DNA of 64,000 bases from Microbacterium sp. YJN-G (GTDB taxonomy: Bacteria > Actinomycetota > Actinomycetes > Actinomycetales > Microbacteriaceae), in contig NZ_CP060402.1 in NCBI RefSeq assembly GCF_015040615.1, positions 1,736,001 to 1,800,000 on the forward strand, in the 5' to 3' direction. This document shows positions 1 through 64,000 of the stretch, one piece after another; the first letter of the stretch is position 1; every line of letters begins with the position of its first letter. The notes under the pieces are model-generated. The model saw nothing but the letters and a program-made list of their open reading frames with translations, ran no database searches and had not been told where the DNA came from. A program made the position numbers and the translations under genes.

Positions 1-363
1 CTCGCGCACGAACCGGCTCCGCTCCCGCAGCGAGCCGCGGCCGGCAGGTCCCCGGTGGAAGGCCTCGAACTCCACGACGCCATCGGCGTCGAACGGTCCG
101 CCGCGCTCGGTGCCGATGATGTCGAGCCGCACCCAGGTCACGTCGTCGTCCAGGTCGAGCCCGGCCGGCCGGGTGGACGGATGCCAGGTGCGCAGCAGAT
201 GCGCGGCGTCGCCGATCGCGAACGCCGTGAAGCGCGAGCGCATCAGGCGCAGTGCGGTGGGGGCGATGCCGGATGCGATGACGGGCCCGCAGCACGACCC
301 GAACACGTCTCCGCTGGTGCACGGGCAGCGCTGGTCATCCGCGGGCTGGTCGGGGTTCGGCAT
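1..363 (-). CDS. YchJ-family (UPF0225) protein, 3' end outside window
   Basis: The reverse strand is open for 121 codons from an ATG at 363 and runs off the left edge, so the C-terminus is missing. The N-terminus holds a short cysteine motif (CPCTSG, then SCCGP) like the SEC-C/YchJ zinc site, followed by FTAFAIGDAAHLLRTWHPST, the signature of the YchJ family. About 10 more residues would complete a normal YchJ protein. The cellular role of this family is not established. It is divergent from the aldo/keto reductase at 461. Confidence 0.85.
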   Translation of the reverse strand, partial: MPNPDQPADDQRCPCTSGDVFGSCCGPVIASGIAPTALRLMRSRFTAFAIGDAAHLLRTWHPSTRPAGLDLDDDVTWVRLDIIGTERGGPFDADGVVEFEAFHRGPAGRGSLRERSRFVRE

Positions 364-460
364 CCCTCCATCGTGACAGGTCGCCGTCATCGTGACGTGC
401 GGCACGATGCGAGTCCGCCGCGCCCGCGTAGGCTGACGGGACACCGCACCGGAGGACATC

Positions 461-1297
461 ATGACGCTGCCCCAGTTCACCGCCCACAACGGGTTCGCCC
501 TTCCCGCCGTCGGGCTCGGCACCTATCGCCTCAACGGCGCAGCGGGCGCCGAGGCGATCTCGGCGGGGATCGGCCTCGGCTACCGCCTCATCGACTCGGC
601 GTTCAACTACGAGAACGAGGGGGCCGTCGGCGCCGGCGTCGCCGGCTCGGGCGTGGACCGGTCCGAGCTCATCGTGACGACCAAGCTGCCCGGCCGGCAC
701 CACGCATCGGCGAAGGCGCGCACGAGCATCGAGGAGAGCCGCTTCCGCCTCGGGCTGGATGCCACCGATCTGCACCTGATCCACTGGCCGAACCCGAGCG
801 TCGGACTGTACGGCGAGGCATGGCAGGCGCTGGTGGATGCGCAGCAGCGCGGCACGGTGCGCCAGGTCGGCGTGTCGAACTTCCTCACCGAGCACCTGGA
901 CCGCATCGAGTCCGAGACCGGTGTCCGTCCTGTCGCCAACCAGATCGAGGTGCACCCGTACTTCCCGCAGGAAGAGGCGCTCGCGCTGCATGCGGAGCGC
1001 GGAATCCTCACGGTGGCGTGGAGCCCGCTGGGCCGCGCCAAGGAGCTGCTGCAGGAGCCGGTGATCGTCGAGGTCGCCGGGGCGCACGGCATCACGCCGG
1101 CGCAGGTCGTGATCGCCTGGCACGTCGCCCGCGGGACCGTGTCGATCCCGAAGGCGTCGTCGGCCGAGCATCAGCGGGCGAACCTCGAGGCCGCCTCGGT
1201 TGTGCTCGAGGATGCCGAGGTCGAGGCGATCACGGCACTGGGGCGCCCGGACGGACGCCTCTTCGACGCCGATCCGGCCACGCACGAGGAGATGTGA
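461..1297 (+). CDS. aldo/keto reductase (2,5-diketo-gluconate reductase-like)
   Basis: A 278-residue NAD(P)H-dependent TIM-barrel oxidoreductase of the AKR5-like group, which reduces aldehydes or ketones in the cytoplasm. The catalytic tetrad is visible: Asp45 and Tyr50 (LIDSAFNYENE), Lys75 (TTKLPG) and His108 (LHLIHWPNP). VGVSNF and IPKASS are further family signatures, and the length is normal. The ATG at 461 follows GGAGGACATC, and a TAGGCT -10-like box lies at 429-434. The stop overlaps the next start by 4 bases. The substrate cannot be read from sequence. Confidence 0.92.
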   Translation: MTLPQFTAHNGFALPAVGLGTYRLNGAAGAEAISAGIGLGYRLIDSAFNYENEGAVGAGVAGSGVDRSELIVTTKLPGRHHASAKARTSIEESRFRLGLDATDLHLIHWPNPSVGLYGEAWQALVDAQQRGTVRQVGVSNFLTEHLDRIESETGVRPVANQIEVHPYFPQEEALALHAERGILTVAWSPLGRAKELLQEPVIVEVAGAHGITPAQVVIAWHVARGTVSIPKASSAEHQRANLEAASVVLEDAEVEAITALGRPDGRLFDADPATHEEM

Positions 1298-2247
1298 GCC
1301 TCACCGCCGGGCTCGACGCCCGCTGGGGGCGCGGCTACTTCGCCGTGCAGTCCGGGGCGGGCGCGGCCTGGTGGATCGGGGTGGCCCTGGTCCCCGGCAT
1401 CCGCCACCTCACCCTCGGTGATCTGCCCGCCGGACTCGTCGCCGTCCTGGACGTGCCGCTGTTCGTGATCGCGTCGGCGCTGGCGGCGCTCGGCATTCCC
1501 GGCACAGCGTGGATCGCCGCGGGGTGGACGGTCGTCGTCAGCCTCGCGATGGCGGTCTACGCGACGGTGACCGGCCAGGCCGGCTGGGGTGCGCTGCTCA
1601 TGATCGCGGCCGCCGTCGGGTCCATCGGCGCCCTGCTGCTGGTCCGCCTGGGGCGTGTGCCGTCGGAGTGGCTGATCGTGGGGCCGTTCGCGGCCCGTGA
1701 GGCGGCATCCGCCCCGGCGCGGACGTATCTGCTGCGCACCGGCGGGCAGATCGCCGTCTTCTGGGGCGTGTGCCTGGTCGTCATCCCCGTGGTCATCGCT
1801 CTGGTCGAGAGCCGCTGGGGTCTGCGGATGCCGTTCCCGGCGGCGGTGACGATCGGCGGCGGCATCCTGCTCGCCGCGGCGACCGCACTCGGGCTGTGGT
1901 CGGCCGTCGCCATGGCGGGCCGGGGCGACGGCACCCCGCTGCCGATGGCCACCGCGCGGCGGCTGGTGGTGTCGGGCCCGTACCGCATCGTGCGCAACCC
2001 GATGGCCGTCGCGGGCATCGCGCAGGGCGTCGCCGTCGGGCTGCTGTGCGGGTCATGGCTGGTGGTGGTCTACGCGCTGTGCGGGTCGCTGGTGTGGAAC
2101 GACCTGATCCGGCCGTGGGAGGAGAAGGATCTCGAGGCGAGGTTCGGTGCCGCCTACCGGGCGTACCGCGACCGCGTGTCGTGCTGGATCCCGCAGAAGC
2201 CGCGCCGCCGCGCCTCGGGTTCCGCGCACGAGCCCCTCGTATACTGA
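1294..2247 (+). CDS. ICMT/PEMT-like integral membrane methyltransferase
   Basis: A 317-residue membrane protein starting at GTG 1294, which overlaps the previous stop (GTGA). The first two thirds are several hydrophobic helices. The C-terminus carries the pair of motifs typical of isoprenylcysteine carboxyl methyltransferase and phospholipid methyltransferases: GPYRIVRNPM, then the charged stretch ending RFGAAYRAYRDRV. Such enzymes use S-adenosylmethionine on lipid-linked substrates. The actual substrate is unknown; bacterial members are often simply called isoprenylcysteine carboxylmethyltransferase family. Probably cotranscribed with the reductase. Confidence 0.75.
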   Translation: MSLTAGLDARWGRGYFAVQSGAGAAWWIGVALVPGIRHLTLGDLPAGLVAVLDVPLFVIASALAALGIPGTAWIAAGWTVVVSLAMAVYATVTGQAGWGALLMIAAAVGSIGALLLVRLGRVPSEWLIVGPFAAREAASAPARTYLLRTGGQIAVFWGVCLVVIPVVIALVESRWGLRMPFPAAVTIGGGILLAAATALGLWSAVAMAGRGDGTPLPMATARRLVVSGPYRIVRNPMAVAGIAQGVAVGLLCGSWLVVVYALCGSLVWNDLIRPWEEKDLEARFGAAYRAYRDRVSCWIPQKPRRRASGSAHEPLVY

Positions 2248-2252
2248 CCCGG

Positions 2253-3377
2253 ATGTCCGAGCACACCGAATCCGCGCCCTCGCCGGCCCCCGCCACCCGC
2301 GCCGACGTCCGCCGTCGCGCGGCCGATCGCGGTGCCGGTCAGGCTTCCGACCGCGGTGCCGATCGCGGTGCCGACATCAGCCGGGCCCTGGACCGCCACG
2401 ACCGGCGGATCGGATGGATGGACCTGCTGCGCGGACTGTCGATCCTGCTGGTGATCCTGCACCACAGCACGCAGATCGTCGTCTACCGCATCGGCGAGGT
2501 GCCGGGGTTCTTCGACTTCCTCAGCGCCTTCTTCGCGCCCTACCGCATGCCGATGCTGATGTTCCTGTCCGGGCTGCTGGTGGCCGGATCCCTGCACGCC
2601 CCCACCGGCAAGTACGTGTGGGGCAAGGTTCGGCGGATCGTCTGGCCGATCATCGTGTGGACCCTGGTGTACGCGGCGTCCGAGCGGATCGTCGGCCAGG
2701 GCGACTACATGCCCTGGGAGCTCGGCTTCTGGAACACCTACCTGTGGTTCATGCAGTTCATCTTCGCGTACTACATCATCGCCCTGCTGGTGCGGTGGAT
2801 CCCGGCATGGGTGCTCGTGGTCGTGCCCTTCGCGGTGATGTTCCTGATCCCCGCCGAGATCGAGCTGCTGCAGCGCTTCTTCTACCTCATGCCGTTCTTC
2901 TTCCTCGGCGCGTTCATCGAGAAGCACTGGGATCAGTACGCGAAGCGGCTGAGCGTGCCTCTGGCTGCGGTGCTGTCTGTCATCCCGATCGGGGTGGCGC
3001 TGTACTCGGGCTTCGTCGACGCGCTCTGGTACGAGCCGCTGTCCGCACTACCCGCGATGCTCGGCATCCTCATCCTGGTGCGGCTCACCGCTGTCGCCCC
3101 GGACGCCCGCTGGCTGGCCCCGGTGCGGTTCGTCGGCCAGTACTCGCTGATCTACTACGTGTCGCACTACCCCGTCTTCGCGGCCCTGGGGTGGCTGGCG
3201 ATGAAGGCGGGGATCGATCACTCCGGGATCGGTCTCGTGGTGATCTTCGCGGCGACCGTCGCCGTGTCGACGGGGTTCGCGCTGCTCGGGCGCCGGATGC
3301 CGTTCAGCCTGCTGTTCGAGCTGCCGCGCCGGCTGTGGCCGGCACGTCGCGGTCGCGCCGCTACCGCGACGGGGTGA
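2253..3377 (+). CDS. acyltransferase family 3 membrane protein
   Basis: A 374-residue polytopic membrane protein beginning 5 bases after the previous gene. After an arginine-rich cytoplasmic tail of about 50 residues comes RIGWMDLLRGLSILLVILHH, the start of the acyltransferase-3 (OafA/YrhL) domain with its conserved R and H in the first helix, then about nine more hydrophobic helices and a basic end. Members O-acylate sugars or envelope polymers. Some relatives are annotated only as acyltransferase family. ATG 2253 is chosen because it is the first start after the upstream stop. Confidence 0.82.
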   Translation: MSEHTESAPSPAPATRADVRRRAADRGAGQASDRGADRGADISRALDRHDRRIGWMDLLRGLSILLVILHHSTQIVVYRIGEVPGFFDFLSAFFAPYRMPMLMFLSGLLVAGSLHAPTGKYVWGKVRRIVWPIIVWTLVYAASERIVGQGDYMPWELGFWNTYLWFMQFIFAYYIIALLVRWIPAWVLVVVPFAVMFLIPAEIELLQRFFYLMPFFFLGAFIEKHWDQYAKRLSVPLAAVLSVIPIGVALYSGFVDALWYEPLSALPAMLGILILVRLTAVAPDARWLAPVRFVGQYSLIYYVSHYPVFAALGWLAMKAGIDHSGIGLVVIFAATVAVSTGFALLGRRMPFSLLFELPRRLWPARRGRAATATG

Positions 3378-3447
3378 CGCGGGTCAAGTCCCTGCCGCGA
3401 CGGGGTGCGGCCGGTGAGAGTGGGAGCATCCAGCCACGGGAGCAACC

Positions 3448-4557
3448 ATGTACGACGCCGCATTTGACGCGCACCATCACACCGCACCGCATCCTTCGTC
3501 CGAGACGCGGGCCTCGTCCGATGCGCACCCTTCCATCGACCGACGCACCGTCCCGTTCTCGGCACGAGGACCTCTCAGCGAGGCCGTGCTCTCGCGGCTG
3601 ACGACACCCGCGCTCCCCGAGCTCTGCGGTCTCGCCGAGACCGCACTGGATCGGTGCGACGACATCCTCGCCGACGACGACGTGCAGCTGTCGCTGTTCC
3701 TTCTGCACGCCTCCGCATACGGGTCGCTCGACGGCCTCGACCCCGACCGGGAATGGGATGCCGAGCTGGTCGCGGTGCGCCGCACGCTCGAGACGGCCTT
3801 CGAGGCGGCGCTGCGCGCTCAGGTCGAACCGACCGAGGCCCCTGAACCGAAAGCGGATGCCGTGGCCAGGACCCTGTTCGCGCTGGTCGAGGCCGACAAC
3901 TCGCCGAGCCTGGCCCGGTACGTGGCCAGGAAGGCGACTGCGGAGCAGGTGCGCGAGACGCTCATCCAGCGCTCGATCTACACGTTGCGCGAGGCGGATC
4001 CGCACTCCTGGGCGATCCCCAGACTGACCGGGGCACCCAAGGCGGCACTGGTCGAGATCCAGGCCGATGAGTACGGCGGCGGCCGCCCCGATCGCGTCCA
4101 TGCCGAGATCTTCGCCCGCGCGCTGCGCGCCGCGGGTCTCGATGACACCTACGGCGCCTATGTCGACCGGGTCCCCGCGATCACGCTGGCATCGCTCAAC
4201 ATGATGTCGATGTTCGGCCTGAACCGCCGTCTGGTCGGTGCGATCGTCGGCCACCTGGCCGCCTACGAGATGACCTCGTCGATCCCGTGCCGCATGTACG
4301 CCGAGGGGCTGCGGCGCCTGGGATTCGGCGATGAGATCGCCGAGTACTTCGACGAGCATGTCGAGGCGGATGCCGTGCACGAGCAGATCGCCGCCCGCGA
4401 CCTCGCAGGAGGCCTCGCCCAACAGCATCCTGAACTGCTGCCCGACATCCTGTTCGGTGCGGCGGCGTGCCTGGCGGTCGACGGCCGGTCCGGCGCGCAC
4501 GTCCTCGACGCCTGGCAGCGCGGCGAATCCTCGCTGCGTGCGGAGGTGCGGTCATGA
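3448..4557 (+). CDS. iron-containing redox enzyme family protein (heme-oxygenase-like fold)
   Basis: A 369-residue soluble, helix-rich protein. Its middle and end (IQADEYGGGRPDRVHAEIFA; LNMMSMFGLNRRLVGAIVGH; EYFDEHVEADAVHEQIAARD) resemble the actinobacterial iron-containing redox enzymes of the heme-oxygenase-like diiron group, with Glu/His pairs that could hold metal. The closest support for the call is the next gene, a CDGSH Fe-S protein overlapping by 4 bases, a pairing that recurs in actinobacteria. The histidine-rich N-terminal 30 residues look unstructured. No specific reaction is claimed. Confidence 0.7.
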   Translation: MYDAAFDAHHHTAPHPSSETRASSDAHPSIDRRTVPFSARGPLSEAVLSRLTTPALPELCGLAETALDRCDDILADDDVQLSLFLLHASAYGSLDGLDPDREWDAELVAVRRTLETAFEAALRAQVEPTEAPEPKADAVARTLFALVEADNSPSLARYVARKATAEQVRETLIQRSIYTLREADPHSWAIPRLTGAPKAALVEIQADEYGGGRPDRVHAEIFARALRAAGLDDTYGAYVDRVPAITLASLNMMSMFGLNRRLVGAIVGHLAAYEMTSSIPCRMYAEGLRRLGFGDEIAEYFDEHVEADAVHEQIAARDLAGGLAQQHPELLPDILFGAAACLAVDGRSGAHVLDAWQRGESSLRAEVRS

Positions 4558-4757
4558 GCGCGCACCGCGAGGCGACCATCACGCCCTATCCAGACGGCCC
4601 GCTGATCGTGCGCGGCGATGTGGAGCTGCGGGATGCCGACGGCGAGCCCATCACCCGCCACCGCAGCACCGTCGCGCTGTGCCGGTGCGGACTGTCGTCG
4701 ATCAAGCCGTTCTGCGACGGCACGCACAAGGCGGCGGGTTTCCGAACGGACGACTGA
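4554..4757 (+). CDS. CDGSH iron-sulfur domain protein
   Basis: A 67-residue protein starting at ATG 4554 (ATGA overlap with the redox enzyme). The CDGSH-type [2Fe-2S] site is complete: CRCG, then KPFCDGTH (three Cys and one His), in a single-motif protein of usual length. Such proteins are redox-active or pass on Fe-S clusters. The gene ends only 2 bases before the encoded CCA end of the broken host tRNA, so it is the last intact host gene before the prophage. Confidence 0.9.
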   Translation: MSAHREATITPYPDGPLIVRGDVELRDADGEPITRHRSTVALCRCGLSSIKPFCDGTHKAAGFRTDD

Positions 4758-4759
4758 GG

Positions 4760-4800
4760 TGGTGGGCCCTGCCGGGATCGAACCGACGACATCCACGGTG
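4760..4800 (-). pseudogene. 3' part of host tRNA-Val(UAC), cut by prophage
   Basis: Read on the minus strand this is tRNA positions 36-76: the 3' side of the anticodon arm (CACCGTGG), variable loop, T arm with GGTTCGATC, the acceptor strand AGGGCCC, discriminator A and an encoded CCA. Joined to 46328-46367 it gives a perfect cloverleaf with anticodon UAC (anticodon stem CCACG/CGTGG; acceptor GGGCCTT/AGGGCCC with one U-G pair). The bases just upstream here (4801 onward) are phage DNA, so no 5' half and no tRNA promoter exist on this side. Confidence 0.93.
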
Positions 4801-4802
4801 AA
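4790..4802 (+). other. attL: left prophage attachment site
   Basis: The sequence reads CATCCACGGTGAA. The right junction at 46322-46334 reads CATCAGCGGTGTA. The exact shared core is only CGGTG (4796-4800 and 46328-46332), inside an imperfect 13-base match with three differences. The core is tRNA positions 36-40 on the opposite strand. Host sequence lies to the left and phage sequence to the right. The precise crossover within the core cannot be fixed from this sequence alone. Confidence 0.85.
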
Positions 4803-4884
4803 GTCACAGCACTTCGAGCGCCCGATCGTGTCATTGGCCGACGAGCGTGAACGGCGCCTCAAGCAGACGGCGGTGACCGCATGA
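4801..4884 (+). other. separated 3' end of the phage repressor gene (27 codons)
   Basis: In the circular phage this segment would directly follow 46332. The repressor frame then continues past its last prophage codon (GTG, Val112) through KSQHFERPIVSLADERERR and ends LKQTAVTA at the TGA 4882-4884. That TGA overlaps the start of the next gene (ATGA at 4881), which supports the frame being a real coding end. In the prophage these codons have no start of their own, so the repressor lacks its 27-residue tail. The segment is charged, then ends in small residues. Confidence 0.8.
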
Positions 4885-5081
4885 ACCTCGGGAAGCAGTG
4901 CGCCTCCCGTGCGGTGATCTTCATCGACGGCGAGAAGGCCAAGGTCCGCTGCCAACACTACGTCGACTACCACCACGACCAGGCGATCGAGGATGAACTC
5001 GTGCCCCTCCCGCACTCTGTGCGGTTCGCTGACGGCGTCCGGGTGACGTGGGAGCGCGACGGCCAAATCGTCTACGTGTAG
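4881..5081 (+). CDS. small phage protein between repressor end and integrase
   Basis: A 66-residue acidic/basic mixed protein, not recognised. It starts at an ATG overlapping the stop of the viral-form repressor by 4 bases, so on the circular genome it would be translated as the second gene of a repressor-(this gene)-integrase unit. Its content (two Cys, FIDGEKAKVRCQHYVDYHHD) gives no clear fold. Position between repressor and integrase makes an integration helper or directionality factor possible, but nothing in the sequence proves that. Confidence 0.6.
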   Translation: MNLGKQCASRAVIFIDGEKAKVRCQHYVDYHHDQAIEDELVPLPHSVRFADGVRVTWERDGQIVYV

Positions 5082-5109
5082 GCAACGCACCCGCTCCGGT
5101 CAGGCACGT

Positions 5110-5130
5110 TTCCGCCGACCTTCCGCCGAC
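5110..5130 (+). repeat. tandem TTCCGCCGAC repeat upstream of integrase
   Basis: Two identical 10-base copies (5110-5119 and 5121-5130) with an 11-base period, one helical turn, in the 167-base gap between the 66-residue protein and the integrase. Spacing on one face of the helix suits protein binding, for example integrase arm sites or a regulator. The rest of the gap holds a weak GATACAAC -10-like string at 5183-5190 and the integrase ribosome site (AGGAGAG); no clear -35 was found. Confidence 0.4.
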
Positions 5131-5248
5131 AATTCTGGGGATGTCGGTCGTCGCGGCGACCCCACCGTGATCCATACCGTCGGATACAACGGCGCAGGGC
5201 CCCTCCCCTGAACGACGCGCCCATTGCATCACCAGGAGAGACACCCAC

Positions 5249-6124
5249 ATGCACGACATCAACACCGACCTGCTCGCCATGTTCGACGACTACCAGCGGG
5301 CGCAGGACCTCGCCGAGACAACCATCCGGAACCGCCGCTCCACCCTCCGCACCCTCGCCGCCGGACTCCCGGGGACGCTGCTCGACGCCGACGTGTTCTC
5401 GCTGCGCCGGTTCATGGGGCAGGAAGGTGTCACGTCGGCCACGAAACGCACCTACCGGGTCGCCCTCCGCGCGTTCTACGCCTTCCTGTGCACTGAAGGA
5501 CTGCGGGAGGACGACCCGTCGCTGAAGCTCCCGATGATCCGCGTGCCGCGCACCGAGGCCCGTCCGTTCACCCCCACCCAGGTCGACGCGATGCTCACCT
5601 CCGGCGCCTACAAGCGCACCCGGGCGATGATCCTCGTCGGCTACCGGCAGGGCTTCCGTGTCTCCCAGATCGCCCGCGTGCACGGCGACGACATCGACCG
5701 ATCCAGCATGACCATCACCACCGTCGGGAAGGGCCGGAAGGAACGCCGCCTCCCCCTGCATCCGACGATCGCCGAACTGTCGCTGACCATGCCCCTGCAC
5801 TCGTGGTGGTTCCCCGCCCGGAAGAACCCGTCCGAGCACATGCGCCCCGCATCGGTGACGGAGCTCATCACGAAGGCGAAGCTCCGCGCCGGGATCACCG
5901 ACCCCCACCTCACCCCGCACTCACTCCGCCACAGCTTCGGGACCGAACTCGTCGAGCACGGCGTCGACATCCGGATCGTGCAGGAACTGCTCACCCACGA
6001 GGACCTCTCCACCACGCAGATCTACACCCGAGTCTCCGACCGCATGAAGGCCGCCGGGATCATCGCACTTCCCGTGCGGCCGATCCCTGAGAAGTCCGGG
6101 CGCCGGCGCGCGGAGGCGGCGTAG
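5249..6124 (+). CDS. int: tyrosine-type phage integrase
   Basis: A 291-residue tyrosine recombinase that inserts the phage into, and helps excise it from, the tRNA-Val gene. Residues 1-95 form the SAM-like core-binding domain; the catalytic domain shows Arg137 (GFRVSQIA), a Lys near 161-164 (VGKGRKERRL), His224 and Arg227 (HSLRH), His250 (LLTHEDL) and Tyr259 (IYTRVS). There is no long N-terminal arm-binding domain, as in compact actinophage integrases. The C-terminus ends RRRAEAA, a small-residue tail like an ssrA-type degradation signal (inference). A good AGGAGAG site precedes ATG 5249. The phage tRNA gene follows 13 bases downstream. Confidence 0.95.
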   Translation: MHDINTDLLAMFDDYQRAQDLAETTIRNRRSTLRTLAAGLPGTLLDADVFSLRRFMGQEGVTSATKRTYRVALRAFYAFLCTEGLREDDPSLKLPMIRVPRTEARPFTPTQVDAMLTSGAYKRTRAMILVGYRQGFRVSQIARVHGDDIDRSSMTITTVGKGRKERRLPLHPTIAELSLTMPLHSWWFPARKNPSEHMRPASVTELITKAKLRAGITDPHLTPHSLRHSFGTELVEHGVDIRIVQELLTHEDLSTTQIYTRVSDRMKAAGIIALPVRPIPEKSGRRRAEAA

Positions 6125-6130
6125 TAGGCT
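6125..6130 (+). promoter_or_regulatory. TAGGCT -10 box of the phage tRNA gene
   Basis: TAGGCT begins directly after the integrase TAG stop and lies 7 bases before the first nucleotide of the tRNA, the right distance for a transcript starting at the tRNA 5' end. The same hexamer precedes aceE in this window. No convincing -35 is seen in the integrase 3' end, so the tRNA may also depend on readthrough from the integrase operon. Confidence 0.45.
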
Positions 6131-6137
6131 CGCGGGT

Positions 6138-6209
6138 GGCCGATTAGCGCAGCGGTAGCGCAATTCCTTTACACGGAAGAGGTCGCCGGTTCGATCCCGG
6201 CATCGGCCA
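6138..6209 (+). tRNA. prophage-encoded tRNA-Val(UAC)
   Basis: A 72-nucleotide gene that folds as a full cloverleaf: acceptor GGCCGAT/ATCGGCC, D stem GCGC/GCGC, anticodon stem with loop TTTACAC (anticodon UAC, reading GUA), T arm GCCGG/CCGGC with loop TTCGATC, discriminator A. The base pair at 27-43 is A-G, so the anticodon stem has four good pairs. Unlike the host gene it does not encode CCA. It has the same anticodon as the host tRNA broken by this prophage, and its arms are different in sequence, so it is not a copied piece of attB. Confidence 0.95.
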
Positions 6210-6615
6210 CTACTCCCAGTTGCTGTCGAGCATGCTCTCGTCGGCATCCCAGAGGAACAGCTCGTAATCCGATTGGATGACGCCGAGCCCCGGCTGCTTG
6301 TCGAGATACTCCCCGGTCGGCACGTACGACGAGACCATCAGCAAACCCCGGATTCAGGATCACACCGTCCGGTAGGGCTGCCGTCTCCGCCGCCACGCCC
6401 AACGGCCCGTCGTCGGCGAGCTCGCCGGGATCGTAATCAATGCACGCTGGCGGGATCTCAGCGACTGCTACCACGGGCGAGCTCGACGGTTGAGGCGCGG
6501 TGGCTGACGGTGTTGTGCTCGGCGGCGCGCTCGTCGGTGATGCCTCTGGTGCTGGCGAGCACGACGTCAATGCGAAGACTGCCAGTGTGGCCGCGACGAT
6601 GCTGATGGAACGCAT
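6210..6615 (-). pseudogene. small lipoprotein gene with a frameshift
   Basis: Starts at ATG 6615 with a lipoprotein signal peptide (lipobox LTSCS), then a Ser/Thr/Pro linker and a folded part. At the four-base C run 6346-6349 (GGGG in the sense strand) the frame breaks: the start frame continues with low-complexity Arg/Gly text into the tRNA, while the +1 frame continues as a sensible protein (LMVSSYVPTGEYLDKQPG, then YELFLWDADE, ending SNWE) and stops at TAG 6212-6210, next to the tRNA. Removing one G restores a single protein of about 134 residues. Either a mutation or a sequence error. Cell-surface cargo is a reasonable guess. Confidence 0.72.
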
Positions 6616-6650
6616 GACGCAAGGCTACCGCTCGGCCATAAGCTGTGCGG

Positions 6651-6815
6651 ATGGATGATCTCGCGGCGGCCGCCAATCCGCATTGCCCGGAGTGCGGCAT
6701 CGTCATGCGCGAGACGTCGCACGCGTTCGAGTGCCCCCACTGCGGGCACCTACAGCTGCTCGACGAGGTCGAGATGCCGGCCGAATTCGACGGGCCGAGC
6801 ATCCACGGCGGATAG
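6651..6815 (+). CDS. 54-residue zinc-ribbon protein
   Basis: A small protein with two CxxC knuckles (HCPECG and ECPHCG) spaced as a zinc ribbon, then an acidic tail. Function unknown. It is divergent from the lipoprotein (35 bases between starts). A TAAGCT -10 box at 6639-6644 sits 6 bases before ATG 6651, so the mRNA is probably leaderless. Its plus orientation against the lytic genes and own promoter suggest it is expressed in the lysogen. Confidence 0.65.
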   Translation: MDDLAAAANPHCPECGIVMRETSHAFECPHCGHLQLLDEVEMPAEFDGPSIHGG

Positions 6816-7177
6816 CGTCTCGTGACCTCTAGACGTGCTTCGACCCGCGAGCGCGCAGCATGCTTAGGGGCCTGTGCGCACTCGCGGGTCTGGACCCGTT
6901 GGGGACCGGGCCCTGCAGTCAGCTACTCGTCTTCGAGCCGCTCTGAAGAGGGGATTCTGAGCGCGGACGAACCAGCGTCTGCGAGGCCCATCATAGGCCG
7001 CTGTTCGCGCTCATGGGAGGCGAGATGCGGGAACGCCCACCTGACTGCACTGGCCCCTCGCCAATCAGATGAGCGATCCCGACTGAGCGGACCACGGTTG
7101 CCCCAGCTGCGTGCCGGCGCTCAGCCATACGCACACGGTACGCGCACACCGTCCGATGCGGAAGAGTTCGAACGCAG
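6816..7177. other. 362-base stretch without a gene; large hairpin at 6842-6890
   Basis: No credible coding region on either strand; the one long open frame across it has shadow-like composition. Inverted repeat GACCCGCGAG (6842-6851) and CTCGCGGGTC (6881-6890) is perfect, and after one mismatch the stem continues for five more pairs (GCGCA/TGCGC). No T run follows, so it is not a classical terminator. It may end the zinc-ribbon transcript, be a structured RNA, or be a protein site. Confidence 0.5.
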
Positions 7178-7224
7178 AAACGCCCCCGCCCATCACCGCG
7201 TCATGCGGGAGGGCGGGGGCGTTT
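7178..7224 (-). terminator. terminator of the leftward phage operon
   Basis: Perfect 14-base inverted repeat, AAACGCCCCCGCCC at 7178-7191 and its complement at 7211-7224, with a 19-base loop, only 2 bases after the last late gene. On the minus strand the stem ends in TTT, so it works as a rho-independent terminator after the holin. On the plus strand the sequence is nearly as good, so it could work in both directions. Confidence 0.82.
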
Positions 7225-7226
7225 GG

Positions 7227-7460
7227 CTAGTTCGGAACGTTCGGGTCGGTGACGACCAGCTGCCACAGGCCGAAGAGGCCGACGACGATCGTGGATGCCG
7301 CGCCGAGCTCGGCGGACACGTCGAACGCGCCAATGGCCTGATCTACGATGCCGACCGCGAGCAGGGCGAGGGCCGACCATCCGAAGATGCGACCGACCAC
7401 CCTACGAACCTTCGGGTTCTTCACGCGTGCATTCGCGGTGATGCTGTTCAGATCACTCAT
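7227..7460 (-). CDS. putative holin (two membrane segments)
   Basis: A 77-residue protein with a basic N-terminus and two hydrophobic helices (around residues 28-46 and 56-72) joined by a short turn, followed by a short tail: a small phage holin layout. ATG 7460 follows GGAGG at good distance, and the gene starts just beyond the stop of the coiled-coil holin-like gene. It is the last gene of the late operon, before the terminator, downstream of the endolysin. Would form lesions in the cytoplasmic membrane at lysis. Confidence 0.62.
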   Translation of the reverse strand: MSDLNSITANARVKNPKVRRVVGRIFGWSALALLAVGIVDQAIGAFDVSAELGAASTIVVGLFGLWQLVVTDPNVPN

Positions 7461-7461
7461 G

Positions 7462-7761
7462 TCATCCTCCAAAGAGTGCCGACCACCGGTCGGCGATAGT
7501 CAGTACGGTCAGGATCAGGCCCGCGACACCCAGCAGCCCCGTCCACAGTTGCCCGGGGGAGACGGTGCGGCGTTCCTCGAGTTTCGACAGCCGCTTGTCG
7601 GTTTCCTCATCGGGGACAGGTTTCGCTTCGATCGTGCGAATACGGCCCTCATGGTCGGCGTCGGTGGCTTTCAACGCGGCAGTCTCCGCAAGGGCAAGGT
7701 CAAGTTTCCCGTCCAGCCTTGCGATCGCCACCAGTACCTCCGAGTTGTCGGCGACGGTCAT
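7462..7761 (-). CDS. coiled-coil membrane protein, holin-like
   Basis: A 99-residue protein: residues 5-65 are a charged coiled-coil (repeating Leu/Ala/Glu), then one strong hydrophobic helix (LWTGLLGVAGLILTVLTIAD) and a short end. Overlaps the endolysin stop by 4 bases. Two small membrane proteins after the endolysin are usual in actinophage lysis cassettes; this one may be a second holin, an antiholin or a spanin-like factor. Confidence 0.6.
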   Translation of the reverse strand: MTVADNSEVLVAIARLDGKLDLALAETAALKATDADHEGRIRTIEAKPVPDEETDKRLSKLEERRTVSPGQLWTGLLGVAGLILTVLTIADRWSALFGG

Positions 7762-8516
7762 CCGACCGGCGCCCCGATCCGGGCGAGGATCTCCCGCGAC
7801 CGCGACCACGTGCCGTTGGCCTCGTGCTTGCCGCTCTGCGGGTTCAGGACGCGGCCCTGCGCGTCGAGGACACCCCGGGGGATGCCGAGCCCGTCGAGCA
7901 GGGAAGCCCAGTTCTTGCCCGCCTCGGTGGTGTGATCGCCGTCGCCGAGGTCGTGCAGCTCGTCGGTCGCGGATGTGATCTGCCGGGTGATCGTGGCCTG
8001 GCGTGCGTCACCGTAGTGGGTGATGAACTCGCGGGCGAGGCCGTAGATGTTCTTGTTGATCTTGACGCTGTACACGGTGTCGTCCTCCTCCTGCATGCGG
8101 ATGGGTACTGGTTTCGGGTTCGTGTGGGTGCTGGCCGGCGCGCCCGCACCGACGACGCGGCTGGCGTCGAGGACGGCCATCATCGAGGCGTAGGTGCCGT
8201 GCCCGATGCGTTCCATGTGCAGGTGCGGGCCGGTCGATCGCCGCCCGAGGGAGCCGACGTAGCCGATCACGGTTCCCTCACGAACCCGCTCGCCGACCTT
8301 CACGACCGTCACGGGGTTGTCCTGGTGTGCGTAGCCGACCGTCACCCCGTTGTCGTACAGGATCGTCGTCCAGTAGCCGCCCGCGTCGGTTTTCGGCAGG
8401 CGCAGCACACGCCCCGGCCCGGATGCCCGAATCGGCGTCCCCCGGTTCTGCGGGAAGTCGACCCCGGAATGCCCCGGGTAGGTGCGCGGGTTGTCGAACG
8501 GCATGGGAAGTCTCAT
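7758..8516 (-). CDS. endolysin with M23 (LytM) peptidase domain
   Basis: A 252-residue protein starting at ATG 8516 after AAGGGAGC. The N-terminal half is a zinc metallopeptidase of family M23: HSGVD gives His16 and Asp20, and GPHLH gives His98 and His100, the standard metal and catalytic residues. It would cut peptide bridges in the peptidoglycan. The C-terminal 110 residues, after a Pro-rich linker, form an unrecognised domain, likely for wall binding. No signal peptide, so it depends on the holins that follow. Confidence 0.85.
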   Translation of the reverse strand: MRLPMPFDNPRTYPGHSGVDFPQNRGTPIRASGPGRVLRLPKTDAGGYWTTILYDNGVTVGYAHQDNPVTVVKVGERVREGTVIGYVGSLGRRSTGPHLHMERIGHGTYASMMAVLDASRVVGAGAPASTHTNPKPVPIRMQEEDDTVYSVKINKNIYGLAREFITHYGDARQATITRQITSATDELHDLGDGDHTTEAGKNWASLLDGLGIPRGVLDAQGRVLNPQSGKHEANGTWSRSREILARIGAPVG

Positions 8517-8577
8517 GGGTGCTCCCTTCCGGGCATGGGTGAGGCCCGCACGATGGCGGGGCTCACATCGGGTTTGG

Positions 8578-10311
8578 TCAGGCCGTGATAGAGCAGGCCG
8601 TGACAGCGCGGGCGGTCGAGTTCCACCCCGTAATGGCCCCCGACGCGGGGACACCAGTCGTCAGCGACGACACCTCGGCGACAGATCGCGTCCAACGCAA
8701 CGCCTCATCGTTGATCAGACGCAGCTGGGCGGTCGTGTTGTCCACCCACACGACAAGCGCATACTCGCCGGCTGTGAGAAGCGTGCTACCCGCGTCGATG
8801 ACACCCATGCCCGTCGTGCACGCGATCACACCCGAGTCCATGACACGGGTGTAGTTCAGCCCGTCCATCCGCACGATCGCGGCTTGGATGTTCCCCGACC
8901 CGAGGGCGACGTTCACGCCGATGTACCGGTACGTTCCGGCGTGCTTGATGTGGAACCGGTGGAACTGTGCCCGGTTCGCCTGCGGCCATGCCGTCGCAGG
9001 CCCCAACCCCATCTTGCATGCGTCAGGAGTCTCGATCAGAGGCACGGTAGACGGGCGCGGCCAAAGCACTGTCGGACGGCAGTTCTCCCCCAGCGTGCCC
9101 GGGTTGCCGACAAACGACGGGGATGCGTAATAGCTGCCCTCCGCCTGGTTGATGCCAGCGAAGTCGATCTTGTTGTGCGCGGAACCGGCATCCTCACGGA
9201 AGATCGCACCCTTGTTGACCCGATCGACGGGCTGCGTGTGAGACGTCCCCGTGAATGTGATCGCCCGCGACGAGTACAGGTCAATGTCGGGGTATCCGCC
9301 GTCCTGCTTGTTGCCACGGTAGAACCCGACCGATGAGAACGTCATCCCGGAACAGCCGGTGAGCATGATCGCCGACCGTCCGTGATGGTAGAAGTGCGTA
9401 CCGGACATGTGCAGTGCCGAGGAGTCCACGCCGATGAGCCCGTACCCGGAGTTGTACGACGAGTACCCGCCGTCAAGGTATCCGCCGACGATCGACGTCT
9501 GCTTCGACCCTTCCACCCGGTAGGCGCACCCTGCGTCAAGGGTTGCGGCGACATCGTTGCCGGTGAAGCTCCACCCGTTCGCGAAGTACAGGTCCACGGT
9601 TGCCCGGGCGCCCGTCTCGGCACCCCAAATCCAGCAGTCCGACACGTGCCCGTCTGTGACCTGATCGACGACGAGAAGACCGTTCCTGATCCAGCAGGAT
9701 GTGATCTGCGGCATGAAGGCGTTCTCACCCGCGATGACACCGTTGTTCTTGAACTTGATTCCACCCGCGGTTCGAGTTTCGTTCGGGTTATCAACCTCAA
9801 TCGAGTCGAGGCGTGGTTTCGTCGGGTTACCGATCTCGATATTGAACGACAGGCGCGAACCCGTAAACGTCGTACGCAGACGCATGTTACGAATCGTCTG
9901 CGCCGCACCACCGTTCACAATGATGTGGGGAACGTCGAACTTCCCAACCAGCGACGAGGCGCGGTTTCCGACACCCCGGAACTCGGCCAAGTTCGTCACA
10001 TCAAGGGTTCCGAAAAGCCCATAGTCGCCCGCGAACTCAACCGTCCCGAACGGGCCTGCCGCGTCGATGCACGCCTGGAACGCCGCCGTGTTGTCCACGG
10101 TGATGTCCGCCACGGCCCCAAAATCCCGCGGGTCGAGGGCACGCTTACGCCCGAACAGTGACACCAACGCATCCCACGTCTCAGACAGCTCAGACAGGAT
10201 ATACCCAGCGGTCGCAGTGTCATTCGCCACCGCATTCACACCCGGCAGCCCCTGAGGGCCCTGAGGGCCCGGGACCGTCGAGCGAAGATCAACCTTACGC
10301 ACCCAAGCCAT
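8578..10311 (-). CDS. tail fibre/spike with parallel beta-helix (pectate-lyase fold)
   Basis: A 577-residue protein. Residues 14-25 are a short collagen-like GPQGPQG stretch, then DPRDFGAVAD with NTAAFQACIDAA, the usual entry to phage beta-helix spikes, followed by many short Gly/Asn/Ser-rich strands typical of a right-handed beta-helix up to about residue 430, and a C-terminal receptor-binding or trimerisation part. It probably binds or degrades surface polysaccharide. It sits between the tail genes and the lysis genes, and has no counterpart elsewhere in the prophage. Confidence 0.75.
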   Translation of the reverse strand: MAWVRKVDLRSTVPGPQGPQGLPGVNAVANDTATAGYILSELSETWDALVSLFGRKRALDPRDFGAVADITVDNTAAFQACIDAAGPFGTVEFAGDYGLFGTLDVTNLAEFRGVGNRASSLVGKFDVPHIIVNGGAAQTIRNMRLRTTFTGSRLSFNIEIGNPTKPRLDSIEVDNPNETRTAGGIKFKNNGVIAGENAFMPQITSCWIRNGLLVVDQVTDGHVSDCWIWGAETGARATVDLYFANGWSFTGNDVAATLDAGCAYRVEGSKQTSIVGGYLDGGYSSYNSGYGLIGVDSSALHMSGTHFYHHGRSAIMLTGCSGMTFSSVGFYRGNKQDGGYPDIDLYSSRAITFTGTSHTQPVDRVNKGAIFREDAGSAHNKIDFAGINQAEGSYYASPSFVGNPGTLGENCRPTVLWPRPSTVPLIETPDACKMGLGPATAWPQANRAQFHRFHIKHAGTYRYIGVNVALGSGNIQAAIVRMDGLNYTRVMDSGVIACTTGMGVIDAGSTLLTAGEYALVVWVDNTTAQLRLINDEALRWTRSVAEVSSLTTGVPASGAITGWNSTARAVTACSITA

Positions 10312-10315
10312 GCTG

Positions 10316-10762
10316 TTACTCCCACTCCATCAGCCAGCCGTAATCGGCTGAGTTCTCGTCCGTCGTCATCCACCACATCCCGGGAGACGGGGTAGGTGCC
10401 TCCGCCCCGACCCACACCATCGCCGGGTTACCGGACAGGTCGAGAAGATCCGCGATCGGCCCGCCCGTCGTCGGCACCCGCAGCTCCCATTCGGGGAAGT
10501 CGATGAACGTGAAGTTGCTGGCACTGTCGAGCGACACAATCCGGATTCGGTAGAACGTCCCCGGCCTGGTCGTCTCGGTCGGGGAAAGGTTCGCCGTGAA
10601 CGCGCCCGTACCGCCCTCGATCGGCACGTGCACATCCCGGCCCGACAGCACGTACCGGTCCCCGGTGACGGCAGGGCCCGAGGGAATGAACACGATCTCC
10701 GCCCCGTACATTGGTACTGACGTCAGACCAAAAGTTGCGACATTCCCGGTCACTGCAACCAT
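10316..10762 (-). CDS. minor tail protein, unrecognised
   Basis: A 148-residue beta-rich protein, start ATG 10762 after GGAGGATATCG. Its N-terminal half (VTGNVATFGLTSVPMYGAEI, then RPGTFYRIRIV) reads like a small fibre or tail-tip attachment domain, and the C-terminal part contains APTPSPGMWWM and YGWLMEWE. It lies 4 bases upstream of the spike gene and downstream of the reversed cargo genes. A role in anchoring the spike is plausible from position only. Confidence 0.6.
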   Translation of the reverse strand: MVAVTGNVATFGLTSVPMYGAEIVFIPSGPAVTGDRYVLSGRDVHVPIEGGTGAFTANLSPTETTRPGTFYRIRIVSLDSASNFTFIDFPEWELRVPTTGGPIADLLDLSGNPAMVWVGAEAPTPSPGMWWMTTDENSADYGWLMEWE

Positions 10763-10805
10763 CGATATCCTCCAAACACGAAACGCCTCAAGCGGGCGCA
10801 AACTC

Positions 10806-10835
10806 TTGACACGTCTTTACGTGCGTCTTTACAAT
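10806..10835 (+). promoter_or_regulatory. strong sigma-70-type promoter of the cargo pair
   Basis: TTGACA (10806-10811), an 18-base spacer and TACAAT (10830-10835): the best promoter match noticed in the prophage. It points rightward against all neighbouring tail genes. The ATG of the next gene begins 6 bases after the -10, so the message is essentially leaderless. This suggests expression from the lysogen independent of lytic control. Confidence 0.8.
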
Positions 10836-10841
10836 GTGGGC

Positions 10842-10991
10842 ATGGGGAAAGAACCGCTCGTCGTCCGGAACATCCGGGTAGCCCGCACCCTCTGGGATGA
10901 GACGAAAACGGCAGCCGACCGCAACGGCGAAACAGTGAGCGACGTCATCCGCCGTGCACTTCAGCAGTACGTGAAGGAGAACCGTTTATGA
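10842..10991 (+). CDS. ribbon-helix-helix (Arc/CopG-like) small protein
   Basis: A 49-residue protein: a short strand (PLVVRNIRVAR) followed by two helices, the second starting ETVSDVIRRALQQYV, the usual ribbon-helix-helix layout. It may bind DNA as a dimer and control its own promoter at 10806-10835. It overlaps the exported-protein gene by ATGA, so the two are translated together. It is in reverse orientation within the tail gene region, the mark of a moron (lysogeny-expressed cargo). Confidence 0.72.
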   Translation: MGKEPLVVRNIRVARTLWDETKTAADRNGETVSDVIRRALQQYVKENRL

Positions 10992-11449
10992 AGCGTTCTA
11001 CGATCGCCGCCATCGCGACCGCCGCCGTTCTCGTCATCGGTGGTGGAACCGCCTACGCGCTCACCAGCAACGGAGACGAGCCCGCCCCCGTCGAAACGGT
11101 GACCAGCACGACGGCCCCGACCGATACGACCACGCCCGAAGCCACAGCGGAGAGCGAACCGATCGTTGCCGAGTCGCCCGCACCGCCCGTCGCCGCTAAC
11201 GACCCCGAAGCGGCATACCTCATCGAGGTGCACGCCCGCCTCGCACGGATTCAGACGCAGATCCCGAACGTCACCGACGAACAACTGCTCGCGGCGGCTT
11301 ACGAGGCGTGCGAGATCCTGGCACCCAACCAGACGGGCGAAGATCTGTCGCTCATCGAAGGTGAAGAGCGTAGCCCTCACGGCTACTACCAGGACAGCAG
11401 CGCGATCATCGTTTCGGCACGAATCACTATCTGCCCAATCCCGCGCTAA
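10988..11449 (+). CDS. exported DUF732-like protein, prophage cargo
   Basis: A 153-residue protein with an N-terminal signal or anchor helix (after MKRSTIAAI), a possible AxA cleavage site, a Thr/Pro/Glu-rich linker to about residue 72, then a small helical domain (YLIEVHARLARIQTQI, EQLLAAAYEACEIL) with two Cys, resembling the mycobacterial DUF732 family. It would act at or outside the membrane. No lipobox. Its stop overlaps the stop of the opposing tail gene. Superinfection exclusion or host surface change is a reasonable but unproven role. Confidence 0.65.
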   Translation: MKRSTIAAIATAAVLVIGGGTAYALTSNGDEPAPVETVTSTTAPTDTTTPEATAESEPIVAESPAPPVAANDPEAAYLIEVHARLARIQTQIPNVTDEQLLAAAYEACEILAPNQTGEDLSLIEGEERSPHGYYQDSSAIIVSARITICPIPR

Positions 11450-12102
11450 CCTGTCACGACGCGGAAGAGTTGGCCGCTGGTGTCCGACCAGATGGTTCCT
11501 ACCGGAGCAGCGTTCGCAAGGCTGCTCGGCGTGGTCGGCAGTCCATCCATTCGCTGCCCGCTCGCGCTCAGCGCTATCGTGCGACTCCCGTACTGCATCG
11601 AAACCAGGCCCGAGCCGACATAGACCCGGTTCAATCCCTGGATCATGCGGATGCCGCCGCCCGGGTCGGCCTGCACGACTGCGCCGCCGGGAAAGGTCAC
11701 AGATCCGCCGCCAGTCGGGTCGATGATCATGTCACCGACCTGGATCTTGCCACCAGGGAGGATCTTGATGTTCCCGGTCACGTCGACGTCGCCGGTGATC
11801 TGACCGTTGCCGACGAACTTCCACGGTCCATTCACCGTCATCTGTCCGGTGAACGTCGTGGGGCCTGTGATCGTCTGCGCGCCCTGCAGGTTCATCGGGC
11901 CCGTCCAGTCGAACGTGCCCGACCCGGTGAGCGTGCCCGACACCTTCGCGGACCCGATCACGATCAGACCCTCCGGTGACCGGATCTCCAACGCTCCCTC
12001 GGTGACCGATGACCACCCGAGCGGGGATGCCGATTCCAAAACCCGGATACGGCGCATCAGATCCCGGATCTCTTGCTTCAGATCCCCCAGGTTGTCGACC
12101 AC
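11446..12102 (-). CDS. minor tail protein with N-terminal coiled coil
   Basis: A 218-residue protein. Residues 1-25 are a short coiled coil (LGDLKQEIRDLMRRIRVLE), followed by short Thr/Gly-rich beta repeats (TLTGSGTFDW, TITGPTTFTGQMTVNG, QITGDVDVTGNIKI) like a trimeric beta fibre, and a globular end. Found between the tail hub and the spike, it is probably a fibre or tip subunit. Overlaps the upstream gene by one base (TGATG type junction). Confidence 0.65.
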   Translation of the reverse strand: MVDNLGDLKQEIRDLMRRIRVLESASPLGWSSVTEGALEIRSPEGLIVIGSAKVSGTLTGSGTFDWTGPMNLQGAQTITGPTTFTGQMTVNGPWKFVGNGQITGDVDVTGNIKILPGGKIQVGDMIIDPTGGGSVTFPGGAVVQADPGGGIRMIQGLNRVYVGSGLVSMQYGSRTIALSASGQRMDGLPTTPSSLANAAPVGTIWSDTSGQLFRVVTG

Positions 12103-13208
12103 TACTGCACCTCCGGCTTCAACGTCCTCGTCATATCCCCGCTCACACCGACCAGCCGCATCGTGCGCACCCCGTCCGTGATGTACTCGTCACCACTGGA
12201 CAGCATCCGCATCGTCGCCCCAGGGATCAGCCCTGCCACGTCCAGCAGCTCGTTGCCGTCCTTGTCGACGTCAGCGACGAGTGAGAAGTCCCACTGCTCG
12301 GTCGGTGACCGGTGCGCGAGCAGGTCAGCCATCGCCATCTCATTCAGACGGGCGACGTCCGCAACGTCCTTCATCGACCTGACCGCGTCCCGGACAGGAA
12401 TCATCGGGCCGGCCTGATTACCGGCACCACCCTTGACCATCTTGTCCTCCGTGCCCTTCCCGAGCACGAAAACACCCGTGAGCTGCTTGGACCCGTCGCG
12501 TGTCACCGTCAGGTCCGTGACCGGCGTCCGCTCAGCCGTCACCGTGAACTCCAGCAGCCCGGCGGTGATCGTCGGCGCGACGACCGTCTGATACCGCAGT
12601 ACCCCAGACGATGTGATGTAGGGGCGGAAGTCGATCTCGTACCCCAGCTTCTCCACCTGCCCGAGCAGGTCATCGATCATGTGGAAATCCCATCGCCGCC
12701 ACGTGAAACTCACAGGTCCCGCACCGTCAGCGGGGATATCGATCGGCAACTCCGAGATACCACCCTTACCCAGCCATCGGCGCAGGATCGCACCGACAGT
12801 CGCGGGAGCCGACCGGGCTGACACGATCAGATCCCCGCCGGCATACCCCGGGCCGATGCCCGTTGTCGCATCGACACCAAACGTCGTACGGTTCCGCAGA
12901 ATCTCCCGGATGCCCTCGTTGTGACCGATCGTCAGCGCACCCGAAGACCGGTCGTACTTCGCGTTGATCACCGCGCCCGCGTACAGGCACGTGTCGTCCC
13001 AGCACACAGCGATGGATGCGGCGTTCGGCTCCGACAGTTGCCGTGCGACATCCGGGGGCACCTCGTCGCCCTTAGCGCGAAGCTGCAGCGTGTGACTCCC
13101 AGAGCCGCCGCCGCCGAGAACGCGTCTCCATGACCCGTCAGACGGTTGCACGTCCAGCAGTCTCGCCCCGGAGATCGTGTTGTGGATCGAGAATCCCCAC
13201 ATGTACAC
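12102..13208 (-). CDS. tail-tip hub protein (Tal/gp27-like)
   Basis: A 368-residue protein placed after the distal-tail-like gene, the normal place of the tail-associated hub in siphophages. It is beta-rich with a central section (RRWDFHMIDDLLGQVEKLGY then EIDFRPYITSSGVLRYQ) typical of phage-tail hub domains that handle a receptor-facing ring. No lytic motif was recognised. The identity rests mainly on gene order and size. Confidence 0.68.
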   Translation of the reverse strand: MYMWGFSIHNTISGARLLDVQPSDGSWRRVLGGGGSGSHTLQLRAKGDEVPPDVARQLSEPNAASIAVCWDDTCLYAGAVINAKYDRSSGALTIGHNEGIREILRNRTTFGVDATTGIGPGYAGGDLIVSARSAPATVGAILRRWLGKGGISELPIDIPADGAGPVSFTWRRWDFHMIDDLLGQVEKLGYEIDFRPYITSSGVLRYQTVVAPTITAGLLEFTVTAERTPVTDLTVTRDGSKQLTGVFVLGKGTEDKMVKGGAGNQAGPMIPVRDAVRSMKDVADVARLNEMAMADLLAHRSPTEQWDFSLVADVDKDGNELLDVAGLIPGATMRMLSSGDEYITDGVRTMRLVGVSGDMTRTLKPEVQ

Positions 13209-13214
13209 CCCCTG

Positions 13215-13967
13215 TCAGACGAACGTGTCCGTCGCTTCCGTCGTCAACGTCCCCGCGCTGATGGTGTGCACCACGCCGGGAAGGCCTGGCCCGACCGTCC
13301 ACAGGTCACCCTGGGACACGATTCCCAGCATGAGCACACCGTTGCGGTACACGCGCCCGGTCGCCATGTCGATCCGATCCGTCCCCGAACCAGGCCCGGA
13401 CGTGACGGTGAACTTCTTCCCGGAAGGGCCGTTGATCGTGTACCCGCCCGCCGTGCCCGTGACCCGGTGAGTCGGTGTCGCAGGGAAATTCCCGTAGTGC
13501 ACCGCGGTCTCGCCAGCCGCGAACTCTCTCGTCTCCCCGTACTTGCGGGCGTCCGGTGAACGGAACGCGATCGACCAGTCGGCATATCGACTCCGACCAC
13601 GCTTGCGGAACCGCGGGTCGCCATAGATGCGCACATCGGCCCACTGGGTGACACCGAACTCATCGACGATGATCCGGCCGAGCTGGCCATCTGCGAGCAG
13701 CCCGGTCAGCTGGGAGCGGAAGTGCCCCATCCGCTCCGGGCTGCTCGCGCGACACCAGCCAGACATCGTGACCAGTCGCGGCCCGCGGGTCACCGGCAGG
13801 TCGAAGTCGCCGTGCGCGTCAGGACGCGGGACCTTCTCCCCCCGAGCGGACGGCGCATCGTTCCACCCCTCGAACTCCACGAACACGAATCCCTCGACGG
13901 GAGCCGCGGCCGGGTCCGAACCGTGGAACGTAACGCCGCCCACCCTCACGTAGGTACCTCGCATCAC
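13215..13967 (-). CDS. distal tail (Dit-like) protein
   Basis: A 250-residue protein that overlaps the tape-measure stop by 4 bases (GTG 13967; an ATG follows at 13964). The N-terminus (GFVFVEFEGWNDAPSARGEK, LPVTRGPRLVTMSGWCRA) and DWSIAFRSPDARKY match the beta-sandwich distal tail proteins that connect tube and tip in siphophages. Position directly after the tape measure supports this. Confidence 0.72.
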   Translation of the reverse strand: MMRGTYVRVGGVTFHGSDPAAAPVEGFVFVEFEGWNDAPSARGEKVPRPDAHGDFDLPVTRGPRLVTMSGWCRASSPERMGHFRSQLTGLLADGQLGRIIVDEFGVTQWADVRIYGDPRFRKRGRSRYADWSIAFRSPDARKYGETREFAAGETAVHYGNFPATPTHRVTGTAGGYTINGPSGKKFTVTSGPGSGTDRIDMATGRVYRNGVLMLGIVSQGDLWTVGPGLPGVVHTISAGTLTTEATDTFV

Positions 13968-16903
13968 GCCCCCCTAAACATCTGCGCGAGCTCGAACATC
14001 GCCGCCCGCACGACCTCCGCCTCCTGCAGACCAGGAGGCATCACGAACGTCGCCTCCACCGGCCGAACCGGCGACGCTGCCGCCGCGCTGCCAGCCCCGA
14101 GAATCCCGCCGTCAGCCATCTGCATCAAACCGAACGACCGCATAGCCTCGAGCAGCACCGACATCGACCGCGCCGACCCATCGTCCGGGATGTAGAACTC
14201 GCGGTCCTTCATCCGGTCGCCGACGATCCGCCACGTGTTCGGCGGGACCGCCTGCGCGATCGGCGCCATCGGTGTCAGAGCGCCGCCGGCGGCCATCGGG
14301 ATGACGACCCCGCCGTCGTGCTGAGTGATGCCACCCTGCCCGCCGGGCCCGGTCGCGATGTGCAGGCTCTTGTTCCCCGTCACCTGCCGAAGCAGGGACT
14401 GCAGGTTCATCAACCGCTCATACGCGTCGCCGGTGTCCGCCGTCACAGTGAACGACCCGTCAGGGATGGACACGATCTTGTTGCCAAGATCGACGACCTT
14501 CCCCTTCTCCGCATCCGCGTTCGACGTGAACTCCGTCGACATCTCCTCCGGCGTCTGCAACACGGTGTCGATCAGCGTCTGAGCCTGCTCCTGCGTCAGC
14601 CCCATCGCGACCATCTGGTCGACGAGAGCCTGCCGGGTCGAGTTGTACCGGTCGGTGAGGTTCTCCTGCGACTCCCCCGCATCACGGGCGAGATCGATCT
14701 GCTCCTCAAACGCGGCGGCCGCGTCGTCGAGCTGCTGCTTCAGCTTCCGCCCCGACTCCGACCCGCGCAGGTTCGCGGTATCGAGAGCGAAAATCGACAG
14801 CGTCGCACCGTCCGCCGCGATCCCCACCTGCGACACCGAGTCAGCCGTCCGCAGGGTCGCGTCGTGCAGGTAGCCGAGCTTGACCTGCTCTTCCGCGAAG
14901 CCGTTGAACTTCTTCCGCGCCGCTTCCAGGCCATCGGCGACCTTGTCGGTCTCTGACTCGAAGCCACGCATCCCGTCGATGAACTCGTCGAGGTCCGACG
15001 TGTCCGTCCAAGGCATCGTGAACTTGATGATCTGCTTCAGACCGTCGATAGCGGTCGCCAGCGGACCGGACACGAACGCACCGAATGACTCCGACGCGGT
15101 GATGCCGAAGTCGATCGCCCCGTTGACCAGGTCGACGAAGAACTGCAGCAGCGGGCCCCGATTCTGCGACACCCACTCAGCGAAGTCACCCAGCGGCTCC
15201 GAGAACGCGCCCGCGAGCGCACCCTTGATGCCCTCGGCGGCAACCTCGATATTCCGCTGCGCGGTCGCGACCTTCGACGCGTCGTTGTCGGCAAGCGTGT
15301 CGAACATGCGCTGCGCGGACCCGGTCACGCCGTCGAGCTGCTCGACCGCGGTCGAGAGGTCCATCGCGAACAGCGCCGCGCCCAGATCCTCCGCCTGCGT
15401 GCCGAACAGCGCCACGGCGGCCGCGTTCCGCTTCACCGGGTCCTCAGTCTCGCGCAGCTTGTCGAGCACCACGGCGAGCCCGTCGCGGGCGTCCTTACCG
15501 CCCCGCGCGATCTTCGCCGTCATCTCCTCGGCGTCGAGGCCGAGCGCCTTGAACCCTTCCGCGGAGGTCTCCGACGCGTCGGTCGCGCGGATCTGGAACT
15601 CCTTCAGAGCATCAGCCGCGAGATCCGAGTTGCGGGCGCCGGCGCGCATGCCCTGGTTGATGAGGCCGAGCGCCTCGTCACCCTTGAGCCCGAGCCGCTG
15701 GAACAGGGCCGGGTACTCGGTGAGCGTGTCGAGCAGGTCCTCGCTGCGGTTGATCCCGTTCCGCGCGCCCGCGGCGATGATGTCGTACGCCTCCTGCGCG
15801 TTCTTCGCCATGCCCGTGCTGAGCATCTGCGTGACCGCCTGCGCGATCGGCCGCACATCCTCGCCGAGCACGTCAGCGATGCCGGTGAGGCCCTGCACGA
15901 CGAGCTGCGCGTCGCGGGTCGTCGACTTCGGGTCGAGAATGCGGAACTGCAGCGCGAGACGCGTCGCGTCCATGTTCGATTCGATCGACTCGCCGAAGTT
16001 GTTCGCGTACGCCTCACCGGCGGCGCGGCCGAGGCGGAGCGCGGCGGACTCGTTGATGCCGGTGAGCGCCTGCAGGCGGTCCTGCCGCGCCTCCACCTGC
16101 AGCCCGTCATTGAACGCCCCGATGAGCGCCTTACCGGCCGCGACACCGAGACCGACCACGGCTCCCGCGATCGGGATCGACGCGAGCGCCGCGATGATGT
16201 TCTTCCCGAAGTCGTCGCCAGAGTCCTCGCCTGCCTTCCCGGCGGCACGGCGGACACGGCCGAGCGCCTGCTCCGACGGCTCCGTGTTCGCGTCGACGAC
16301 GATCATCTGCTTCGCATCGGTCAACGCCTTCAGCTGCCGCTCCGTCTTCTGCAGCTGCGTCTGCGCGCGCTTCACATCGGCGGTCACGTCCAGGCCGCCG
16401 AGCGCACGCACCTGCAGGTCTTCCAGACGCTGCTTCGTCCGCTCGAGGCTCTTCTCGGCCCGGGTGATGTCCGCGTCGAGCTTCAGCGCCGTGTCGGCCG
16501 ACACGAGCTTCTTCGCCGCCTTCTCGACCCGGTCCATGCTCGACAGCGCCGGCTTCGGGTCGGCGTTGATCATCAGCTCGCCCTTGGTCGCGAGCGCGAG
16601 ATCACGGGCCGCGTCCTCGGCGACCCCGTAGGACTTGACCAGGACGCGCTCGATCTCGTCCGCGGACTTCTTCGCAGCACGATCGCTTTCGAGGAAGTCT
16701 CGGACGAGCTCCTTGGACATCTTCTTCGACGACGCCTCAGCGCGCGCCATCGACTGCTCGAACGGTGACGCGTCAGCCGACACCTTGATCGGGTTCGACT
16801 CGACCTTCTTGCCGATCGCGACGATCTGCTTGTCGGCCTTCTCCACCTGTCCGACGTTTGCCGAGAACAGGACCTCCAAGTCGGCGACGGTCACCTTGGC
16901 CAC
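13964..16903 (-). CDS. tail tape measure protein
   Basis: A 979-residue protein, the longest in the prophage, after the two tail-assembly chaperones. The N-terminal 220 residues are Ala/Lys/Glu-rich coiled coil, followed by a hydrophobic Gly/Ala stretch (IIAALASIPIAGAVVGLGVA) around 235-260, then a TP901-like domain with helical repeats (QAVTQMLSTGMAKNAQEAYD). It sets tail length and is ejected during infection. With about 980 residues, a tail near 145 nm would be expected from the usual ratio of 0.15 nm per residue. Confidence 0.93.
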   Translation of the reverse strand: MAKVTVADLEVLFSANVGQVEKADKQIVAIGKKVESNPIKVSADASPFEQSMARAEASSKKMSKELVRDFLESDRAAKKSADEIERVLVKSYGVAEDAARDLALATKGELMINADPKPALSSMDRVEKAAKKLVSADTALKLDADITRAEKSLERTKQRLEDLQVRALGGLDVTADVKRAQTQLQKTERQLKALTDAKQMIVVDANTEPSEQALGRVRRAAGKAGEDSGDDFGKNIIAALASIPIAGAVVGLGVAAGKALIGAFNDGLQVEARQDRLQALTGINESAALRLGRAAGEAYANNFGESIESNMDATRLALQFRILDPKSTTRDAQLVVQGLTGIADVLGEDVRPIAQAVTQMLSTGMAKNAQEAYDIIAAGARNGINRSEDLLDTLTEYPALFQRLGLKGDEALGLINQGMRAGARNSDLAADALKEFQIRATDASETSAEGFKALGLDAEEMTAKIARGGKDARDGLAVVLDKLRETEDPVKRNAAAVALFGTQAEDLGAALFAMDLSTAVEQLDGVTGSAQRMFDTLADNDASKVATAQRNIEVAAEGIKGALAGAFSEPLGDFAEWVSQNRGPLLQFFVDLVNGAIDFGITASESFGAFVSGPLATAIDGLKQIIKFTMPWTDTSDLDEFIDGMRGFESETDKVADGLEAARKKFNGFAEEQVKLGYLHDATLRTADSVSQVGIAADGATLSIFALDTANLRGSESGRKLKQQLDDAAAAFEEQIDLARDAGESQENLTDRYNSTRQALVDQMVAMGLTQEQAQTLIDTVLQTPEEMSTEFTSNADAEKGKVVDLGNKIVSIPDGSFTVTADTGDAYERLMNLQSLLRQVTGNKSLHIATGPGGQGGITQHDGGVVIPMAAGGALTPMAPIAQAVPPNTWRIVGDRMKDREFYIPDDGSARSMSVLLEAMRSFGLMQMADGGILGAGSAAAASPVRPVEATFVMPPGLQEAEVVRAAMFELAQMFRGA

Positions 16904-16906
16904 AGA

Positions 16907-17224
16907 TCACCTCCGGGTGAGTGCCTCCCGCAGCCGCGTAGGCGATTCGAGAAGCGAGAAGATCAACGTGCGGACACCCGGCCACGGCCGGACGCGCACC
17001 GCCGGGTCGTACAGGTCGACGCCGCGCTCCATGAGCTCGGCGACGACGATCCGCCAGTGCAGGACGATCGCCAGCCAGGATGTGTCGATCTGCGGCTTAT
17101 CCGTCGGCGCGACGGGACCGTCGTGGAGTGGCTTGAGGTTCGTGGGGACCGGCCGATAGTCCGGGTACCACCCGTCAGCGTCGGGTTCACCGATGCCGTA
17201 CGGGGCCCAGTCCTCGGCGGTCAC
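16907..17224 (-). CDS. tail assembly chaperone, downstream (frameshift) part
   Basis: A 105-residue frame starting at GTG 17224, overlapping the upstream chaperone by 4 bases in the -1 frame. It is probably made chiefly as the tail of a fused protein through the slippery site at 17230-17236, as lambda gpGT is. The Trp/Arg-rich helical sequence (IDTSWLAIVLHWRIVVAELM) resembles downstream chaperone parts placed just before the tape measure gene. Whether the GTG is also used alone is unclear. Confidence 0.72.
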   Translation of the reverse strand: MTAEDWAPYGIGEPDADGWYPDYRPVPTNLKPLHDGPVAPTDKPQIDTSWLAIVLHWRIVVAELMERGVDLYDPAVRVRPWPGVRTLIFSLLESPTRLREALTRR

Positions 17225-17628
17225 GAGCCTTTTGGGGCCGCCTCCGCCTCGCTCTCCTCGCCGAGCTCGCGCGGCGACCAGAGGACGGCCGCGAGCGTGT
17301 CGGCGTACTCCTTGCCGCGGGTCCAGAAAAACACGGCATAGTACGCCATCCGGTCGATGGTGGTCGGGTGCACGCCGTCCGCGACCATCTGCTCGTACGC
17401 GTCCCCGAGCGCGGGGTGCTCATCGGGGCCGATGGTATCGAGGATCGCCTGCACCTCGTCCGGGATCGGCCCGTCGACGATGCCGAGGTTCACCTCGCCG
17501 AGCACAGCGCACGCGAGCAGCTTCCCCATGGCGCCCACGCTGGGCGGGCGGACCGTGTAGGTCCGTCCGCCCAGCGGGATGACGAGGTCGGGGACCGCCC
17601 AGGCTGCGAAGTCAGGTGCGGTCGCCAC
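17221..17628 (-). CDS. tail assembly chaperone, upstream part
   Basis: A 135-residue acidic-ended protein between the major tail protein and the tape measure gene. The start of the protein (FAAWAVPDLVIPLGGRTYTV) and the helical centre match the upstream tail-assembly chaperones of actinophages, which hold the tape measure during tail building. Its last codons contain a slippery CCCAAAA, so part of the ribosomes should shift and join it to the next frame. Confidence 0.75.
   Translation of the reverse strand: MATAPDFAAWAVPDLVIPLGGRTYTVRPPSVGAMGKLLACAVLGEVNLGIVDGPIPDEVQAILDTIGPDEHPALGDAYEQMVADGVHPTTIDRMAYYAVFFWTRGKEYADTLAAVLWSPRELGEESEAEAAPKGS
17230..17236 (-). promoter_or_regulatory. programmed -1 frameshift slippery site CCCAAAA
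   Basis: In the chaperone frame the codons are C CCA AAA GGC TCG TGA, an exact X XXY YYZ heptamer three codons before the stop. A -1 slip reads CCC AAA AGG CTC GTG ACC and continues open into the next gene. This is the conserved place for programmed frameshifting in siphophage tail chaperone pairs (lambda G-GT). Confidence 0.78.
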
Positions 17629-17631
17629 GGC

Positions 17632-18390
17632 TTACGCGCCTCGGTTGTACGTGTACGCCGTCGACGCGCCACCCGGGGTGGTGACGACGACGGGCACGGC
17701 ACCGGCGGTGTCGGTCGGCAGGATCGCGACGATCGTCGCCGCGTCGATGATCTGGAAGTCGGGCGACTCCAGGGTGTCGAACGTGACCGACGTCGCACCG
17801 AGGAACCCGGTGCCATTGATCGTCACCAGCTCGCCGGAAAGCTCACCCTCCGGGGTCACGCTGGTGATCACCGGCGCGGTCACCTCCCAGCCCGCGAATG
17901 GGTTCGCGATCGACTCGAACTCGCCCTTGCCGGTCAGGGTGACCGACTTCACCTCGACACCGGTGTTGTCGGTGTTCGATCGGGTGATCTCGACCGTCAC
18001 GAACGCGCGGCCGGCGTCGTTCGGGTTCGGGGTTCCCAGCTCGGGCTTGTGGTACCAGCGCACGTCGAGAACGGCGCCGTCGCCCTTGCCCTTCGCGGCG
18101 GCCATGATCGCTTCGAGCTCGGGCAGGTACAGGCCGGTCGAGAGGGACCGGTTTCCCTGCACCGTGAACGATGCGGCGAAGCTGCGGCCGGTGACGTCCT
18201 CGTTGGGCGAGCCGAGGTCGTCGTAGGTGGCGACGTCGGTGGTCGTGCCCGGGTAGGACGGCTGCCAGGCGGACAGGCGGCGCACGGACTGCCACTGCGG
18301 CGCCGCGTAGGTGCCGAGGTTGACGTCGAGCCCGTACTCGTAGGACTTCCCCAGCGTGGTGCCGGCGGGAAGCGTGACCTTGTTGGCCAT
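17632..18390 (-). CDS. major tail tube protein with Ig-like domain
   Basis: A 252-residue protein. The N-terminal 165 residues form the tube domain (PAGTTLGKSYEYGLDV; RSFAASFTVQGNRSLSTGLY). The C-terminal 85 residues are an IPT/TIG Ig-like decoration domain (APVITSVTPEGELSGELVTI, then NGTGFLGATSVTF), common on tail tubes. Located between the tail terminator and chaperone genes as expected. A stem-loop lies in its leader (18416-18468). Confidence 0.85.
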   Translation of the reverse strand: MANKVTLPAGTTLGKSYEYGLDVNLGTYAAPQWQSVRRLSAWQPSYPGTTTDVATYDDLGSPNEDVTGRSFAASFTVQGNRSLSTGLYLPELEAIMAAAKGKGDGAVLDVRWYHKPELGTPNPNDAGRAFVTVEITRSNTDNTGVEVKSVTLTGKGEFESIANPFAGWEVTAPVITSVTPEGELSGELVTINGTGFLGATSVTFDTLESPDFQIIDAATIVAILPTDTAGAVPVVVTTPGGASTAYTYNRGA

Positions 18391-18415
18391 GATGTTGCCT
18401 CCAGAGTTTCAGAGT

Positions 18416-18468
18416 GATGAGGGTGATTCCCGGCGTGCACGGCGCACACCGGGACGCGATCCCTCATC
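18416..18468 (-). promoter_or_regulatory. stem-loop in the leader of the major tail gene
   Basis: GATGAGGG (18416-18423) pairs with CCCTCATC (18461-18468), with an inner stem TCCCGG/CCGGGA (18428-18433 and 18449-18454) and an inner GTGC/GCAC. It occupies a 106-base gap in an operon where most genes overlap, just upstream of the highly expressed tail-tube gene. It may protect or process the mRNA, or partly terminate upstream transcripts; no T run is present. Confidence 0.55.
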
Positions 18469-18496
18469 AGGTGAGGGCGCGAATGTGGGGCTGGTG

Positions 18497-18910
18497 TCAG
18501 AGCGCCGCTTCGACGTTGTCCAGCACGACGAGATAGTTTTCTGTGCGTTCTTCCCGGCCGTTGCCGTCCGCACCGAGCGGGACGGCTGAGGTGCGGCGGA
18601 TGCTCACGATTCCGTCACCGCGTGCACGCTCGTGGAACACCGAGAACAGGACGCCGGCGATCCGGTCCGCGCCGAACGGCAGACCGCGGCCGCCGCGGAC
18701 GTGCAGCTGCACCCGGCGGGACAGTAGGTCGGGTTCGTCGATCGGGCTGTACACGCGGATGCCGACAGCCCGGTCGGGCGCGTCCGGGATGGTGCCGTAG
18801 AAGACACCGATCTCGGATGCCGTGTAGACGGGACCATTCGGCCGCCAGGCGAATATCGGGAGCGCGCCGACGATCTCGCACAGCCGCACGGTCAGGTCAG
18901 AGTCATCCAC
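18497..18910 (-). CDS. tail terminator-like protein
   Basis: A 137-residue alpha/beta protein located between the tail-completion and tail-tube genes. The pattern of a helix followed by strands (LTVRLCEIVGALPIFAW, then RVQLHVRGGRG and FSVFHERA) fits the tail terminator/minor capsid group that caps the tail tube and joins it to the head. It overlaps the previous gene by 8 bases. The call rests on order and size. Confidence 0.62.
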   Translation of the reverse strand: MDDSDLTVRLCEIVGALPIFAWRPNGPVYTASEIGVFYGTIPDAPDRAVGIRVYSPIDEPDLLSRRVQLHVRGGRGLPFGADRIAGVLFSVFHERARGDGIVSIRRTSAVPLGADGNGREERTENYLVVLDNVEAAL

Positions 18911-19223
18911 CGCCCAGCGCCTCCCTCACGGCATCCGCGACAGCTTCGGCGAGGTCGATCTCGTCGGATGCCCGCTCAAGGAACTTCGCCCCGCCGTCGT
19001 CGTGCGTGTAGTCGATCCGCTCATGCTGGAACACCGCGTGCGGGGCGGTGTACCGCACCGACACCGAGAGGTCATCGATGACGACCTTCCCAGACTTGAT
19101 CAGGTCGCCGTCATCGCGGGGCGCGAGTTCGTTCGACCGTTTCAGCAGAGCCCGGCCCGCCTTGCGCATCGCGTCCTGCGCGGCCTTCTCAACAGGAGAC
19201 AGGATCGGCTTGTAGTTGGCCAC
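18903..19223 (-). CDS. HK97 gp10-like head-tail completion protein
   Basis: A 106-residue protein starting at GTG 19223 with a strong GGGAGGTC ribosome site. It shows the features of the gp10-like family: a long N-terminal helix (VEKAAQDAMRKAGRALLKRS), NELAPRDDGDLIKSGKV, and YTAPHAVFQHE. Members help connect head and tail. Its position between the stopper and terminator genes agrees. Confidence 0.72.
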   Translation of the reverse strand: MANYKPILSPVEKAAQDAMRKAGRALLKRSNELAPRDDGDLIKSGKVVIDDLSVSVRYTAPHAVFQHERIDYTHDDGGAKFLERASDEIDLAEAVADAVREALGGG

Positions 19224-19234
19224 GGCGGACCTCC

Positions 19235-19564
19235 CTACTTCAGCCAGAGGATCAGGTGCGATGGCAGCGGCGGCGGGTTCTCGTCCCGGCCGACGCGCAG
19301 CACCTCCGCCTCTCGCTCGGCTCCGGGGATGCCCGCCCACACGGTCACCAGTGACCCGAGGACGACGTTCGCCGTAATCGGCACGGTCACGCGGGTCGAG
19401 GAAACGACCTCCTCGCCGGCGGTGTTGCGGATGAGCTCCTGCACGTCGATGACCTCGGCGGCCAGCGTGCGGGGCGCGCCGTAGGTGCCACCCATCCCGC
19501 CGCCCCCGGTGTAGTCGCGGACGCTCACCGTGTTCGGGAAGAAGAACGACTCCGGCCAGCTCAT
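19235..19564 (-). CDS. head-tail stopper/connector protein
   Basis: A 109-residue beta-rich protein (YGAPRTLAAEVIDVQELIRN, then TRVTVPITANVVLGSLVTVW) that overlaps the adaptor gene by 4 bases. Size, strand-rich pattern and place match SPP1 gp16-like stopper proteins that close the connector after DNA packaging. No catalytic motif. The call is by context. Confidence 0.6.
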   Translation of the reverse strand: MSWPESFFFPNTVSVRDYTGGGGMGGTYGAPRTLAAEVIDVQELIRNTAGEEVVSSTRVTVPITANVVLGSLVTVWAGIPGAEREAEVLRVGRDENPPPLPSHLILWLK

Positions 19565-19932
19565 GTGTAGTCGCCTTCCGGCCAGACGTTCGCGAACGGC
19601 CGCGCCTTCGGGAAGCTCCCCTTCGGCATCCCACCCGACACTGCAGATCCGCACAGCGACCGCAGCGCCTGCCGCGAGTCAGAGTCGAACGCCGACTCGA
19701 CATCGGCGAAGCTCATCGATGTGCCGTTACGGCTGACGGATCGGGTGCGGCGCGACCCTGCAGCGGGCTGCTCAGCGAGCACGCCCTTCAGGATCGCGAC
19801 CGCATCCTTCTTCGCCTCGCTGTTGTCCGTGAAGGAGTCGATACAGGGGGCGATGGACCGCGCCAGGACGAGAAGCCGCCGCGCGATATCCTCGTCGCCG
19901 CCGAGGTCGGTCGGTGTGATCGGCATGTCCAT
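19561..19932 (-). CDS. head-tail connector adaptor (gp6/gp15-like)
   Basis: A 123-residue mostly helical protein (DEDIARRLLVLARSIAPCID, SFADVESAFDSDSRQALRSL), first in the connector group after the capsid and its small neighbour. Helical adaptors of this size bind under the portal ring. Call by gene order and helical nature; sequence identity was not recognised. Confidence 0.58.
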   Translation of the reverse strand: MDMPITPTDLGGDEDIARRLLVLARSIAPCIDSFTDNSEAKKDAVAILKGVLAEQPAAGSRRTRSVSRNGTSMSFADVESAFDSDSRQALRSLCGSAVSGGMPKGSFPKARPFANVWPEGDYT

Positions 19933-19946
19933 CGCCCCCTGTTTGA

Positions 19947-20282
19947 CTACTTCGAGTCGTCCGCGATCAGTGCGGCGACGATCTGCGGACGGTTGCCCGG
20001 CTCAGCGGGGACGATCTTCGCGTCGTCCCCGCGGCCTTCGTTCCGCTTCTCGATCTCGGCCTTCAGGTCGGCGACGCTGGTGCCCTTGTAGGCGCCCTCG
20101 TCGACGTCCGATCCCTCGTCCTTGACCTTCTCGACGAGCCCGCGAGCGACCAGGCTCTTGAGCTGCGCTTCGACGACACCCTCGGGGAGCAGCTCGCCCT
20201 GTCGAGCGATGTGCGCCACGCGATGTCCGACGGCGCCGCCGAGGGAGACCTTGACGGCCTTGCTCTTCACTCGGTACACCAT
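19947..20282 (-). CDS. small head protein with C-terminal SAP/HeH-like motif
   Basis: A 111-residue protein directly downstream of the major capsid gene. The N-terminal half is basic, and the end (SVADLKAEIEKRNEGRGDDA then NRPQIVAALIADDSK) looks like the helix-extension-helix motif frequently seen in small phage head proteins beside the capsid gene. Probably structural or head-tail joining; function otherwise unknown. Confidence 0.55.
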   Translation of the reverse strand: MVYRVKSKAVKVSLGGAVGHRVAHIARQGELLPEGVVEAQLKSLVARGLVEKVKDEGSDVDEGAYKGTSVADLKAEIEKRNEGRGDDAKIVPAEPGNRPQIVAALIADDSK

Positions 20283-20284
20283 GA

Positions 20285-21199
20285 TCAGACCACCGTTCCG
20301 GTCACGTGGAAGCCCGCGAGCGGGTTCGTCACGACGGGCACATGCGGGTTGCGTGCCTGCAGACGGGTCTTGTCCGCCTTCGGCTCACGGATCGAGGTGA
20401 CCTCGACGCCGGTGTCGCCACCGACCGCGCGGTACTCGGGCGAGACGATCTGCTCGCGGGCGATGCCGCCGAGGCGACGACGGTCGACGAACAGCGGATC
20501 GGCGATGTCGCCGCCGTCGTCCGACACCCAGGTGATGCCGGCGATCGTCGGGAAAGCGCCAGTCAGTGCGGTCCGGTCGTCCTTCGGCAGGACGTCGATC
20601 AGCTCCGGCATGATCGTCGCGTACTGCTCGCCCGGCAGCACGACGGTGTCGATCGAGTAGCCGAGCTTCAGCGCACGGGCCGCTGCCTGCACGCGAAGAG
20701 CGTCCTTCAGGATCGCCTTGCCGGTCGTCCAGCCGCCTGCGGTGGCCGCGATCGTCTGCGTCACCGCCGAGTCGATGGTGCCCAGCGCGAGGTCGTTCGC
20801 GTCGAACACGAGCTCGGTCTGCAGCAGCGTGAGCGCATCATCGATGGGCTGGCGCAGGCTACGGGTGATCTCCTCGTCGGTGACCTCCGTCGCGATGCCT
20901 TCCTTCAGCGCGGTGTAGATCTCGTACTGCTCGGCGCTCAGCGGCGTCAGCTTGTACTCGGCTCCCGCGTTGGTGTGCTCCGCGCCGCGGTCGGTGCGGA
21001 TCTTCTCGTTCGTGGGAACGGCGATCGCACCTCCCTGCAGGCGGTAGCGGCCCTGCAGCAGGAACAGTCCAATGAACTGCTGAGCCTGGAGGATCTCGCC
21101 GAGGCGACGAGCCACCATCGTGGGCGACTTGATGAACGCCAGCAGGTCGGTGGCGGATGCCGTCGACAGCTGGCTCGGGGTCAGGGGGTACGTCTGCAT
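20285..21199 (-). CDS. major capsid protein (HK97 fold expected)
   Basis: A 304-residue protein starting at ATG 21199 after AGAGGGAAGC. It follows protease and decoration genes, the normal place for the major capsid protein, and has its typical order: N-terminal arm, a loop with charged residues (PTNEKIRTDRGAEHT), a long spine helix (ITRSLRQPIDDALTLLQTEL) and a Gly-rich A domain (TGAFPTIAGITWVSDDGGD). There is no long N-terminal delta domain, consistent with the scaffold being attached to the protease gene instead. Confidence 0.85.
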   Translation of the reverse strand: MQTYPLTPSQLSTASATDLLAFIKSPTMVARRLGEILQAQQFIGLFLLQGRYRLQGGAIAVPTNEKIRTDRGAEHTNAGAEYKLTPLSAEQYEIYTALKEGIATEVTDEEITRSLRQPIDDALTLLQTELVFDANDLALGTIDSAVTQTIAATAGGWTTGKAILKDALRVQAAARALKLGYSIDTVVLPGEQYATIMPELIDVLPKDDRTALTGAFPTIAGITWVSDDGGDIADPLFVDRRRLGGIAREQIVSPEYRAVGGDTGVEVTSIREPKADKTRLQARNPHVPVVTNPLAGFHVTGTVV

Positions 21200-21215
21200 G
21201 ATGCTTCCCTCTTTC

Positions 21216-21575
21216 TCAGAGCTGGAGCGCCTCGACGGTGCCACCGTCGGCCGCGGAGGTCAGGGCGAGGTACAGGGCCTCGCCGGTGGACACGGTGCGC
21301 ACGGCACCGCCGCCTGCGGCCTCGAGGCGGGTGCCGCGGGTGACGGCGCCCGAGGCGGTCAGGATGTGGATCGGCTTGCCGACCTCGACGGTGACCTTGT
21401 CGCCGATCGCCGCATCGTGGCCGGCGACGCCGACCACCTTCGCGGAGAGCGCGGCTGCAGGGGCGACCGACCGGTCCGCCGTGCCGACCTCAACGGGCTG
21501 ACCGCCGGTGATCGCCGTAGTCACGGCGAAGGTCACGGTGTCGCCAGGACGGAACAGGGGCAGGTACTGAGCCAT
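21216..21575 (-). CDS. capsid decoration protein (DUF2190)
   Basis: A 119-residue small beta protein (FRPGDTVTFAVTTAITGGQP, then VGVAGHDAAIGDKVTVEVGK) matching the DUF2190 capsid-cement family, which stabilises the shell after expansion. It sits between protease and capsid genes, its usual place, with a clear ribosome site (GGAGG region) before ATG 21575. Confidence 0.83.
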   Translation of the reverse strand: MAQYLPLFRPGDTVTFAVTTAITGGQPVEVGTADRSVAPAAALSAKVVGVAGHDAAIGDKVTVEVGKPIHILTASGAVTRGTRLEAAGGGAVRTVSTGEALYLALTSAADGGTVEALQL

Positions 21576-21577
21576 GA

Positions 21578-22858
21578 TCAGGCCTCCTTCTCGGTCGTGC
21601 CGTACACGGCGCGGTACGCGGCCTCATCAGCTGCGACCTCACCATCGGCGTGCCCGATCTCTGCGACCGGGACGGTGTTCGGTGCCATCGCGGCGAGCAC
21701 CTTGGAGGTGCCCTCCTCGTCGGCGTCGAGCAGCGCGCGGAAGCTGTCCTTGGACGCCGCGGTGATGCGGCCGTCCTTCAGCGCTGCGGTGATGATCCCG
21801 TCACGGCGGTCGCGGATCTGCTGCTCACGTGCCTGGCGGCCAGCGGCGGCATCCGCGCGCAGCTGGTCGAGAACACCGTTCTCGACGACCTGCGTGCCCT
21901 CGGGGATGGTGGCGACCGGGGCCGCCTCGGTGTCGGCCTGCTCTGCGAGCGCCTCGTCGAGAGCGGCCAGAACCGTCTCGTCGGTGGCGTCGGCGTCGGT
22001 CATGCCGAGCCGCTCGCGGATGCCAGCCTTGAAGTCGTCGTAAGCCACGACGTTCTCCTTTCGGATAGCGGACCCCGGCTCGGTCGAGACGGGGGGTTCG
22101 TGGGCGGCCGATGCCGCCATGGTGGTGGGTCGGTACGCGAAGCGGATGACTCGCGCTGCGGCCGTGTCCTCGGGCTCTTCCTCGTCAGGGACGACGACGA
22201 GCACGTCGTCCTCACCGACGGTCTCGGCCTCGCCCGCATCCGGGATGACGGCGACCCGATCTGCGAGGCCTTCGGTGACCGCGTCGGCGGCGGTCATCCA
22301 GGTCTCGTCCTCGAGCAGAGTGGCCCAGTCCTTCTCGCCGGCCTTCGTGGTGTAGATCTCCGCGAGCGACCGGTCGAGGCCTTCGAGCACGGCCGCTTCC
22401 TTGCGCATGTCCGCCGCGTTGCCCCAGACGATCGTCGAGGTGCAGTGGATCATCATCTGCGTGCCTGGCGACATCACAGTCTCGTCGGCACCGACAGCGA
22501 TCACCGAGGCCGCGGAGGCGGCCAGCCCGTCGACGACGGCGGTCACCTTCGCCCGGTGCGCGCGCAGCAGGTTCATGATCGAGATGCCCTCGAAGACGTG
22601 CCCGCCCGGCGAGTTGATGCGCAGGATGATCTGCGACACCGACTCGGGGAGCGCGTCGAGCACGCCGCCGACGTCCTTCGCCGAGATGCCCCAGAACCCG
22701 CCCCACGAGTCGATCGGCCCGTACAGTCGGATCGTCGCGATCTCGGGGTCGTCGCCGGTGGGCGGTGGGGCGACGACCGCGTCGAAGAACTCGCGCTTCG
22801 TCTTCGGTACTTCGCGGCTGCCCCAGAACCGGTTTGGCCACGTCTCCGTGCGGGTCAT
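21578..22858 (-). CDS. head maturation protease fused to scaffold
   Basis: A 426-residue protein. Residues 35-215 are a ClpP/S49-type serine protease: INSPGGHVFEG, the nucleophile region VDGLAASAAS (Ser115) and MMIHCTS (His138). After an acidic linker (EEEPEDTAAA) comes a Glu/Ala/Asp-rich helical region (270-426) typical of phage scaffold, so one gene supplies protease and scaffold. It overlaps the portal stop by 4 bases. It would direct procapsid assembly and then remove the scaffold. Confidence 0.87.
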   Translation of the reverse strand: MTRTETWPNRFWGSREVPKTKREFFDAVVAPPPTGDDPEIATIRLYGPIDSWGGFWGISAKDVGGVLDALPESVSQIILRINSPGGHVFEGISIMNLLRAHRAKVTAVVDGLAASAASVIAVGADETVMSPGTQMMIHCTSTIVWGNAADMRKEAAVLEGLDRSLAEIYTTKAGEKDWATLLEDETWMTAADAVTEGLADRVAVIPDAGEAETVGEDDVLVVVPDEEEPEDTAAARVIRFAYRPTTMAASAAHEPPVSTEPGSAIRKENVVAYDDFKAGIRERLGMTDADATDETVLAALDEALAEQADTEAAPVATIPEGTQVVENGVLDQLRADAAAGRQAREQQIRDRRDGIITAALKDGRITAASKDSFRALLDADEEGTSKVLAAMAPNTVPVAEIGHADGEVAADEAAYRAVYGTTEKEA

Positions 22859-24153
22859 GCGTCCTCCTTGGTGTCGATGCCGGCAGGCTGTCCGACCGTG
22901 CGCGCCGTGCTCTCGTCACGAGCGGGCAACCCGTACCGCGCCCGCAGATACTTCTCGAGCTCGTCGTCAGCCGTGAACGCCCCGCAGTCGATCAGCGCGC
23001 GGATGCCTTCCGCGGTGAGCGGAGCATCCTTGCCGAGCTGTGGCGGCACCAGCCGAGGGGCCGTCTCATCTGGTCCCCAGTTCATGTCGACGAGGTCCTC
23101 GACGACGTGCTGCTGGGTGACGTCCCCGAAGTGCTTCGAGATCGCGTTCAGCGCGCCGGTGAAGAAGTCGACGAACGTGTCGCCGAGCGCGTACGAACCA
23201 GTCGAGTCGTCGCCGCCGAGGGTGAGGAAGTTCGCGAGCACGGCGCGCGCGATCTGCTCATCGTGCCGACGGATCGGGGTGTTCAGGTCGGGCAGCTTCC
23301 CGTTGACGCCGACCAGTGAGAACTTCGCCCCGCTGGGGATATACACCCCGGACGCTTCGCCGGCGCGGAAGTCCTTCGCCAGCTGCAGACCTTCGGCCTG
23401 CTGATCGGCGAGCCACTGCTCCGCCTTCACCGTGTCCTTCGCAATTGCGTCGGGCAGCGGCGCACCCTCGTACACGGGGACGCCGAGCCCGTTGCGCTCT
23501 GCGACCATCGCCTCGATTCGCAGCAGCTTGTCTTTCAGAAGCCACGGCTTGTACGCCTGCCGGAGCAGGGACTGCCCGATCCAGTTGGCGCCCTCACGGT
23601 CGTTGACGAACACAACCAGACGGTCGACCGGGATCCGGACTGTGTTCTGTCCAAAGACGCCGTGCTGCTCGATCGCGATCAGCCCGCCGTCCTTCGCGAC
23701 ATCGAACTTCGAGATCGTGCGCGGCGGCCGCCACGCGAGCTTGCCGAGCCGGGCCCGGCCCTCGATGATGCGGTACACCTGCTCGAACACCGAATGCCCG
23801 AACACCAGCTCGAGCAGGGCGAGGCGCAGGAACTCATCCCACGAGAACTTCCCCCGCTCACGGCGCGGCCGTGGCGCCTGCTCCTGCCCCTTGACGGGCA
23901 GCCCGAGATCCTCAGCGATCAGCTGCACGACCTCATCCCGCGCGCCCGCAGGGTCGAGCTCCCACCGCGCCGACCGAATCGGCATCGTCACCGCACGCAT
24001 CACCGACCCGACCTGAGCGTCCTCACGGCGCATCTGGTCGTACTTCTCCAGCGACTGCGGCCACTGCAGATCCGGGTTCTTCTCGTGCGCTTCCTCGGCA
24101 AGGTCGCCCCAGCCTGGCAGGGAGCCCTTCACATACCCGATCTCATCTGCCAC
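22855..24153 (-). CDS. portal protein (DUF935-like)
   Basis: A 432-residue protein between terminase and protease. Signatures include VGSVMRAVTMPIRSARWELD near residue 50 and the clip/stem region with LLRIEAMVAERNGLGVPVYE. This is the Mu/SPP1-like portal group often labelled DUF935. It forms the dodecameric ring through which DNA enters the head. The 14-base gap to the terminase stop is normal. Confidence 0.85.
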   Translation of the reverse strand: MADEIGYVKGSLPGWGDLAEEAHEKNPDLQWPQSLEKYDQMRREDAQVGSVMRAVTMPIRSARWELDPAGARDEVVQLIAEDLGLPVKGQEQAPRPRRERGKFSWDEFLRLALLELVFGHSVFEQVYRIIEGRARLGKLAWRPPRTISKFDVAKDGGLIAIEQHGVFGQNTVRIPVDRLVVFVNDREGANWIGQSLLRQAYKPWLLKDKLLRIEAMVAERNGLGVPVYEGAPLPDAIAKDTVKAEQWLADQQAEGLQLAKDFRAGEASGVYIPSGAKFSLVGVNGKLPDLNTPIRRHDEQIARAVLANFLTLGGDDSTGSYALGDTFVDFFTGALNAISKHFGDVTQQHVVEDLVDMNWGPDETAPRLVPPQLGKDAPLTAEGIRALIDCGAFTADDELEKYLRARYGLPARDESTARTVGQPAGIDTKEDA

Positions 24154-24167
24154 GGGTGGGCCTCCTC

Positions 24168-25847
24168 TCAGAACTGCACGGATGCGACGTTCACCTCGGA
24201 CGGCGACACCGCGGTGCGCGGCACTGCGGCCGCCGGTGGCGGCTTGACCGGCTCCGGTTCGGGCTCGGGTGCGAGCACCTCGAGTGCGTAGAGCGCCAGG
24301 GTCATCGCGCAGACACCAGCGATATCCACCGGCATCGACTTCTCGCGCGACCAGCCGATGTTCTCGGCGTAGGAGCGCACGACGGCTCCCTCTATCGCCC
24401 GGTCCACGTCGGGCTGCTCGATGAGCACAATCTCGCCGTCACGCACACGGTCGCTGATCCGGCCCGTCGCCAGCGCGAACGCCGACCACTCGACCTGATG
24501 CACGATGAACTTCTCCATGCGGCCGTCGACCTCGAACTCGGCATCCAGCAGCGGCTTGATGAAGTCCATCGCCGGGACGCCCTTCGACTGCAGCGCCACC
24601 TCACGGTGCCCAGACTGCTCGGCGAGCTCGATCAGGAATGGGATCACCCACGCCCATCCGGGCCGCTTGACCCGGATCGTGACGAACGGCTTCCCGTCGT
24701 CGGTGAACACGGCCGCCGCGAGCCAGTTCCGCTGCCGGTCGTGGCTCGTGTCGATCGCCCAGACTGTGCGGGCGCCCTTCGGGATCATCGCGAGCACATC
24801 CGCCGGCGTGACATGCCTGGACTTCCACGTCGCCGTGTCGATGTAGTTGTCCACGGTCGCGGTCACCCACTGACCGAGCACCTCGATACGCTCGACATTC
24901 TTCTCCGGCGCCTCGGCCGCAGCGCGCATCAGCCCCGCGATCGTCATGCCCGGCAGATACCCGGCGGACGGGTTCGCCTGCGCGAACGCCCTCGGGTCGT
25001 CGAGCGGCGCATCCTGCTCCGCCGACCACTCCGCGACGAACCACTGCGTCTCAGGATCGTCGACTCCCGCGTGCGCGGTCTCACGCACGCCCTTCAGCAC
25101 CTTCGACCGCTTCGTGCCCGCGTTCGAGAACGCGACCAGCAGCGAGTCGTACATCGCGTTCGCCGACTTCTCGATCGACGACCAGCCCTCGTAGTCGTAC
25201 TGCTCGCGCAGCTCGTCGAGGATCAGACGAGCCGAGGATTGTCCGCGAGCACCATCGAAGGTGCGCGGCAGGTACGCGGCGCCCGCGTGGGTGCGCAGCT
25301 CCGTCTCGCCGTTCGTCGTGCGTGGCGGGTAGGTGATCTCCTGCAGATCCGGGACGCGGTCGATCGCGATGCCGACCTTCAGGTCATCAGGGGCACCCCA
25401 GCGGCGCACCTGCTTCCACGGCTTCATCGCGATATCGAGCTTCTGCGCGGCGCCGACCACGATGAAGTTCTGCTCCGGCAACTGATTCGGCCAGCGGCCC
25501 GCGTCGACGTACAGCCAGTACGCGGCGAGCACCGCGGCGATCAGCGTCTTGCCGTTCTGCCGGCCAACAATCACCAGGGCCTTACGGAACCGGAGCAACC
25601 CGAACGAGTCGAGCTCGAGCATCCGGATCAGCAGCGCACGCTGCCACGGGAACAGCACGACGTTCAGCACGTCATGCGCGAAATCGATGACCTCGAACCC
25701 GCGCGAGGTCTCCGGAGTCAGCTCGCACAGCGGCTTCGTGACGACACGAGGCTCGGTGAAGCCGTACTGCGGCACACCGTCCGTCGGCATCTCCGCGCCG
25801 ACAGCCGCCCGATAGTCCGGACCCAGGAGAGACTTCGCTCGCGCCAT
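24168..25847 (-). CDS. terminase large subunit
   Basis: A 559-residue packaging motor. Walker A-like VGRQNGKT lies at residues 94-101, Walker B RLILDE around 207-212 (Asp211, Glu212), and the C-terminal nuclease domain has VWAIDTSHDRQ with Asp366 as the first metal ligand. Length and order are typical of actinophage TerL. It pumps DNA into the procapsid and cuts the concatemer. Confidence 0.95.
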   Translation of the reverse strand: MARAKSLLGPDYRAAVGAEMPTDGVPQYGFTEPRVVTKPLCELTPETSRGFEVIDFAHDVLNVVLFPWQRALLIRMLELDSFGLLRFRKALVIVGRQNGKTLIAAVLAAYWLYVDAGRWPNQLPEQNFIVVGAAQKLDIAMKPWKQVRRWGAPDDLKVGIAIDRVPDLQEITYPPRTTNGETELRTHAGAAYLPRTFDGARGQSSARLILDELREQYDYEGWSSIEKSANAMYDSLLVAFSNAGTKRSKVLKGVRETAHAGVDDPETQWFVAEWSAEQDAPLDDPRAFAQANPSAGYLPGMTIAGLMRAAAEAPEKNVERIEVLGQWVTATVDNYIDTATWKSRHVTPADVLAMIPKGARTVWAIDTSHDRQRNWLAAAVFTDDGKPFVTIRVKRPGWAWVIPFLIELAEQSGHREVALQSKGVPAMDFIKPLLDAEFEVDGRMEKFIVHQVEWSAFALATGRISDRVRDGEIVLIEQPDVDRAIEGAVVRSYAENIGWSREKSMPVDIAGVCAMTLALYALEVLAPEPEPEPVKPPPAAAVPRTAVSPSEVNVASVQF

Positions 25848-25863
25848 GCCTCACCCCTCCGAG

Positions 25864-26259
25864 CTACCCCGACGCGGCCTTCCTCCGGAAGGCAAGGACC
25901 TTGTTCGACGGCGCGGCGGGGACCGCGCTCGGACCAGCAGGAGCGGGTTTCGTCGACGGGCGCCCCGTCCGCGCGGCCGGCGTCTCCTCGTCCGGCGTCA
26001 GACCCAGCGCATCGAGGTACTTCAGGAAGCTCGCGATCGAGACGTTGTCATTCGCCGGGACCTGCGGCCGACCCTTGCCCTGCGCAGCGTCGTCGAGTGC
26101 CCACTCGACGATCACATCCCACGCGTCGATCTTGCGCGCCAGGGCCCGTGCAGCAGCAACCGCCGGCGCGTGACGCGCCCTCAAGTGCTTCGCATTCCGG
26201 ATGCCACGCTCGAGCGCTTCCGACACCGACTCGGTCACGAACTTCGTCACCTCGGACAC
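25864..26259 (-). CDS. terminase small subunit (putative)
   Basis: A 131-residue protein 16 bases upstream of the large subunit. The first half is helical (VTESVSEALERGIRNAKHLR), the second Pro/Ala-rich and basic at its end. Position just after the likely cos region and before TerL supports the call, though no clear small-terminase signature was recognised. Confidence 0.65.
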   Translation of the reverse strand: MSEVTKFVTESVSEALERGIRNAKHLRARHAPAVAAARALARKIDAWDVIVEWALDDAAQGKGRPQVPANDNVSIASFLKYLDALGLTPDEETPAARTGRPSTKPAPAGPSAVPAAPSNKVLAFRRKAASG

Positions 26260-26364
26260 CCCCTACTCGCGTGCGCGCGTGCGCGACCCCCTATGAGGGA
26301 GTTACCGGGGAGAGAGGAACACCCTTCCCGGTGGTGTGCCGGTTTCCGCCCCGATGCTGGATTT
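26260..26364. other. possible cos/packaging region
   Basis: A 105-base gap between the HNH endonuclease and small terminase genes, where siphophage cos sites usually lie. It contains alternating CG-rich sequence (CGCGTGCGCGCGTGCGCG at 26267-26284) and a short repeat CCCCCTATGAGGG. The actual cut position cannot be determined. Confidence 0.3.
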
Positions 26365-26889
26365 TCAGCGGGGGTGGGGGTCTTCTTGCTTCTGCCCTGG
26401 CAGGTACTCATCGATGGCTGACTGGCGGCGGGCGTTGCATCCGCGGTGCGCGAGTCGCAGGTTGTCGGGATCATCACTGCCGCCGCGAGACCTCGGCACG
26501 ATGTGGTCGAGGGTCGGGGCGGATGGATCGGTGGTCTCCGCGACCATGTCGACGGGCCCACCGCACAGTTGACAGCGCCACCCATCACGGTCGTAGATGA
26601 ACAGGCGCCATCCGCGGCTGATGTACCAGTCGTGTTCAGGCGCCGTGCCCACGCCGTTGCGGTAGCACTCGCGTGAGCAGAAGGACCGGCTTCTGCTCGA
26701 CTTGAACGCGCGACCACAAGCAAGGCACGTGCACTCGACGTTGCCCGGGTCCGAGTATCCGCCTGCCGCTCTGTGCCGGGCGTAGCGCTCGCGTGATCGT
26801 CGGTTCTCCGCCTCACGGCATTGGTCACACCGACAGCCCTTCTTGTACCCGTTGCGCGTGCCATGTCGCGCCAGCGGAAGAGTCGTCAT
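26365..26889 (-). CDS. HNH endonuclease next to the terminase
   Basis: A 174-residue protein from ATG 26889 (GAAGGGATC upstream). It has an N-terminal CRCDQCREAENRRSRER zinc segment, a second Cys pair set (CTCLACG, CSRECY), then a complete HNH domain: CQLCGG, LDHIVPRSRGGSDDPDNL and HRGCNARR. HNH proteins next to the terminase stimulate cos cleavage in HK97-like phages, so a packaging role is likely here. Confidence 0.85.
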   Translation of the reverse strand: MTTLPLARHGTRNGYKKGCRCDQCREAENRRSRERYARHRAAGGYSDPGNVECTCLACGRAFKSSRSRSFCSRECYRNGVGTAPEHDWYISRGWRLFIYDRDGWRCQLCGGPVDMVAETTDPSAPTLDHIVPRSRGGSDDPDNLRLAHRGCNARRQSAIDEYLPGQKQEDPHPR

Positions 26890-26978
26890 GTCGATCCCTT
26901 CCGAAGGGGTGGGGCGTGGACGGCAGCGGACCGCGGCACTGGGGATGCCACCGGGCTCGACGCTGCCGCCCACGCTGG

Positions 26979-27131
26979 TCAGGATGGTCGGGCGAGGATG
27001 CGTGCCATGATCTCCGGCCCTGTGATCCATCCGAGGCCGCGCGGTTCGCCCCACACGCGTGTCGGATGCTTCGGTGTCTTCGTGAACGGGATGCCGGCGC
27101 GCTTGCGGGCCTTGCGTGCTGCGGTGCTCAT
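26979..27131 (-). CDS. 50-residue basic protein
   Basis: A tiny protein starting at ATG 27131 with a 4-base overlap to the previous gene. Its N-terminal half is strongly basic (ARKARKRAGIPFTKTPKHPT). Not recognised. The overlap and regular operon structure support translation; a nucleic-acid contact role would be only a guess. Confidence 0.5.
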   Translation of the reverse strand: MSTAARKARKRAGIPFTKTPKHPTRVWGEPRGLGWITGPEIMARILARPS

Positions 27132-27514
27132 CGCGGCATCCCTGCATAGAGGCGAGGGTCGTCGCGCCACGGGTGTGCTGCGCACGGGCCATCGTGTCCG
27201 CCATCGCGCGAGCACCACCACCCAGGCGGCGGCACCTCGCAGGTGATCGGCTGCACCTCGTCTGCGGTGACGTACACGTGTCGGCGGCCAGGGAACAGTG
27301 AGCGGACCGCGAACGGGATGATGTCGCGCACCGGGAAGCCGGACACGTAGCCGAACGCGAGATCGAAGGCCGCGCGGCGGATGCCGAACGCGCCCTTGCG
27401 TCGAGGGATGCCCATGCCCAGCTCGACCAGCTCGCCCCGGTACTCGCCCATGGTGCCGTCGGCGCGCCGCCACGTCATGTCAGCATCGGATGCCCGCGGG
27501 CCCTTGACCTTCAT
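27128..27514 (-). CDS. phage protein of unknown function
   Basis: A 128-residue protein overlapping both neighbours by 4 bases. Centre: AAFDLAFGYVSGFPVRDIIP; end: a short Cys/His segment (WWCSRDGGHDGPCAAHPW) that may bind a metal. Not recognised. Cotranscribed with the terminase-like fragment gene upstream. Confidence 0.55.
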   Translation of the reverse strand: MKVKGPRASDADMTWRRADGTMGEYRGELVELGMGIPRRKGAFGIRRAAFDLAFGYVSGFPVRDIIPFAVRSLFPGRRHVYVTADEVQPITCEVPPPGWWCSRDGGHDGPCAAHPWRDDPRLYAGMPR

Positions 27515-27855
27515 GCGCGAATGATCTCCCCGTTCGGATGCGTGACCGCGTACAGGTCACGCCATGCATCGGTCATCTCGCGGTCGGCGTTGTCGTCGAG
27601 GTAGACGACGTTAGCGGACATGCCGCGCATGCTGGACCGTGCGGAGTGGAATCGGATGCTGCCGCCTGAGGGGAAGTCGATGCGCTCGGCGCCGTTGGCT
27701 CGGCGGACCCTGAAGCTATCCGGGTCGACGCCGTCGAGCGATCGGATGATCTCGTCCATCGCGCTCCGGATCATGCCCATGATCGGCGTGACCACGATGA
27801 TGCGCTTCCCCGCGCTCGCGTCTATCGAGATGCCTGCTGCTGCGTAGCGGTTCAT
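27511..27855 (-). CDS. terminase-like ATPase fragment protein
   Basis: A 114-residue protein from ATG 27855 (GAAAGGACT upstream). The sequence RIIVVTPIMGMIRSAMDEI, then FPSGGSIRFHSARSSMRGMS and ANVVYLDDNAD closely resembles the central part of a terminase large subunit (adenine/linker region, arginine-type motif and Walker B), but there is no Walker A and no nuclease. The full terminase lies elsewhere (24168-25847). It may be a remnant or a small regulator of packaging or replication. Confidence 0.5.
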   Translation of the reverse strand: MNRYAAAGISIDASAGKRIIVVTPIMGMIRSAMDEIIRSLDGVDPDSFRVRRANGAERIDFPSGGSIRFHSARSSMRGMSANVVYLDDNADREMTDAWRDLYAVTHPNGEIIRA

Positions 27856-27906
27856 CAGAGTCCTTTCTCCGATACGCTGTCCGCACCGACGAGCAAAGGA
27901 GCAGTC

Positions 27907-28104
27907 ATGGGAGCACAGCGAATCTTGGTTGAGCGCACCGACGGCAAGTGGGGCTGGCGGCTGATCGGTGACAACGGATCCGACATCATCGCTACCGATG
28001 GTGGCCAGGGATACAGCAGCGAGGACTTCGCGCGAAAGATGGCCGACAAGATCATCGGCGGCCACTACGCAGACGCCGAGAAGAAGATCAGCCGGCGCAA
28101 GTAG
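27907..28104 (+). CDS. DUF1508/YegP-like small protein
   Basis: A 65-residue plus-strand protein with a good AAAGGAGC ribosome site. The sequence (WGWRLIGDNGSDIIATDGGQ, GYSSEDFARKMADKI) resembles the DUF1508 repeat, a small beta-beta-alpha unit that usually comes in pairs; here there is a single unit. It is opposite to all surrounding genes and ends exactly where the HNH gene ends, so it is another lysogeny-type cargo gene. Function unknown. Confidence 0.62.
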   Translation: MGAQRILVERTDGKWGWRLIGDNGSDIIATDGGQGYSSEDFARKMADKIIGGHYADAEKKISRRK

Positions 28105-28422
28105 TCACCACCAGGCGGGCATCTCCTCGCCGAGACCGTTCTCGATCTCGCCCTTACCACGCGAGCTGTTGCAGTTGAAGTGAGCGTGCCGGAAGTTCTC
28201 CGGATCGTTCTGCAACTCCGGGTAGTCGTCAACCGGGAAGTAGTGGTCGAGCGTGTGCGAGTCCGGCGTCGTGCCCGGCTTCGCCTCGTAGTCGATGCGG
28301 GTGCGGCACAGGTGACAGTCCGCGAGGTGACGTGTCTCCGGGTCGGCGTCGAGCAGCACGCCCTCTTCGTAGAACTCGGTCCGCAGACGCTGATCCTCAC
28401 GAGTGTGGGTGCGCTTGCTCAC
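28105..28422 (-). CDS. HNH endonuclease
   Basis: A 105-residue protein starting at GTG 28422 (GTGA overlap with the upstream gene; a longer start at 28437 exists). The HNH motif is clear: CHLCRTRI, SHTLDHYFPVDDYPEL and HFNCNSSRGKG. Short stand-alone HNH proteins are common in actinophage early regions. Nicking or DNA processing is likely; specificity unknown. Confidence 0.8.
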   Translation of the reverse strand: MSKRTHTREDQRLRTEFYEEGVLLDADPETRHLADCHLCRTRIDYEAKPGTTPDSHTLDHYFPVDDYPELQNDPENFRHAHFNCNSSRGKGEIENGLGEEMPAWW

Positions 28423-28601
28423 TGCGCCGCCTTGCACCGCTGGCAGCGACGCACGACGCCACGGCAGGTCACACCGTGCGATGAGAGCGAGTAGACCCGC
28501 ACCTGCCAGACATCAGCCCACCCGCATGCGGTGCAGTCGACGTCCAGCCGTTCGGGTGTGCCCGGAGTCATCACGACGGTCGCATGCTCCGCAGATGCCA
28601 T
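28419..28601 (-). CDS. 60-residue zinc-binding protein
   Basis: Contains two Cys pairs, CTACG and CRGVVRRCQRC, that could form a zinc ribbon, and begins MASAEHATVVMT. Not recognised. Part of a run of very small Cys-rich genes in the leftward operon; next gene overlaps by 4 bases. Confidence 0.55.
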   Translation of the reverse strand: MASAEHATVVMTPGTPERLDVDCTACGWADVWQVRVYSLSSHGVTCRGVVRRCQRCKAAQ

Positions 28602-28604
28602 GGT

Positions 28605-28787
28605 TCAGCCTCCGTTCGTGCTGTCGAAGACGAGCACACCGTGCTGCCAGCGTCGGAAGCGTGGACGGCAGTCGGGGTGTGTGGCGGGTGGGATGCGGGT
28701 GAAGAGCCATCCGAGCCACGGCCAGCCGATGATGTGCCAGACGATCATGGCGGTGATGCCGAGCGCGAATCCGGCGAGCAGCTTCAC
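28605..28787 (-). CDS. 60-residue single-pass membrane protein
   Basis: The first 30 residues are hydrophobic with several Trp (LGITAMIVWHIIGWPWLGWL), followed by a basic cytoplasmic or external tail. Overlaps the upstream gene by 4 bases. Not recognised. Small membrane proteins in this operon could affect lysis timing or exclusion, but there is no direct evidence. Confidence 0.52.
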   Translation of the reverse strand: MKLLAGFALGITAMIVWHIIGWPWLGWLFTRIPPATHPDCRPRFRRWQHGVLVFDSTNGG

Positions 28788-28951
28788 AGCAACGCCAGAC
28801 AGGCGAGGTTGAAGTGCTCGTTACCTTCGAGCTCGGGATGCTGCTTCGACAGTTCCAGCAGCGCGTCGAGCGCGTTGTCCCGCTCCGTCTGCAGGCGGCT
28901 GATCTCATCGAGTGCCGCGTCGAGCGTCGCCGCCCACGTCGTCCCCAGCAT
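28784..28951 (-). CDS. 55-residue helical protein
   Basis: Short protein, start ATG 28951, that is helical through most of its length (AATLDAALDEISRLQTERD). Likely a small coiled-coil dimer. Overlaps the next gene by 4 bases and lies 2 bases after the previous stop. Function unknown. Confidence 0.5.
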   Translation of the reverse strand: MLGTTWAATLDAALDEISRLQTERDNALDALLELSKQHPELEGNEHFNLACLALL

Positions 28952-28953
28952 GA

Positions 28954-29085
28954 TCAGTCATCCGGGCCGGGCGCCGCAGGGTCACAGCACATCGACGCGG
29001 CGATCGCATACCGGTAGCTGGTGCCGCAGTCGGCGCACACGAACGGCAGAGCTGCGCCGGCGTGCTCGCTGATGTCAGACGACAT
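28954..29085 (-). CDS. 43-residue Cys-rich protein
   Basis: Tiny protein with FVCADCG and SMCCDPA, four cysteines in zinc-knuckle-like spacing. It is the first gene after the hairpin at 29120-29146 and its start ATG 29085 lies in a tight gene run. Not recognised; supported by operon spacing rather than homology. Confidence 0.45.
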   Translation of the reverse strand: MSSDISEHAGAALPFVCADCGTSYRYAIAASMCCDPAAPGPDD

Positions 29086-29119
29086 GGCCGCCTCCACTCC
29101 GAGGAACCCCAGACACGAC

Positions 29120-29146
29120 GAAAGCCCCGCGAATCGCGAGGCTTTC
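29120..29146. terminator. hairpin within the early operon
   Basis: GAAAGCC and GGCTTTC flank an inner CGCG/CGCG stem with loop AAT. It lies in the largest gap of the central operon (29086-29237). Beside it the minus strand has TTAAGCT, a possible -10 box near 29175-29180. It may therefore separate two transcription units; the T run is weak on both strands. Confidence 0.5.
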
Positions 29147-29237
29147 AGTCACTTCTTGTGCAAGCACAGCTTAACAGAAAATGGTGGCCACGTTTCCCTG
29201 ATCAGCTCGGCGAGTCGCGCGCCGCCGCGTCGGCCAT

Positions 29238-29702
29238 TCAGCGCTTCGAACCCGGAAGGCCCCCCGACACGGTTATGCCGGGCGCGGGTCGATCTCCGAC
29301 GATACTGGTGGACCGGCGCTCCGTAGCTGGCGCCGCCGAGAGGCTGCGCCTCAGCAGCGCTCGCGCCTCGACAGACTCAGCATCGTGATACCTGTCGTAC
29401 GGGATGGCCGCGAGCCCGTCCGGAAACCAGCCGATCGCTAGTAGCGACGCAGCGCAGCGCTGGGCGTCTGCGGCGTCGTGGATCGGGATGCGGAACCGCT
29501 CGTTCACCTTCACGCGCTTGCGACATGACGGGCACGGGAACTTCTCCAGCATCCGCACGATCTCAGCCACCAGCGTGCGCCGCTTCTTGGCGAGAGCGAG
29601 TCGCATCTTGTGCTCCGCTGCAGCGCGTTGCCGAAGCTCCGGATTCATGTCGACAGCATAGGTCAGCGCCCCTGCAGATGGGGCCGACCTCCGCGACATC
29701 AC
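29238..29702 (-). CDS. phage protein with a zinc knuckle
   Basis: About 154 residues from GTG 29702, which overlaps the upstream stop by 4 bases; ATG 29648 is an alternative start. Features: a basic helix (LRQRAAAEHKMRLALAKKRR), FPCPSCRKRVKV, a CxxC knuckle, and a basic Pro-rich end. Not recognised. Last gene before the hairpin. Confidence 0.5.
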   Translation of the reverse strand: MMSRRSAPSAGALTYAVDMNPELRQRAAAEHKMRLALAKKRRTLVAEIVRMLEKFPCPSCRKRVKVNERFRIPIHDAADAQRCAASLLAIGWFPDGLAAIPYDRYHDAESVEARALLRRSLSAAPATERRSTSIVGDRPAPGITVSGGLPGSKR

Positions 29703-30223
29703 GTGCCGATCCAGGCCACCACGAGCGCAGCCCCTGACACCAACACCGTGGCTGCCGTCAGTATTACTGAGACCCAGGCCATCCGGCGAGAGAATTGGTC
29801 GGAACGCTTGGATTGCTCTTGCTGTTGCTGCGACAGGGCCAAGCTGTTGATGGTCAGCTCGACCAATTGGCTGATCGCGGTGTTCTGTTGCCCGATGAGT
29901 TCTGCTGTGCGTTCGGTGTTTTCGGCAATTACGGATGGTCTGGTATCCGGCTCGATGATCGGAATCTCCTCTGCCTCGGACCAGATCGACGGCACCGCCC
30001 TGGCCTTCTTGGTCAGGGCTTCCAGGCGATCGGCCACGACCCGGCGAGAGTGGTCCATACCCGCTACTCGCCTGAATCCCTCGCCGAGCTTCTTGAGCTC
30101 TTCGGGTCCAAGCCCGCCCTTACCTAGTCTCCGTGACAAATCACCGTATGCCTTCCCGAGGTCCGGAGTCGGCTGCTGCTGGTTAGAGCTCTCCTCAGCT
30201 GGGGCGTCGTTCGATTCGGCCAT
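29699..30223 (-). CDS. coiled-coil protein with C-terminal membrane segment
   Basis: A 174-residue protein: an unstructured acidic N-terminus, a helical middle with Gln-rich coiled coil (SLALSQQQQEQSKRSDQFSR), and one or two hydrophobic passes at 150-172 (VSVILTAATVLVSGAALVVA). Likely anchored to the membrane from inside. Not recognised. The upstream gene ends 37 bases before its ATG 30223. Confidence 0.55.
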   Translation of the reverse strand: MAESNDAPAEESSNQQQPTPDLGKAYGDLSRRLGKGGLGPEELKKLGEGFRRVAGMDHSRRVVADRLEALTKKARAVPSIWSEAEEIPIIEPDTRPSVIAENTERTAELIGQQNTAISQLVELTINSLALSQQQQEQSKRSDQFSRRMAWVSVILTAATVLVSGAALVVAWIGT

Positions 30224-30260
30224 ATCCAACCTCACTGTTGTGTCGCGGCGATACGCCCCA

Positions 30261-30470
30261 TCATGACACCTCCGAACTCCCACCCTCGCGGTTGGTGCGC
30301 GCGTCGTAATCGCGCATCCAGCACCCCGCGCACGTCGGATCGCCAGCGCCGCCACACGAGTGCTCCGGCGTCCACGAGCCGATGTACTCGTCGTCCTCCG
30401 GCGCGCTCTCCTGCGGGTCGATCTCACGCGCCATGAGCAGCACTATTTCTCGGGCTGTGTGTCGGCTCAT
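30261..30470 (-). CDS. 69-residue Cys-containing protein
   Basis: Acidic small protein with helix at the start (AREIVLLMAREID) and CGGAGDPTCAGCWMRD, three Cys that may hold a zinc ion. Overlaps the upstream gene by 4 bases. Not recognised. Confidence 0.5.
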   Translation of the reverse strand: MSRHTAREIVLLMAREIDPQESAPEDDEYIGSWTPEHSCGGAGDPTCAGCWMRDYDARTNREGGSSEVS

Positions 30471-30703
30471 CGCTCTGCGCTCCCGTTCTCGCGGTCTGTA
30501 GGCCGGTCGAACTCATCGAGCGCAAGGTTTTCCAGGCACTCCATCCAGGTCACCACGCCGCCCTCGTACTTCTCCCAGCTCTCCCGAGAGCACTCCTGGC
30601 AGATGTCCATGCGTTCGGTTGGGCACTCGTCGTGCGAGCAGTCCTTGAACGTGCAGTCGTACTCTAAGTAGACCTCTTCGTTCACCTTCGTGTGCGTGCT
30701 CAT
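30467..30703 (-). CDS. 78-residue acidic Cys-rich protein
   Basis: Start ATG 30703 overlaps the upstream gene by 4 bases. Contains CTFKDCSHDECPTE and DICQECSRES, two clusters of cysteines with a His, suitable for zinc. Strongly acidic. No family recognised; one of the run of small metal-binding proteins in this region. Confidence 0.52.
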   Translation of the reverse strand: MSTHTKVNEEVYLEYDCTFKDCSHDECPTERMDICQECSRESWEKYEGGVVTWMECLENLALDEFDRPTDRENGSAER

Positions 30704-31029
30704 GACTGCTCCTCTCGTGCACGGTTCTCGCGGTCTGTGCATGTACAGGGGTGCTCCGGGCACGTCCGCCCTTCGCGGGCGTCGTGCTGGCTCAGGTGCT
30801 CGCACGGCTGAGGGCAGACCTCGCGGTCTGTGCTCGCTTCCCGAAGCGCCGTCGCGGCGTCGTGCAGCAGCTTGATGACGGTCGACGTGACGTTGTAGCC
30901 ACCGACCGCATAGCCGCCCGCGATGTTCCGCGCGGCGTGATCGAGGTAGTCGGCATCCGCCAGCATCTCGGGCACGCCGTGCGGGCCGTACGGAACGTGC
31001 GGCCTCGGTATCTGGATGCTGTCGCTCAT
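30700..31029 (-). CDS. phage protein of unknown function
   Basis: A 109-residue protein: a helical part (PEMLADADYLDHAARNIAGG, TVIKLLHDAATALREA) followed by a Cys-rich end (CPQPCEHLSQHDAREG, CPEHPCTC). Overlaps both neighbours by 4 bases. Not recognised. Confidence 0.52.
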   Translation of the reverse strand: MSDSIQIPRPHVPYGPHGVPEMLADADYLDHAARNIAGGYAVGGYNVTSTVIKLLHDAATALREASTDREVCPQPCEHLSQHDAREGRTCPEHPCTCTDRENRAREEQS

Positions 31030-31883
31030 CGTTCGCTCCCCTCATCCCGAGCGGCGCTCGGTCGACCCACCTTGGCCTGCATCTGATCCCGCACCCGCAC
31101 GACGTCGCTACGGCGGAACATCCGTGTGACCACCCCCGCGATCACCACCGTCCCCTCATGCGACAGCAGGTCCCTGGCCACCCACCGGCGCAACGTCCGC
31201 GCCGACCCGGCGATCTTCTCCGCCTGCAGCTTCGTGATCCACGACCCCTCGCCCCACTCCTGCACCGGGAACGTCGCGAGCTCACGGTCATCCTCCGGCT
31301 CCCACGGCTTCTCACCCTTCGTGCGACGCTCCACCCCCCACTTATCGACCGCGTCCTGCACCGACCAGAACCCCCGCACGCCGTCGACCAGCGGGTTCCG
31401 GTCCAGGAACCCGATACCGAGGACGCGGACGTGCTCGACGTCGTTCACGAGATCCGGGAGCGCATGCTCGAGCGACTGCGGGTCCACCATCCGGTCCCAG
31501 TCGTGCAGCGTGTGGTAAACGTCGTTCAACGCGTCCAGCAGGTCGGCGTCCACCGGTGCCGGCGGCTCCACCTGCTGCGACCGACCACCCGGCGCCTTAT
31601 CCGTCGGCGTCGCCTTCATCGGATCCGCCAGCGACTGCAACCGGCCCATCAGGTCATCGGCATCCCGCACCAGCGTCCGGAGCCGGTAGAAGCATCCGTC
31701 ACATATCAGCGCGTGATCACGGGCCGGCTTCTCAGCGCACCCCGTGCACCGCGGCGTGTACGCGACACCCGGGAGACCGAGCGCACGGGCCCGCTCATAC
31801 GCCTCCTGCATCCCGTAGTCAGGGCACGTCGCATAGTGCACGCCCCGCTGCTTGCACCCACGGATGCACACCCGATCAGCCAT
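31026..31883 (-). CDS. zinc-finger and helix-turn-helix DNA-binding protein
   Basis: A 285-residue protein. The N-terminus carries a metal site (CIRGCKQRGVHYATCPDYG), then CTGCAEKPARDH and CDGCFYRL. The C-terminal part (SWITKLQAEKIAGSARTLRR) looks like a helix-turn-helix. Proteins of this layout occur in the replication region of actinophages, so it may help replication or transcription. ATG 31883 overlaps the previous gene by 8 bases. Confidence 0.6.
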   Translation of the reverse strand: MADRVCIRGCKQRGVHYATCPDYGMQEAYERARALGLPGVAYTPRCTGCAEKPARDHALICDGCFYRLRTLVRDADDLMGRLQSLADPMKATPTDKAPGGRSQQVEPPAPVDADLLDALNDVYHTLHDWDRMVDPQSLEHALPDLVNDVEHVRVLGIGFLDRNPLVDGVRGFWSVQDAVDKWGVERRTKGEKPWEPEDDRELATFPVQEWGEGSWITKLQAEKIAGSARTLRRWVARDLLSHEGTVVIAGVVTRMFRRSDVVRVRDQMQAKVGRPSAARDEGSER

Positions 31884-32349
31884 CCTCGCCCCCGTCCATC
31901 CGGCTCGTCTCGCACGCCGGGCACCCGTCAGCGAGCAGCGTCGCGTCCTCCACCCCGACGTCGTAGATGCGGTGCCGCTCCGGATACCCGCACGTCGGGC
32001 AGGTGGCTGCCGGACCATCTGTGACGATTTGCCAGTGCGCGCTGCTGTTCAGGAACCGGGCCACCAGAACCTCATCCGACGTAGTGCCGTTCGGCAGCGT
32101 GATGCCCGTGTGCTTCCGGTGACAGCTGCACATGCAGTCCGTCACCTCGTCGGCGGTCTCGTCGAGCGCGCGCCCGTCGCACGCATCATGCTTCCCCGCC
32201 CGGCAGTCGGGTCCGATCGGCTCGATGATGTCGGTGCACACGCAGTCCGCGATCTCGTCGGGATCCTTCGACACGGACACGAACCCGGCCCCGTTGCAGT
32301 ACGTGCAGTCCGGTCGCGGGTCAGAACGGCGTATCGTCACCGAACCCAC
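31876..32349 (-). CDS. multi-zinc-ribbon protein
   Basis: A 157-residue protein with several Cys clusters: CTYCNGAGF (like a DnaJ zinc repeat), CVC, CMCSCH, CPTCGY and CPACE. The start is GTG 32349 or GTG 32340; both overlap the SSB gene end. Likely a nucleic-acid or protein-contact factor; not assigned to a family. Confidence 0.55.
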
Positions 32350-32797
32350 CTCCCCACTCCTCCGCCGGCGGCTGCGCGGTCACCCACTGCTCTGCGGCCG
32401 GGGCGGATGCCGCCGGGCGCTGGCCGTCGGGACGCGCCGCCCTCGTCACCTGTGCCGTCGCGTACCGCAGCGACGGGCCGATCTCATCGACCTCCATCTC
32501 GATCGCGGTGCGGTTGTTGCCGTCGCGGTCCTGGTAGGAGCGCTGACGCAGACGGCCCTGCGCGATCACGCGCATGCCCTTCGACAGCGACCCGGCGACG
32601 TGCTCGGCGAACTCCCGCCACACACTGCATCGCATGAACAGTGCGTCGCCGTCCTTCCACTCCCCCGACGCCTTGTCCAACGTGCGCGGCGTCGACGCGA
32701 TCGTGAAGTTCGTCACCGGCAGACCGTTCTGCGTGTACCGCAACTCCGGATCCGCGGTCAGGTTCCCCACGACGGTGATGATCGTCTCCCCAGCCAT
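32321..32797 (-). CDS. ssb: single-stranded DNA-binding protein
   Basis: A 158-residue OB-fold protein from ATG 32797. It begins [19 protein letters not shown], then NFTIASTPR and [20 protein letters not shown], the standard bacterial SSB pattern, with a flexible linker and an acidic end GFGDDTPF, the tip that recruits partner proteins. It protects ssDNA in phage replication and recombination and sits upstream of the zinc-ribbon genes. Confidence 0.93.
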
Positions 32798-33048
32798 CAG
32801 CTCTGCCCCTCGAGAACCGCGCGTGCGAGATCCATCGTCGCGCGCGACCGGGACGGATTGGGGCCGTGGAGCGCGTCGCTCAGCACATCGCGCATGCTGC
32901 TGAACAGGTGCTGGAACCAGCTCGCCTGCGTCTTCGCCGCCTCGGTGGGTGCTTCCATGATCGCGAACGATGCACCGATCACCATTTCGTTCGCCCGCGT
33001 GATCGCATCCGTGAGGATCTCGTCGTCGGTCTTGGTCTGCGTGCTCAT
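32797..33048 (-). CDS. 83-residue helical protein
   Basis: Mostly helical acidic protein ([40 protein letters not shown]), 2 bases downstream of the previous gene and overlapping ssb by one base. Not recognised. Its constant place before ssb hints at a DNA-metabolism link, but only by position. Confidence 0.52.
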
Positions 33049-33050
33049 GG

Positions 33051-33341
33051 TCAGTTCTCCTCGTTCGCGTCGGCAGCCTCAACCTCGATCGGGTGAGGGG
33101 TGGTCATGGACTCCGGGACGACGACGATCGCCTCCGGGCGCAGCGGCAGGAACGCCGCCTTCGGGATCTCGACCGTGAGCTTCACCTCGACGGTCCCGGC
33201 GCGCGGCGCGGACGAGCGCTTCTGCGTCGATCCGACTACCTTGGCGCCGTTGATGCCTCTCGGGTCGTCGCGCGGGTAGTAGCGACTGATCTCGGGCGCC
33301 ACCTGCAGGTACACGGTCGCGCGGACGCTCTCGTTGCTCAT
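33051..33341 (-). CDS. 96-residue beta protein of unknown function
   Basis: Start ATG 33341 overlaps the previous gene by 4 bases. Sequence ([40 protein letters not shown]) is strand-rich and acidic at the end. Not recognised. Part of the replication-region operon. Confidence 0.52.
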
Positions 33342-33625
33342 GCTCGTTTCCTCTCGCTGGTGTTGGCGGGCAGACCGACGGAGCGCCGAGCCTGCTTGAT
33401 GAAGTCGCGGGCCTCGCCCGTCAGCTCGGCGATCACCCGATCGGAGTGGCCGAGCATGGTGAGGCCGATGACCACCGCCTGTCGATGGCTGCGAAGCCGG
33501 ACGCTGTTGATCGCGCCGACGAGCACGTCCTCGACCTTCACTCCTCGGTGATCCGCCTCGGATGCCACCTGGCCCCAAACGTGAAGCGGAATGGTGATCG
33601 TCTTCGTCTCAGAACGGTTCGTCAT
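33338..33625 (-). CDS. small DNA-binding-type protein (ribbon-helix-helix-like start)
   Basis: A 95-residue basic protein. The start (SETKTITIPLHVWGQVASEA) followed by VEDVLVGAINSVRLRSHR resembles a ribbon-helix-helix, and the second half (MLGHSDRVIAELTGEARDFI) looks like a short helix-turn-helix. It overlaps the replication-type protein by 17 bases. May be a regulator or a replication accessory. Confidence 0.55.
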   Translation of the reverse strand: MTNRSETKTITIPLHVWGQVASEADHRGVKVEDVLVGAINSVRLRSHRQAVVIGLTMLGHSDRVIAELTGEARDFIKQARRSVGLPANTSERKRA

Positions 33626-34319
33626 CCCACACCTCCTCGGTCTCGTCCTGCTGCTCCGTCCAGTCGGCGAGACGGTCCTCGTACACCCGGCGCTGCAACC
33701 ACTCGTCGCGGAGCAACCGCCTGTCCCTGCAAGGACCGCACTTCTTCTGGCCGGCGCCGTGCGGCATGTGCTCGTCGCAGAACATCGGCGGGGCATCCAG
33801 CACGGCAGGGCGCTCCGGGCGCTCCACCGGCTCCGCCCGATCGCGCTGCACCGCGTCCCACGCATCGGCTCGCGCGGCATCCTCCGCCCGCACCTGCGCC
33901 CTGGCCCGCTCCCGCGCGCTCGCGCTCGCCCGCCCCCGCGCTCCCCCACCCATAGCCACGGAGACTCCATGGAGACCGTGCGGCGGTTCCGGCGTCGCGA
34001 TCCGCGTACCCCGCAGGTCGATCTTCAGCGGGTGCAGCAGCAGGATCCACTCCACCGACTCCCGCGTCCCCGGCCGAGGTGCGACGAACGTCGTCAGGAA
34101 CCCGGCCTCCGTCAGCAGCACCAGGTGCTCGAACACCTCGTCGGGCGTCAGGTCGAGCGTCGGGTACATCGCCGCCGACAGTTCGCGCGGGTCCATCTGC
34201 CCCCGGCCCAACGGGTCGAGGTTCAGCCACAGCCACATCGCCGTCGGCTTCGCGACGTCCGGCACGTGCGCCAGCGTCTCGAGGTCGGCGGGGCTGATCA
34301 TGCGTTGCTTGGTAGACAT
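33609..34319 (-). CDS. replication-type protein, winged helix plus zinc finger
   Basis: A 236-residue protein from ATG 34319 (AGAGGAACC upstream). Residues 1-100 resemble the N-terminal winged helix of phage replication initiators (AMWLWLNLDPLGRGQMDPRE, then LTPDEVFEHLVLLTEAGFLT). A long Arg/Ala helix follows, then a Cys/His site (CDEHMPHGAGQKKCGPCRDR) and an acidic end. It may recruit a host helicase to the phage origin. Replication genes otherwise lack a polymerase. Confidence 0.6.
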   Translation of the reverse strand: MSTKQRMISPADLETLAHVPDVAKPTAMWLWLNLDPLGRGQMDPRELSAAMYPTLDLTPDEVFEHLVLLTEAGFLTTFVAPRPGTRESVEWILLLHPLKIDLRGTRIATPEPPHGLHGVSVAMGGGARGRASASARERARAQVRAEDAARADAWDAVQRDRAEPVERPERPAVLDAPPMFCDEHMPHGAGQKKCGPCRDRRLLRDEWLQRRVYEDRLADWTEQQDETEEVWDDEPF

Positions 34320-34653
34320 CGGTTCCTCTCGCGAAGCCCCGGATGCACGCGGCCAGGGCAGAATTCAGGTCTTCGGGCTCGACAGTGAGGCACTCGGTGT
34401 AGCCCTTCCCGCCGGGGCCGAGCACGTCCTCGGCGTCCCGCCAGGAGGTGAACGCGGCCGGGAAGATGCGGCGCAGCACCTTCAGCGCCTCGCGCTCCCA
34501 GGTGGCGTCGGTGCCGCGCTGGCAGACGATCGGGTACCAGCCGCGATCCAGCCACCGCTGTACCCGCGACCACGCCCACGCCCGGCCGACCTTGAGCGTC
34601 ATCGACTCCGGGTGCCAGACGACATAGGTCATCGCGTACGTCGGCATGCTCAT
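34298..34653 (-). CDS. possible GIY-YIG-like protein; reading frame lacks its own stop
   Basis: Starts at ATG 34653, overlapping the ASCH gene by 4 bases. About 110 residues look real (MTYVVWHPESMTLKVGRAWA, EREALKVLRRIFPAAF, PEDLNSALAACIRGF) and recall GIY-YIG/T5orf172 domains by order of elements only. The frame then does not end: it stays open as out-of-frame text inside the next gene to 33622. If the GGGG run (plus-strand CCCC, 34337-34340) had one more base, it would stop at 34298, the end given here. So either mutation or a sequence error. Confidence 0.5.
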
Positions 34654-35126
34654 GCGATCGCCGCCTCGATACGCGCCACGGTCTCGACGTCGAGCGTCCG
34701 GAGACCGAGCGCTCCCCGATACGGGATCGGCTCGGCTAGTGCGCGCGGGCTCGCGAGCACTAGGTGGTGCACGTCCGGCTCTGCCCAGTCGGAGCAGTGT
34801 CCGGGGTTCTCCGACTTCCACGGCTTCCGCCAGCAGTGCTCTGCCGGGTGCACGTCGACGAGGTCGACGACGCCGATGATCGCGCCCCGGTCTGCGTGCC
34901 ACGGTCCGCTCTTCAGCACGTCGGTGTTCGACTCGTTGAACGCGGTAGCGGCGGCGGTGAGCGCGGCCGACTGCCCCGAGAACGCGGTGAGATCCACCTG
35001 CTGCGCGACATGTATGGCGACCGGCCCGCGGTAGCCGCCTGCGATGTTCCGCACCCGGTTCTCGACGTCCTTGCCGCCGTGGATGATCGCCCACGCCCAC
35101 GGCTGACGCACCGTCAGGATCCTCAT
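34650..35126 (-). CDS. ASCH-domain protein
   Basis: A 158-residue protein from ATG 35126 (4-base overlap). It opens MRILTVRQPWAWAIIHGGKD and VENR, the hallmark of the ASCH/PUA-like domain that binds RNA or modified nucleotides, and later has GAIIGVVDLVDVHP. Common in actinophages. May act as an RNA-binding or nuclease factor during infection. Confidence 0.82.
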   Translation of the reverse strand: MRILTVRQPWAWAIIHGGKDVENRVRNIAGGYRGPVAIHVAQQVDLTAFSGQSAALTAAATAFNESNTDVLKSGPWHADRGAIIGVVDLVDVHPAEHCWRKPWKSENPGHCSDWAEPDVHHLVLASPRALAEPIPYRGALGLRTLDVETVARIEAAIA

Positions 35127-35551
35127 CGTGTTCCCCTTCCGTCGGCACCGAACATCCGTTGCGCCTGCCACTTCAACCAGTCGTCGCCGTACACCGAGCA
35201 GCCCATCTCCATCGCGACCGCCGACGAGATCCGCACCCGGCGCGTCCCCTCGAGGCGGAACCATGCGAGCTCGCCCGGGTAGAACATCGGCACCCGCTCC
35301 GGAGACTTCACCCACCGGCGCACCTTCCAGCCGTGCGCGAGCGCCTCATCCTGCAGCTCCGCCTCACAGGCCGCGTTGCAGGTCGAGCACTGCGTCACCC
35401 CGTCCACGGGTGGCGGGAGGATCTTCGACCCACCCATCCCCACCGCGCGGCGGTGACCGAACTCAAGCGGCGACGTCGCCCCGCACATCACACACCGGTA
35501 GCCGTCACGCAGGTAGACGTCCTGGCGGGTCTGCTTCGTCGGGGCGCTCAT
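35123..35551 (-). CDS. HNH endonuclease
   Basis: A 142-residue protein overlapping the C5 methylase by 4 bases. HNH core: DGYRCVMCGATSPLEFGHRR, AVGMGGSK and QCSTCNAACE. The His in the FGHRR strand is the expected general base. Sits directly after a DNA methylase, a place where it could form a restriction-like pair, though many such pairs in phages are unrelated. Confidence 0.8.
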   Translation of the reverse strand: MSAPTKQTRQDVYLRDGYRCVMCGATSPLEFGHRRAVGMGGSKILPPPVDGVTQCSTCNAACEAELQDEALAHGWKVRRWVKSPERVPMFYPGELAWFRLEGTRRVRISSAVAMEMGCSVYGDDWLKWQAQRMFGADGRGTR

Positions 35552-37179
35552 GCCGCCACCGCCAGCAGGAACTCAGCGACCGCGTGCCCGAGGTCGCGCG
35601 CGGCCGGCGGCGTGACCGCGTTGCCCGCCTGCTTCACCTTGTCGCGCTTCGTGCCGAGCAGGTTGTAGTCCGGCGCGAACGCCATGCCGAGCATGATCTC
35701 GTGCGGTTCGAGCATCCGGAATCCGGCGTCGTCGACGTCGAGACTGATCGGCATCGGCGGGTCGATGAGCGACTGGTGACCGCCCGTCGTCAGCGTGCGG
35801 ATCGGCTCGGTGACCGGCGTGGACATCTCCGCGCCGCCCTCGTTGTTGCGCATGACGAGCGCGTGGTGATTGCCTTCGGCGCTGACCGTGTCGATCGGCA
35901 TGCTGGTCGGCTTCGCGACGCCGTTGTTGCGCAGCGGGACCACGAGTCCCGTCTCGTTTCGGGTCGACTGCGTGCGCATCGGGTCCGCGACGGATGCCGC
36001 CTGCTTGCCCTCACGGCCCTCCACCGGGACCAGCAGCGAGGCGTGCGTGCCACCGGCGACAATCGACGGCAGCTCACGAGTGATCGGCTCCGATCGGGAC
36101 GCGTCCGCGCCGCTCACGTTGTTCACGATCAGCGGCGGGATCGCGAGCCCGTGCTCGGCCGTTCCCGTCTGGATAGGCATCGGCTCGTCCGTCGGCGCGA
36201 TGCGGAGGTAGTTCGATCCGGTCGTCACGCCGTCGTACGTGTTCCCGGCCGCCTTCGCGATGATCGGCGCCCAGTGACGTTCGATGCCGCGGCGGATGCG
36301 CTCGCGGGTCTTCTCGGCGAGCGGCTTCTCGCGGTCGCCGATGCGCTGTGCGGGGATCGACCAGTCGATGATCGACGCGGCGGGCAGCCAGCCCGGCTCG
36401 ATCACGACGTAGCACTCCGGGCACCGGTAGAGGTACTGCGCCCGGTACCGGCCCCACTGCTCGGCCTTCTTGAACGCCTGCACCGCCTGCACCTGACCGT
36501 GCTCGGGGCAGAACGCCATCGGCCGGGTCCACTTCCCCACGTTCGGCGCAGGGTGCTGCTTCGTCGACAGGTCCGCACGCCACATCACGATGTACATGCG
36601 GTCCCGCGACTGCGGGGCCGGCAGCCCGCCGATCTGCGCGTGCATGCTGTTCAGCCACACGAACCGCAGCCGGTAGCCGAGCGACTCCATCGCCATCTGC
36701 CACGCCGGGAACTGATCCCACCGGTACGCGTCGACGACGTTCTCGAGGATGATCGCCATGTACCGGTGGTGCTCAGCGAACCGCGGGATGTCCCACATCG
36801 TCGCGCGGGACCGGTTCGCGGCCTCGTCGGGCAGCGGGCGGGTGCCATCGAGCTCGAACAACGCCTGATCCTGCATCCGCTGCCGCTTGATGCCCTTCGC
36901 GATCGAGTGGTTCGTGCACTCCGGCGACCCCCAGAGCACGTGCGTGCGCGGGAAGTACGCGGGGTTCACCTGGCTGATGTCGGCCTGTGAGTGGTCGGTG
37001 TCCGGGTGGTTCACCTGGTGCGACTTGATCGCCAGCTCCCAGTGGTTCGCCGCGATCACGACCTTGTATCCCGCCTCGACCAGGCCGCTGCTCGACCCGC
37101 CCGCACCGCAGAACAGATCGGTGACGGTGAGGCCGTTCCATTCGACCTCGGGGTGCCGATAGCCGATCCGATCAGTCAT
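35548..37179 (-). CDS. DNA cytosine-5 methyltransferase
   Basis: A 543-residue protein from ATG 37179. Motif I DLFCGAGGSSSGL (21-33), motif IV WGSPECTNHS with the presumed nucleophile Cys88 (SPEC instead of the usual PPCQ), motif VI LENV (145-148), and motif VIII QSRDR (190-194). A zinc-ribbon insert (CPEHG, then CPECY) lies near residues 225-275, and the target-recognition part and the C-terminal motifs follow. It probably protects phage DNA from host restriction. The SPEC variant is known in phage members. Confidence 0.88.
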   Translation of the reverse strand: MTDRIGYRHPEVEWNGLTVTDLFCGAGGSSSGLVEAGYKVVIAANHWELAIKSHQVNHPDTDHSQADISQVNPAYFPRTHVLWGSPECTNHSIAKGIKRQRMQDQALFELDGTRPLPDEAANRSRATMWDIPRFAEHHRYMAIILENVVDAYRWDQFPAWQMAMESLGYRLRFVWLNSMHAQIGGLPAPQSRDRMYIVMWRADLSTKQHPAPNVGKWTRPMAFCPEHGQVQAVQAFKKAEQWGRYRAQYLYRCPECYVVIEPGWLPAASIIDWSIPAQRIGDREKPLAEKTRERIRRGIERHWAPIIAKAAGNTYDGVTTGSNYLRIAPTDEPMPIQTGTAEHGLAIPPLIVNNVSGADASRSEPITRELPSIVAGGTHASLLVPVEGREGKQAASVADPMRTQSTRNETGLVVPLRNNGVAKPTSMPIDTVSAEGNHHALVMRNNEGGAEMSTPVTEPIRTLTTGGHQSLIDPPMPISLDVDDAGFRMLEPHEIMLGMAFAPDYNLLGTKRDKVKQAGNAVTPPAARDLGHAVAEFLLAVAA

Positions 37180-37309
37180 CGAGAGTCGCCTCCATCCCAC
37201 ACGCGTTGCACCTTGCGATGGCCGGGCCGTTCAGGCTGACCGCCGCGTAGGGCTCCCCGGATATCCACGTCACGTCGTCGTGCGCGCATTCGGTCTGCGA
37301 ACTGCTCAT
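37172..37309 (-). CDS. 45-residue zinc-binding protein
   Basis: Short protein from ATG 37309 (4-base overlap with the helicase-methylase stop); its end overlaps the C5 methylase start by 8 bases. Contains TECAHDDVTW and ARCNACGMEA, two Cys/His clusters that could form one zinc site. Such tiny zinc proteins precede DNA-modification genes in actinophages. Function unknown. Confidence 0.6.
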   Translation of the reverse strand: MSSSQTECAHDDVTWISGEPYAAVSLNGPAIARCNACGMEATLDD

Positions 37310-39900
37310 GCCGCGCTCCCCTCTTCGATGTCGAGCAGATCGAACAGCGACGGGGTCGACTGCTCGGCGTCAAGCTCCCGCTGATACATGACCGCGTCGC
37401 GGAACGACGTCGGGTTGAGTTCGGATGCGCGGCCGTCGCGGCCGAGCTTCCGGGCGCGCAGCGGTACCGTGCCGAGCCCGCCGAACGGGTCGAACACCAG
37501 ATCGCCCTTGTTCGAGTACCGCTCGATCAGCCGGTCGACGATGTCGAACTGCAGCGGGCAGATGTGGAACTCGAGCGCGCGGCGTGACTGTTCACCGTTG
37601 AGGGTGAGCATCCGGTTCACGTCGTCCCAGACGTCGTGCCGCCACGAGCCCGGGTCGAGGCTCTTGAACGTCGAGGGCAGCGCGTTCTTCGCGGCGAGTG
37701 CTTCGCCGGTGCGAACGTGCGCGTCGAAGTCGTACACGTTCGCGCGGGTCTGCTGCTTGAACAGTCGCGAGCGGTGCTTCGGCTCGATCGCCGCCAGTTC
37801 CTCCGGCGTCAGCAGCCGGTCGCCCGACGAGCGCCAGTCGGCGGCCGCGTCGATCTGCCAGCGCGCGAGTGAGTAGTCCGCGACGTCCTTCACGACCCGG
37901 TCGTCGGCGTACCCCTTCGACCTGTCCGTCTGCGGCTTGTGGAACAGCAGGATGTACTCCGGCGAGCCGACGCCCATCTTCGTGCCGTCCTTCCGCATCT
38001 CGGTGTAGCCGAGGCGGTAGGTCTGGTTGTTCTCCCGGACGACGTCGGTCGTGACGGTGATCATCCCCATGTAGTCGAAGCCGTGCTTCAACCCGTGCGC
38101 GAGTGCTTCGGCGTGGAACGGTGACACAGTCGGGATGCCGGCGCCGGTGACGTTGCCGAACTGGATGCGGTCCTTCACGTGGCAGGCGTAGATCCGGCCC
38201 GGCTTGAGCACGCGCAGCAGCTCGGGCGTGAGGTAGTCCATCTGCTGCCAGAAGTGCAGGTTGTCGTCGGTGTGCCCGAAGTCGTTGTAGCTCGGCGTGT
38301 ACTCGTAGTGGTTCGAGAATGGGATGCTCGTCACGATCAGGTCGACCGTGTTCGCGTCCATGTGGTCGCGCGTCTCGATCACGCAGTCGTTCAGCGCGAG
38401 AGTCCAGCCGGGCCCGGATGCCTCGACCCTCTCGACGCCCATCGCGCGAGTGAGCGCGGCGGAGATCGCGGCCGGGTTGAGGCCGAACTCGCGGATCACA
38501 TCGCTCATCGTCTCGGTGAGGCGGTCGTGCTCTTCCCACTTCGCGAGCAGGCTGTCGCGGATCTCCGACTCCGTCTCGGCGTAGATCAGATGCACCGTGC
38601 AGGGTCGGGTCTGCCCGAACCGCTGGATGCGGTGCACTGCCTGGATGGTGTCGTTGAACTTGTGCGTGACGCCGACGAAGATCGCCGTGTTCGAGCGCTG
38701 CAGGTTCATGCCCTGGCCGAGCTGCACCGGCTTGCCGACGAGCTCGGCGGTGCGGCCGTCGCGCCAGGCGTCGAGGCGTGCCTCGGCCTCGTCGTCGCTG
38801 AGCGCACCGTAGACGCTGCTGAACGGCAGGCCCTCGGCGCGGAGCGCCTTCTCGATCGCGTCCTGCTCGTCGTTCAGGTCGCACCAGATGATCACCGGGT
38901 CATCGGCGCCGTGCTCGGCGACATGCGCTCGCACGAGGCCGATTGCGTGCGCGACGCGCTCGGGCAGCGTCTCGCGCTTCTCTTTCGCGGCGGCCTGTAG
39001 CGACTTCGCGCCGGTGCGTACGAGCACGCCCTGCCCGTCGCGGTCGATCTCGTCGGAGAGGACCCCGACCTCGACCTGATGCCACTGCACGTCGAGGTCC
39101 GGCAGGTCGTACCCCTCATCGGAGTGACCGAGGTCGGACGGACGCTGCACGAAGCATGCCCACGTGTTCAGCCACAGCCAGAACTCGCGCTCCTTGTGCG
39201 GGTACAGCCGCAGGTTGCCCGCCTTCGAGCTGTCGCGCTGGAAGAACCGGGTGAGCGCCTGGCCGGTGTCCATGATGCCGAGGAACCCGGCGTAGTGGAT
39301 CAGCTCCTTGTGCCGGTTCGGCGACGGGGTGGCCGTGGCGACGAATCGGAACGGGATGCTGTCGAACAGACCGAGGAACTCTTGATACGTCTTCGAGCCG
39401 AACGAGCGCAGCACGGATGCCTCGTCGAGCGAGACGGCGTCGAAGCGGTCGACCTCGAGGCGGCCGTCGCGCACGGACTCGTAGTTCGTCACGTAGATGC
39501 CCGACCACGCCGGATCGACCTCTTCGGTGCGGCGGATGAACCGCACCTCCATGTCGAGCAGATTGCGGCCGTCACGGATGAACTCGCCGCGGACGCCGAG
39601 CGGCGCGACGATCAGCGCGCGGCCGCCGACGACCGGCGACGCCGGGTGCGCGAGGATCTGCCGCAGCGTCTCCATCTGCATGATCGACTTGCCGAGCCCG
39701 AACTTCGCGAAGATCGCACGGCGGCCGCCAGCGACCGCCCAGCGCACGATGTCCCGCTGATGCGGGAGAAGGACGGGCGCGAGGTCGCTCTCGTGCACGG
39801 GGAATCCGAAGCTACGATCGAACGCGACCTTCTCCCGCAGGAACTCGTCATGCGTGATCGCCGGCAGTTCGAGGAACGCGGGATCGGTGAGCGTGCTCAT
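37306..39900 (-). CDS. SNF2-type helicase fused to DNA methyltransferase
   Basis: An 864-residue two-part enzyme. Residues 40-460: helicase with Q-like LLPHQRDIVRW, Walker A FGLGKS (67-72), SLDEAS (157-162), ATATPSPNR (188-196) and motif VI HRIQRFGQ (423-430). Residues 495-864: an N-methyltransferase with TSIPFSNHYEY (524-534, a DPPY-like motif IV) and DPFGGLGTVPLRARKLGRD (motif I, SAM site near residue 820). The order helicase then methylase suggests a translocating modification enzyme. Overlaps both neighbours by 4 bases. Confidence 0.85.
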   Translation of the reverse strand: MSTLTDPAFLELPAITHDEFLREKVAFDRSFGFPVHESDLAPVLLPHQRDIVRWAVAGGRRAIFAKFGLGKSIMQMETLRQILAHPASPVVGGRALIVAPLGVRGEFIRDGRNLLDMEVRFIRRTEEVDPAWSGIYVTNYESVRDGRLEVDRFDAVSLDEASVLRSFGSKTYQEFLGLFDSIPFRFVATATPSPNRHKELIHYAGFLGIMDTGQALTRFFQRDSSKAGNLRLYPHKEREFWLWLNTWACFVQRPSDLGHSDEGYDLPDLDVQWHQVEVGVLSDEIDRDGQGVLVRTGAKSLQAAAKEKRETLPERVAHAIGLVRAHVAEHGADDPVIIWCDLNDEQDAIEKALRAEGLPFSSVYGALSDDEAEARLDAWRDGRTAELVGKPVQLGQGMNLQRSNTAIFVGVTHKFNDTIQAVHRIQRFGQTRPCTVHLIYAETESEIRDSLLAKWEEHDRLTETMSDVIREFGLNPAAISAALTRAMGVERVEASGPGWTLALNDCVIETRDHMDANTVDLIVTSIPFSNHYEYTPSYNDFGHTDDNLHFWQQMDYLTPELLRVLKPGRIYACHVKDRIQFGNVTGAGIPTVSPFHAEALAHGLKHGFDYMGMITVTTDVVRENNQTYRLGYTEMRKDGTKMGVGSPEYILLFHKPQTDRSKGYADDRVVKDVADYSLARWQIDAAADWRSSGDRLLTPEELAAIEPKHRSRLFKQQTRANVYDFDAHVRTGEALAAKNALPSTFKSLDPGSWRHDVWDDVNRMLTLNGEQSRRALEFHICPLQFDIVDRLIERYSNKGDLVFDPFGGLGTVPLRARKLGRDGRASELNPTSFRDAVMYQRELDAEQSTPSLFDLLDIEEGSAA

Positions 39901-40397
39901 CGGTGTTCTCCTTGACTTGCGGCCCGGTATCGGGCCTGACGCTCGCGGTGGCAGGTGCGGCAGACGCGCTTGCCGTCGCTCAGCAGCGTGTTCTCTGCGG
40001 TGTACGGGTGGCCGTTGTCGCAGGCCGTGCGGTTCGCCCAGCGGTGATTGCCGTGGCGGATCGTGTCGTTCTGGTTCTGCGAGCTCGTCCCCCAGTAGAG
40101 GTTCGTCGCGGCGTTGTTCGTCTGGTCACCGTCGCGGTGGCAGACCTCGAGGCCTTCTGCCGGGTTCGGGTCGATGAAGGCCAGCGCGACGATGCGGTGG
40201 ACGCTCACGAGGTTGTACTCGCCGGACCGGTAGAGCCCGACCTTCACGTATCCGTGGGCATTCCGATGCTGAGACGGCTCCCAGCCGGCCGCGTGGAGAT
40301 GCGTGCTCGTGATGCGCCGGACTCGGCCGGACGCGGTCACCTCGTAGAGCCCCTCGTAGCCAACGACGGGCCGCCATTCCTCAGCCACGGAACTCAC
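39897..40397 (-). CDS. NUMOD4/HNH homing-type endonuclease
   Basis: A 166-residue protein. The N-terminus (EEWRPVVGYEGLYEVTASGR) is the NUMOD4 DNA-binding motif. The HNH part follows: VSVHRIVALAFIDPNPAEGL, then CHRDGDQTNNAATNLYWGT. The end is a Cys-rich finger (CDNGHPYTAENTL, CRTCHRERQARYR). This is the standard layout of free-standing phage homing endonucleases. Overlaps neighbours by 17 and 4 bases. Confidence 0.87.
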   Translation of the reverse strand: MSSVAEEWRPVVGYEGLYEVTASGRVRRITSTHLHAAGWEPSQHRNAHGYVKVGLYRSGEYNLVSVHRIVALAFIDPNPAEGLEVCHRDGDQTNNAATNLYWGTSSQNQNDTIRHGNHRWANRTACDNGHPYTAENTLLSDGKRVCRTCHRERQARYRAASQGEHR

Positions 40398-40848
40398 CCC
40401 GCATGTTCGCGTTCAGGCTCCGCAGGATGTCGATGTCCCGGCCAATGGCACGGTCGTAGTCGCGGGCGTACTCGAGCAGTAGCCATGCGGTGTCGCGGGC
40501 TTCTTGCGCCTCGCTGACCCGCTTGTCGGTGGCACGGGCGATGTCGCGGCGCTCGCTCATCGGAAGGCGCGGGTACTCGGCGAGCAGGTCGCGGGCGCCG
40601 ATCGCGACGGCGATCGTCAGTTCCCGCTCACGCTCTGCGAGCGCGGTCCGCAACTCGTTGAGCGCCTTCGGTGCGCGCGCGGCGACCTGCCGTGCGTACT
40701 GCAGGGCGCCGGCGCACTGCACCGGGGTCGGGAGCAGCGCGACGAGCTCGTCCTCGGAGAGCGCCGCGAGGTTCAGCGGCACCATGTCCATGCCGGCGGC
40801 CGCGGCCTCGTCCTCGGTGACCTCGCCGGTCGTGAAGTTGACGCTCAC
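40381..40848 (-). CDS. phage protein of unknown function, helical
   Basis: A 155-residue protein from GTG 40848 (GTGA overlap with the upstream gene). Long helices with many Arg/Glu/Ala (KALNELRTALAERERELTIA; SEAQEARDTAWLLLEYARDY). Located next to the recombination genes. Not recognised. Confidence 0.57.
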   Translation of the reverse strand: MSVNFTTGEVTEDEAAAAGMDMVPLNLAALSEDELVALLPTPVQCAGALQYARQVAARAPKALNELRTALAERERELTIAVAIGARDLLAEYPRLPMSERRDIARATDKRVSEAQEARDTAWLLLEYARDYDRAIGRDIDILRSLNANMRGEFRG

Positions 40849-41159
40849 AGCGATCCCTCCATCCCGGGGAGCGGCACGAACCCCGCAGGCACGTGCATCT
40901 GCTTCTCGGTGCCCCGAACTGTCACGTCGGTGTCGTTCCACCACATGACGTCGACGACTGTCAGCTCGCCTTCCTCCCCGATGCGCTCGCGCGCGTACTC
41001 GTCGATCAGTTCCGGGTCGAGCGCCTCGCCGTCGTCGTCGATCCCGGCCCACTCACGGACCTCAGCGTCGGTGAACGAAAGCTCGCCCTCGACCTTCGCC
41101 TCGACGCGCGCGACGATGCCGACCTGGTATCGGGTGACGGGGTGCACAGGTGCGTTCAT
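40845..41159 (-). CDS. 104-residue acidic protein
   Basis: Overlaps the RecT-like gene by 4 bases. Acidic mixed alpha/beta protein (QVGIVARVEAKVEGELSFTD; VVDVMWWNDTDVTVRG). Not recognised. Being directly after the annealing protein, it may be an accessory, on position only. Confidence 0.52.
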   Translation of the reverse strand: MNAPVHPVTRYQVGIVARVEAKVEGELSFTDAEVREWAGIDDDGEALDPELIDEYARERIGEEGELTVVDVMWWNDTDVTVRGTEKQMHVPAGFVPLPGMEGSL

Positions 41160-41917
41160 CGCTTCCCGCCCTTCTTGCGGGCGGCCTTGCGGCGCGCGGC
41201 ACGGTTCGCCGGTGGCAGGTGGTCCTGCGGGGTCCGGCGGGCCTGTGCGGCCGCGTCCGTGACCGTGAGCAGCTTCTCGTCGGTCACGCTCACCGCGGCG
41301 CCGGGCACCTCGACGGATGTCGCGATCGCCGGTGCGAACCAGGGGTCGATGGCCTCGGCCTCGATCTCGCGGCGGCGCGCGCGCAGCTGCCGGTGCAGGG
41401 CCGTGCCCTCCGCGTCAGGGGTGAAGATGCGCAGGGCGCGTCCCTCACGCTCGATCGCGTCGAGCAGCTCGCGGGACTTCGCCTCGGCGATCTCCTTCGC
41501 CCAGTCGCGCGCCGGAAGATCCGGTGCGGCATCCGCGGTGGCGCGCTCGTCGCCCTCATCCTCGATCACGATGTCGCCGAGCAGATCGCGGAACGTCTGC
41601 CGGTAGCAGACCATGCGGGCCGTGCGCCCGAAGTGGCGCATCGGCGCTCCCACCCACTTCGCCGCCCAGAACTCATCCGCGCGGGGCACCTGCTCGTCCC
41701 ACCGGATCGTCACCTTCGTCGGGATGCGCACGTCCTTGCGGTAGACCTCGACGCGCGCGAACTCGGGCAGCGGGTGCTCCGTCGACGGCGCCCAGGTCTC
41801 CGACCAGGTCTCACCGTCGTTCGAGAACTCGACAGGGCCGGTGCCGTCCCACATGCCGGAGCCGTGGACGATGCGCTCGACCTCACCGATCGTCTTCTTC
41901 TCGACCAGCTCAGACAT
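41156..41917 (-). CDS. RecT-like single-strand annealing protein, short N-terminus
   Basis: A 253-residue protein right after the exonuclease. The region GMWDGTGPVEFSNDGETWSE, PEFARVEVYRKD, IRWDEQ and WVGAPMRHFGRTARMVCYRQ corresponds to the second half of the RecT core (the part ending in the MxxKxAxxxxxR-like helix). The usual N-terminal 80-100 residues of RecT are absent, and an Arg/Lys-rich tail follows. With the exonuclease it would anneal phage DNA ends. Whether the short form is active is uncertain. Confidence 0.62.
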   Translation of the reverse strand: MSELVEKKTIGEVERIVHGSGMWDGTGPVEFSNDGETWSETWAPSTEHPLPEFARVEVYRKDVRIPTKVTIRWDEQVPRADEFWAAKWVGAPMRHFGRTARMVCYRQTFRDLLGDIVIEDEGDERATADAAPDLPARDWAKEIAEAKSRELLDAIEREGRALRIFTPDAEGTALHRQLRARRREIEAEAIDPWFAPAIATSVEVPGAAVSVTDEKLLTVTDAAAQARRTPQDHLPPANRAARRKAARKKGGKR

Positions 41918-42887
41918 CCTGCACCTCGATCTCCTGGAAGCGCAGCGACGATGAGCGGCTGAGCTTCGGGTAGGTCTTCTTCGCGGCCGACTCGAGAGTC
42001 GCGAGGTCGGCGCGCAGCTTCACGACGGCGGCGTGCACGTCGGGGGCGTCGGCCTCCCACTCGGCCTCGTCGATCCCGATCCGTTCGGACACAACGGACT
42101 GGAACCCGCCGGATGCGCCCATGCCGACCGCGCCGAAGCGGGCGGCGTGAGGCAGCTTGGCGATCGCCTTCTTGAGTGCGGCGGCTGCGGTCTTCTCCGC
42201 GGCCACCGCGGCGTCGAGCGAGCGCTTCAGCGGCGCCCACTCGTCGAGCGCCGCACGGACCTCGTCGGGGAGGTCGTCGATCTCCGGGCATCCGGCGTCC
42301 CGCCAGGCGATGAAGCGGTCGGCGCGCCAGATGAGGAACTCGATCATCTCGTCGTCGCGCGGGACCGGGATCCACGTCGCGCCGTCGACCGGCGGCATGT
42401 CGTCCTCGTCGCGGACCTCGAACCCGTACAGGGCGTAGTCGGCGCCGAGCACGTGCATCTGCCACTGCATCTGCGCCACGTGCTCGGCCGGGATGTCGTC
42501 GCGCTCCCACTTGTGATCGTGCGACTTCACCTCGACGACCACGAGGCGGCCGTCCGGGTCGATCGCGATCGCGTCCGGTGTCGCGCGGTGCAGGTCGTTG
42601 TCGACCGCGGCCCACAGCGCCGCGTTCGGGGTGAGGGTCGCCATGCGCTCGGCGGCCTCGTCGAGCAGCGCGGCCTCGCGGGCGTGGCCGGCGCTCGTGG
42701 CCTTGTTGCCGTGGAAGCGGGACCCGTTGAGCTTGGCTTCGAGGATCCTGCGCCACGTCTTCAGCGCGCCGCGGGCAATCTCCCACGCCTCCGAAGCGGT
42801 CACGCCCTCGCCGCGCTCCATCATCCAGACGGTGCGCGGCGCGTCCTCCGGGACGACCACGCGCGCCGCAGTGATCTGCGGGGTCAC
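41910..42887 (-). CDS. YqaJ/lambda-exonuclease-like DNase
   Basis: A 325-residue protein overlapping the RecT-like gene by 8 bases. Nuclease motifs: TASEAWEIARG, TPDAIAIDPDGRLVVVEVKS (Asp and Glu-x-Lys metal site) and QMQWQMHVLGADYALYG. This is the phage-type 5'-3' exonuclease that resects ends for the annealing protein. The C-terminal 130 residues are helical. Order exonuclease then RecT is usual for phage recombination pairs. Confidence 0.83.
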   Translation of the reverse strand: MTPQITAARVVVPEDAPRTVWMMERGEGVTASEAWEIARGALKTWRRILEAKLNGSRFHGNKATSAGHAREAALLDEAAERMATLTPNAALWAAVDNDLHRATPDAIAIDPDGRLVVVEVKSHDHKWERDDIPAEHVAQMQWQMHVLGADYALYGFEVRDEDDMPPVDGATWIPVPRDDEMIEFLIWRADRFIAWRDAGCPEIDDLPDEVRAALDEWAPLKRSLDAAVAAEKTAAAALKKAIAKLPHAARFGAVGMGASGGFQSVVSERIGIDEAEWEADAPDVHAAVVKLRADLATLESAAKKTYPKLSRSSSLRFQEIEVQDV

Positions 42888-43165
42888 AGTCCCAGCCCCT
42901 CTCGGATGTGCACGCTCAGCACGTTCGCGCGAGCGCCCAGGTCGGTCGCCGTGTCGTCGGTGCGCCCCTGCGCGACGCGGCGAAGCTCGGCGCGCTCGGC
43001 CTGCATGTTCGCGAGGCGCTGCTGCTCGACGAGCGCGAGCGTCGCGTGCACCTGAGCGGCGAGCATCGATACGATCGCACCCGCATCCTCGCCATAGTGG
43101 CCGTAAGAGAGCGTCTGGCTCATCGTCTTTCGCGCCTCGGCGGCGTAGTCGATGCGGGCGCTCAT
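42884..43165 (-). CDS. 93-residue helical protein
   Basis: Overlaps both neighbours by 4 bases. Mostly helical (VSMLAAQVHATLALVEQQRL; MQAERAELRRVAQGR), a small coiled coil likely. Not recognised; upstream of the exonuclease. Confidence 0.55.
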   Translation of the reverse strand: MSARIDYAAEARKTMSQTLSYGHYGEDAGAIVSMLAAQVHATLALVEQQRLANMQAERAELRRVAQGRTDDTATDLGARANVLSVHIREGLGL

Positions 43166-43302
43166 GACGCCAGCCCCAGCATGTCCTCGAGCTGCATGCG
43201 CTCGGCCGGGTCGGTGACTCGGCGCGCGACCATCCGGCGGGCAGCCTCGCGGGCCTCCTCGGGGACCGGCTTGGTCGTCTTCATGACGTAGGCACGGCTC
43301 AT
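43162..43302 (-). CDS. 46-residue basic protein
   Basis: A tiny gene starting at ATG 43302 (4-base overlap with the previous gene) and ending at 43162 (4-base overlap with the next). Basic helix (KPVPEEAREAARRMVARRVT) with an acidic end. Easily missed for its size; the two exact overlaps are the evidence. Confidence 0.6.
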   Translation of the reverse strand: MSRAYVMKTTKPVPEEAREAARRMVARRVTDPAERMQLEDMLGLAS

Positions 43303-43658
43303 GATGCGAACTCCTTCAGCGGGATCAGGTCGTAGTCGGTGGGGTCGTCCTTCATCAGGACGCGGTACCGGCCCTTCTCAAGCGGTTCCCCTCCGGCGAT
43401 GTGCGCGTGGATCTCGCAGTCGAAGAGACCGCCGGTGAGGCGCTCCGTGAGCGGGTGCTGCAGGGTGAACGTGTCGCCGTCGGCCTGCACGATGTGGTGG
43501 TGGCCGCCAGTCATGTCGATCAGCACGGCCAGCGCGACCGCGGCGGCGTCGTCGGCGATCGCCGAACGCTCCGCCGGGGCGAGGTACTTCCGGTTCGGGG
43601 TCATCTGCTTGCGGATGCCCTCGGCGACGAGCGCCTCGATCACGTCGAGCTGGCTCAC
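43299..43658 (-). CDS. phage protein of unknown function
   Basis: A 119-residue protein; helical first half (IADDAAAVALAVLIDMTGGH) and a beta-rich second half (GDTFTLQHPLTERL; YRVLMKDDPTDYDLIP). Overlaps both neighbours by 4 bases. Not recognised. Confidence 0.53.
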   Translation of the reverse strand: MSQLDVIEALVAEGIRKQMTPNRKYLAPAERSAIADDAAAVALAVLIDMTGGHHHIVQADGDTFTLQHPLTERLTGGLFDCEIHAHIAGGEPLEKGRYRVLMKDDPTDYDLIPLKEFAS

Positions 43659-44032
43659 GATGCGTCGTCCCCACCGTTCACGGTGAACGTGATGCCCTCG
43701 TCGCGCATCCGCTGCATCGTGTCGGCGAACGGGTCGCCGACCCCGAAGTCGAACTCGAGGGTGCCGTCGCCGGTGCGCTCGGCGCGCACGCGCGCCATGA
43801 TCTCGGTGACGACCTCGACGTCGTCGGCGTCGCGGATCGGCTCGATGAACAGGACGCCGGCGACCGGAGTCACCTCGCCGCCCGCGGTGTAGTCGATCTG
43901 CTTCTTCGCCGTGTCGATCACCATCACGACGAGGTGGCGACGCTCCGGATGCTGGACGAGCTGCGCGTGCAGCCGCTCCATTCCATTCGCGTCGAACTCC
44001 TTCGGCAGCGCGGCCGACAGCTTCACGGTCAT
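43655..44032 (-). CDS. phage protein of unknown function
   Basis: A 125-residue protein from ATG 44032 with a GGGAGGGA ribosome site. Mixed alpha/beta (LVVMVIDTAKKQIDYTAGGE; AGVLFIEPIRDADD), acidic. Not recognised. Start chosen by the ribosome site rather than the much longer upstream frame. Confidence 0.55.
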   Translation of the reverse strand: MTVKLSAALPKEFDANGMERLHAQLVQHPERRHLVVMVIDTAKKQIDYTAGGEVTPVAGVLFIEPIRDADDVEVVTEIMARVRAERTGDGTLEFDFGVGDPFADTMQRMRDEGITFTVNGGDDAS

Positions 44033-44034
44033 GA

Positions 44035-44229
44035 TCAGTCCCTCCCAGAGGTGGTGAATGCGGCGATGAAGATCGCCAGAGCGATGAGGACGCCGAGGTC
44101 GGCGCCGTTGAAGACGGGATTCGCGGCGGGGACCGCGACGAGCGCGGCGACGATGATCGCGGTCGCGACGAGCACGAACCGCCACGGGGCGAGCGGCGCG
44201 CGGCGGACTCGGGTCGGACGGGCGCTCAT
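44035..44229 (-). CDS. 64-residue membrane protein (two segments)
   Basis: Basic N-terminus, then two hydrophobic helices (FVLVATAIIVAALVAVPAAN and LGVLIALAIFIAAFT). Overlaps the upstream stop by one base. Could be a small inner-membrane exclusion or regulatory protein; nothing decisive in the sequence. Confidence 0.55.
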   Translation of the reverse strand: MSARPTRVRRAPLAPWRFVLVATAIIVAALVAVPAANPVFNGADLGVLIALAIFIAAFTTSGRD

Positions 44230-44525
44230 CACGACACCCGGTTCCGGACCGCGTGCAGGCCAGCCTGCGACGACGGCGGGTAGTCGATCGTCTCGGGGAC
44301 CGCGGTGATCAGGTCCTCGTCGGTGAGGCGTACGTGCTGCACCGCAGGGAGGGGCACGAACGGTGCCGCCTCCACCAGCTCGAGCGCGAAGACCTGCCCG
44401 TCGATCTCGTCCGCGACCTCGGCCGCCTCGTCGAAGTCGTCGAGCAGGCGTCTCTTGCCCGCGAGCGTCGCGCGCCCATCGCGCGTCTCGACAACCAGGG
44501 CCGTAGGATTCTCAGTGATGGCCAT
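44229..44525 (-). CDS. 98-residue acidic protein
   Basis: ATG 44525 is preceded by AGAGAAAGG. Sequence: TALVVETRDGRATLAGKRRL, DEAAEVADEIDGQVFALELV, and a C-terminal acidic strand/helix mix. Not recognised. It follows a 64-base gap after the antirepressor. Confidence 0.55.
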   Translation of the reverse strand: MAITENPTALVVETRDGRATLAGKRRLLDDFDEAAEVADEIDGQVFALELVEAAPFVPLPAVQHVRLTDEDLITAVPETIDYPPSSQAGLHAVRNRVS

Positions 44526-44589
44526 TGTGGTTGGCCTTTCTCTTGGTGGGGCGTCCGGTGCAACGGGCGCCCTGCTTTCGTATGCGGGT

Positions 44590-45342
44590 TCAGAGGGTGG
44601 CCAGCTCGAGCGAACCGAGCCGGATGCGGAGACGTTCGAGCCCCCGAACGGTGACCCGCACCTGCGGCGGGTCGAGCACAAGCTCCCCGGTGCGGGGGTG
44701 GTGGTGCGACTGCGGCTTCTCCGTGAGGTGGCCGCGGGCGACGATCTCGGCGTACGCTCGCCATTTGCCGTCGCGCCCACGGAATGTCCACGCGATGTCG
44801 GCGAGCTGCTGGAACAGCCGCTGCGGACCGGTTTCGACGCCGGCGCGAGCGAGGATCTTCGCGGCATCCGCAACCGAGTAGTCGCCCTCGGCCGACGCGA
44901 GTTCGTCCCACGCCTCAGCGCGCGGAGTCAGCGCCTCGATCTGCTGGTGCGCCTCGCTGATCGCCGCGTTCGCCTCGATGACCGCACGGGCGAGCAGCTG
45001 CTCCCGCGACTCCGGCACCTGGTAGCCACCCGTGCGGCGGATGCTCGGCAGTACCTCGCTGGTGATCCAGCGACGGAACTTCAGCGCGTCGGGCTTATCT
45101 GACCGGATGGCGACCTCGTAGAGGCCGGACTCGTTCACGATCCGCGCGACCTGCGGGCGGCCGATCGCGTCGATGACCTCAGCCTGGCTTAGGGCATCCG
45201 GGTCGACGCGCGCCGCCGTGACCGACGGGTTGCTCAGTCCGAGCGCGGCGCACACGTCGGCGAGCACGAACCACGGCTCGCCGTCGACGAGCACCGTGCG
45301 CACGGCATGCCCGTCGAAGCGGAACACTTCGAGCGCGCTCAC
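44590..45342 (-). CDS. BRO/KilA-type antirepressor
   Basis: A 250-residue protein overlapping the previous gene by 4 bases. The N-terminal Bro-N domain (EPWFVLADVCAALGLSNPSV; NESGLYEVAIRSDKPDALKF; RRWITSEVLPSIRRTGGY) spans about 1-110. The C-terminal half is a KilAC-like domain (YSVADAAKILARAGVETGPQ, then FQQLADIAWTFRGRDGKWRA). Phage antirepressors of this kind switch lysogeny to lytic growth by binding or sequestering repressor. Its place in the leftward operon under P-cro fits this. Confidence 0.86.
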   Translation of the reverse strand: MSALEVFRFDGHAVRTVLVDGEPWFVLADVCAALGLSNPSVTAARVDPDALSQAEVIDAIGRPQVARIVNESGLYEVAIRSDKPDALKFRRWITSEVLPSIRRTGGYQVPESREQLLARAVIEANAAISEAHQQIEALTPRAEAWDELASAEGDYSVADAAKILARAGVETGPQRLFQQLADIAWTFRGRDGKWRAYAEIVARGHLTEKPQSHHHPRTGELVLDPPQVRVTVRGLERLRIRLGSLELATL

Positions 45343-45626
45343 GACGCATCCCCGATCTGTCGGCTCCCGGCACCGTCGAGCCGGTCAAGCCGGGACAGTG
45401 CGTTCGGGTGCGTCTCGTCGATCAGCTGCGCCCAGCGACCGCGACGGGTCTGCGCGTCGGCACCGACCTCGGGCACGTTCACGCGCTCGGTGGTCATGAC
45501 GTCACCGCCTCGCGGTCGATGACCTCCACCGCACAGCCGGGCAGCGTAGCCCGATGCGGTGGTCGGATCGTTGGTTCGGATGACGTGCTCGCCGGCGGCC
45601 GACGTTACGACGTAACGCTCGGTCAT
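45339..45626 (-). CDS. 95-residue protein between cro and antirepressor
   Basis: Start ATG 45626 overlaps the cro stop (ATGA) and its stop overlaps the antirepressor start by 4 bases. Sequence has a short N-terminal strand/helix (ERYVVTSAAGEHVIRTNDPT) and a basic middle. Not recognised. Its place in the immunity operon could suit an excision or early regulator, but this is inference. Confidence 0.52.
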   Translation of the reverse strand: MTERYVVTSAAGEHVIRTNDPTTASGYAARLCGGGHRPRGGDVMTTERVNVPEVGADAQTRRGRWAQLIDETHPNALSRLDRLDGAGSRQIGDAS

Positions 45627-45862
45627 GATGCGGCCGCCAGCGTCTCGATCTCCGCGAAGCTGATCGACACGCGCATCCCGCATGCCGTCGCGATTGCGTC
45701 GAGGTCGGCGAGAGTGAGCGGCGTATCACCGGACAGCCGTCGCCCCACGGCAGACTGAGACATGCCGACCTTGGCGGCCAGCTTCTCCTGAGACATCCCG
45801 GCTTCGCGGGCGCTGAACCGCAGGACGCTGGTTACCCGCTGGATGGGTAGATCGGTGAACAT
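45623..45862 (-). CDS. Cro-like helix-turn-helix regulator
   Basis: A 79-residue protein with an XRE helix-turn-helix at about residues 23-45 (MSQEKLAAKVGMSQSAVGRR). It is divergent from the repressor gene, the place of Cro. ATG 45862 is chosen: a GTG at 45880 is in frame but would lie upstream of the -10 box (45870-45875), so the likely transcript starts at or next to ATG 45862 and is leaderless. Operator O1 lies inside its first codons. Confidence 0.78.
   Translation of the reverse strand: MFTDLPIQRVTSVLRFSAREAGMSQEKLAAKVGMSQSAVGRRLSGDTPLTLADLDAIATACGMRVSISFAEIETLAAAS
45831..45840 (+). promoter_or_regulatory. operator O1 (GTTACCCGCT)
   Basis: First of three copies of a TTACCCGCT motif in the immunity region, here inside the start of the cro gene. 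The copy at 45883-45892 is in inverted orientation. Expected binding site for the repressor and/or Cro; proposed from the repeat, not from binding data. Confidence 0.6.
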
Positions 45863-45869
45863 GACCACC

Positions 45870-45897
45870 ACTGTACCCACGGAGCGGGTAACTGCAA
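45870..45897 (-). promoter_or_regulatory. P-cro: leftward lytic promoter
   Basis: On the minus strand: TTGCAG (45897-45892), a 16-base spacer, and TACAGT (45875-45870). It would start transcription near the ATG 45862, giving a leaderless cro mRNA. Operator O2 (45883-45892) lies in the spacer and touches the -35, so repressor binding there would shut it. Confidence 0.68.
45883..45892 (-). promoter_or_regulatory. operator O2 (AGCGGGTAAC on plus strand)
   Basis: Reverse complement of O1 (GTTACCCGCT), exact over 10 bases. It sits between the -35 and -10 of P-cro, the position of a strong repressor site. Confidence 0.68.
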
Positions 45898-45942
45898 GTC
45901 TTGATCAAGCGCCCGGCGTGTCGCTCACCCGGTTTGCGCACC

Positions 45943-45953
45943 GTTTACCCGCT
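45943..45953 (+). promoter_or_regulatory. operator O3 (GTTTACCCGCT)
   Basis: Third copy of the motif, with one extra T. It ends 6 bases before the -35 of P-rep, so a protein here could activate or repress the repressor gene. O2 and O3 face each other as an inverted pair around the divergent promoters. Confidence 0.6.
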
Positions 45954-45959
45954 CAGTGC

Positions 45960-45988
45960 TTGACGCACCCGGGATTAGCGGATAGATT
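45960..45988 (+). promoter_or_regulatory. P-rep: repressor promoter
   Basis: TTGACG (45960-45965), 17-base spacer, TAGATT (45983-45988). The repressor ATG begins 8 bases after the -10, so the mRNA is leaderless or nearly so. On the circular phage the same promoter would also read across attP into the 66-residue gene, integrase and tRNA; in the prophage that link is cut. Confidence 0.76.
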
Positions 45989-45996
45989 TCTGTGTC

Positions 45997-46335
45997 ATGA
46001 GCACAACAGCCATTGCAGAAGACCCCATGGACGACCGACTCCGCGTCGCCAGCGCGGTCCGCGCACACTTCGGGGCGGCGGGACTCAGCGCCTCCGCCGT
46101 CGCGCGTGAGATTGGCATCACACAGTCGAAGATGAGCCGACGCACCACCGGTGCCGAGCCCTTCGACATCGACGAGCTCAGTGCGATCGCGCGCGTGCTC
46201 CACGTCGAGCTCGTCGACTTGATCACGGGGACGAACCTCCCGGCGCGACCGCTCCGTGTCGGGGCCGGCGCAGGGGCTCGACGCCACCTGTACCTGGTGG
46301 ATGGCGATCCTGAAGCGCCTGCATCAGCGGTGTAA
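45997..46335 (+). CDS. phage repressor, prophage (truncated) form
   Basis: A 112-residue helix-turn-helix protein (about 31-52: SASAVAREIGITQSKMSRRT) encoded at the right end of the prophage, divergent from cro. Its TAA stop (46333-46335) is host DNA: it lies in the broken tRNA gene. In the circular phage the frame would pass attP and continue 27 codons to 4884 (139 residues). This is the arrangement of integration-dependent immunity in phages BPs, Brujita and Giles, where the long form is unstable and the integrated short form is active. The C-terminal 30 residues are flexible (Gly/Ala/Arg, then acidic). Confidence 0.83.
   Translation: MSTTAIAEDPMDDRLRVASAVRAHFGAAGLSASAVAREIGITQSKMSRRTTGAEPFDIDELSAIARVLHVELVDLITGTNLPARPLRVGAGAGARRHLYLVDGDPEAPASAV
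46322..46334 (+). other. attR: right prophage attachment site
   Basis: Reads CATCAGCGGTGTA; pairs with CATCCACGGTGAA at 4790-4802. The shared core is CGGTG (46328-46332). The phage-derived part is the end of the repressor gene (codons for Ala-Ser-Ala-Val); host tRNA sequence starts at the core. The predicted attP (core flanked by phage on both sides) is inside the repressor frame. Confidence 0.85.
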
Positions 46336-46367
46336 ACGTGGCGCTCTACCAGCTGAGCTAAAGGCCC
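46328..46367 (-). pseudogene. 5' part of host tRNA-Val(UAC), cut by prophage
   Basis: On the minus strand, tRNA positions 1-40: acceptor GGGCCTT, D arm (GCTCAGCTGGTAGAGC), anticodon stem CCACG and the loop TTTACAC with anticodon UAC, then CG. Beyond this the sequence is phage (CTGATGCAGG...): it cannot pair as an anticodon stem (two mismatches of five) and contains no T arm, so no functional tRNA can be made here. The promoter -10 of the gene remains upstream. Confidence 0.93.
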
Positions 46368-46377
46368 TCGATGTGCA

Positions 46378-46383
46378 ATTCTA
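46378..46383 (-). promoter_or_regulatory. -10 box of the broken host tRNA-Val gene
   Basis: TAGAAT on the minus strand, 10 bases upstream of the tRNA 5' end. The -35 is not clear. The promoter should still fire leftward into the prophage, antisense through the repressor gene and toward cro, because the native tRNA terminator was left on the other side of the prophage. Confidence 0.5.
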
Positions 46384-46421
46384 ACGGGCGCCGATTGCGT
46401 CATCCGTCACCGGAACGGATA

Positions 46422-46448
46422 TAGGCTGAGCACAGCACGTGCTGTGCT
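46422..46448 (+). promoter_or_regulatory. aceE promoter with 20-base palindrome
   Basis: A TAGGCT -10 box (46422-46427) is followed at once by the perfect palindrome AGCACAGCAC/GTGCTGTGCT (46429-46448), which covers the likely start of transcription. This is an operator-type position for a regulator of pyruvate dehydrogenase. About 70 bases of leader separate it from the aceE start. Confidence 0.62.
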
Positions 46449-46520
46449 GAGTCGACAAGACTCCCCACGCTGCATCCCGTTTCCTTGGCAAGACCTGCCA
46501 GCTTGACGAAAGGTTCTCCC

Positions 46521-49247
46521 GTGACGGTGCACGATCAGGATCCGTACTCCCAGGGCCCCCTCGACAGCGATCCGGAGGAGACCGGCGAGTGGCAGCAGTC
46601 GCTCGATGAGCTGGTGGACGCGAAGGGCCACGGCCGTGGCCGGGAGATCATGCTCAGCCTGCTGAAGCGCTCGAAGGAGCTGCATCTCGGCGTGCCGATG
46701 GTCCCCACCACCGACTACATCAACACCATCGCCCCGGAGAACGAGCCCGAGTTCCCCGGCGACGAGGAGGTCGAGCGCCGTTACCGTCACTGGATCCGCT
46801 GGAACGCGGCGATCACAGTGCACCGCGGGCAGCGCCCCGGTATCGGCGTCGGCGGTCACATCTCCACCTACGCGGGCGCGGCCTCGCTGTACGAGGTCGG
46901 CTTCAACCACTTCTTCCGCGGCCAGGACCACCCCGGCGGCGGCGACCAGATCTTCATCCAGGGCCACGCCTCCCCCGGCATCTACGCCCGCTCGTTCCTC
47001 GAGGGGCGCCTGAGCGAGGCCGACATGGACGGCTTCCGCCAGGAGAAGTCGCACCTGGGCAACGCGCTGCCGTCGTACCCACACCCGCGCTCGATGCCCG
47101 ACTACTGGCAGTTCCCGACGGTGTCGATGGGCCTCGGCCCGATCAACGCGATCTACCAGGCGCAGGCCAACAAGTACCTCACCAACCGCGGCATCAAGGA
47201 CACCAGCGACCAGCACGTCTGGGCGTTCCTCGGCGACGGCGAGATGGACGAGGTCGAGAGCCGCGGCCAGCTTCAGGTCGCCGCGAACGACGGTCTCGAC
47301 AACCTCACCTTCGTGATCAACTGCAACCTGCAGCGCCTCGACGGCCCTGTGCGAGGCAACGGCAAGATCATCCAGGAGCTGGAGTCGTTCTTCCGCGGCG
47401 CCGGCTGGAACGTCATCAAGGTCGTCTGGGGCCGCGAGTGGGACGACCTGCTCGCCCGCGACACCGAGGGCGCGCTGCTGAACATCATGAACGTCACCCC
47501 CGACGGTGACTACCAGACGTACAAGGCCGAGTCCGGCGCGTACGTCCGCGAGAACTTCTTCGGCCGCGACGAGCGCGCGCTCGAGCTGGTGAAGGACTAC
47601 ACCGACGAGCAGATCTGGCAGCTGCGCCGCGGCGGCCACGACTACCGCAAGGTGTACGCCGCCTTCAAGTCGGCCATGGAGCACAAGGGCCAGCCCACCG
47701 TCATCCTCGCCAAGACCGTCAAGGGCTACGGCCTGGGTCCGCACTTCGAGGGCCGCAACGCGACCCACCAGATGAAGAAGATGACGCTGGAGAACCTCAA
47801 GACCTTCCGCGACACCATGCAGATTCCGATCACGGACGCCCAGCTCGAGGAGAACCCGTACCTGCCGCCGTACTACCACCCGGGCGAGCAGGACGAGACG
47901 ATCCAGTACATGCTCGAGCGCCGCCGCGCGCTGGGCGGCATGATCCCCGAGCGCCGCACGAAGCACACGCCGATCACCCTGCCCGGCGACGCGACCTACG
48001 CGCTGCCGAAGAAGGGCTCGGGCACGCAGGAGATCGCCACGACCATGGCGTTCGTCCGACTGCTGAAGGATCTGCTGCGCTCGAAGGACTTCGGCCACCG
48101 CATCGTGCCGATCATCCCCGACGAGGCCCGCACCTTCGGCATCGACGCGTACTTCCCGACCGCGAAGATCTACAACCCGAACGGTCAGCAGTACACCTCG
48201 GTCGACCGTGAGCTGCTCCTGGCCTACAAGGAGAGCCCGCAGGGCCAGATCGTCCACGTCGGCATCAACGAGGCGGGCGCCGTCGCGGCCTTCACCGCGG
48301 CCGGCACGTCGTACTCGACTCAGGGCGAGCCGCTCATCCCGATCTACATCTTCTACTCGATGTTCGGCTACCAGCGCACCGGCGACGCCCTGTGGGCGGC
48401 CGGTGACCAGATGGCCCGCGGCTTCGTGATCGGCGCCACCGCCGGCCGCACCACGCTGACCGGTGAGGGACTGCAGCACGCGGACGGCCACTCGCCGCTG
48501 CTGGCCTCGACCAACCCCGCCACCGTCTCGTACGACCCGGCCTACGGCTACGAGATCGCCCACATCGTCCGCTCGGGTCTCGAGCGCATGTACGGCGGCT
48601 CGCACCCCGACCCGGACGTCATGTACTACATCACGGTCTACAACGAGCCGCTGGTGATGCCCGCCGAGCCCGAGGATGTCGACGTCGACGGCATCATCCG
48701 CGGCCTGCACCGTGTCTCGGTGGACTCCGGCGAGGGCCTGAAGGCCCAGCTGTTCGCCTCGGGTGTCGGCGTGCCGTGGGCCCTGGAGGCCCAGGAGCTG
48801 CTGCGCAACGACTGGTGCATCAGCGCTGACGTGTGGTCGGTCACCTCGTGGGGCGAGCTGCGCACCGACGGCCTGGCCGCCGACGAGCACAACTTCCTGC
48901 ACCCCGAGGAGGAGCCGCGCACGGCCTACCTCACCCAGAAGCTACAGGGCGCCGAGGGCCCGGTCATCGCGGTGAGCGACTTCATGCACGCCGTGCAGGA
49001 TCAGATCCGCCAGTGGGTGCCGAACCCGTACTACACGCTGGGCGCCGACGGCTTCGGCTTCTCGGACACCCGTGCCGCCGCACGTCGCTTCTTCAAGATC
49101 GACGGTCCGTCGATGGTGGTGCGCACGCTTCAGGCCCTGGCCGACGAGGGCAAGGTCGACCGCGCCCTCGTGTCGCAGGCGATCGAGAAGTACCGACTGC
49201 ACGATGTCAACGCAGGCACCAGCGGGAACGCAGGCGGCGAGAGCTGA
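46521..49247 (+). CDS. aceE: pyruvate dehydrogenase E1 component (homodimeric)
   Basis: A 908-residue enzyme of the AceE type, the actinobacterial form of E1, which decarboxylates pyruvate with thiamine diphosphate and passes the acetyl group to E2. The ThDP motif is [18 protein letters not shown] with [10 protein letters not shown] downstream. Length is normal. GTG 46521 follows GAAAGG; an in-frame upstream ATG at 46485 lacks a ribosome site. It lies just right of the broken tRNA gene. Confidence 0.97.
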
Positions 49248-49251
49248 CCCT

Positions 49252-50466
49252 GTGACCGGTTCCCCGAAGCCGGCCCCGGACAAGGCCGCGACCCTCGCCT
49301 GGCTGCGCCGGATCTCCGGTGACATCGCCACGGTGACGATCAAACGGCTCGAGGACACCCTTCCGTGGTACGCCGACATGCCACCGGCCCGGCGCTCCGC
49401 CGTCGGGCTGGTGGCCCAGGCCGGCATCACCTCGTTCATCCAGTGGTACGAGGATCCGACTTCGACGCCGTGGATCGCCGCCGACATCTTCGCCGCAGCC
49501 CCTCGTGAGCTGCTGCGCAGCGTCAGCCTGCAGCAGACGCTGCAGCTCATCCGGGTCACCGTCGAGGTGACGGAGGAGCGGGTCGCCGGCCGGGGCGACG
49601 ACCTGCGTGAGGCGATCCTGCTGTACTCCCGCGATGTGGCCTTCGCCTCGGCCGACGTGTACGCGCGCGCCGCGGAGGCGCGCGGACTGTGGGATGCCCG
49701 GCTCGAGGCGCTCGTCGTCGACTCCATCCTCACCGGTGAGGCCGATGAGGAGCTGCCCAGCCGCATCGCGGCTCTGGGCTGGCACGGTCACGGCGAGGTG
49801 TGCGTGGTCGTCGGCACCACCCCGCCGCAGTTCGACGTCGACCAGGTGCGCCGCACCGCACGCCGACTGTCGGTCGACATCCTCGTCGGCGTGCAGGGGT
49901 CGCGTCTCGTGCTCGTCATCGGCCGCGCGCGCGTGCCCGGGCGGGAGCCGGAGAGCGATGATCTGCCGTTCGCCGAGATCGCGCAGCGCCTGGAGCCCTC
50001 GTTCGGCCCCGGCTACGTCGTGCTCGGCCCGCCCGTCGCCGCACTCGTCGACGCCGGGCAGAGCGCACGGGCGGCGCTGGCGGGCTTCGCCGTCGCGCGG
50101 GCCTGGCGCGGGGCGCCCCGCCCCGTCGAAGCCGACGACCTGCTCCCAGAGCGGGCCCTGGCCGGCGACACGCTGGCCAAGCACACACTCATCGAGCGGA
50201 TCTTCCGCCCCCTGCAGGCGCACTCTCCCGACCTGGTGACGACGCTGTGGAGTTACCTCGACAACGGCCGCTCCCTGGAGGCCACCGCGCGCGAGCTGTT
50301 CGTGCACCCCAACACCGTGCGCTACCGCCTCAAGCGTGTCAGCGAGGTCATCGGCTGGGATGCCACCGGGCCGCGAGAGGCCCTCATCCTGCAGACCGCC
50401 CTCATCCTCGGCTCGATCGGCAGCGCCGAGCCCTCGCGACGCCGGCCCCCGGCGCGTCGCCGCTGA
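49252..50466 (+). CDS. fasR: PucR-type regulator of fatty-acid synthesis (FasR)
   Basis: A 404-residue regulator starting at GTG 49252, 4 bases after aceE. The C-terminal helix-turn-helix (SLEATARELFVHPNTVRYRL, about 345-366) is the PucR/CdaR type; the middle is a GGDEF-like fold. The context fixes the name: the fasR-fabD-fabH-acpP-fabF order is that of Streptomyces, where FasR activates the fab genes in response to acyl-CoA. Could also respond to pyruvate dehydrogenase output, being cotranscribed with aceE. Confidence 0.85.
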   Translation: MTGSPKPAPDKAATLAWLRRISGDIATVTIKRLEDTLPWYADMPPARRSAVGLVAQAGITSFIQWYEDPTSTPWIAADIFAAAPRELLRSVSLQQTLQLIRVTVEVTEERVAGRGDDLREAILLYSRDVAFASADVYARAAEARGLWDARLEALVVDSILTGEADEELPSRIAALGWHGHGEVCVVVGTTPPQFDVDQVRRTARRLSVDILVGVQGSRLVLVIGRARVPGREPESDDLPFAEIAQRLEPSFGPGYVVLGPPVAALVDAGQSARAALAGFAVARAWRGAPRPVEADDLLPERALAGDTLAKHTLIERIFRPLQAHSPDLVTTLWSYLDNGRSLEATARELFVHPNTVRYRLKRVSEVIGWDATGPREALILQTALILGSIGSAEPSRRRPPARRR

Positions 50467-50554
50467 GCCCCGCCGCCGCTGAGCGGCAGCCTCGGACTGT
50501 GCGCCACGCACAAGCGAATCGGCGATTCTTGTGATGGTTCATCCACCGCGATCG

Positions 50555-50567
50555 GCCAAACGTTGGC
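50555..50567 (+). promoter_or_regulatory. inverted repeat GCCAA-ACG-TTGGC upstream of fabD
   Basis: Perfect 5-base arms with a 3-base spacer, 12 bases before the fabD start in a 112-base gap. A natural candidate for the FasR site, by place and symmetry. A GGCAAAAT -10-like element follows. No -35 was found. Confidence 0.45.
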
Positions 50568-50578
50568 AAAATGGATGG

Positions 50579-51502
50579 GTGATCGTCGTCGCCTGCCCTG
50601 GACAGGGCTCACAGACCCCCGGATTCCTGGCCCCCTGGCTCGAACTGGACGGAGTCGCCGAACAGCTCGCCGCCTTCTCGGAGGCCGCTGAGGTCGACCT
50701 GATCGCCCACGGCACCGAATCGGATGCCGACACGATCCGCGACACCCGCATCGCGCAGCCCCTCATCGTGGCAGCCTCGATCGTCGCCTCCCAGGAGCTG
50801 GTCCGCCTCGCCGGGCGCCGCGCCGACGGTGCGGCAGGGCACTCGGTGGGTGAGCTGGCCGCCCTGGCGGGCGCCGACGTCATCGGCACCGATGACGCGA
50901 TGCGCCTGGTCGGGATCCGCGGACGGGCGATGGCGGATGCCGCCGCCCAGGCGCCCACAGGCATGAGCGCGGTGCTCGGCGGCGACGCCGACGAGGTCGT
51001 GGCACGCCTGACCGAGCTGGATCTCACCCCCGCCAACTACAACGTCGCCGGCCAGATCGTGGCCGCCGGCTCGCTGGAGAACCTGGCGCGCCTCGCCGAG
51101 GATCCGGTGAAGGGCAGCCGCGTGCGCGCCCTCGAGGTCGCCGGCGCCTTCCACACCTCGTACATGGCACCCGCCGTCGAGGCCCTACGCACCGCCGTCG
51201 CAGAGGTGCCGGTTCACGACCCCGAGCTCACGCTCTGGTCGAACCGCGACGGCGCCGTCGTCACCGACGGCGCGGACGCCCTCGACCGCATCGTCACGCA
51301 GGTGTCCTCCCCCGTCCGCTGGGACCTGTGCATGGAGTCGTTCGCCTCGGCGGGAATCACCGGCTTCATCGAGGTCGCCCCTGCCGGCGCCCTCGTGGGC
51401 CTCGCCAAGCGCGGCCTTCGCGGCGTGCCCAACGTGGCAGTCAAGACCCCGGAAGATCTCGATGCGGCCGTCGCGCTGCTGAACGGAGAAGAGTCGAAGT
51501 GA
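50579..51502 (+). CDS. fabD: malonyl-CoA:ACP transacylase
   Basis: A 307-residue enzyme loading malonyl units onto acyl carrier protein. GQGSQTPG lies near residue 9, the nucleophile motif GHSVGELA has Ser89, and the catalytic His192 is in GAFHTSYM. Length and fold are normal. GTG 50579 is chosen over a longer frame start at 50531, which would add a 16-residue tail with no homolog-like content. Overlaps fabH by GTGA. Confidence 0.94.
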   Translation: MIVVACPGQGSQTPGFLAPWLELDGVAEQLAAFSEAAEVDLIAHGTESDADTIRDTRIAQPLIVAASIVASQELVRLAGRRADGAAGHSVGELAALAGADVIGTDDAMRLVGIRGRAMADAAAQAPTGMSAVLGGDADEVVARLTELDLTPANYNVAGQIVAAGSLENLARLAEDPVKGSRVRALEVAGAFHTSYMAPAVEALRTAVAEVPVHDPELTLWSNRDGAVVTDGADALDRIVTQVSSPVRWDLCMESFASAGITGFIEVAPAGALVGLAKRGLRGVPNVAVKTPEDLDAAVALLNGEESK

Positions 51503-52497
51503 CCACGCTGAAGCAGGCCACCGGTCCCGCGTACACCCGGATCTACTCCGTCGGCGCCGCCCGCGGCGAGAACGCGGTGCCCAACGACGACCTGGTCGGC
51601 CCGATCGACTCGAGCGACGAGTGGATCCGCCAGCGCACCGGCATCATCACGCGCGCCCGCGCGGTCGCCGGGACCAGCGCGATCGACCTGTCCGCCGATG
51701 CCGCCGCCGAGGCCGTGCAGAAGTCGGGCGTGGACCCGTCCGACATCGACCTCGTCATCGTCGCGACCATCAGCAACCCCAAGCAGACCCCGTCGGTCGC
51801 CGCGATCGTCGCGGACCGCATCGGGGCGAACCCCGCCGCCGCGTACGACATGAACGCCGCGTGCGCCGGCTACGCCTACGCGATGGCCCAGGCGGATGCG
51901 CTGATCCGCGCCGGAGCCGCCCACTACGCCGTCGTGATCGGCGCCGAGAAGCTCTCCGACGTCGTCGACCCGACCGACCGCAGCATCTCGTTCCTGCTCG
52001 GTGACGGCGCCGGCGCCGTGGTCGTGGGGCCCAGTGACACGCCGGGCATCTCGGCGACTGTGTGGGGGTCTGACGGCTCGAAGGCCGACCTGGTCGGCAT
52101 GAACCACACCCTGACCGAGTTCCGCGACGGGGCCGCTCCGTGGCCCACGCTGCGCCAGGAGGGCCCGCGGGTCTTCCGCTGGGCGGTGTGGGAGATGGCG
52201 AAGGTCGCCCGCGAGGCGCTCGAGACCGCAGGCATCGAGGCATCCGATCTGGCGGCCTTCATCCCGCACCAGGCGAACCTGCGCATCGTCGAGGAGTTCG
52301 CCAAGCAGCTGAAGCTGCCCGAGACCTGCGTGATCGCACGCGACATCGAGACCACCGGGAACACCTCGGCGGCCTCGATCCCCCTCGCCACCCATCGCCT
52401 GCTCGAAGAGCACCCCGAGCTCAGCGGTGGTCTGGCGCTGCAGATCGGCTTCGGCGCGGGGCTCGTGTTCGGCGCGCAGGTGGTCGTGCTCCCCTGA
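51499..52497 (+). CDS. fabH: beta-ketoacyl-ACP synthase III
   Basis: A 332-residue enzyme that starts fatty-acid chains. Catalytic triad: Cys122 (NAACAGYAYA), His257 (FIPHQANLRI) and Asn288 (ETTGNTSAASIP). GTG 51499 overlaps the fabD stop by 4 bases. In actinobacteria FabH prefers branched acyl-CoA primers, in line with iso/anteiso fatty acids of Microbacteriaceae (known of the group). Confidence 0.95.
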   Translation: MTTLKQATGPAYTRIYSVGAARGENAVPNDDLVGPIDSSDEWIRQRTGIITRARAVAGTSAIDLSADAAAEAVQKSGVDPSDIDLVIVATISNPKQTPSVAAIVADRIGANPAAAYDMNAACAGYAYAMAQADALIRAGAAHYAVVIGAEKLSDVVDPTDRSISFLLGDGAGAVVVGPSDTPGISATVWGSDGSKADLVGMNHTLTEFRDGAAPWPTLRQEGPRVFRWAVWEMAKVAREALETAGIEASDLAAFIPHQANLRIVEEFAKQLKLPETCVIARDIETTGNTSAASIPLATHRLLEEHPELSGGLALQIGFGAGLVFGAQVVVLP

Positions 52498-52563
52498 TCG
52501 GGGCGCGCGCTTCCCTAGACTGTTCAGCGGTTCAGACAATCATCCCCAGAAAGAGGAGAAAAC

Positions 52564-52812
52564 ATGGCTCTCACCACCGACGAGGTCCTCGCAGGCCTTG
52601 CTGAGCTGGTCACCGACGAGACCGGCATCGACGCATCCGAGGTCGCGATGGAGAAGTCGTTCACCGACGACCTCGACATCGACTCGATCTCGATGATGAC
52701 GATCGTCGTCAACGCCGAGGAGAAGTTCGGCGTGACGATCCCCGACGACGAGGTCAAGAACCTCAAGACCGTCGCCGACGCCGTCAACTTCATCGTCGCC
52801 GGCCAGGAGTGA
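52564..52812 (+). CDS. acpP: acyl carrier protein
   Basis: An 82-residue acidic protein with phosphopantetheine attachment Ser41 in DDLDIDSISMMT. AGAGGAG precedes ATG 52564. Carries growing acyl chains for FabD, FabH and FabF. Length normal. Confidence 0.96.
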   Translation: MALTTDEVLAGLAELVTDETGIDASEVAMEKSFTDDLDIDSISMMTIVVNAEEKFGVTIPDDEVKNLKTVADAVNFIVAGQE

Positions 52813-52834
52813 CACCTCGGATGCCACCCCCGTC

Positions 52835-52858
52835 GGTCCCTGAGCCCCGTCGAAGGGC
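52835..52858 (+). repeat. dispersed GGTCCCTGAGC...GTCGAAGGG repeat
   Basis: The string GGTCCCTGAGCCCCGTCG, then AAGGGC, in the acpP-fabF gap is a variant of a short interspersed repeat frequent between genes in Microbacteriaceae and many other bacteria (recalled, not searched). No function claimed; may affect folding of the mRNA. Confidence 0.4.
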
Positions 52859-52909
52859 GCGGGGTGTGGCATCCTCCTTCCCTGAACCACCTCCCCACGA
52901 AGGACCTTC

Positions 52910-54154
52910 ATGACCAAGCGCATCGTCGTCACCGGTATCGGCGCCACGTCCGCTCTGGGCGGCACGGCCCCCGAGAACTGGGCGAACCTGCTCGCCGGTG
53001 TCTCGGGCACCCGCACCCTGCCGCACGAGTGGATCGAGCAGTACCAGATCCCCGTGACGTTCGCCGCCGAGGCCGTCGTCCGGCCGGAGGAGGTTCTGCC
53101 GCGCCACGAGGCGAAGCGCCTGGACCCCTCGACGCAGTTCGCGCTGATCGCCGCGCGTGAGGCGTGGGAGGACGCCGGGGCCCCCGAGATCGCCCCCGAG
53201 CGGCTCGGCATCGACTGGGCGACCGGCATCGGCGGCGTGTGGACGCTGCTGGACGCGTGGGACACGCTACGCGAGAAGGGACCGCGACGCGTCATGCCGC
53301 TGACGGTCCCGATGCTGATGCCCAACGCCGGCGCAGGCAACCTGTCGCTGCACTTCAACGCCAAGGCCTTCGCCCGCACCGTGGTCAGCGCCTGCGCCTC
53401 GAGCACGGAGTCGATCGCGAACGCGTACGAGCACCTGCAGGACGGTCTGGCGGATGTCGTGATCGCCGGTGGCGCGGAGTCCGCGATCCACCCGATCACG
53501 ATGGCCTCCTTCGCGTCGGCGCAGGCGCTGTCGCGCCGCAACGACGACCCCGCCACGGCATCCCGTCCCGGCGCCATCGACCGTGACGGCTTCGTCATGG
53601 GCGAGGGCGGTGCGGCACTGGTCCTCGAGACCGAGGAGCACGCCAAGGCTCGCGGCGCGAAGATCTACGCCTACCTCGTGGGGGGCGGCGTCACCGCCGA
53701 TTCGTACCACATCACCGGCAACGACCCGGAGGGTGCCGGCGCCGCGCGCGCCGTCGAGGCGGCGCTGGCCCAGGCCGGTGCGACCCCCGACGAGGTGGCG
53801 CACATCAACGCGCACGCGACCTCCACCCCGGTGGGCGACCCGAACGAGTACGAGGCGCTCAAGCGCGTCTTCGGCGACCGCATCGACGACATCCCGGTCT
53901 CGGCCACCAAGGCCTCCACCGGCCACCTGCTCGGCGGCACCGGCGCACTCGAGGCGGTCTACACGATCCTCGCGCTGCGCGACCGCGTCGCCCCGCCGAC
54001 CATCAACATGACCGAGCCCGACCCGGCCGTCCCGTTCAAGCTGTCCGGGGAACCGCAACCCCTGGGCGACGGCGATCTGCTCGCGATCAGCAACTCCTTC
54101 GGCTTCGGCGGCCACAACGCCGTCGTCGCGTTCCGCTCCTACCAGGGGGACTGA
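52910..54154 (+). CDS. fabF: beta-ketoacyl-ACP synthase II
   Basis: A 414-residue condensing enzyme. Catalytic Cys162 (SACASSTESI), His302 (NAHATSTPVGD) and His339 (SATKASTGHLLGGTG) are all present. Elongates acyl chains. A 97-base gap with the dispersed repeat separates it from acpP; a strong terminator follows at 54169. Confidence 0.96.
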   Translation: MTKRIVVTGIGATSALGGTAPENWANLLAGVSGTRTLPHEWIEQYQIPVTFAAEAVVRPEEVLPRHEAKRLDPSTQFALIAAREAWEDAGAPEIAPERLGIDWATGIGGVWTLLDAWDTLREKGPRRVMPLTVPMLMPNAGAGNLSLHFNAKAFARTVVSACASSTESIANAYEHLQDGLADVVIAGGAESAIHPITMASFASAQALSRRNDDPATASRPGAIDRDGFVMGEGGAALVLETEEHAKARGAKIYAYLVGGGVTADSYHITGNDPEGAGAARAVEAALAQAGATPDEVAHINAHATSTPVGDPNEYEALKRVFGDRIDDIPVSATKASTGHLLGGTGALEAVYTILALRDRVAPPTINMTEPDPAVPFKLSGEPQPLGDGDLLAISNSFGFGGHNAVVAFRSYQGD

Positions 54155-54168
54155 CCAGCCGCATGGCG

Positions 54169-54206
54169 AAGGCCCCGTCCCCGGATCTGATCCGGGGCGG
54201 GGCCTT
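54169..54206. terminator. terminator of the fab operon
   Basis: AAGGCCCCG and CCCCGGATC pair with GATCCGGGG and GGGGCCTT around a TGA... loop, giving a long stem with one mismatch, 14 bases after the fabF stop. The convergent DUF3145 gene ends at 54307, so the hairpin may serve both directions. Confidence 0.82.
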
Positions 54207-54306
54207 CATCGTCCGGGGCGGGATTCGTCTTCTCAGAGTCCGGGTGTGATCACCGGCATCCGATACTCACGCCTCCCGATCCCGGGGTCTGTGCGGGGTC
54301 GGCCGC

Positions 54307-54810
54307 TCAGCCGACCTTGTGGAGCCAGACGACGCGCGCGTCGTCGCCGGCGTGCCGGAAGGGCTCGAGCTCCTCATCCCAGGCGGCACCCAGCGCGACG
54401 TCCAGCTCGCGCTGCAGCTCGGCCGGGTTCCCGGCCGCGATCTCGATCGCGTAGCGGACGCGATCCTCGCCGATGACGATGTTGCCGGCGCTGTCGGTCT
54501 GCGCATAGTGGATGCCGAGATCCGGTGTGTGCAGCCAGCGTCCGCCGTCATTGCCCGGCGAGGGGTCCTCCGAGACCTCGAAGCGCAGGTGCTCCCAGCC
54601 GCGGATGGCCGTCGCGAGAGCGGAACCCGTGCCGACCGGGCCGTCCCAGTAGAACTCGGCGCGTCTGGTGCCCTGCTGCACGGGCTGGTCGCTCCAGTCG
54701 AAGCTGACGGCACGACCGATGGCGCGTCCTACCGCCCATTCCAGGTGCGGGCAGAGCGCGCGTGGCGCGGAGTGGATGTACACCACTCCGCGTGCGTATC
54801 CCGTCGCCAT
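54307..54810 (-). CDS. DUF3145 domain protein
   Basis: A 167-residue protein with the conserved actinobacterial DUF3145 sequence (ARGVVYIHSAPRALCPHLEW, then AEFYWDGPVGTGSALATAIR, and NPAELQRELDVALGAAWDEE). Function unknown. It often sits next to the fab genes and is found widely in actinobacteria. Upstream gap 54811-55000 shows nothing distinctive. Confidence 0.88.
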   Translation of the reverse strand: MATGYARGVVYIHSAPRALCPHLEWAVGRAIGRAVSFDWSDQPVQQGTRRAEFYWDGPVGTGSALATAIRGWEHLRFEVSEDPSPGNDGGRWLHTPDLGIHYAQTDSAGNIVIGEDRVRYAIEIAAGNPAELQRELDVALGAAWDEELEPFRHAGDDARVVWLHKVG

Positions 54811-55000
54811 GATCTCTCCGTTTCGTCAGGTACGTCTTCCCCTACGACCTGACCCGAAGAACTCTGCTCCCTGAGGAGCTCGGCGGACTATGCGGTTGTA
54901 CGGCGATTATCGCCCAGATCGCGGGGAATGACAAGCGTGTGATTCCCCGCGAGATGGCGGACTGGCGGGCATCCGCCGCACCGGCCCGTCATCCGGCGGC

Positions 55001-56044
55001 TCAGCTGTGCGGCGTCACCACCGCACGACCCGACAGCTTTCCGTCGTGCAGGTCGTGGTAGGCCTGCAGCGCGTCGTCCATGCTGTACCGCTTGACGCTC
55101 GGCGTGATCTGACCGTTGCGGTACAGGGCGGCGACCTCGTGCAGCTCCTCGATGGTGCCCCAGTAGGTGTTGGTGAGCTCGGCCTCATAGGGGTTGGAGT
55201 AGAAGTCCCACTGGGTCGGTCCGCCCGCGACGCCGACCACCGTGATGCGCCCCTGACGACGCACGACCTGCTGCGCCGTCTTGATGGTCGGGGTGATGCC
55301 GACGAAGTCGAACACGGCGTCGACGCCCTGGCCGCCCGTCAGCTCGCGGATGCGCTCGACCTGGTCGTCCCCGCCCGGCACCGTGACCGCACCCGCCCGC
55401 TCGGCCTCGGCCATCGCCTCTGGCTTCATGTCGGTCGCGATGACGGTCGCACCGGTGAGTGCCCGCAGGATCTGCACGGCGACCTGCCCGAGGCCACCGA
55501 GTCCGATGACCAGCGCCGTCCTGCCGCCGCCCGCCAGCTTCGGCAGCGCGAGCTTGATGGCGTGGTACGGGGTCAGGCCCGCGTCGGCGAGCGGCGCGGC
55601 ATCGATCGGATCGGCGTCGCCCAGCGGCACGAGGTTGCGCGCCGGCACCGTCATGTACTCGGCCATCCCGCCGTCGCGGCCGAGACCCGTGGCCAGGTAG
55701 GGCTGGGTAGCGGCGTTGTAGCAGTAGGTGTCCTGTCCGCGGGAGCATGCCGGGCACCGGCCGCATCCGATGGGCCCGTACACGAGGTACGCGTCGCCCT
55801 TCTTGAATCCGGTCACGCCCTCGCCGAGCTCTTCGATCCATCCCGCGTTCTCGTGCCCGAGCGTGTAGGTCGGCGCCAGCTGATCGCCCATGCTCTCATC
55901 GAACTGCTCGAAGATCGCCACATCCGAGTGACAGGCACCGGCACCGGCGATCTTCAGCAGCACCTCGCCCGGCCCGGGCGTGGGTCGATCGACCTCTTCG
56001 ATGGTGGGGAAGGTCTTCCACGCGGTGAAGCGCACGGCTCTCAT
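55001..56044 (-). CDS. zinc-dependent alcohol dehydrogenase (NAD type)
   Basis: A 347-residue MDR-family enzyme from ATG 56044 (AGGAGGACG upstream). Catalytic zinc ligands Cys38 (GACHSD) and His64-Glu65 (GHENAG); structural zinc Cys94, Cys97, Cys100 and Cys108. The nucleotide fold is IGLGGLGQVAV (180-190) with Asp204 (TDMK), which favours NAD. It oxidises or reduces an alcohol/aldehyde, substrate not known. Length normal. Confidence 0.92.
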   Translation of the reverse strand: MRAVRFTAWKTFPTIEEVDRPTPGPGEVLLKIAGAGACHSDVAIFEQFDESMGDQLAPTYTLGHENAGWIEELGEGVTGFKKGDAYLVYGPIGCGRCPACSRGQDTYCYNAATQPYLATGLGRDGGMAEYMTVPARNLVPLGDADPIDAAPLADAGLTPYHAIKLALPKLAGGGRTALVIGLGGLGQVAVQILRALTGATVIATDMKPEAMAEAERAGAVTVPGGDDQVERIRELTGGQGVDAVFDFVGITPTIKTAQQVVRRQGRITVVGVAGGPTQWDFYSNPYEAELTNTYWGTIEELHEVAALYRNGQITPSVKRYSMDDALQAYHDLHDGKLSGRAVVTPHS

Positions 56045-56157
56045 GACGTCCTCCTGGCCCGCAGCGCCGTCGCGCGTGCATTGCGCTGGGAAACGGCGTC
56101 GCACTCACCCCGATCGTACTGAGGCGGAACGCGGAATGGCAGGGCGGCCGCCATGAC

Positions 56158-56193
56158 AAAGGCGGCCCCGATCCGAGGATCGGGGCCGCCTTT
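56158..56193 (-). terminator. terminator after the 2OG-oxygenase-like gene
   Basis: AAAGGCGGCCCCGATCC and its exact complement (56158-56174, 56177-56193) around a 2-3 base loop. On the minus strand it follows the stop at 56208 by 14 bases and ends in TTTGTC. Confidence 0.85.
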
Positions 56194-56207
56194 CTGACGT
56201 TGGAGGA

Positions 56208-56993
56208 TCAGGCCTCGCTCATGGCGAGCTTGGCCTGCTGGCCCTTGGCCGCGTAGTAGGCGGCGCGAGCGGCATCCTTGCGGGCCTGCTCGGCGTAGCC
56301 GTGCTCGAGCACGTCCTGCGGCACCTCGAACTGAGTGTGCTTGTCGGTGCCGTTGTACTTCGAGATGTACGCGTCCAGCTCAGGACCCGAGGTCCACGAC
56401 GTGATCAGGTTGTACCGCGGCTCGGTGCCGTTGTGGGTGGTGGCGTGCCACAGGCGCTGCGTGTCGATGATCAGCTGCGCGCCGGCGGGCAGCGCGATGC
56501 GCACCTCGCCCTGGGGGTCGGTGCGGTTCTCACGCAGGACGAAGAAGCTGTCCTTGTCGTCGGTCAGGTTGAAGAACCCGCGCACGACCCAGCCGGTGCC
56601 GTCCGGGTTCAGGCGGTTGTTGTCGTCCTGGTGCAGGTTGTAGAGGCAGTCGCCGTAGGGCGTGGGCTGCAGCTCGATGACGCGGCAGCGGCCGACGTTG
56701 GCACCGGGCTCCTGGGCGCGACGGGTCAGGATGGGGGCCTTCTCGACCTGCGAGTCGATCCAGACGCCGTCCTTGTCGGTGCGCGGCGGCTTGTGGTTCC
56801 AGAAGCCGTTGCACTCGATGTCGCCCTTGGCGCTGGCGAGCGGAGCGAACCGGGTGTCACCCGAGGACTTCCAGTCGACGTACTCGATGTCCAGCCATTC
56901 CTTGGGGTCGAGCTCCTGGGCGTAGCTGTCGAGGATGACGAATCCCTTTTCCTCGAGGGCTTCGGACTTGATGTATCCCATGATCCGAGTCAT
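56208..56993 (-). CDS. 2OG-Fe(II) oxygenase-like protein
   Basis: A 261-residue protein. LYNLHQDDNNRLNPDG gives an HxD pair (His121, Asp123), and LWHATTHNGTEPRYNLITSW has a distal His (183 or 187) and Arg193, the iron and 2-oxoglutarate residues of the phytanoyl/JBP-like double-stranded beta helix. The first and last 40 residues are helical (Ala/Lys rich at the end). Substrate unknown. It has an iron-box-like site in front (57034-57046). Confidence 0.62.
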   Translation of the reverse strand: MTRIMGYIKSEALEEKGFVILDSYAQELDPKEWLDIEYVDWKSSGDTRFAPLASAKGDIECNGFWNHKPPRTDKDGVWIDSQVEKAPILTRRAQEPGANVGRCRVIELQPTPYGDCLYNLHQDDNNRLNPDGTGWVVRGFFNLTDDKDSFFVLRENRTDPQGEVRIALPAGAQLIIDTQRLWHATTHNGTEPRYNLITSWTSGPELDAYISKYNGTDKHTQFEVPQDVLEHGYAEQARKDAARAAYYAAKGQQAKLAMSEA

Positions 56994-57033
56994 GTCCTTT
57001 CGTAGCGGGCCAGCACGTTTTAACAGGCCCTAC

Positions 57034-57046
57034 TAAGGCAAGCCTA
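57034..57046. promoter_or_regulatory. iron-box-like sequence TAAGGCAAGCCTA
   Basis: In the leader of the oxygenase-like gene. Matches the left two thirds of the DtxR/IdeR consensus (TWAGGTWAGSCTWACCTWA) with one change, but the right third does not match. A related string (TAGGCTTGCTT) lies upstream of the last gene at 63846-63856. Suggestive only. Confidence 0.3.
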
Positions 57047-57150
57047 CATCGGGGCCCTGGACACGCCCCGGAGCCGGGCGGGATGAAATCGCCGCGGGCT
57101 AGACTCGATCGGGCGGCGCTCCGCTGGCCGCCAATCGGAGGATTCACGCA

Positions 57151-59151
57151 GTGATGGCAACGGCGACCAATGTCGAAGCGACCGCAACCGGCACCATCGA
57201 ATGGCTCGCCGCCCCCACGACCAACATCGTCGTCCCCGTCTACCAGCGGCAGTACCGCTGGGACATCGGCGCCTGCGAGAAGCTGCTCTCGGACGTGCGC
57301 GCGGTCGCCGGTGAGGACGATGCGCACCGGCATTTCATCGGCTCGATCCTCTCCGCCGAGGATGCCACCGGTGGTGATCTGATCCTCATCGACGGGCAGC
57401 AGCGCATCACGACGGTGATGCTGCTGATCGCCGCCCTCCACCACGCGGTCCGTGACACCGACCCGGCCCTCGCGGCCGAGCTCGAGCGCGTCGTGGTGCG
57501 TGCCGACGATGCGGACCGCACCAAGCTGCGCCCGCATGACGCGTGGGCCGAGCTGTACGAGACGGTCGTGCTCGATCGCCGCGACGACGCCGACCGCGAG
57601 TCGCGCTTCGACGACAACTACGCGTTCTTCCGCAGCCAGGTGCACGCCGACGAGGTTCCGCTGATCTGGCGCGGTCTGCGCCGGCTCGAGCACGTGTCGA
57701 TCACGCTCGGCGCCTCGGCGAACGCTCAGCAGATCTTCGAGAGCCTGAACTCCACCGGGCAGCCGCTGCGCGATCACGAGCTGATCCACAACTACATCCT
57801 GATGGGACTCTCGCACGCCGAGCAGCTGGCGGTCGAGGAGGAGTACTGGCTGCCGATCGAGCATCACACCGGCGAGACCATCGGCGCCTTCTGGCGGCAC
57901 TACCTGGTCATGACGACCGGACGCGAGATCGATGCGGCCGGTGAGCACGGCGTCTACGCCGCGTTCCGCGCCTCGTTCCCGCGCCTGGACGTCGAGCACC
58001 TGCGGGCGAACGCCGCGGTCTGGCGGGAGCACGCCGAGATCTACGGCATCCTGCTCGATCCGCGGGGCGAGCCGGATGCCGGCATCCGCGCACATCTCGA
58101 GCACGTGAACACCTTCGGACGCGCCACGTACCCGCTGGTCATGAGCGCCTACGGCGACCACCGTCGCGGCGCGATCGCACGCGATGAGCTGATCGAGGTG
58201 CTCGAATGGGTGCAGGCCATGTTCCTGCGCCGCGCCATCGTGGGCCTGCCCACCGACCGGCTCATCGCGCGGCTGTGCCGCGCCCGGCAGGACGGCCGTG
58301 ACACCCTCATGCGCGCGATCGCCCGGATCACCCCCTCGGATGAGCGGGTCAGCGCCGTGCTCAAGTACGGCGAGCTGCCGCACCCCGCGTACGTCCTGGG
58401 GCGCATCGCCGGTGTCACCGACACCTCGGGGTTCGACGTCGAGAGCATCGCTCCGGCCGTTCCCGCAGACGGCTGGAGCGGGGACGGCACGCGTCCGTGG
58501 AGCGAGTACAGCGAGGACGAGCAGAACAGCCACCGTGCGCTGGCCCCGACCCTGGGGAATCTGACGCTGCTCGAGCAGCCGCTCACCGAGCGCGTGTTCG
58601 GTGCGTCCTTCCCGGTCAAGCGTGACGACGCCTACGCCCGCAGCGCGGTCGACGCCACCCGCGCTCTCACGGGCCTGGACCGGTGGGGCACCGCCGAGAT
58701 CACCGCGCGCACCCTGCGGCTGACCGGTGAGCTGGTGCGCATCTGGGCGCGTCCTGCGCTGCCCGAGATCGACGACGACGGGCTCACGCCCGTGCTGGAT
58801 GCCGTGCGCCGGCGCGGCTGGCCGGCCGGATGGGATCGCGAGTTCGACTACTGCGAGTACCGCGGCGAGCACTGGGAGGTCAAGGACGTCAGGGCGCTGT
58901 TCAACCGCGTCTTCCGCCGGGCCTGGACCGACGACCGCGCATCCGCGCTGGCCTACAGCGCCCGCCACGGCGGGCCGCTGTACGACGAGATGGCCTGGAA
59001 GGGCCACTGGGACACCCTCGCCGAGGGCTGCCACCTCTACATGGGATGGGATTCGAACTACATGATGACCGCGCTGCAGGGCGTGCTGGAGGAATCCGGC
59101 ATCGCCGCCGAGGTGTTCGTGAAGTACTCCTACATCGGGAACGTGATGTGA
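57151..59151 (+). CDS. DUF262 protein with degenerate DUF1524 part (GmrSD-like)
   Basis: A 666-residue protein. N-terminal DUF262: VPVYQRQYRW (28-37), FIGSIL (62-67) and DGQQRITT (81-88), the NTP-linked core of GmrSD type IV restriction enzymes. The C-terminal DUF1524 scaffold is present (LGNLTLLEQPL, about 468-478; FPVKRDDAYARS), but the normal EHIxPQ is ESIAPAVP (431-438) and the Asn after PL is Thr, so the HNH nuclease residues are lost. The last 120 residues form an extra domain. Start GTG 57151 has GGAGG upstream; ATG 57154 is adjacent. Cotranscribed with the next gene. Confidence 0.75.
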   Translation: MMATATNVEATATGTIEWLAAPTTNIVVPVYQRQYRWDIGACEKLLSDVRAVAGEDDAHRHFIGSILSAEDATGGDLILIDGQQRITTVMLLIAALHHAVRDTDPALAAELERVVVRADDADRTKLRPHDAWAELYETVVLDRRDDADRESRFDDNYAFFRSQVHADEVPLIWRGLRRLEHVSITLGASANAQQIFESLNSTGQPLRDHELIHNYILMGLSHAEQLAVEEEYWLPIEHHTGETIGAFWRHYLVMTTGREIDAAGEHGVYAAFRASFPRLDVEHLRANAAVWREHAEIYGILLDPRGEPDAGIRAHLEHVNTFGRATYPLVMSAYGDHRRGAIARDELIEVLEWVQAMFLRRAIVGLPTDRLIARLCRARQDGRDTLMRAIARITPSDERVSAVLKYGELPHPAYVLGRIAGVTDTSGFDVESIAPAVPADGWSGDGTRPWSEYSEDEQNSHRALAPTLGNLTLLEQPLTERVFGASFPVKRDDAYARSAVDATRALTGLDRWGTAEITARTLRLTGELVRIWARPALPEIDDDGLTPVLDAVRRRGWPAGWDREFDYCEYRGEHWEVKDVRALFNRVFRRAWTDDRASALAYSARHGGPLYDEMAWKGHWDTLAEGCHLYMGWDSNYMMTALQGVLEESGIAAEVFVKYSYIGNVM

Positions 59152-60404
59152 TGAGGGCGACGACGAGCATCCGCCGCATGCAAGGCCTCACCGTCGAGGA
59201 GCACACCCTCACCGTCCCGCTGGTGTGGGGCGACCCGGCCGACGCGCGCACGATCGACGTGTTCGCCGCCGTGGTCAGCCGCGAGGGCGGCGAGGACCTG
59301 CCCTACCTGCTGTTCCTGCAGGGCGGCCCTGGTCATGAGGCCCCGCGCGCCTTCCAGTCGTCCTCCGCGCCGGCCTGGCTGGAGGCGGCGCTGCGCGAGC
59401 ACCGTCTCGTGCTGCTCGATCAGCGCGGCACCGGCCGCTCGACGCCGGTCGGCGATCGCGACCTCGAGCGCGGGGCGGGTGCCGTCGCCGAGCACCTCAC
59501 GCATCTGCGCGCCGATGCGATCGTGCGGGATGCCGAGGCGCTGCGCGAGCACCTGGGTGCGGAGAAGTGGAATGTGCTGGGCCAGTCGTTCGGCGGGTTC
59601 ACCACGCTGGCGTACCTCTCGACGGATGCCTCGTCGCTCGACCGCGTGTACATCACCGGTGGGCTGAGCACGCTCGACCGCTCCCCCGACGAGGTCTACG
59701 CACTCTGCTACGACAAGATGCGCGACGCCTCGGAGCGCTACTACCGTCGCTTCCCGGAGCACAGGGACCGGATGCGCCGACTGGCCGACCTCGCGACGCA
59801 GGGACGGCTCACGCTGCCCGACGGCGAGGTCGTGTCCCTCTCACGCCTGCGCTCGGCCGGTTCCGCGCTGGGCACGAACGACGGCTGGCAGACGCTGTGG
59901 TCGCTGCTGGAGCTCGATCCCGAGTCGAACGCGTTCCGATACGACCTCGCCCACGCGATGCCGTTCAGCGGGCGCAATCCGCTGTACTTCGCGTTCCACG
60001 AGTCCAGCTACGCCTCCGGTCACGCCACCCGCTGGGCGGCGGAGCGGGTGGAACCGGCCGACTTCGCCGAGGATCCGACGCTGTTCACCGGTGAGCACAT
60101 CCGCCGGGAGTGGACCGAGACCGTGCCGGCCTTCCGCCCGTGGCGCGATGTGGCCATCTCACTCGCCGAGCACGAGTGGCCGGTGATCTACGACGCCGCC
60201 GCCATCCGCGACTCGGATGCGCGCGGTGCCGCCGCCGTGTACGTCAACGACGTGTACGTGCCGCTGGAGTACTCGCTCGAGACCGCCCGGCTGATGCCCG
60301 GCGTCAAGCTCTGGGTCACCAGCGAGCACGAGCACAACGGCCTGCGCTCGGGCCCCGTGCTGGAGCACCTGGTCGACCTCGCGCACGACCGCCGCGTGCG
60401 CTGA
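59151..60404 (+). CDS. alpha/beta hydrolase, prolyl aminopeptidase-like (S33)
   Basis: A 417-residue protein whose ATG 59151 overlaps the DUF262 stop by one base. Signatures of family S33: GGPGHE (58-63), LLDQRGTGRS (88-97), nucleophile GQSFGG with Ser146, and a C-terminal His in SEHEHNGLRSG. It removes N-terminal residues (typically proline) from peptides, in the cytoplasm. The overlap suggests joint expression with the DUF262 gene; a functional link is not known. Confidence 0.87.
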   Translation: MRATTSIRRMQGLTVEEHTLTVPLVWGDPADARTIDVFAAVVSREGGEDLPYLLFLQGGPGHEAPRAFQSSSAPAWLEAALREHRLVLLDQRGTGRSTPVGDRDLERGAGAVAEHLTHLRADAIVRDAEALREHLGAEKWNVLGQSFGGFTTLAYLSTDASSLDRVYITGGLSTLDRSPDEVYALCYDKMRDASERYYRRFPEHRDRMRRLADLATQGRLTLPDGEVVSLSRLRSAGSALGTNDGWQTLWSLLELDPESNAFRYDLAHAMPFSGRNPLYFAFHESSYASGHATRWAAERVEPADFAEDPTLFTGEHIRREWTETVPAFRPWRDVAISLAEHEWPVIYDAAAIRDSDARGAAAVYVNDVYVPLEYSLETARLMPGVKLWVTSEHEHNGLRSGPVLEHLVDLAHDRRVR

Positions 60405-60422
60405 GACGCACGACGCGGCGCG

Positions 60423-60680
60423 TCACCGCGACGCGTCGTCATCCTCGTCGTCGGGCACCTCGATGGCCTGCTCGGCGACATCGGCGGGATTCGCCTCCAC
60501 GCCGTCCGGTCGAGGGCGGCGCGTGGTGCGCTCCGGATCGTGCGGGTCGTCCCTGAGCTCGCGATCCTGCTCCAGACGATCGCCCTCGGCGGCCTGGTCG
60601 ACGGTCTCCTCACCCGGGTCGACGGTCTCCTCACCCGGGTAGGCGCTGTCCTGTCCGGTCATGTCATCCCGCTCGGTCAT
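60423..60680 (-). CDS. small acidic protein, likely disordered
   Basis: An 85-residue protein very rich in Asp and Glu, with tandem PGEETVD repeats. Start ATG 60680 follows GAGGAGTG. No family recognised; such acidic low-complexity proteins are common in Microbacterium. Convergent with the S33 gene, stop-to-stop distance 18 bases. Confidence 0.6.
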   Translation of the reverse strand: MTERDDMTGQDSAYPGEETVDPGEETVDQAAEGDRLEQDRELRDDPHDPERTTRRPRPDGVEANPADVAEQAIEVPDDEDDDASR

Positions 60681-60823
60681 GTCATCACTCCTCGTCCGGC
60701 TGCCCTCTCTGAAGGCTGCGGACAGCATCCCGCGACGCGTCGTCCACCGGAAGGGGGTTGCGTCGCCACCGCGGCGTCGTCAACCCCCGCGCGGCCACCA
60801 GCCGGGCGCCGTACCGTGGCCGG

Positions 60824-61699
60824 ATGCCGATGAGCCGGAAGAACGAGCCGGAGCCGGCCGGGCGCATCCGGGTCGGCACGTCGGGCTGGCGCTATCGTTC
60901 CTGGCGAGGGGACTTCTACCCGCGCGGTCTCGTGCAGCGGCGGGAGCTGGAGTACATCGGCGAGAGCTTCTCGACCGTCGAGATCAACGGCAGCTTCTAC
61001 TCCCTACAGCGTCCGGACAGCTACCGGCGCTGGCGCGACAGCGTTCCCGACGGGTTCGTCTTCGCGGTGAAGGGGTCGCGGTACATCACGCACATGCGGC
61101 GCCTGCGCGACGTCGGGATGCCACTGGCCAACTTCTTCGCATCCGGCGTCCTCGCACTCGGTGATCGCCTCGGACCGGTCCTGTGGCAGCTGCCCGCGCG
61201 ACAGCGGTTCGAACACGACGTCATGGCCGGCTTCCTCGCACAGCTGCCGCAGACGACAGGACAGGCACGCGAACTCGCCCGGCGGCACGACGAGCGCGTC
61301 CAGGGCCGCACATGGCTCGACATCGACGAGGATCGTCCGATCCGGCACGCGATCGAGCCGCGTGCCGAGAGCTTCGACGATCCCGCCTTCCACGAGCTGC
61401 TGCGCGCCCACGGCGTGGCCCTGGCGATCGCCGACACCGCAGGGCGGTGGCCCCGGTTCGAGGCCGCCACCGCCGACTTCGCGTACGTCCGGCTGCACGG
61501 CAGCACCGAGCTCTATCACAGCGGTTACACGCCGGAAGAACTGCGGTCCTGGGCAGACCTGTGCCGGCGGCTGTCGGTCTCGCCGGAGGGCGAGCCCCGC
61601 GACGTGCTGGTGTACTTCGACAACGACGCACGCGGGCATGCCCCGCACGACGCCAGGGCGCTCGCCGAGCTGGTCGGCGACGGCCCCCGGCCGCTGTGA
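60824..61699 (+). CDS. DUF72 family protein
   Basis: About 291 residues (ATG 60824; ATG 60830 is possible). DUF72 features: IRVGTSGWRYRSWRGDFYP, FSTVEINGSFYSL and FVFAVKGSRYITHMRRL at the start, WLDIDEDRP and YVRLHGSTELY at the end. A TIM-barrel family of unknown reaction. Convergent with the YihY gene. Confidence 0.88.
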   Translation: MPMSRKNEPEPAGRIRVGTSGWRYRSWRGDFYPRGLVQRRELEYIGESFSTVEINGSFYSLQRPDSYRRWRDSVPDGFVFAVKGSRYITHMRRLRDVGMPLANFFASGVLALGDRLGPVLWQLPARQRFEHDVMAGFLAQLPQTTGQARELARRHDERVQGRTWLDIDEDRPIRHAIEPRAESFDDPAFHELLRAHGVALAIADTAGRWPRFEAATADFAYVRLHGSTELYHSGYTPEELRSWADLCRRLSVSPEGEPRDVLVYFDNDARGHAPHDARALAELVGDGPRPL

Positions 61700-61746
61700 G
61701 GCTTCCACGGATGCCGCTGCACCGGATGCCGCGGACCGGGCGGGGT

Positions 61747-62760
61747 TCAGCGCCGCGAGCGGCGCAGCCGGCGCGCGTCGCGCTCGTCGCGCAGGTCGTT
61801 CTCGGCATTGCGCTCGAGGCGCTCCGTGTCGCGCAGCTCGACCTGCAGGTCGCGCTCGGCCGGGATCCCCTCGCGCAGCTCGTGCACGCGCTCGAGCTCG
61901 GCATCCAGCAGCGCTCCGAGCAGCAGGGCCATGTTGCCGATCCACAGCCAGAGCAGGAAGATCACGATGCCGGCGAAGGAACCGTAGATGCGGTCGTAGT
62001 CGGCGAGGTTCGAGACGTAGAACCCGAAGCCGAACGAGGCGATCGCGAACAGCAGCAGGGCGGCGACCGCCCCCACGCTGATGAACCGGAACCGGGGCTG
62101 CCGCACATTGGGCGCGAAGTAGTAGAGCACCGCGACGATAAGCGCCACGATCAGGACCAGCGCCGGCCAGCGGCCGATCCGCCAGATCGTGAGCGCCACC
62201 TCGCCCGCGCCCAGCATCCCCCCGATCGATTCCGCCACCGGCCTGCTGAGGGCCGCCAGCACGCAGGCGATCGTGACGAGCACGAACACGAGCAGGGTGA
62301 CCAGCAGGTGGATCGGCTTGGCCTTCCAGTACACCCGCCCCTCCGGCACGCCGTAGATGCGGTTGATCGCCCGGCCGAGGGCCGTCACGTAACGCGCCAC
62401 GGACCACAGCGCCACCGCCAGTGCCGGCAGCAGCACCCAGATTCCGCCCGCGGTGGAGGCGACCTCCTCGATGGGTTCGGCGATCGCGTCGACCACGTCC
62501 GTTGCGAGCACATCGCGCGCGACATCCAGCACGGCGTCGACCGCGGTCCTCTTCTCACCGATCACGCCGATCAGCGAGAACGCGGCGATGAGTGCCGGGA
62601 ACAGGGCGAGGACGGCGTAGAACGTCAGCCCGGCCGCGGCATCCGCCGACCAGGTGCGGAAGAACCCGCGCGCGACGCGGCGCACGACCAGCTTGCCCTG
62701 GTCGCGACGACCGGCGGCGTCGCGATCCGTCTCGGCGCTCGCGCCGGCATCCGTCCCCAT
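61747..62760 (-). CDS. YihY/BrkB-type membrane protein
   Basis: A 337-residue protein from ATG 62760 (TGAGGAGC upstream). N-terminal LVVRRVARGFFRTWSADAAA, then LTFYAVLALFPALIAA, followed by five or six membrane helices, is the YihY/virulence-factor BrkB pattern; the end is a highly charged cytoplasmic tail. Often once called ribonuclease BN, incorrectly. Role in the cell is unclear. Confidence 0.9.
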   Translation of the reverse strand: MGTDAGASAETDRDAAGRRDQGKLVVRRVARGFFRTWSADAAAGLTFYAVLALFPALIAAFSLIGVIGEKRTAVDAVLDVARDVLATDVVDAIAEPIEEVASTAGGIWVLLPALAVALWSVARYVTALGRAINRIYGVPEGRVYWKAKPIHLLVTLLVFVLVTIACVLAALSRPVAESIGGMLGAGEVALTIWRIGRWPALVLIVALIVAVLYYFAPNVRQPRFRFISVGAVAALLLFAIASFGFGFYVSNLADYDRIYGSFAGIVIFLLWLWIGNMALLLGALLDAELERVHELREGIPAERDLQVELRDTERLERNAENDLRDERDARRLRRSRR

Positions 62761-62882
62761 GCTCCTCAGTGTGGCCTGTGCCGGCCGCACCTGCCACCGG
62801 CCTTGCCGCGGTGCGGACCCGGTGCTAAGCGGCTCCTGTCAAGCCCCTGGGGACGCGAGGCGCCGCACGGGAGGATTCAGGC

Positions 62883-63167
62883 ATGAGCGATCCGACTTCA
62901 ACGCTGGCCACCGGCGGCGACGACGAGAAGGCCGCCGAATCGACCGGCGCGCAGGCTGCGAGCGAGCAGCCGACGACCGAGCAGCTTCAGGAGCCGAGCA
63001 CCGAGAAGGAGCCCGGTGAGGAGCCGAAGGCTGAGAAGCCGCACGATCCCGAGCCCAGCCATCAGGCGGTCGGGATCGGTGTGGTCGGCGGACCCCAGTC
63101 CCTCCCCGAGGATGAGGTCCAGGAGGAGGCCGAGGCCGAAGAGGATGGTGGGGCGGGTGGGACTTGA
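62883..63167 (+). CDS. acidic disordered protein overlapping a tRNA gene
   Basis: 94 residues, mostly Glu/Ala/Pro/Lys (AAESTGAQAASEQPTTEQLQ), with one hydrophobic patch (VGIGVVGG). GAGGATTC upstream of ATG 62883. Its last 22 bases lie inside the tRNA-Met gene on the other strand, so the C-terminus is partly dictated by the tRNA. No family recognised. Confidence 0.6.
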   Translation: MSDPTSTLATGGDDEKAAESTGAQAASEQPTTEQLQEPSTEKEPGEEPKAEKPHDPEPSHQAVGIGVVGGPQSLPEDEVQEEAEAEEDGGAGGT

Positions 63168-63222
63168 ACCCACGATCGTCGGGTTATGAGCCCGCTGCCT
63201 TGACCAGCTTGGCCACCGCCCC
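63146..63222 (-). tRNA. tRNA-Met(CAU), elongator type
   Basis: 77-nucleotide gene with encoded CCA. Acceptor GGGGCGG/CCGCCCC, anticodon arm GCGGG-CTCATAA-CCCG with anticodon CAU, T arm GTGGG/CCCAC with loop TTCAAGT. The G1-C72 pair excludes the initiator. CAU could also be tRNA-Ile2 after modification, so Met is the likely but not certain identity. Confidence 0.9.
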
Positions 63223-63245
63223 GTCACACCAGCCTAGCGGTGCAC

Positions 63246-63782
63246 TCAGAGCGCCTCGGACGCGGAATGCGTCTCGATGTGGCGCAGATACGTCGCGGCG
63301 TTGTCCCTCAGCCCCTGCCGCTCGTCATCGGTGAGCGCGCGACGCACCTTCGCCGGCACGCCCGCCACGAGCGACCCGTCGGGCACCTCGGTGCCGCCGA
63401 GCACGACGGCTCCCGCTGCGACCAGGCATCCGCGGCCGATGACGGCTCCGCTGAGCACCACGGCACCCATGCCGATCAGCGAGCCCTCGCCGATCGTGCA
63501 GCCGTGCACGACGGCGTTGTGCCCGATCGAGACCCGCTCGCCGATGTCGACGCCGTGACCGCTGTCGACGTGCACCGATACGTTGTCCTGCACGTTCGCG
63601 TCGGCCCCGACCCGGATGGGCGCCGAGTCCGCCCGCAGCACCGCGTTGTACCAGATGCTGGCCCGCGGGCCGAGCGTGACGGCCCCCACCACCCGGGCAC
63701 CGGGTGCGAGGAAGGCGTCTTCGGCGACGTCGGGACGCCGATCGGGAAGGGCGATCACGGATGCTTCGGCGGCGATGCTCAT
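63246..63782 (-). CDS. gamma carbonic anhydrase-like hexapeptide protein
   Basis: A 178-residue left-handed beta-helix protein (repeats such as SLIGMGAVVLSGAVIGRGCL). The three zinc His of the gamma-CA fold are in place: His71 (SVHVD), His88 and His93 (IGHNAVVHG). It may be a carbonic anhydrase or a related acyl-type enzyme of the YrdA/PaaY group. Divergent from the partial gene at 63925. Confidence 0.85.
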   Translation of the reverse strand: MSIAAEASVIALPDRRPDVAEDAFLAPGARVVGAVTLGPRASIWYNAVLRADSAPIRVGADANVQDNVSVHVDSGHGVDIGERVSIGHNAVVHGCTIGEGSLIGMGAVVLSGAVIGRGCLVAAGAVVLGGTEVPDGSLVAGVPAKVRRALTDDERQGLRDNAATYLRHIETHSASEAL

Positions 63783-63801
63783 GTAGGTGAGACTACCCTC
63801 A
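63783..63801 (+). promoter_or_regulatory. iron-box-like (IdeR/DtxR) site
   Basis: GTAGGTGAGACTACCCTCA matches the 19-base consensus TTAGGTTAGGCTAACCTAA at 14 positions. It lies between the carbonic-anhydrase-like gene and the last gene. With TTGCCTAGGCTTGCTT at 63841-63856 downstream, it suggests iron control of the next gene. Confidence 0.35.
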
Positions 63802-63924
63802 GAACCGCGGAATCACGCGGCAGAACCCCCACGGTAAGCGTTGCCTAGGCTTGCTTGCGGAATGCCCTGAGCTGAGTAGCGTTGTCTTCATCAAGCCCGC
63901 TTGAGCACATTCCGGAGGATTTTC

Positions 63925-64000
63925 ATGAGCAAGGCGCAGACCGTCCCCACCACCGCCGTCGACCCGACCGTGGCTGCGGCAGCGGCCCAGTTCCTCTCCC
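63925..64000 (+). CDS. start of a gene, possibly Dps (ferritin-like); cut by window
   Basis: Only 25 codons are visible: MSKAQTVPTTAVDPT then an Ala run and QFLS. CCGGAGGATTTTC is a strong ribosome site. The text recalls actinobacterial Dps starts (QFLS before the ferritin-like helices), and iron-box-like sites upstream fit, but the identity cannot be proved from this fragment. Confidence 0.4.
   Translation, partial: MSKAQTVPTTAVDPTVAAAAAQFLS

Follow-up and report, generated by a model that had tools for sequence, protein, structure and literature searches.

How does a lysogen live with a prophage that has cut one of its tRNA genes in two and repaired neither end? In the 64-kb stretch of DNA analysed here (the window), a siphophage-like prophage of 41.5 kb interrupts the host tRNA-Val(UAC) gene at a 5-bp core (Table 1). 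The two host tRNA halves have only CGGTG in common, and ARAGORN called no intact tRNA at either prophage junction, which bears out the initial annotation, in which the halves lay at the two prophage ends with neither completed. Genes in the prophage interior matched terminase, portal, head protease, major head protein, tape measure, minor tail, endolysin and antirepressor families. When the flanks were joined into a 95-nt attB and compared with 58 other genomes of the genus, an essentially whole tRNA matched it in 52 (≥94% identity in 48 and 86–89% in 4), and the remaining 6 had no such match; attB is, as that annotation had wished to see checked, an intact tRNA in most relatives. Other prophages may have rebuilt some of these 52 tRNAs, the match in genome G300 being an example.

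Table 1 Features of the prophage and of the split host tRNA gene (positions in the window).
Feature	Position	Strand	Evidence
Host tRNA-Val(UAC) 3′ half, 41 nt (attL side)	4760..4800	-	ARAGORN: no tRNA called
Common core CGGTG, left copy	4796..4800	.	
Viral 3′ end of repressor gene, 27 codons + stop, severed in prophage	4801..4884	+	Frame across joined phage ends
Tyrosine integrase, 291 aa, C-terminus AEAA	5249..6124	+	Pfam and PHROGs matches
TAGGCT, candidate −10 box of phage tRNA, directly 3′ of integrase stop codon	6125..6130	+	
Phage tRNA-Val(UAC), replacement	6138..6210	+	ARAGORN (anticodon TAC), Rfam in genome search, fold
Major head protein, head protease, portal and terminase large subunit genes	20285..25847	-	PHROGs
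Antirepressor	44590..45342	-	Pfam Bro-N and ANT, PHROGs
Phage repressor, prophage form	45997..46335	+	PHROGs repressor families, Pfam HTH
Host tRNA-Val(UAC) 5′ half, 40 nt (attR side)	46328..46367	-	ARAGORN: no tRNA called
Common core CGGTG, right copy	46328..46332	.	

The prophage brings its own tRNA-Val with the identical UAC anticodon, adjoining the integrase gene, as the initial annotation had claimed and ARAGORN agreed. The host genome (3.62 Mb, two contigs, listed as 100% complete) contained 46 tRNA-family matches, around which ARAGORN found one UAC tRNA (the prophage's), one Val(GAC) and one Val(CAC). The single match it missed (L044) has an anticodon loop that reads UUU by eye. An independent UAC pattern search of the genome led to the same single place, and no second host tRNA-Val(UAC) was found in this genome by the 46 tRNA-family matches, ARAGORN or the separate pattern. 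At sequence level, the prophage copy is thus confirmed as the one intact tRNA-Val(UAC) that these searches of the genome turned up. The codon it would serve is truly used, though rare: GUA made up 153 of 94,920 sampled codons (0.16%), and 69 of 219 sampled ORFs contained at least one. Of 16 replacement tRNAs, 13 have TANNNT, the motif behind the candidate −10 box, at −13 to −17. We dropped the idea that replacement tRNAs are shaped so that they cannot serve as attB: inspection by eye shows a different anticodon stem in the Val case and hardly any difference in G014.

The closest phage relatives of the integrase were Brujita-type enzymes (38% identity), and certain of its residues were invariant across nine relatives; these we take to be of the catalytic type. 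Its AEAA end fits, by motif, an ssrA-like degradation tag. A single-protein scan of genome contigs with this integrase revealed no relative. The nine-integrase alignment was too diverse to serve as a query, and two closer sets were searched instead.

At the other end of the prophage, the repressor gene runs into attR, where its TAA stop codon (46333–46335) sits in the host anticodon loop. With the phage ends joined, the frame stays open over attP for 27 more codons. The same was seen in all 12 elements whose ends could be joined: the stop lay in the anticodon loop in 12/12, and attP added 19–27 codons. Repressor-family matches (phage transcriptional repressors) were obtained for all 30 ORFs read in this way, 14 from elements that replace the tRNA and 16 from elements that restore it. 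In G476, L271 and L273, antisense open frames run through tRNAs without any prophage repressor taking part, so an open frame alone is little proof. The frame of G476, which runs into an intact tRNA, was left uncounted, being 397 codons long and host-gene-like. Judged by motif, the viral tail of the window repressor ends in AVTA, with no clear ssrA-like tag, and AA occurs within the last three residues in 9 of the 17 repressor tails read. The crossing of attP by the repressor gene had been overlooked in the initial annotation, as had the recurrence of the arrangement at Arg(UCU) and Lys(UUU).

Relatives with readable junctions fell into two groups. All 14 elements that do not rebuild the host tRNA had a matching isoacceptor tRNA (Val, Arg or Lys) beside the integrase and attP within the repressor, whereas none of the 16 tRNA-rebuilding elements had a matching tRNA there, and in 16/16 of these the repressor tail was the tRNA half read backwards. 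Integrase trees required three to four switches of state; corrected for kinship, the contrast came down to three independent pairs on supported branches (sign test, P = 0.25), L136 having been left out of this final analysis as its match length was not a multiple of three. About 40 rows stood outside the 14-versus-16 count, with a junction not seen or not read: G339 and L119, which are replace-like with attR not seen; G120, G189, G295, G191, G066, G227, G060, G286, G090, G282, G062, G202, G633, G407, G404, G459, G319, G509, G409, G374, G476 and G553; and L121–L125, L127–L129, L132, loci L068–L076 and further matches. L130 and L134 duplicate the G205 and G271 elements and were not counted; the core of G271 is 15 bp. 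In G090, a possible exception, a broken tRNA-Thr(CGT) adjoins the integrase, no tRNA was seen beside the integrase, and an intact copy lies on another contig. G633 had no repressor frame. A Val(UAC)-like sequence seen by eye 3′ of the L125 integrase was not counted, as neither ARAGORN nor Rfam calls it a tRNA.

The sequence shows the anatomy, a lone intact UAC tRNA, a frame open over attP and recurrence in relatives, and these point to a lysogeny in which, probably, integration-dependent immunity is coupled to tRNA-dependent lysogeny through one recombination event. A Brujita-related tyrosine integrase would recombine attP, within the repressor gene, with attB, located in the anticodon arm of the one tRNA-Val(UAC) gene that the host has, across the 5-bp core. 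Integration strips the repressor of its 27-codon viral tail and lets the host anticodon loop supply its TAA stop, and the shortened repressor would, by analogy with integration-dependent immunity, become the stable and active one of two forms. The same integration destroys the presumably essential tRNA-Val(UAC) gene, since its 3′ half gives way to phage DNA that encodes repressor, not tRNA. The prophage's own tRNA-Val(UAC), whose promoter probably lies where the integrase gene ends, would make good that loss, and the spare tRNA would relieve the repressor tail of also encoding a tRNA half. As one event would hit both repressor and tRNA, with the spare tRNA covering the latter, the two lysogeny systems would be joined.

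A simpler possibility is that this is tRNA-dependent lysogeny as already published (Guerrero-Bustamante and Hatfull 2024, PMC10865867), with a coincidental repressor stop at the junction and immunity independent of integration. The tRNA part alone would account for what the initial annotation observed, and the window repressor tail lacks a clear degradation tag; still, we regard this as improbable, given the same repressor arrangement in 14/14 replace-type elements across three isoacceptors, the confinement of tail length to 19–27 codons in the 12 joined elements and the repressor-family matches in all. Less probable again is that the phage tRNA serves lytic translation or counters tRNA-cutting defences, roles proposed for phage tRNAs in general (PMC10865867), and agrees with the site by chance: the isoacceptor match and integrase-side position hold in 14/14 replacers and are absent from that position in 16/16 rebuilders, points that leave room for an added role of the phage tRNA. 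We consider it highly improbable that the junctions are decay products (an attP that lost its tRNA 3′ half after integration) or assembly errors. In favour of such an origin are the shortness of the core (5 bp) and the age of the prophage sequences in the assemblies; against it, junction pairs built to one plan recur in 12 elements, two of which (G512 and L120) pair ends from different contigs, and in the viral records L131 and L136/Min1 the repressor frame is uninterrupted over the core, with an attP that has no tRNA half.

More tentatively, the coupled arrangement may be read as an evolutionary one: attP would be the joint cut site of a repressor and an essential tRNA, and the spare tRNA, which presumably came later, a recurrent release from an antisense-tRNA repressor tail that can outlive the prophage as the host's own gene. 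The only tRNA-Lys(UUU) of the host genome shares 68/72 nucleotides with the replacement tRNA that a related prophage carries. It occupies, in reverse orientation, the locus where relatives ordinarily have their Lys tRNA, and adjoins a weak phage-endonuclease-like fragment, with no integrase relative there; it may represent the end state, a prophage tRNA turned host gene. If the tRNA acts as in phage Fionnbharth, the prophage could be lost only by exact excision or with retention of the phage tRNA, and such limits would offer a simple route to bacterial dependence on a viral gene. The 'addiction' to the prophage that the initial annotation suggested is plausible, and since exact excision would rebuild attB, it is something we infer. 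Rebuilding and replacement of the same tRNA in close relatives offer a natural comparison.

Two unusual lysogeny switches, separate in the literature, thus appear joined here, each half having published experiments (PMC10865867; PMC9262239, in the portion drawn on, section 9). Like the window prophage, the phages of tRNA-dependent lysogeny have a tyrosine integrase, a short core in a tRNA that is not rebuilt and a phage tRNA of the same isotype, and in the window attB overlaps a host tRNA, the core is 5 bp, and no other host copy of the isoacceptor was found. The breakage and the replacement claimed by the initial annotation stand, and the second host copy that it named as a refutation was not found; the arrangement itself is already published (PMC10865867). 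The published isotypes are Lys-TTT, Ile2-CAT and Leu-CAA, against Val in the window, and tRNA-Val, tRNA-Arg and Microbacterium are absent from the text of PMC10865867, in which the integrases are described as having arm-type domains and integration-dependent immunity is treated as a separate system. That second system (Broussard et al. 2013; Brujita, BPs and Charlie), in the part of the review PMC9262239 used here, resembles the window prophage in its attP within the repressor, host-derived stop at the junction and related AA-ended integrase, but its core is ~35 bp and must also rebuild the tRNA. The window core is 5 bp and does not, which makes the window prophage a variant rather than a standard member, and suggests that such a core can lie in a tRNA without restoring it. 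In Mycobacterium abscessus, integration-dependent immunity also occurs at non-tRNA sites, according to the portion of PMC8092301 consulted. The M. abscessus tandem prophage prophiT36-2a/2b, as described in the part of PMC9934374 consulted, likewise combines integration-dependent immunity with a phage tRNA-Thr that has been suggested to compensate for an impaired host tRNA; unlike the window prophage, it has a 40-bp core, rebuilds the tRNA with two acceptor mismatches, and carries the phage tRNA in the second prophage, ~2 kb away from attR, rather than next to the integrase that belongs to the broken gene. The cultured Microbacterium phage Min1 and Arthrobacter phages Cole, Ryan and Elesar have a related integrase, an adjoining tRNA and, on the phage side, the combined layout with an in-frame GAT-TAC core within the repressor gene. 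Their tRNA is Arg(TCT) rather than Val, and in the three Arthrobacter phages it lies on the other strand, with a larger repressor–integrase distance than in the window. For QuinnAvery, a related Arthrobacter phage, lysogens of Arthrobacter globiformis B-2979 have been reported (PMC13097055). Set beside these systems, the tRNA exchange is already published, and its coupling to a repressor switch looks new.

The initial annotation proposed that a prophage splits the host tRNA-Val(UAC) without repairing it and brings an intact tRNA with the same anticodon beside its integrase, and both proposals held up. The two halves flank a 41.5 kb prophage and have only CGGTG in common; ARAGORN called no tRNA at either junction. 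Interior genes matched siphophage genes, and the prophage also carries methylase genes. Joining the flanks gave a 95-nt attB. The annotation had suggested checking for an intact site in relatives, and of 58 other genomes in the genus, 52 have an essentially whole tRNA that matches this attB.

Features of the prophage and the split tRNA in the window
Feature	Position	Strand	Remark
Host tRNA-Val(UAC), 3' 41 nt	4760-4800	minus	half of split tRNA
Tyrosine integrase	5249-6124	plus	
Intact phage tRNA-Val(UAC)	6138-6210		13 nt past integrase stop codon; ARAGORN
C5 DNA methylase; protein with helicase and N6/N4 methylase domains	35548-39900		
Phage repressor gene	45997-46335	plus	runs into attR; TAA stop read from host anticodon loop
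Host tRNA-Val(UAC), 5' 40 nt	46328-46367	minus	half of split tRNA

A second intact host tRNA-Val(UAC), looked for as evidence against the annotation's reading, was not found. ARAGORN, run on stretches around all 46 tRNA-family matches in the genome, called one UAC tRNA (the prophage copy), one Val(GAC) and one Val(CAC), and a pattern search agreed on a single UAC tRNA. The same pattern matched in 261 of 299 family genomes, once in most and twice in some. GUA accounted for 153 of 94,920 codons and was present in 69 of 219 open reading frames (ORFs) in 20 sampled 20-kb stretches. Standard wobble rules do not let the GAC and CAC tRNAs decode GUA, so losing the UAC tRNA should be lethal to the cell. 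The phage tRNA is closer to host Val(CAC) (60/73 identical) and Val(GAC) (59/72) than to the tRNA that it replaces (54/73), so it is no simple copy of attB.

In the joined phage ends (attP), the repressor frame continues for 27 further codons, into 4801-4884. The location of attP within the repressor, the host-derived stop, the broken tRNA and its replacement can all be read directly from the DNA. Crossover converts GTG|AAG to GTG|TAA in Val elements and a tyrosine codon to TAG or TAA in Arg and Lys elements. The viral tail would destabilise the viral form of the repressor. Of the 17 tails read, 9 include AA among their last three residues; that of the window ends AVTA. The AA ends of integrases may be likewise destabilising. 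A TANNNT hexamer at -13 to -17 of 13 of 16 replacement tRNAs is a candidate -10 box.

We collected integrase relatives from the 299 family genomes, 366 genus genomes (26 with a relative at E up to 1e-30, own genome included), viral contigs (9 and 7 loci) and genome contigs (2 loci), and classed an element only if it could be read at each junction or over an uninterrupted attP. Two states emerged: host tRNA left broken with a spare phage tRNA (replace, n = 14) and tRNA rebuilt on integration (restore, n = 16).

Readable elements by state (G, genomes compared; L, extracted loci or contigs)
State	tRNA	Elements
Replace	Val	window, G480
Replace	Arg UCU	G205, G271, G014, G387, G383, G433 (second element), L120 (Leucobacter chromiisoli)
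Replace	Lys UUU	G052, G512, G510
Replace	Arg (viral records)	L131, L136
Restore	Val	G367, G483, G300, G496, G486, G511, G628, G433 (first element), G516, G238, G155
Restore	Thr	G096, G133
Restore	contigs	L126, L133, L135

In all 12 integrated replace elements (paired ends of G512 and L120 coming from different contigs), the host tRNA is broken with no such tRNA called at attR, a same-isoacceptor tRNA adjoins the integrase, and the repressor stops within the host anticodon loop, its attP form running on for another 19-27 codons. In L131 and L136 the repressor is unbroken over the core, on which the isoacceptor match rests, the host site lying outside these records. In the 11 replace-type genomes searched by pattern, no further intact gene for the isoacceptor turned up, although an unusually built tRNA would escape the pattern. 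By contrast, no tRNA was called beside the integrase in any of the 16 restore elements. In Val restorers the repressor terminates in VGPAGIEPTTSTV or a close variant of it, which is the antisense reading of the tRNA 3' half; in Thr restorers it ends PESNWRPIHYE or RESNSRPLHYE, and L126, L133 and L135, fragments whose genomes may hold a tRNA elsewhere, have antisense tRNA within the repressor frame. Whole-genome patterns gave exactly one UAC tRNA in each of nine Val restorers, and one match each in G238 and G155. All 30 repressor ORFs matched phage transcriptional-repressor families; caution is due, as a tRNA with no such repressor can likewise have an open antisense frame (G476, L271, L273).

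Cultured phages have the same arrangement. The L136 repressor sequence is that of Microbacterium phage Min1 (46,365 bp), whose annotated c1 repressor, ending AAKAAG, contains the core in frame, and whose tRNA-Arg(TCT) follows the integrase. In Arthrobacter phages Cole, Ryan and Elesar (L298, L299, L300), tRNA-Arg(TCT) is on the opposite strand from the integrase, 42-48 nt beyond it, and the repressor, which ends RKAA or RKVA, contains GAT-TAC in frame. A second integrase gene lies nearby in Cole and Ryan.

Fisher's exact test (14/0 versus 0/16) gave 6.9e-9, a value that ignores kinship. On a 30-integrase tree, where 16 rows carried the replace label (G339 and L119 among them), at least 3 state changes were needed, 2 forced by well-supported branches; a 29-row tree that included the Thr elements but left out L136, G339 and L119 required 4, 3 of them forced, with long-branch warnings on both Thr rows. 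As supported branches held just 3 independent pairs, a sign test (p = 0.25) could not reach significance. The window and G480 fall among Val restorers, which suggests a switch of state at one and the same site, its direction being a matter for inference.

Related loci offered further observations. G433 holds both states, one element rebuilding tRNA-Val(UAC) and another replacing tRNA-Arg(UCU). The integrase-to-rebuilt-tRNA span is about 15-16 kb in six Val restorers (L169, L171, L172, L174, L175, L178; genomes G367, G300, G496, G486, G511, G628) and 35-39 kb in G238, G433 and G483; the six could be phage satellites using integration-dependent immunity. The tRNA-Arg 3' half stands three times in tandem upstream of the G271 integrase (L094 5092-5298), as if elements had repeatedly entered one site. 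In L274 (G090), an integrase relative adjoins a tRNA-Thr(CGT) that breaks off after the anticodon loop; a different contig has this tRNA intact. Directly past the L125 integrase lies what looks by eye like a degenerate tRNA-Val(UAC), called by neither ARAGORN nor Rfam. The sole tRNA-Lys(UUU) found in the own genome (G000:C1:2465603-2465674; L044, L240 8604-8675), which ARAGORN does not call, agrees with the G510 prophage's replacement tRNA-Lys at 68 of 72 positions, sits reversed at the locus of ordinary tRNA-Lys(UUU) in G480 and G339, and adjoins an ORF weakly matching endonuclease VII (E 2e-4); it is possibly a fossil of a lost tRNA-dependent prophage.

The broken and replaced tRNA-Val(UAC) is an instance of tRNA-dependent lysogeny (Guerrero-Bustamante and Hatfull 2024; PMC10865867), characterized in the available text by a short core, a broken tRNA and a same-isotype phage tRNA whose deletion gives clear plaques. 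Its examples there are Lys-TTT, Ile2-CAT and Leu-CAA, as against Val-UAC in the window, and that text mentions no tRNA-Val, tRNA-Arg or Microbacterium; the phenomenon is already published, and Val and Arg are new isotypes for it. Among phages, the integrase is closest (38% identity) to those of Brujita and relatives, the group for which available text describes integration-dependent immunity: attP in the repressor, a degradation-tagged viral repressor activated by truncation, and a core that must also hold the tRNA 3' end (PMC9262239). By eye, the annotated repressors of Brujita and YungMoney contain an antisense-tRNA-like stretch. Within open-licence PMC text, where absence is no proof, both terms occurred together only in PMC10865867, which contrasts them. 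For the related phage QuinnAvery, a 2026 note reports both lysogens and the tRNA, with no link drawn between them in the available part (PMC13097055). Coupling of tRNA replacement to a repressor switch is apparently unreported, the nearest published combination, from the text available, being an M. abscessus tandem prophage (PMC9934374); here it is present in 14 elements, across three isoacceptors and also in cultured phages.
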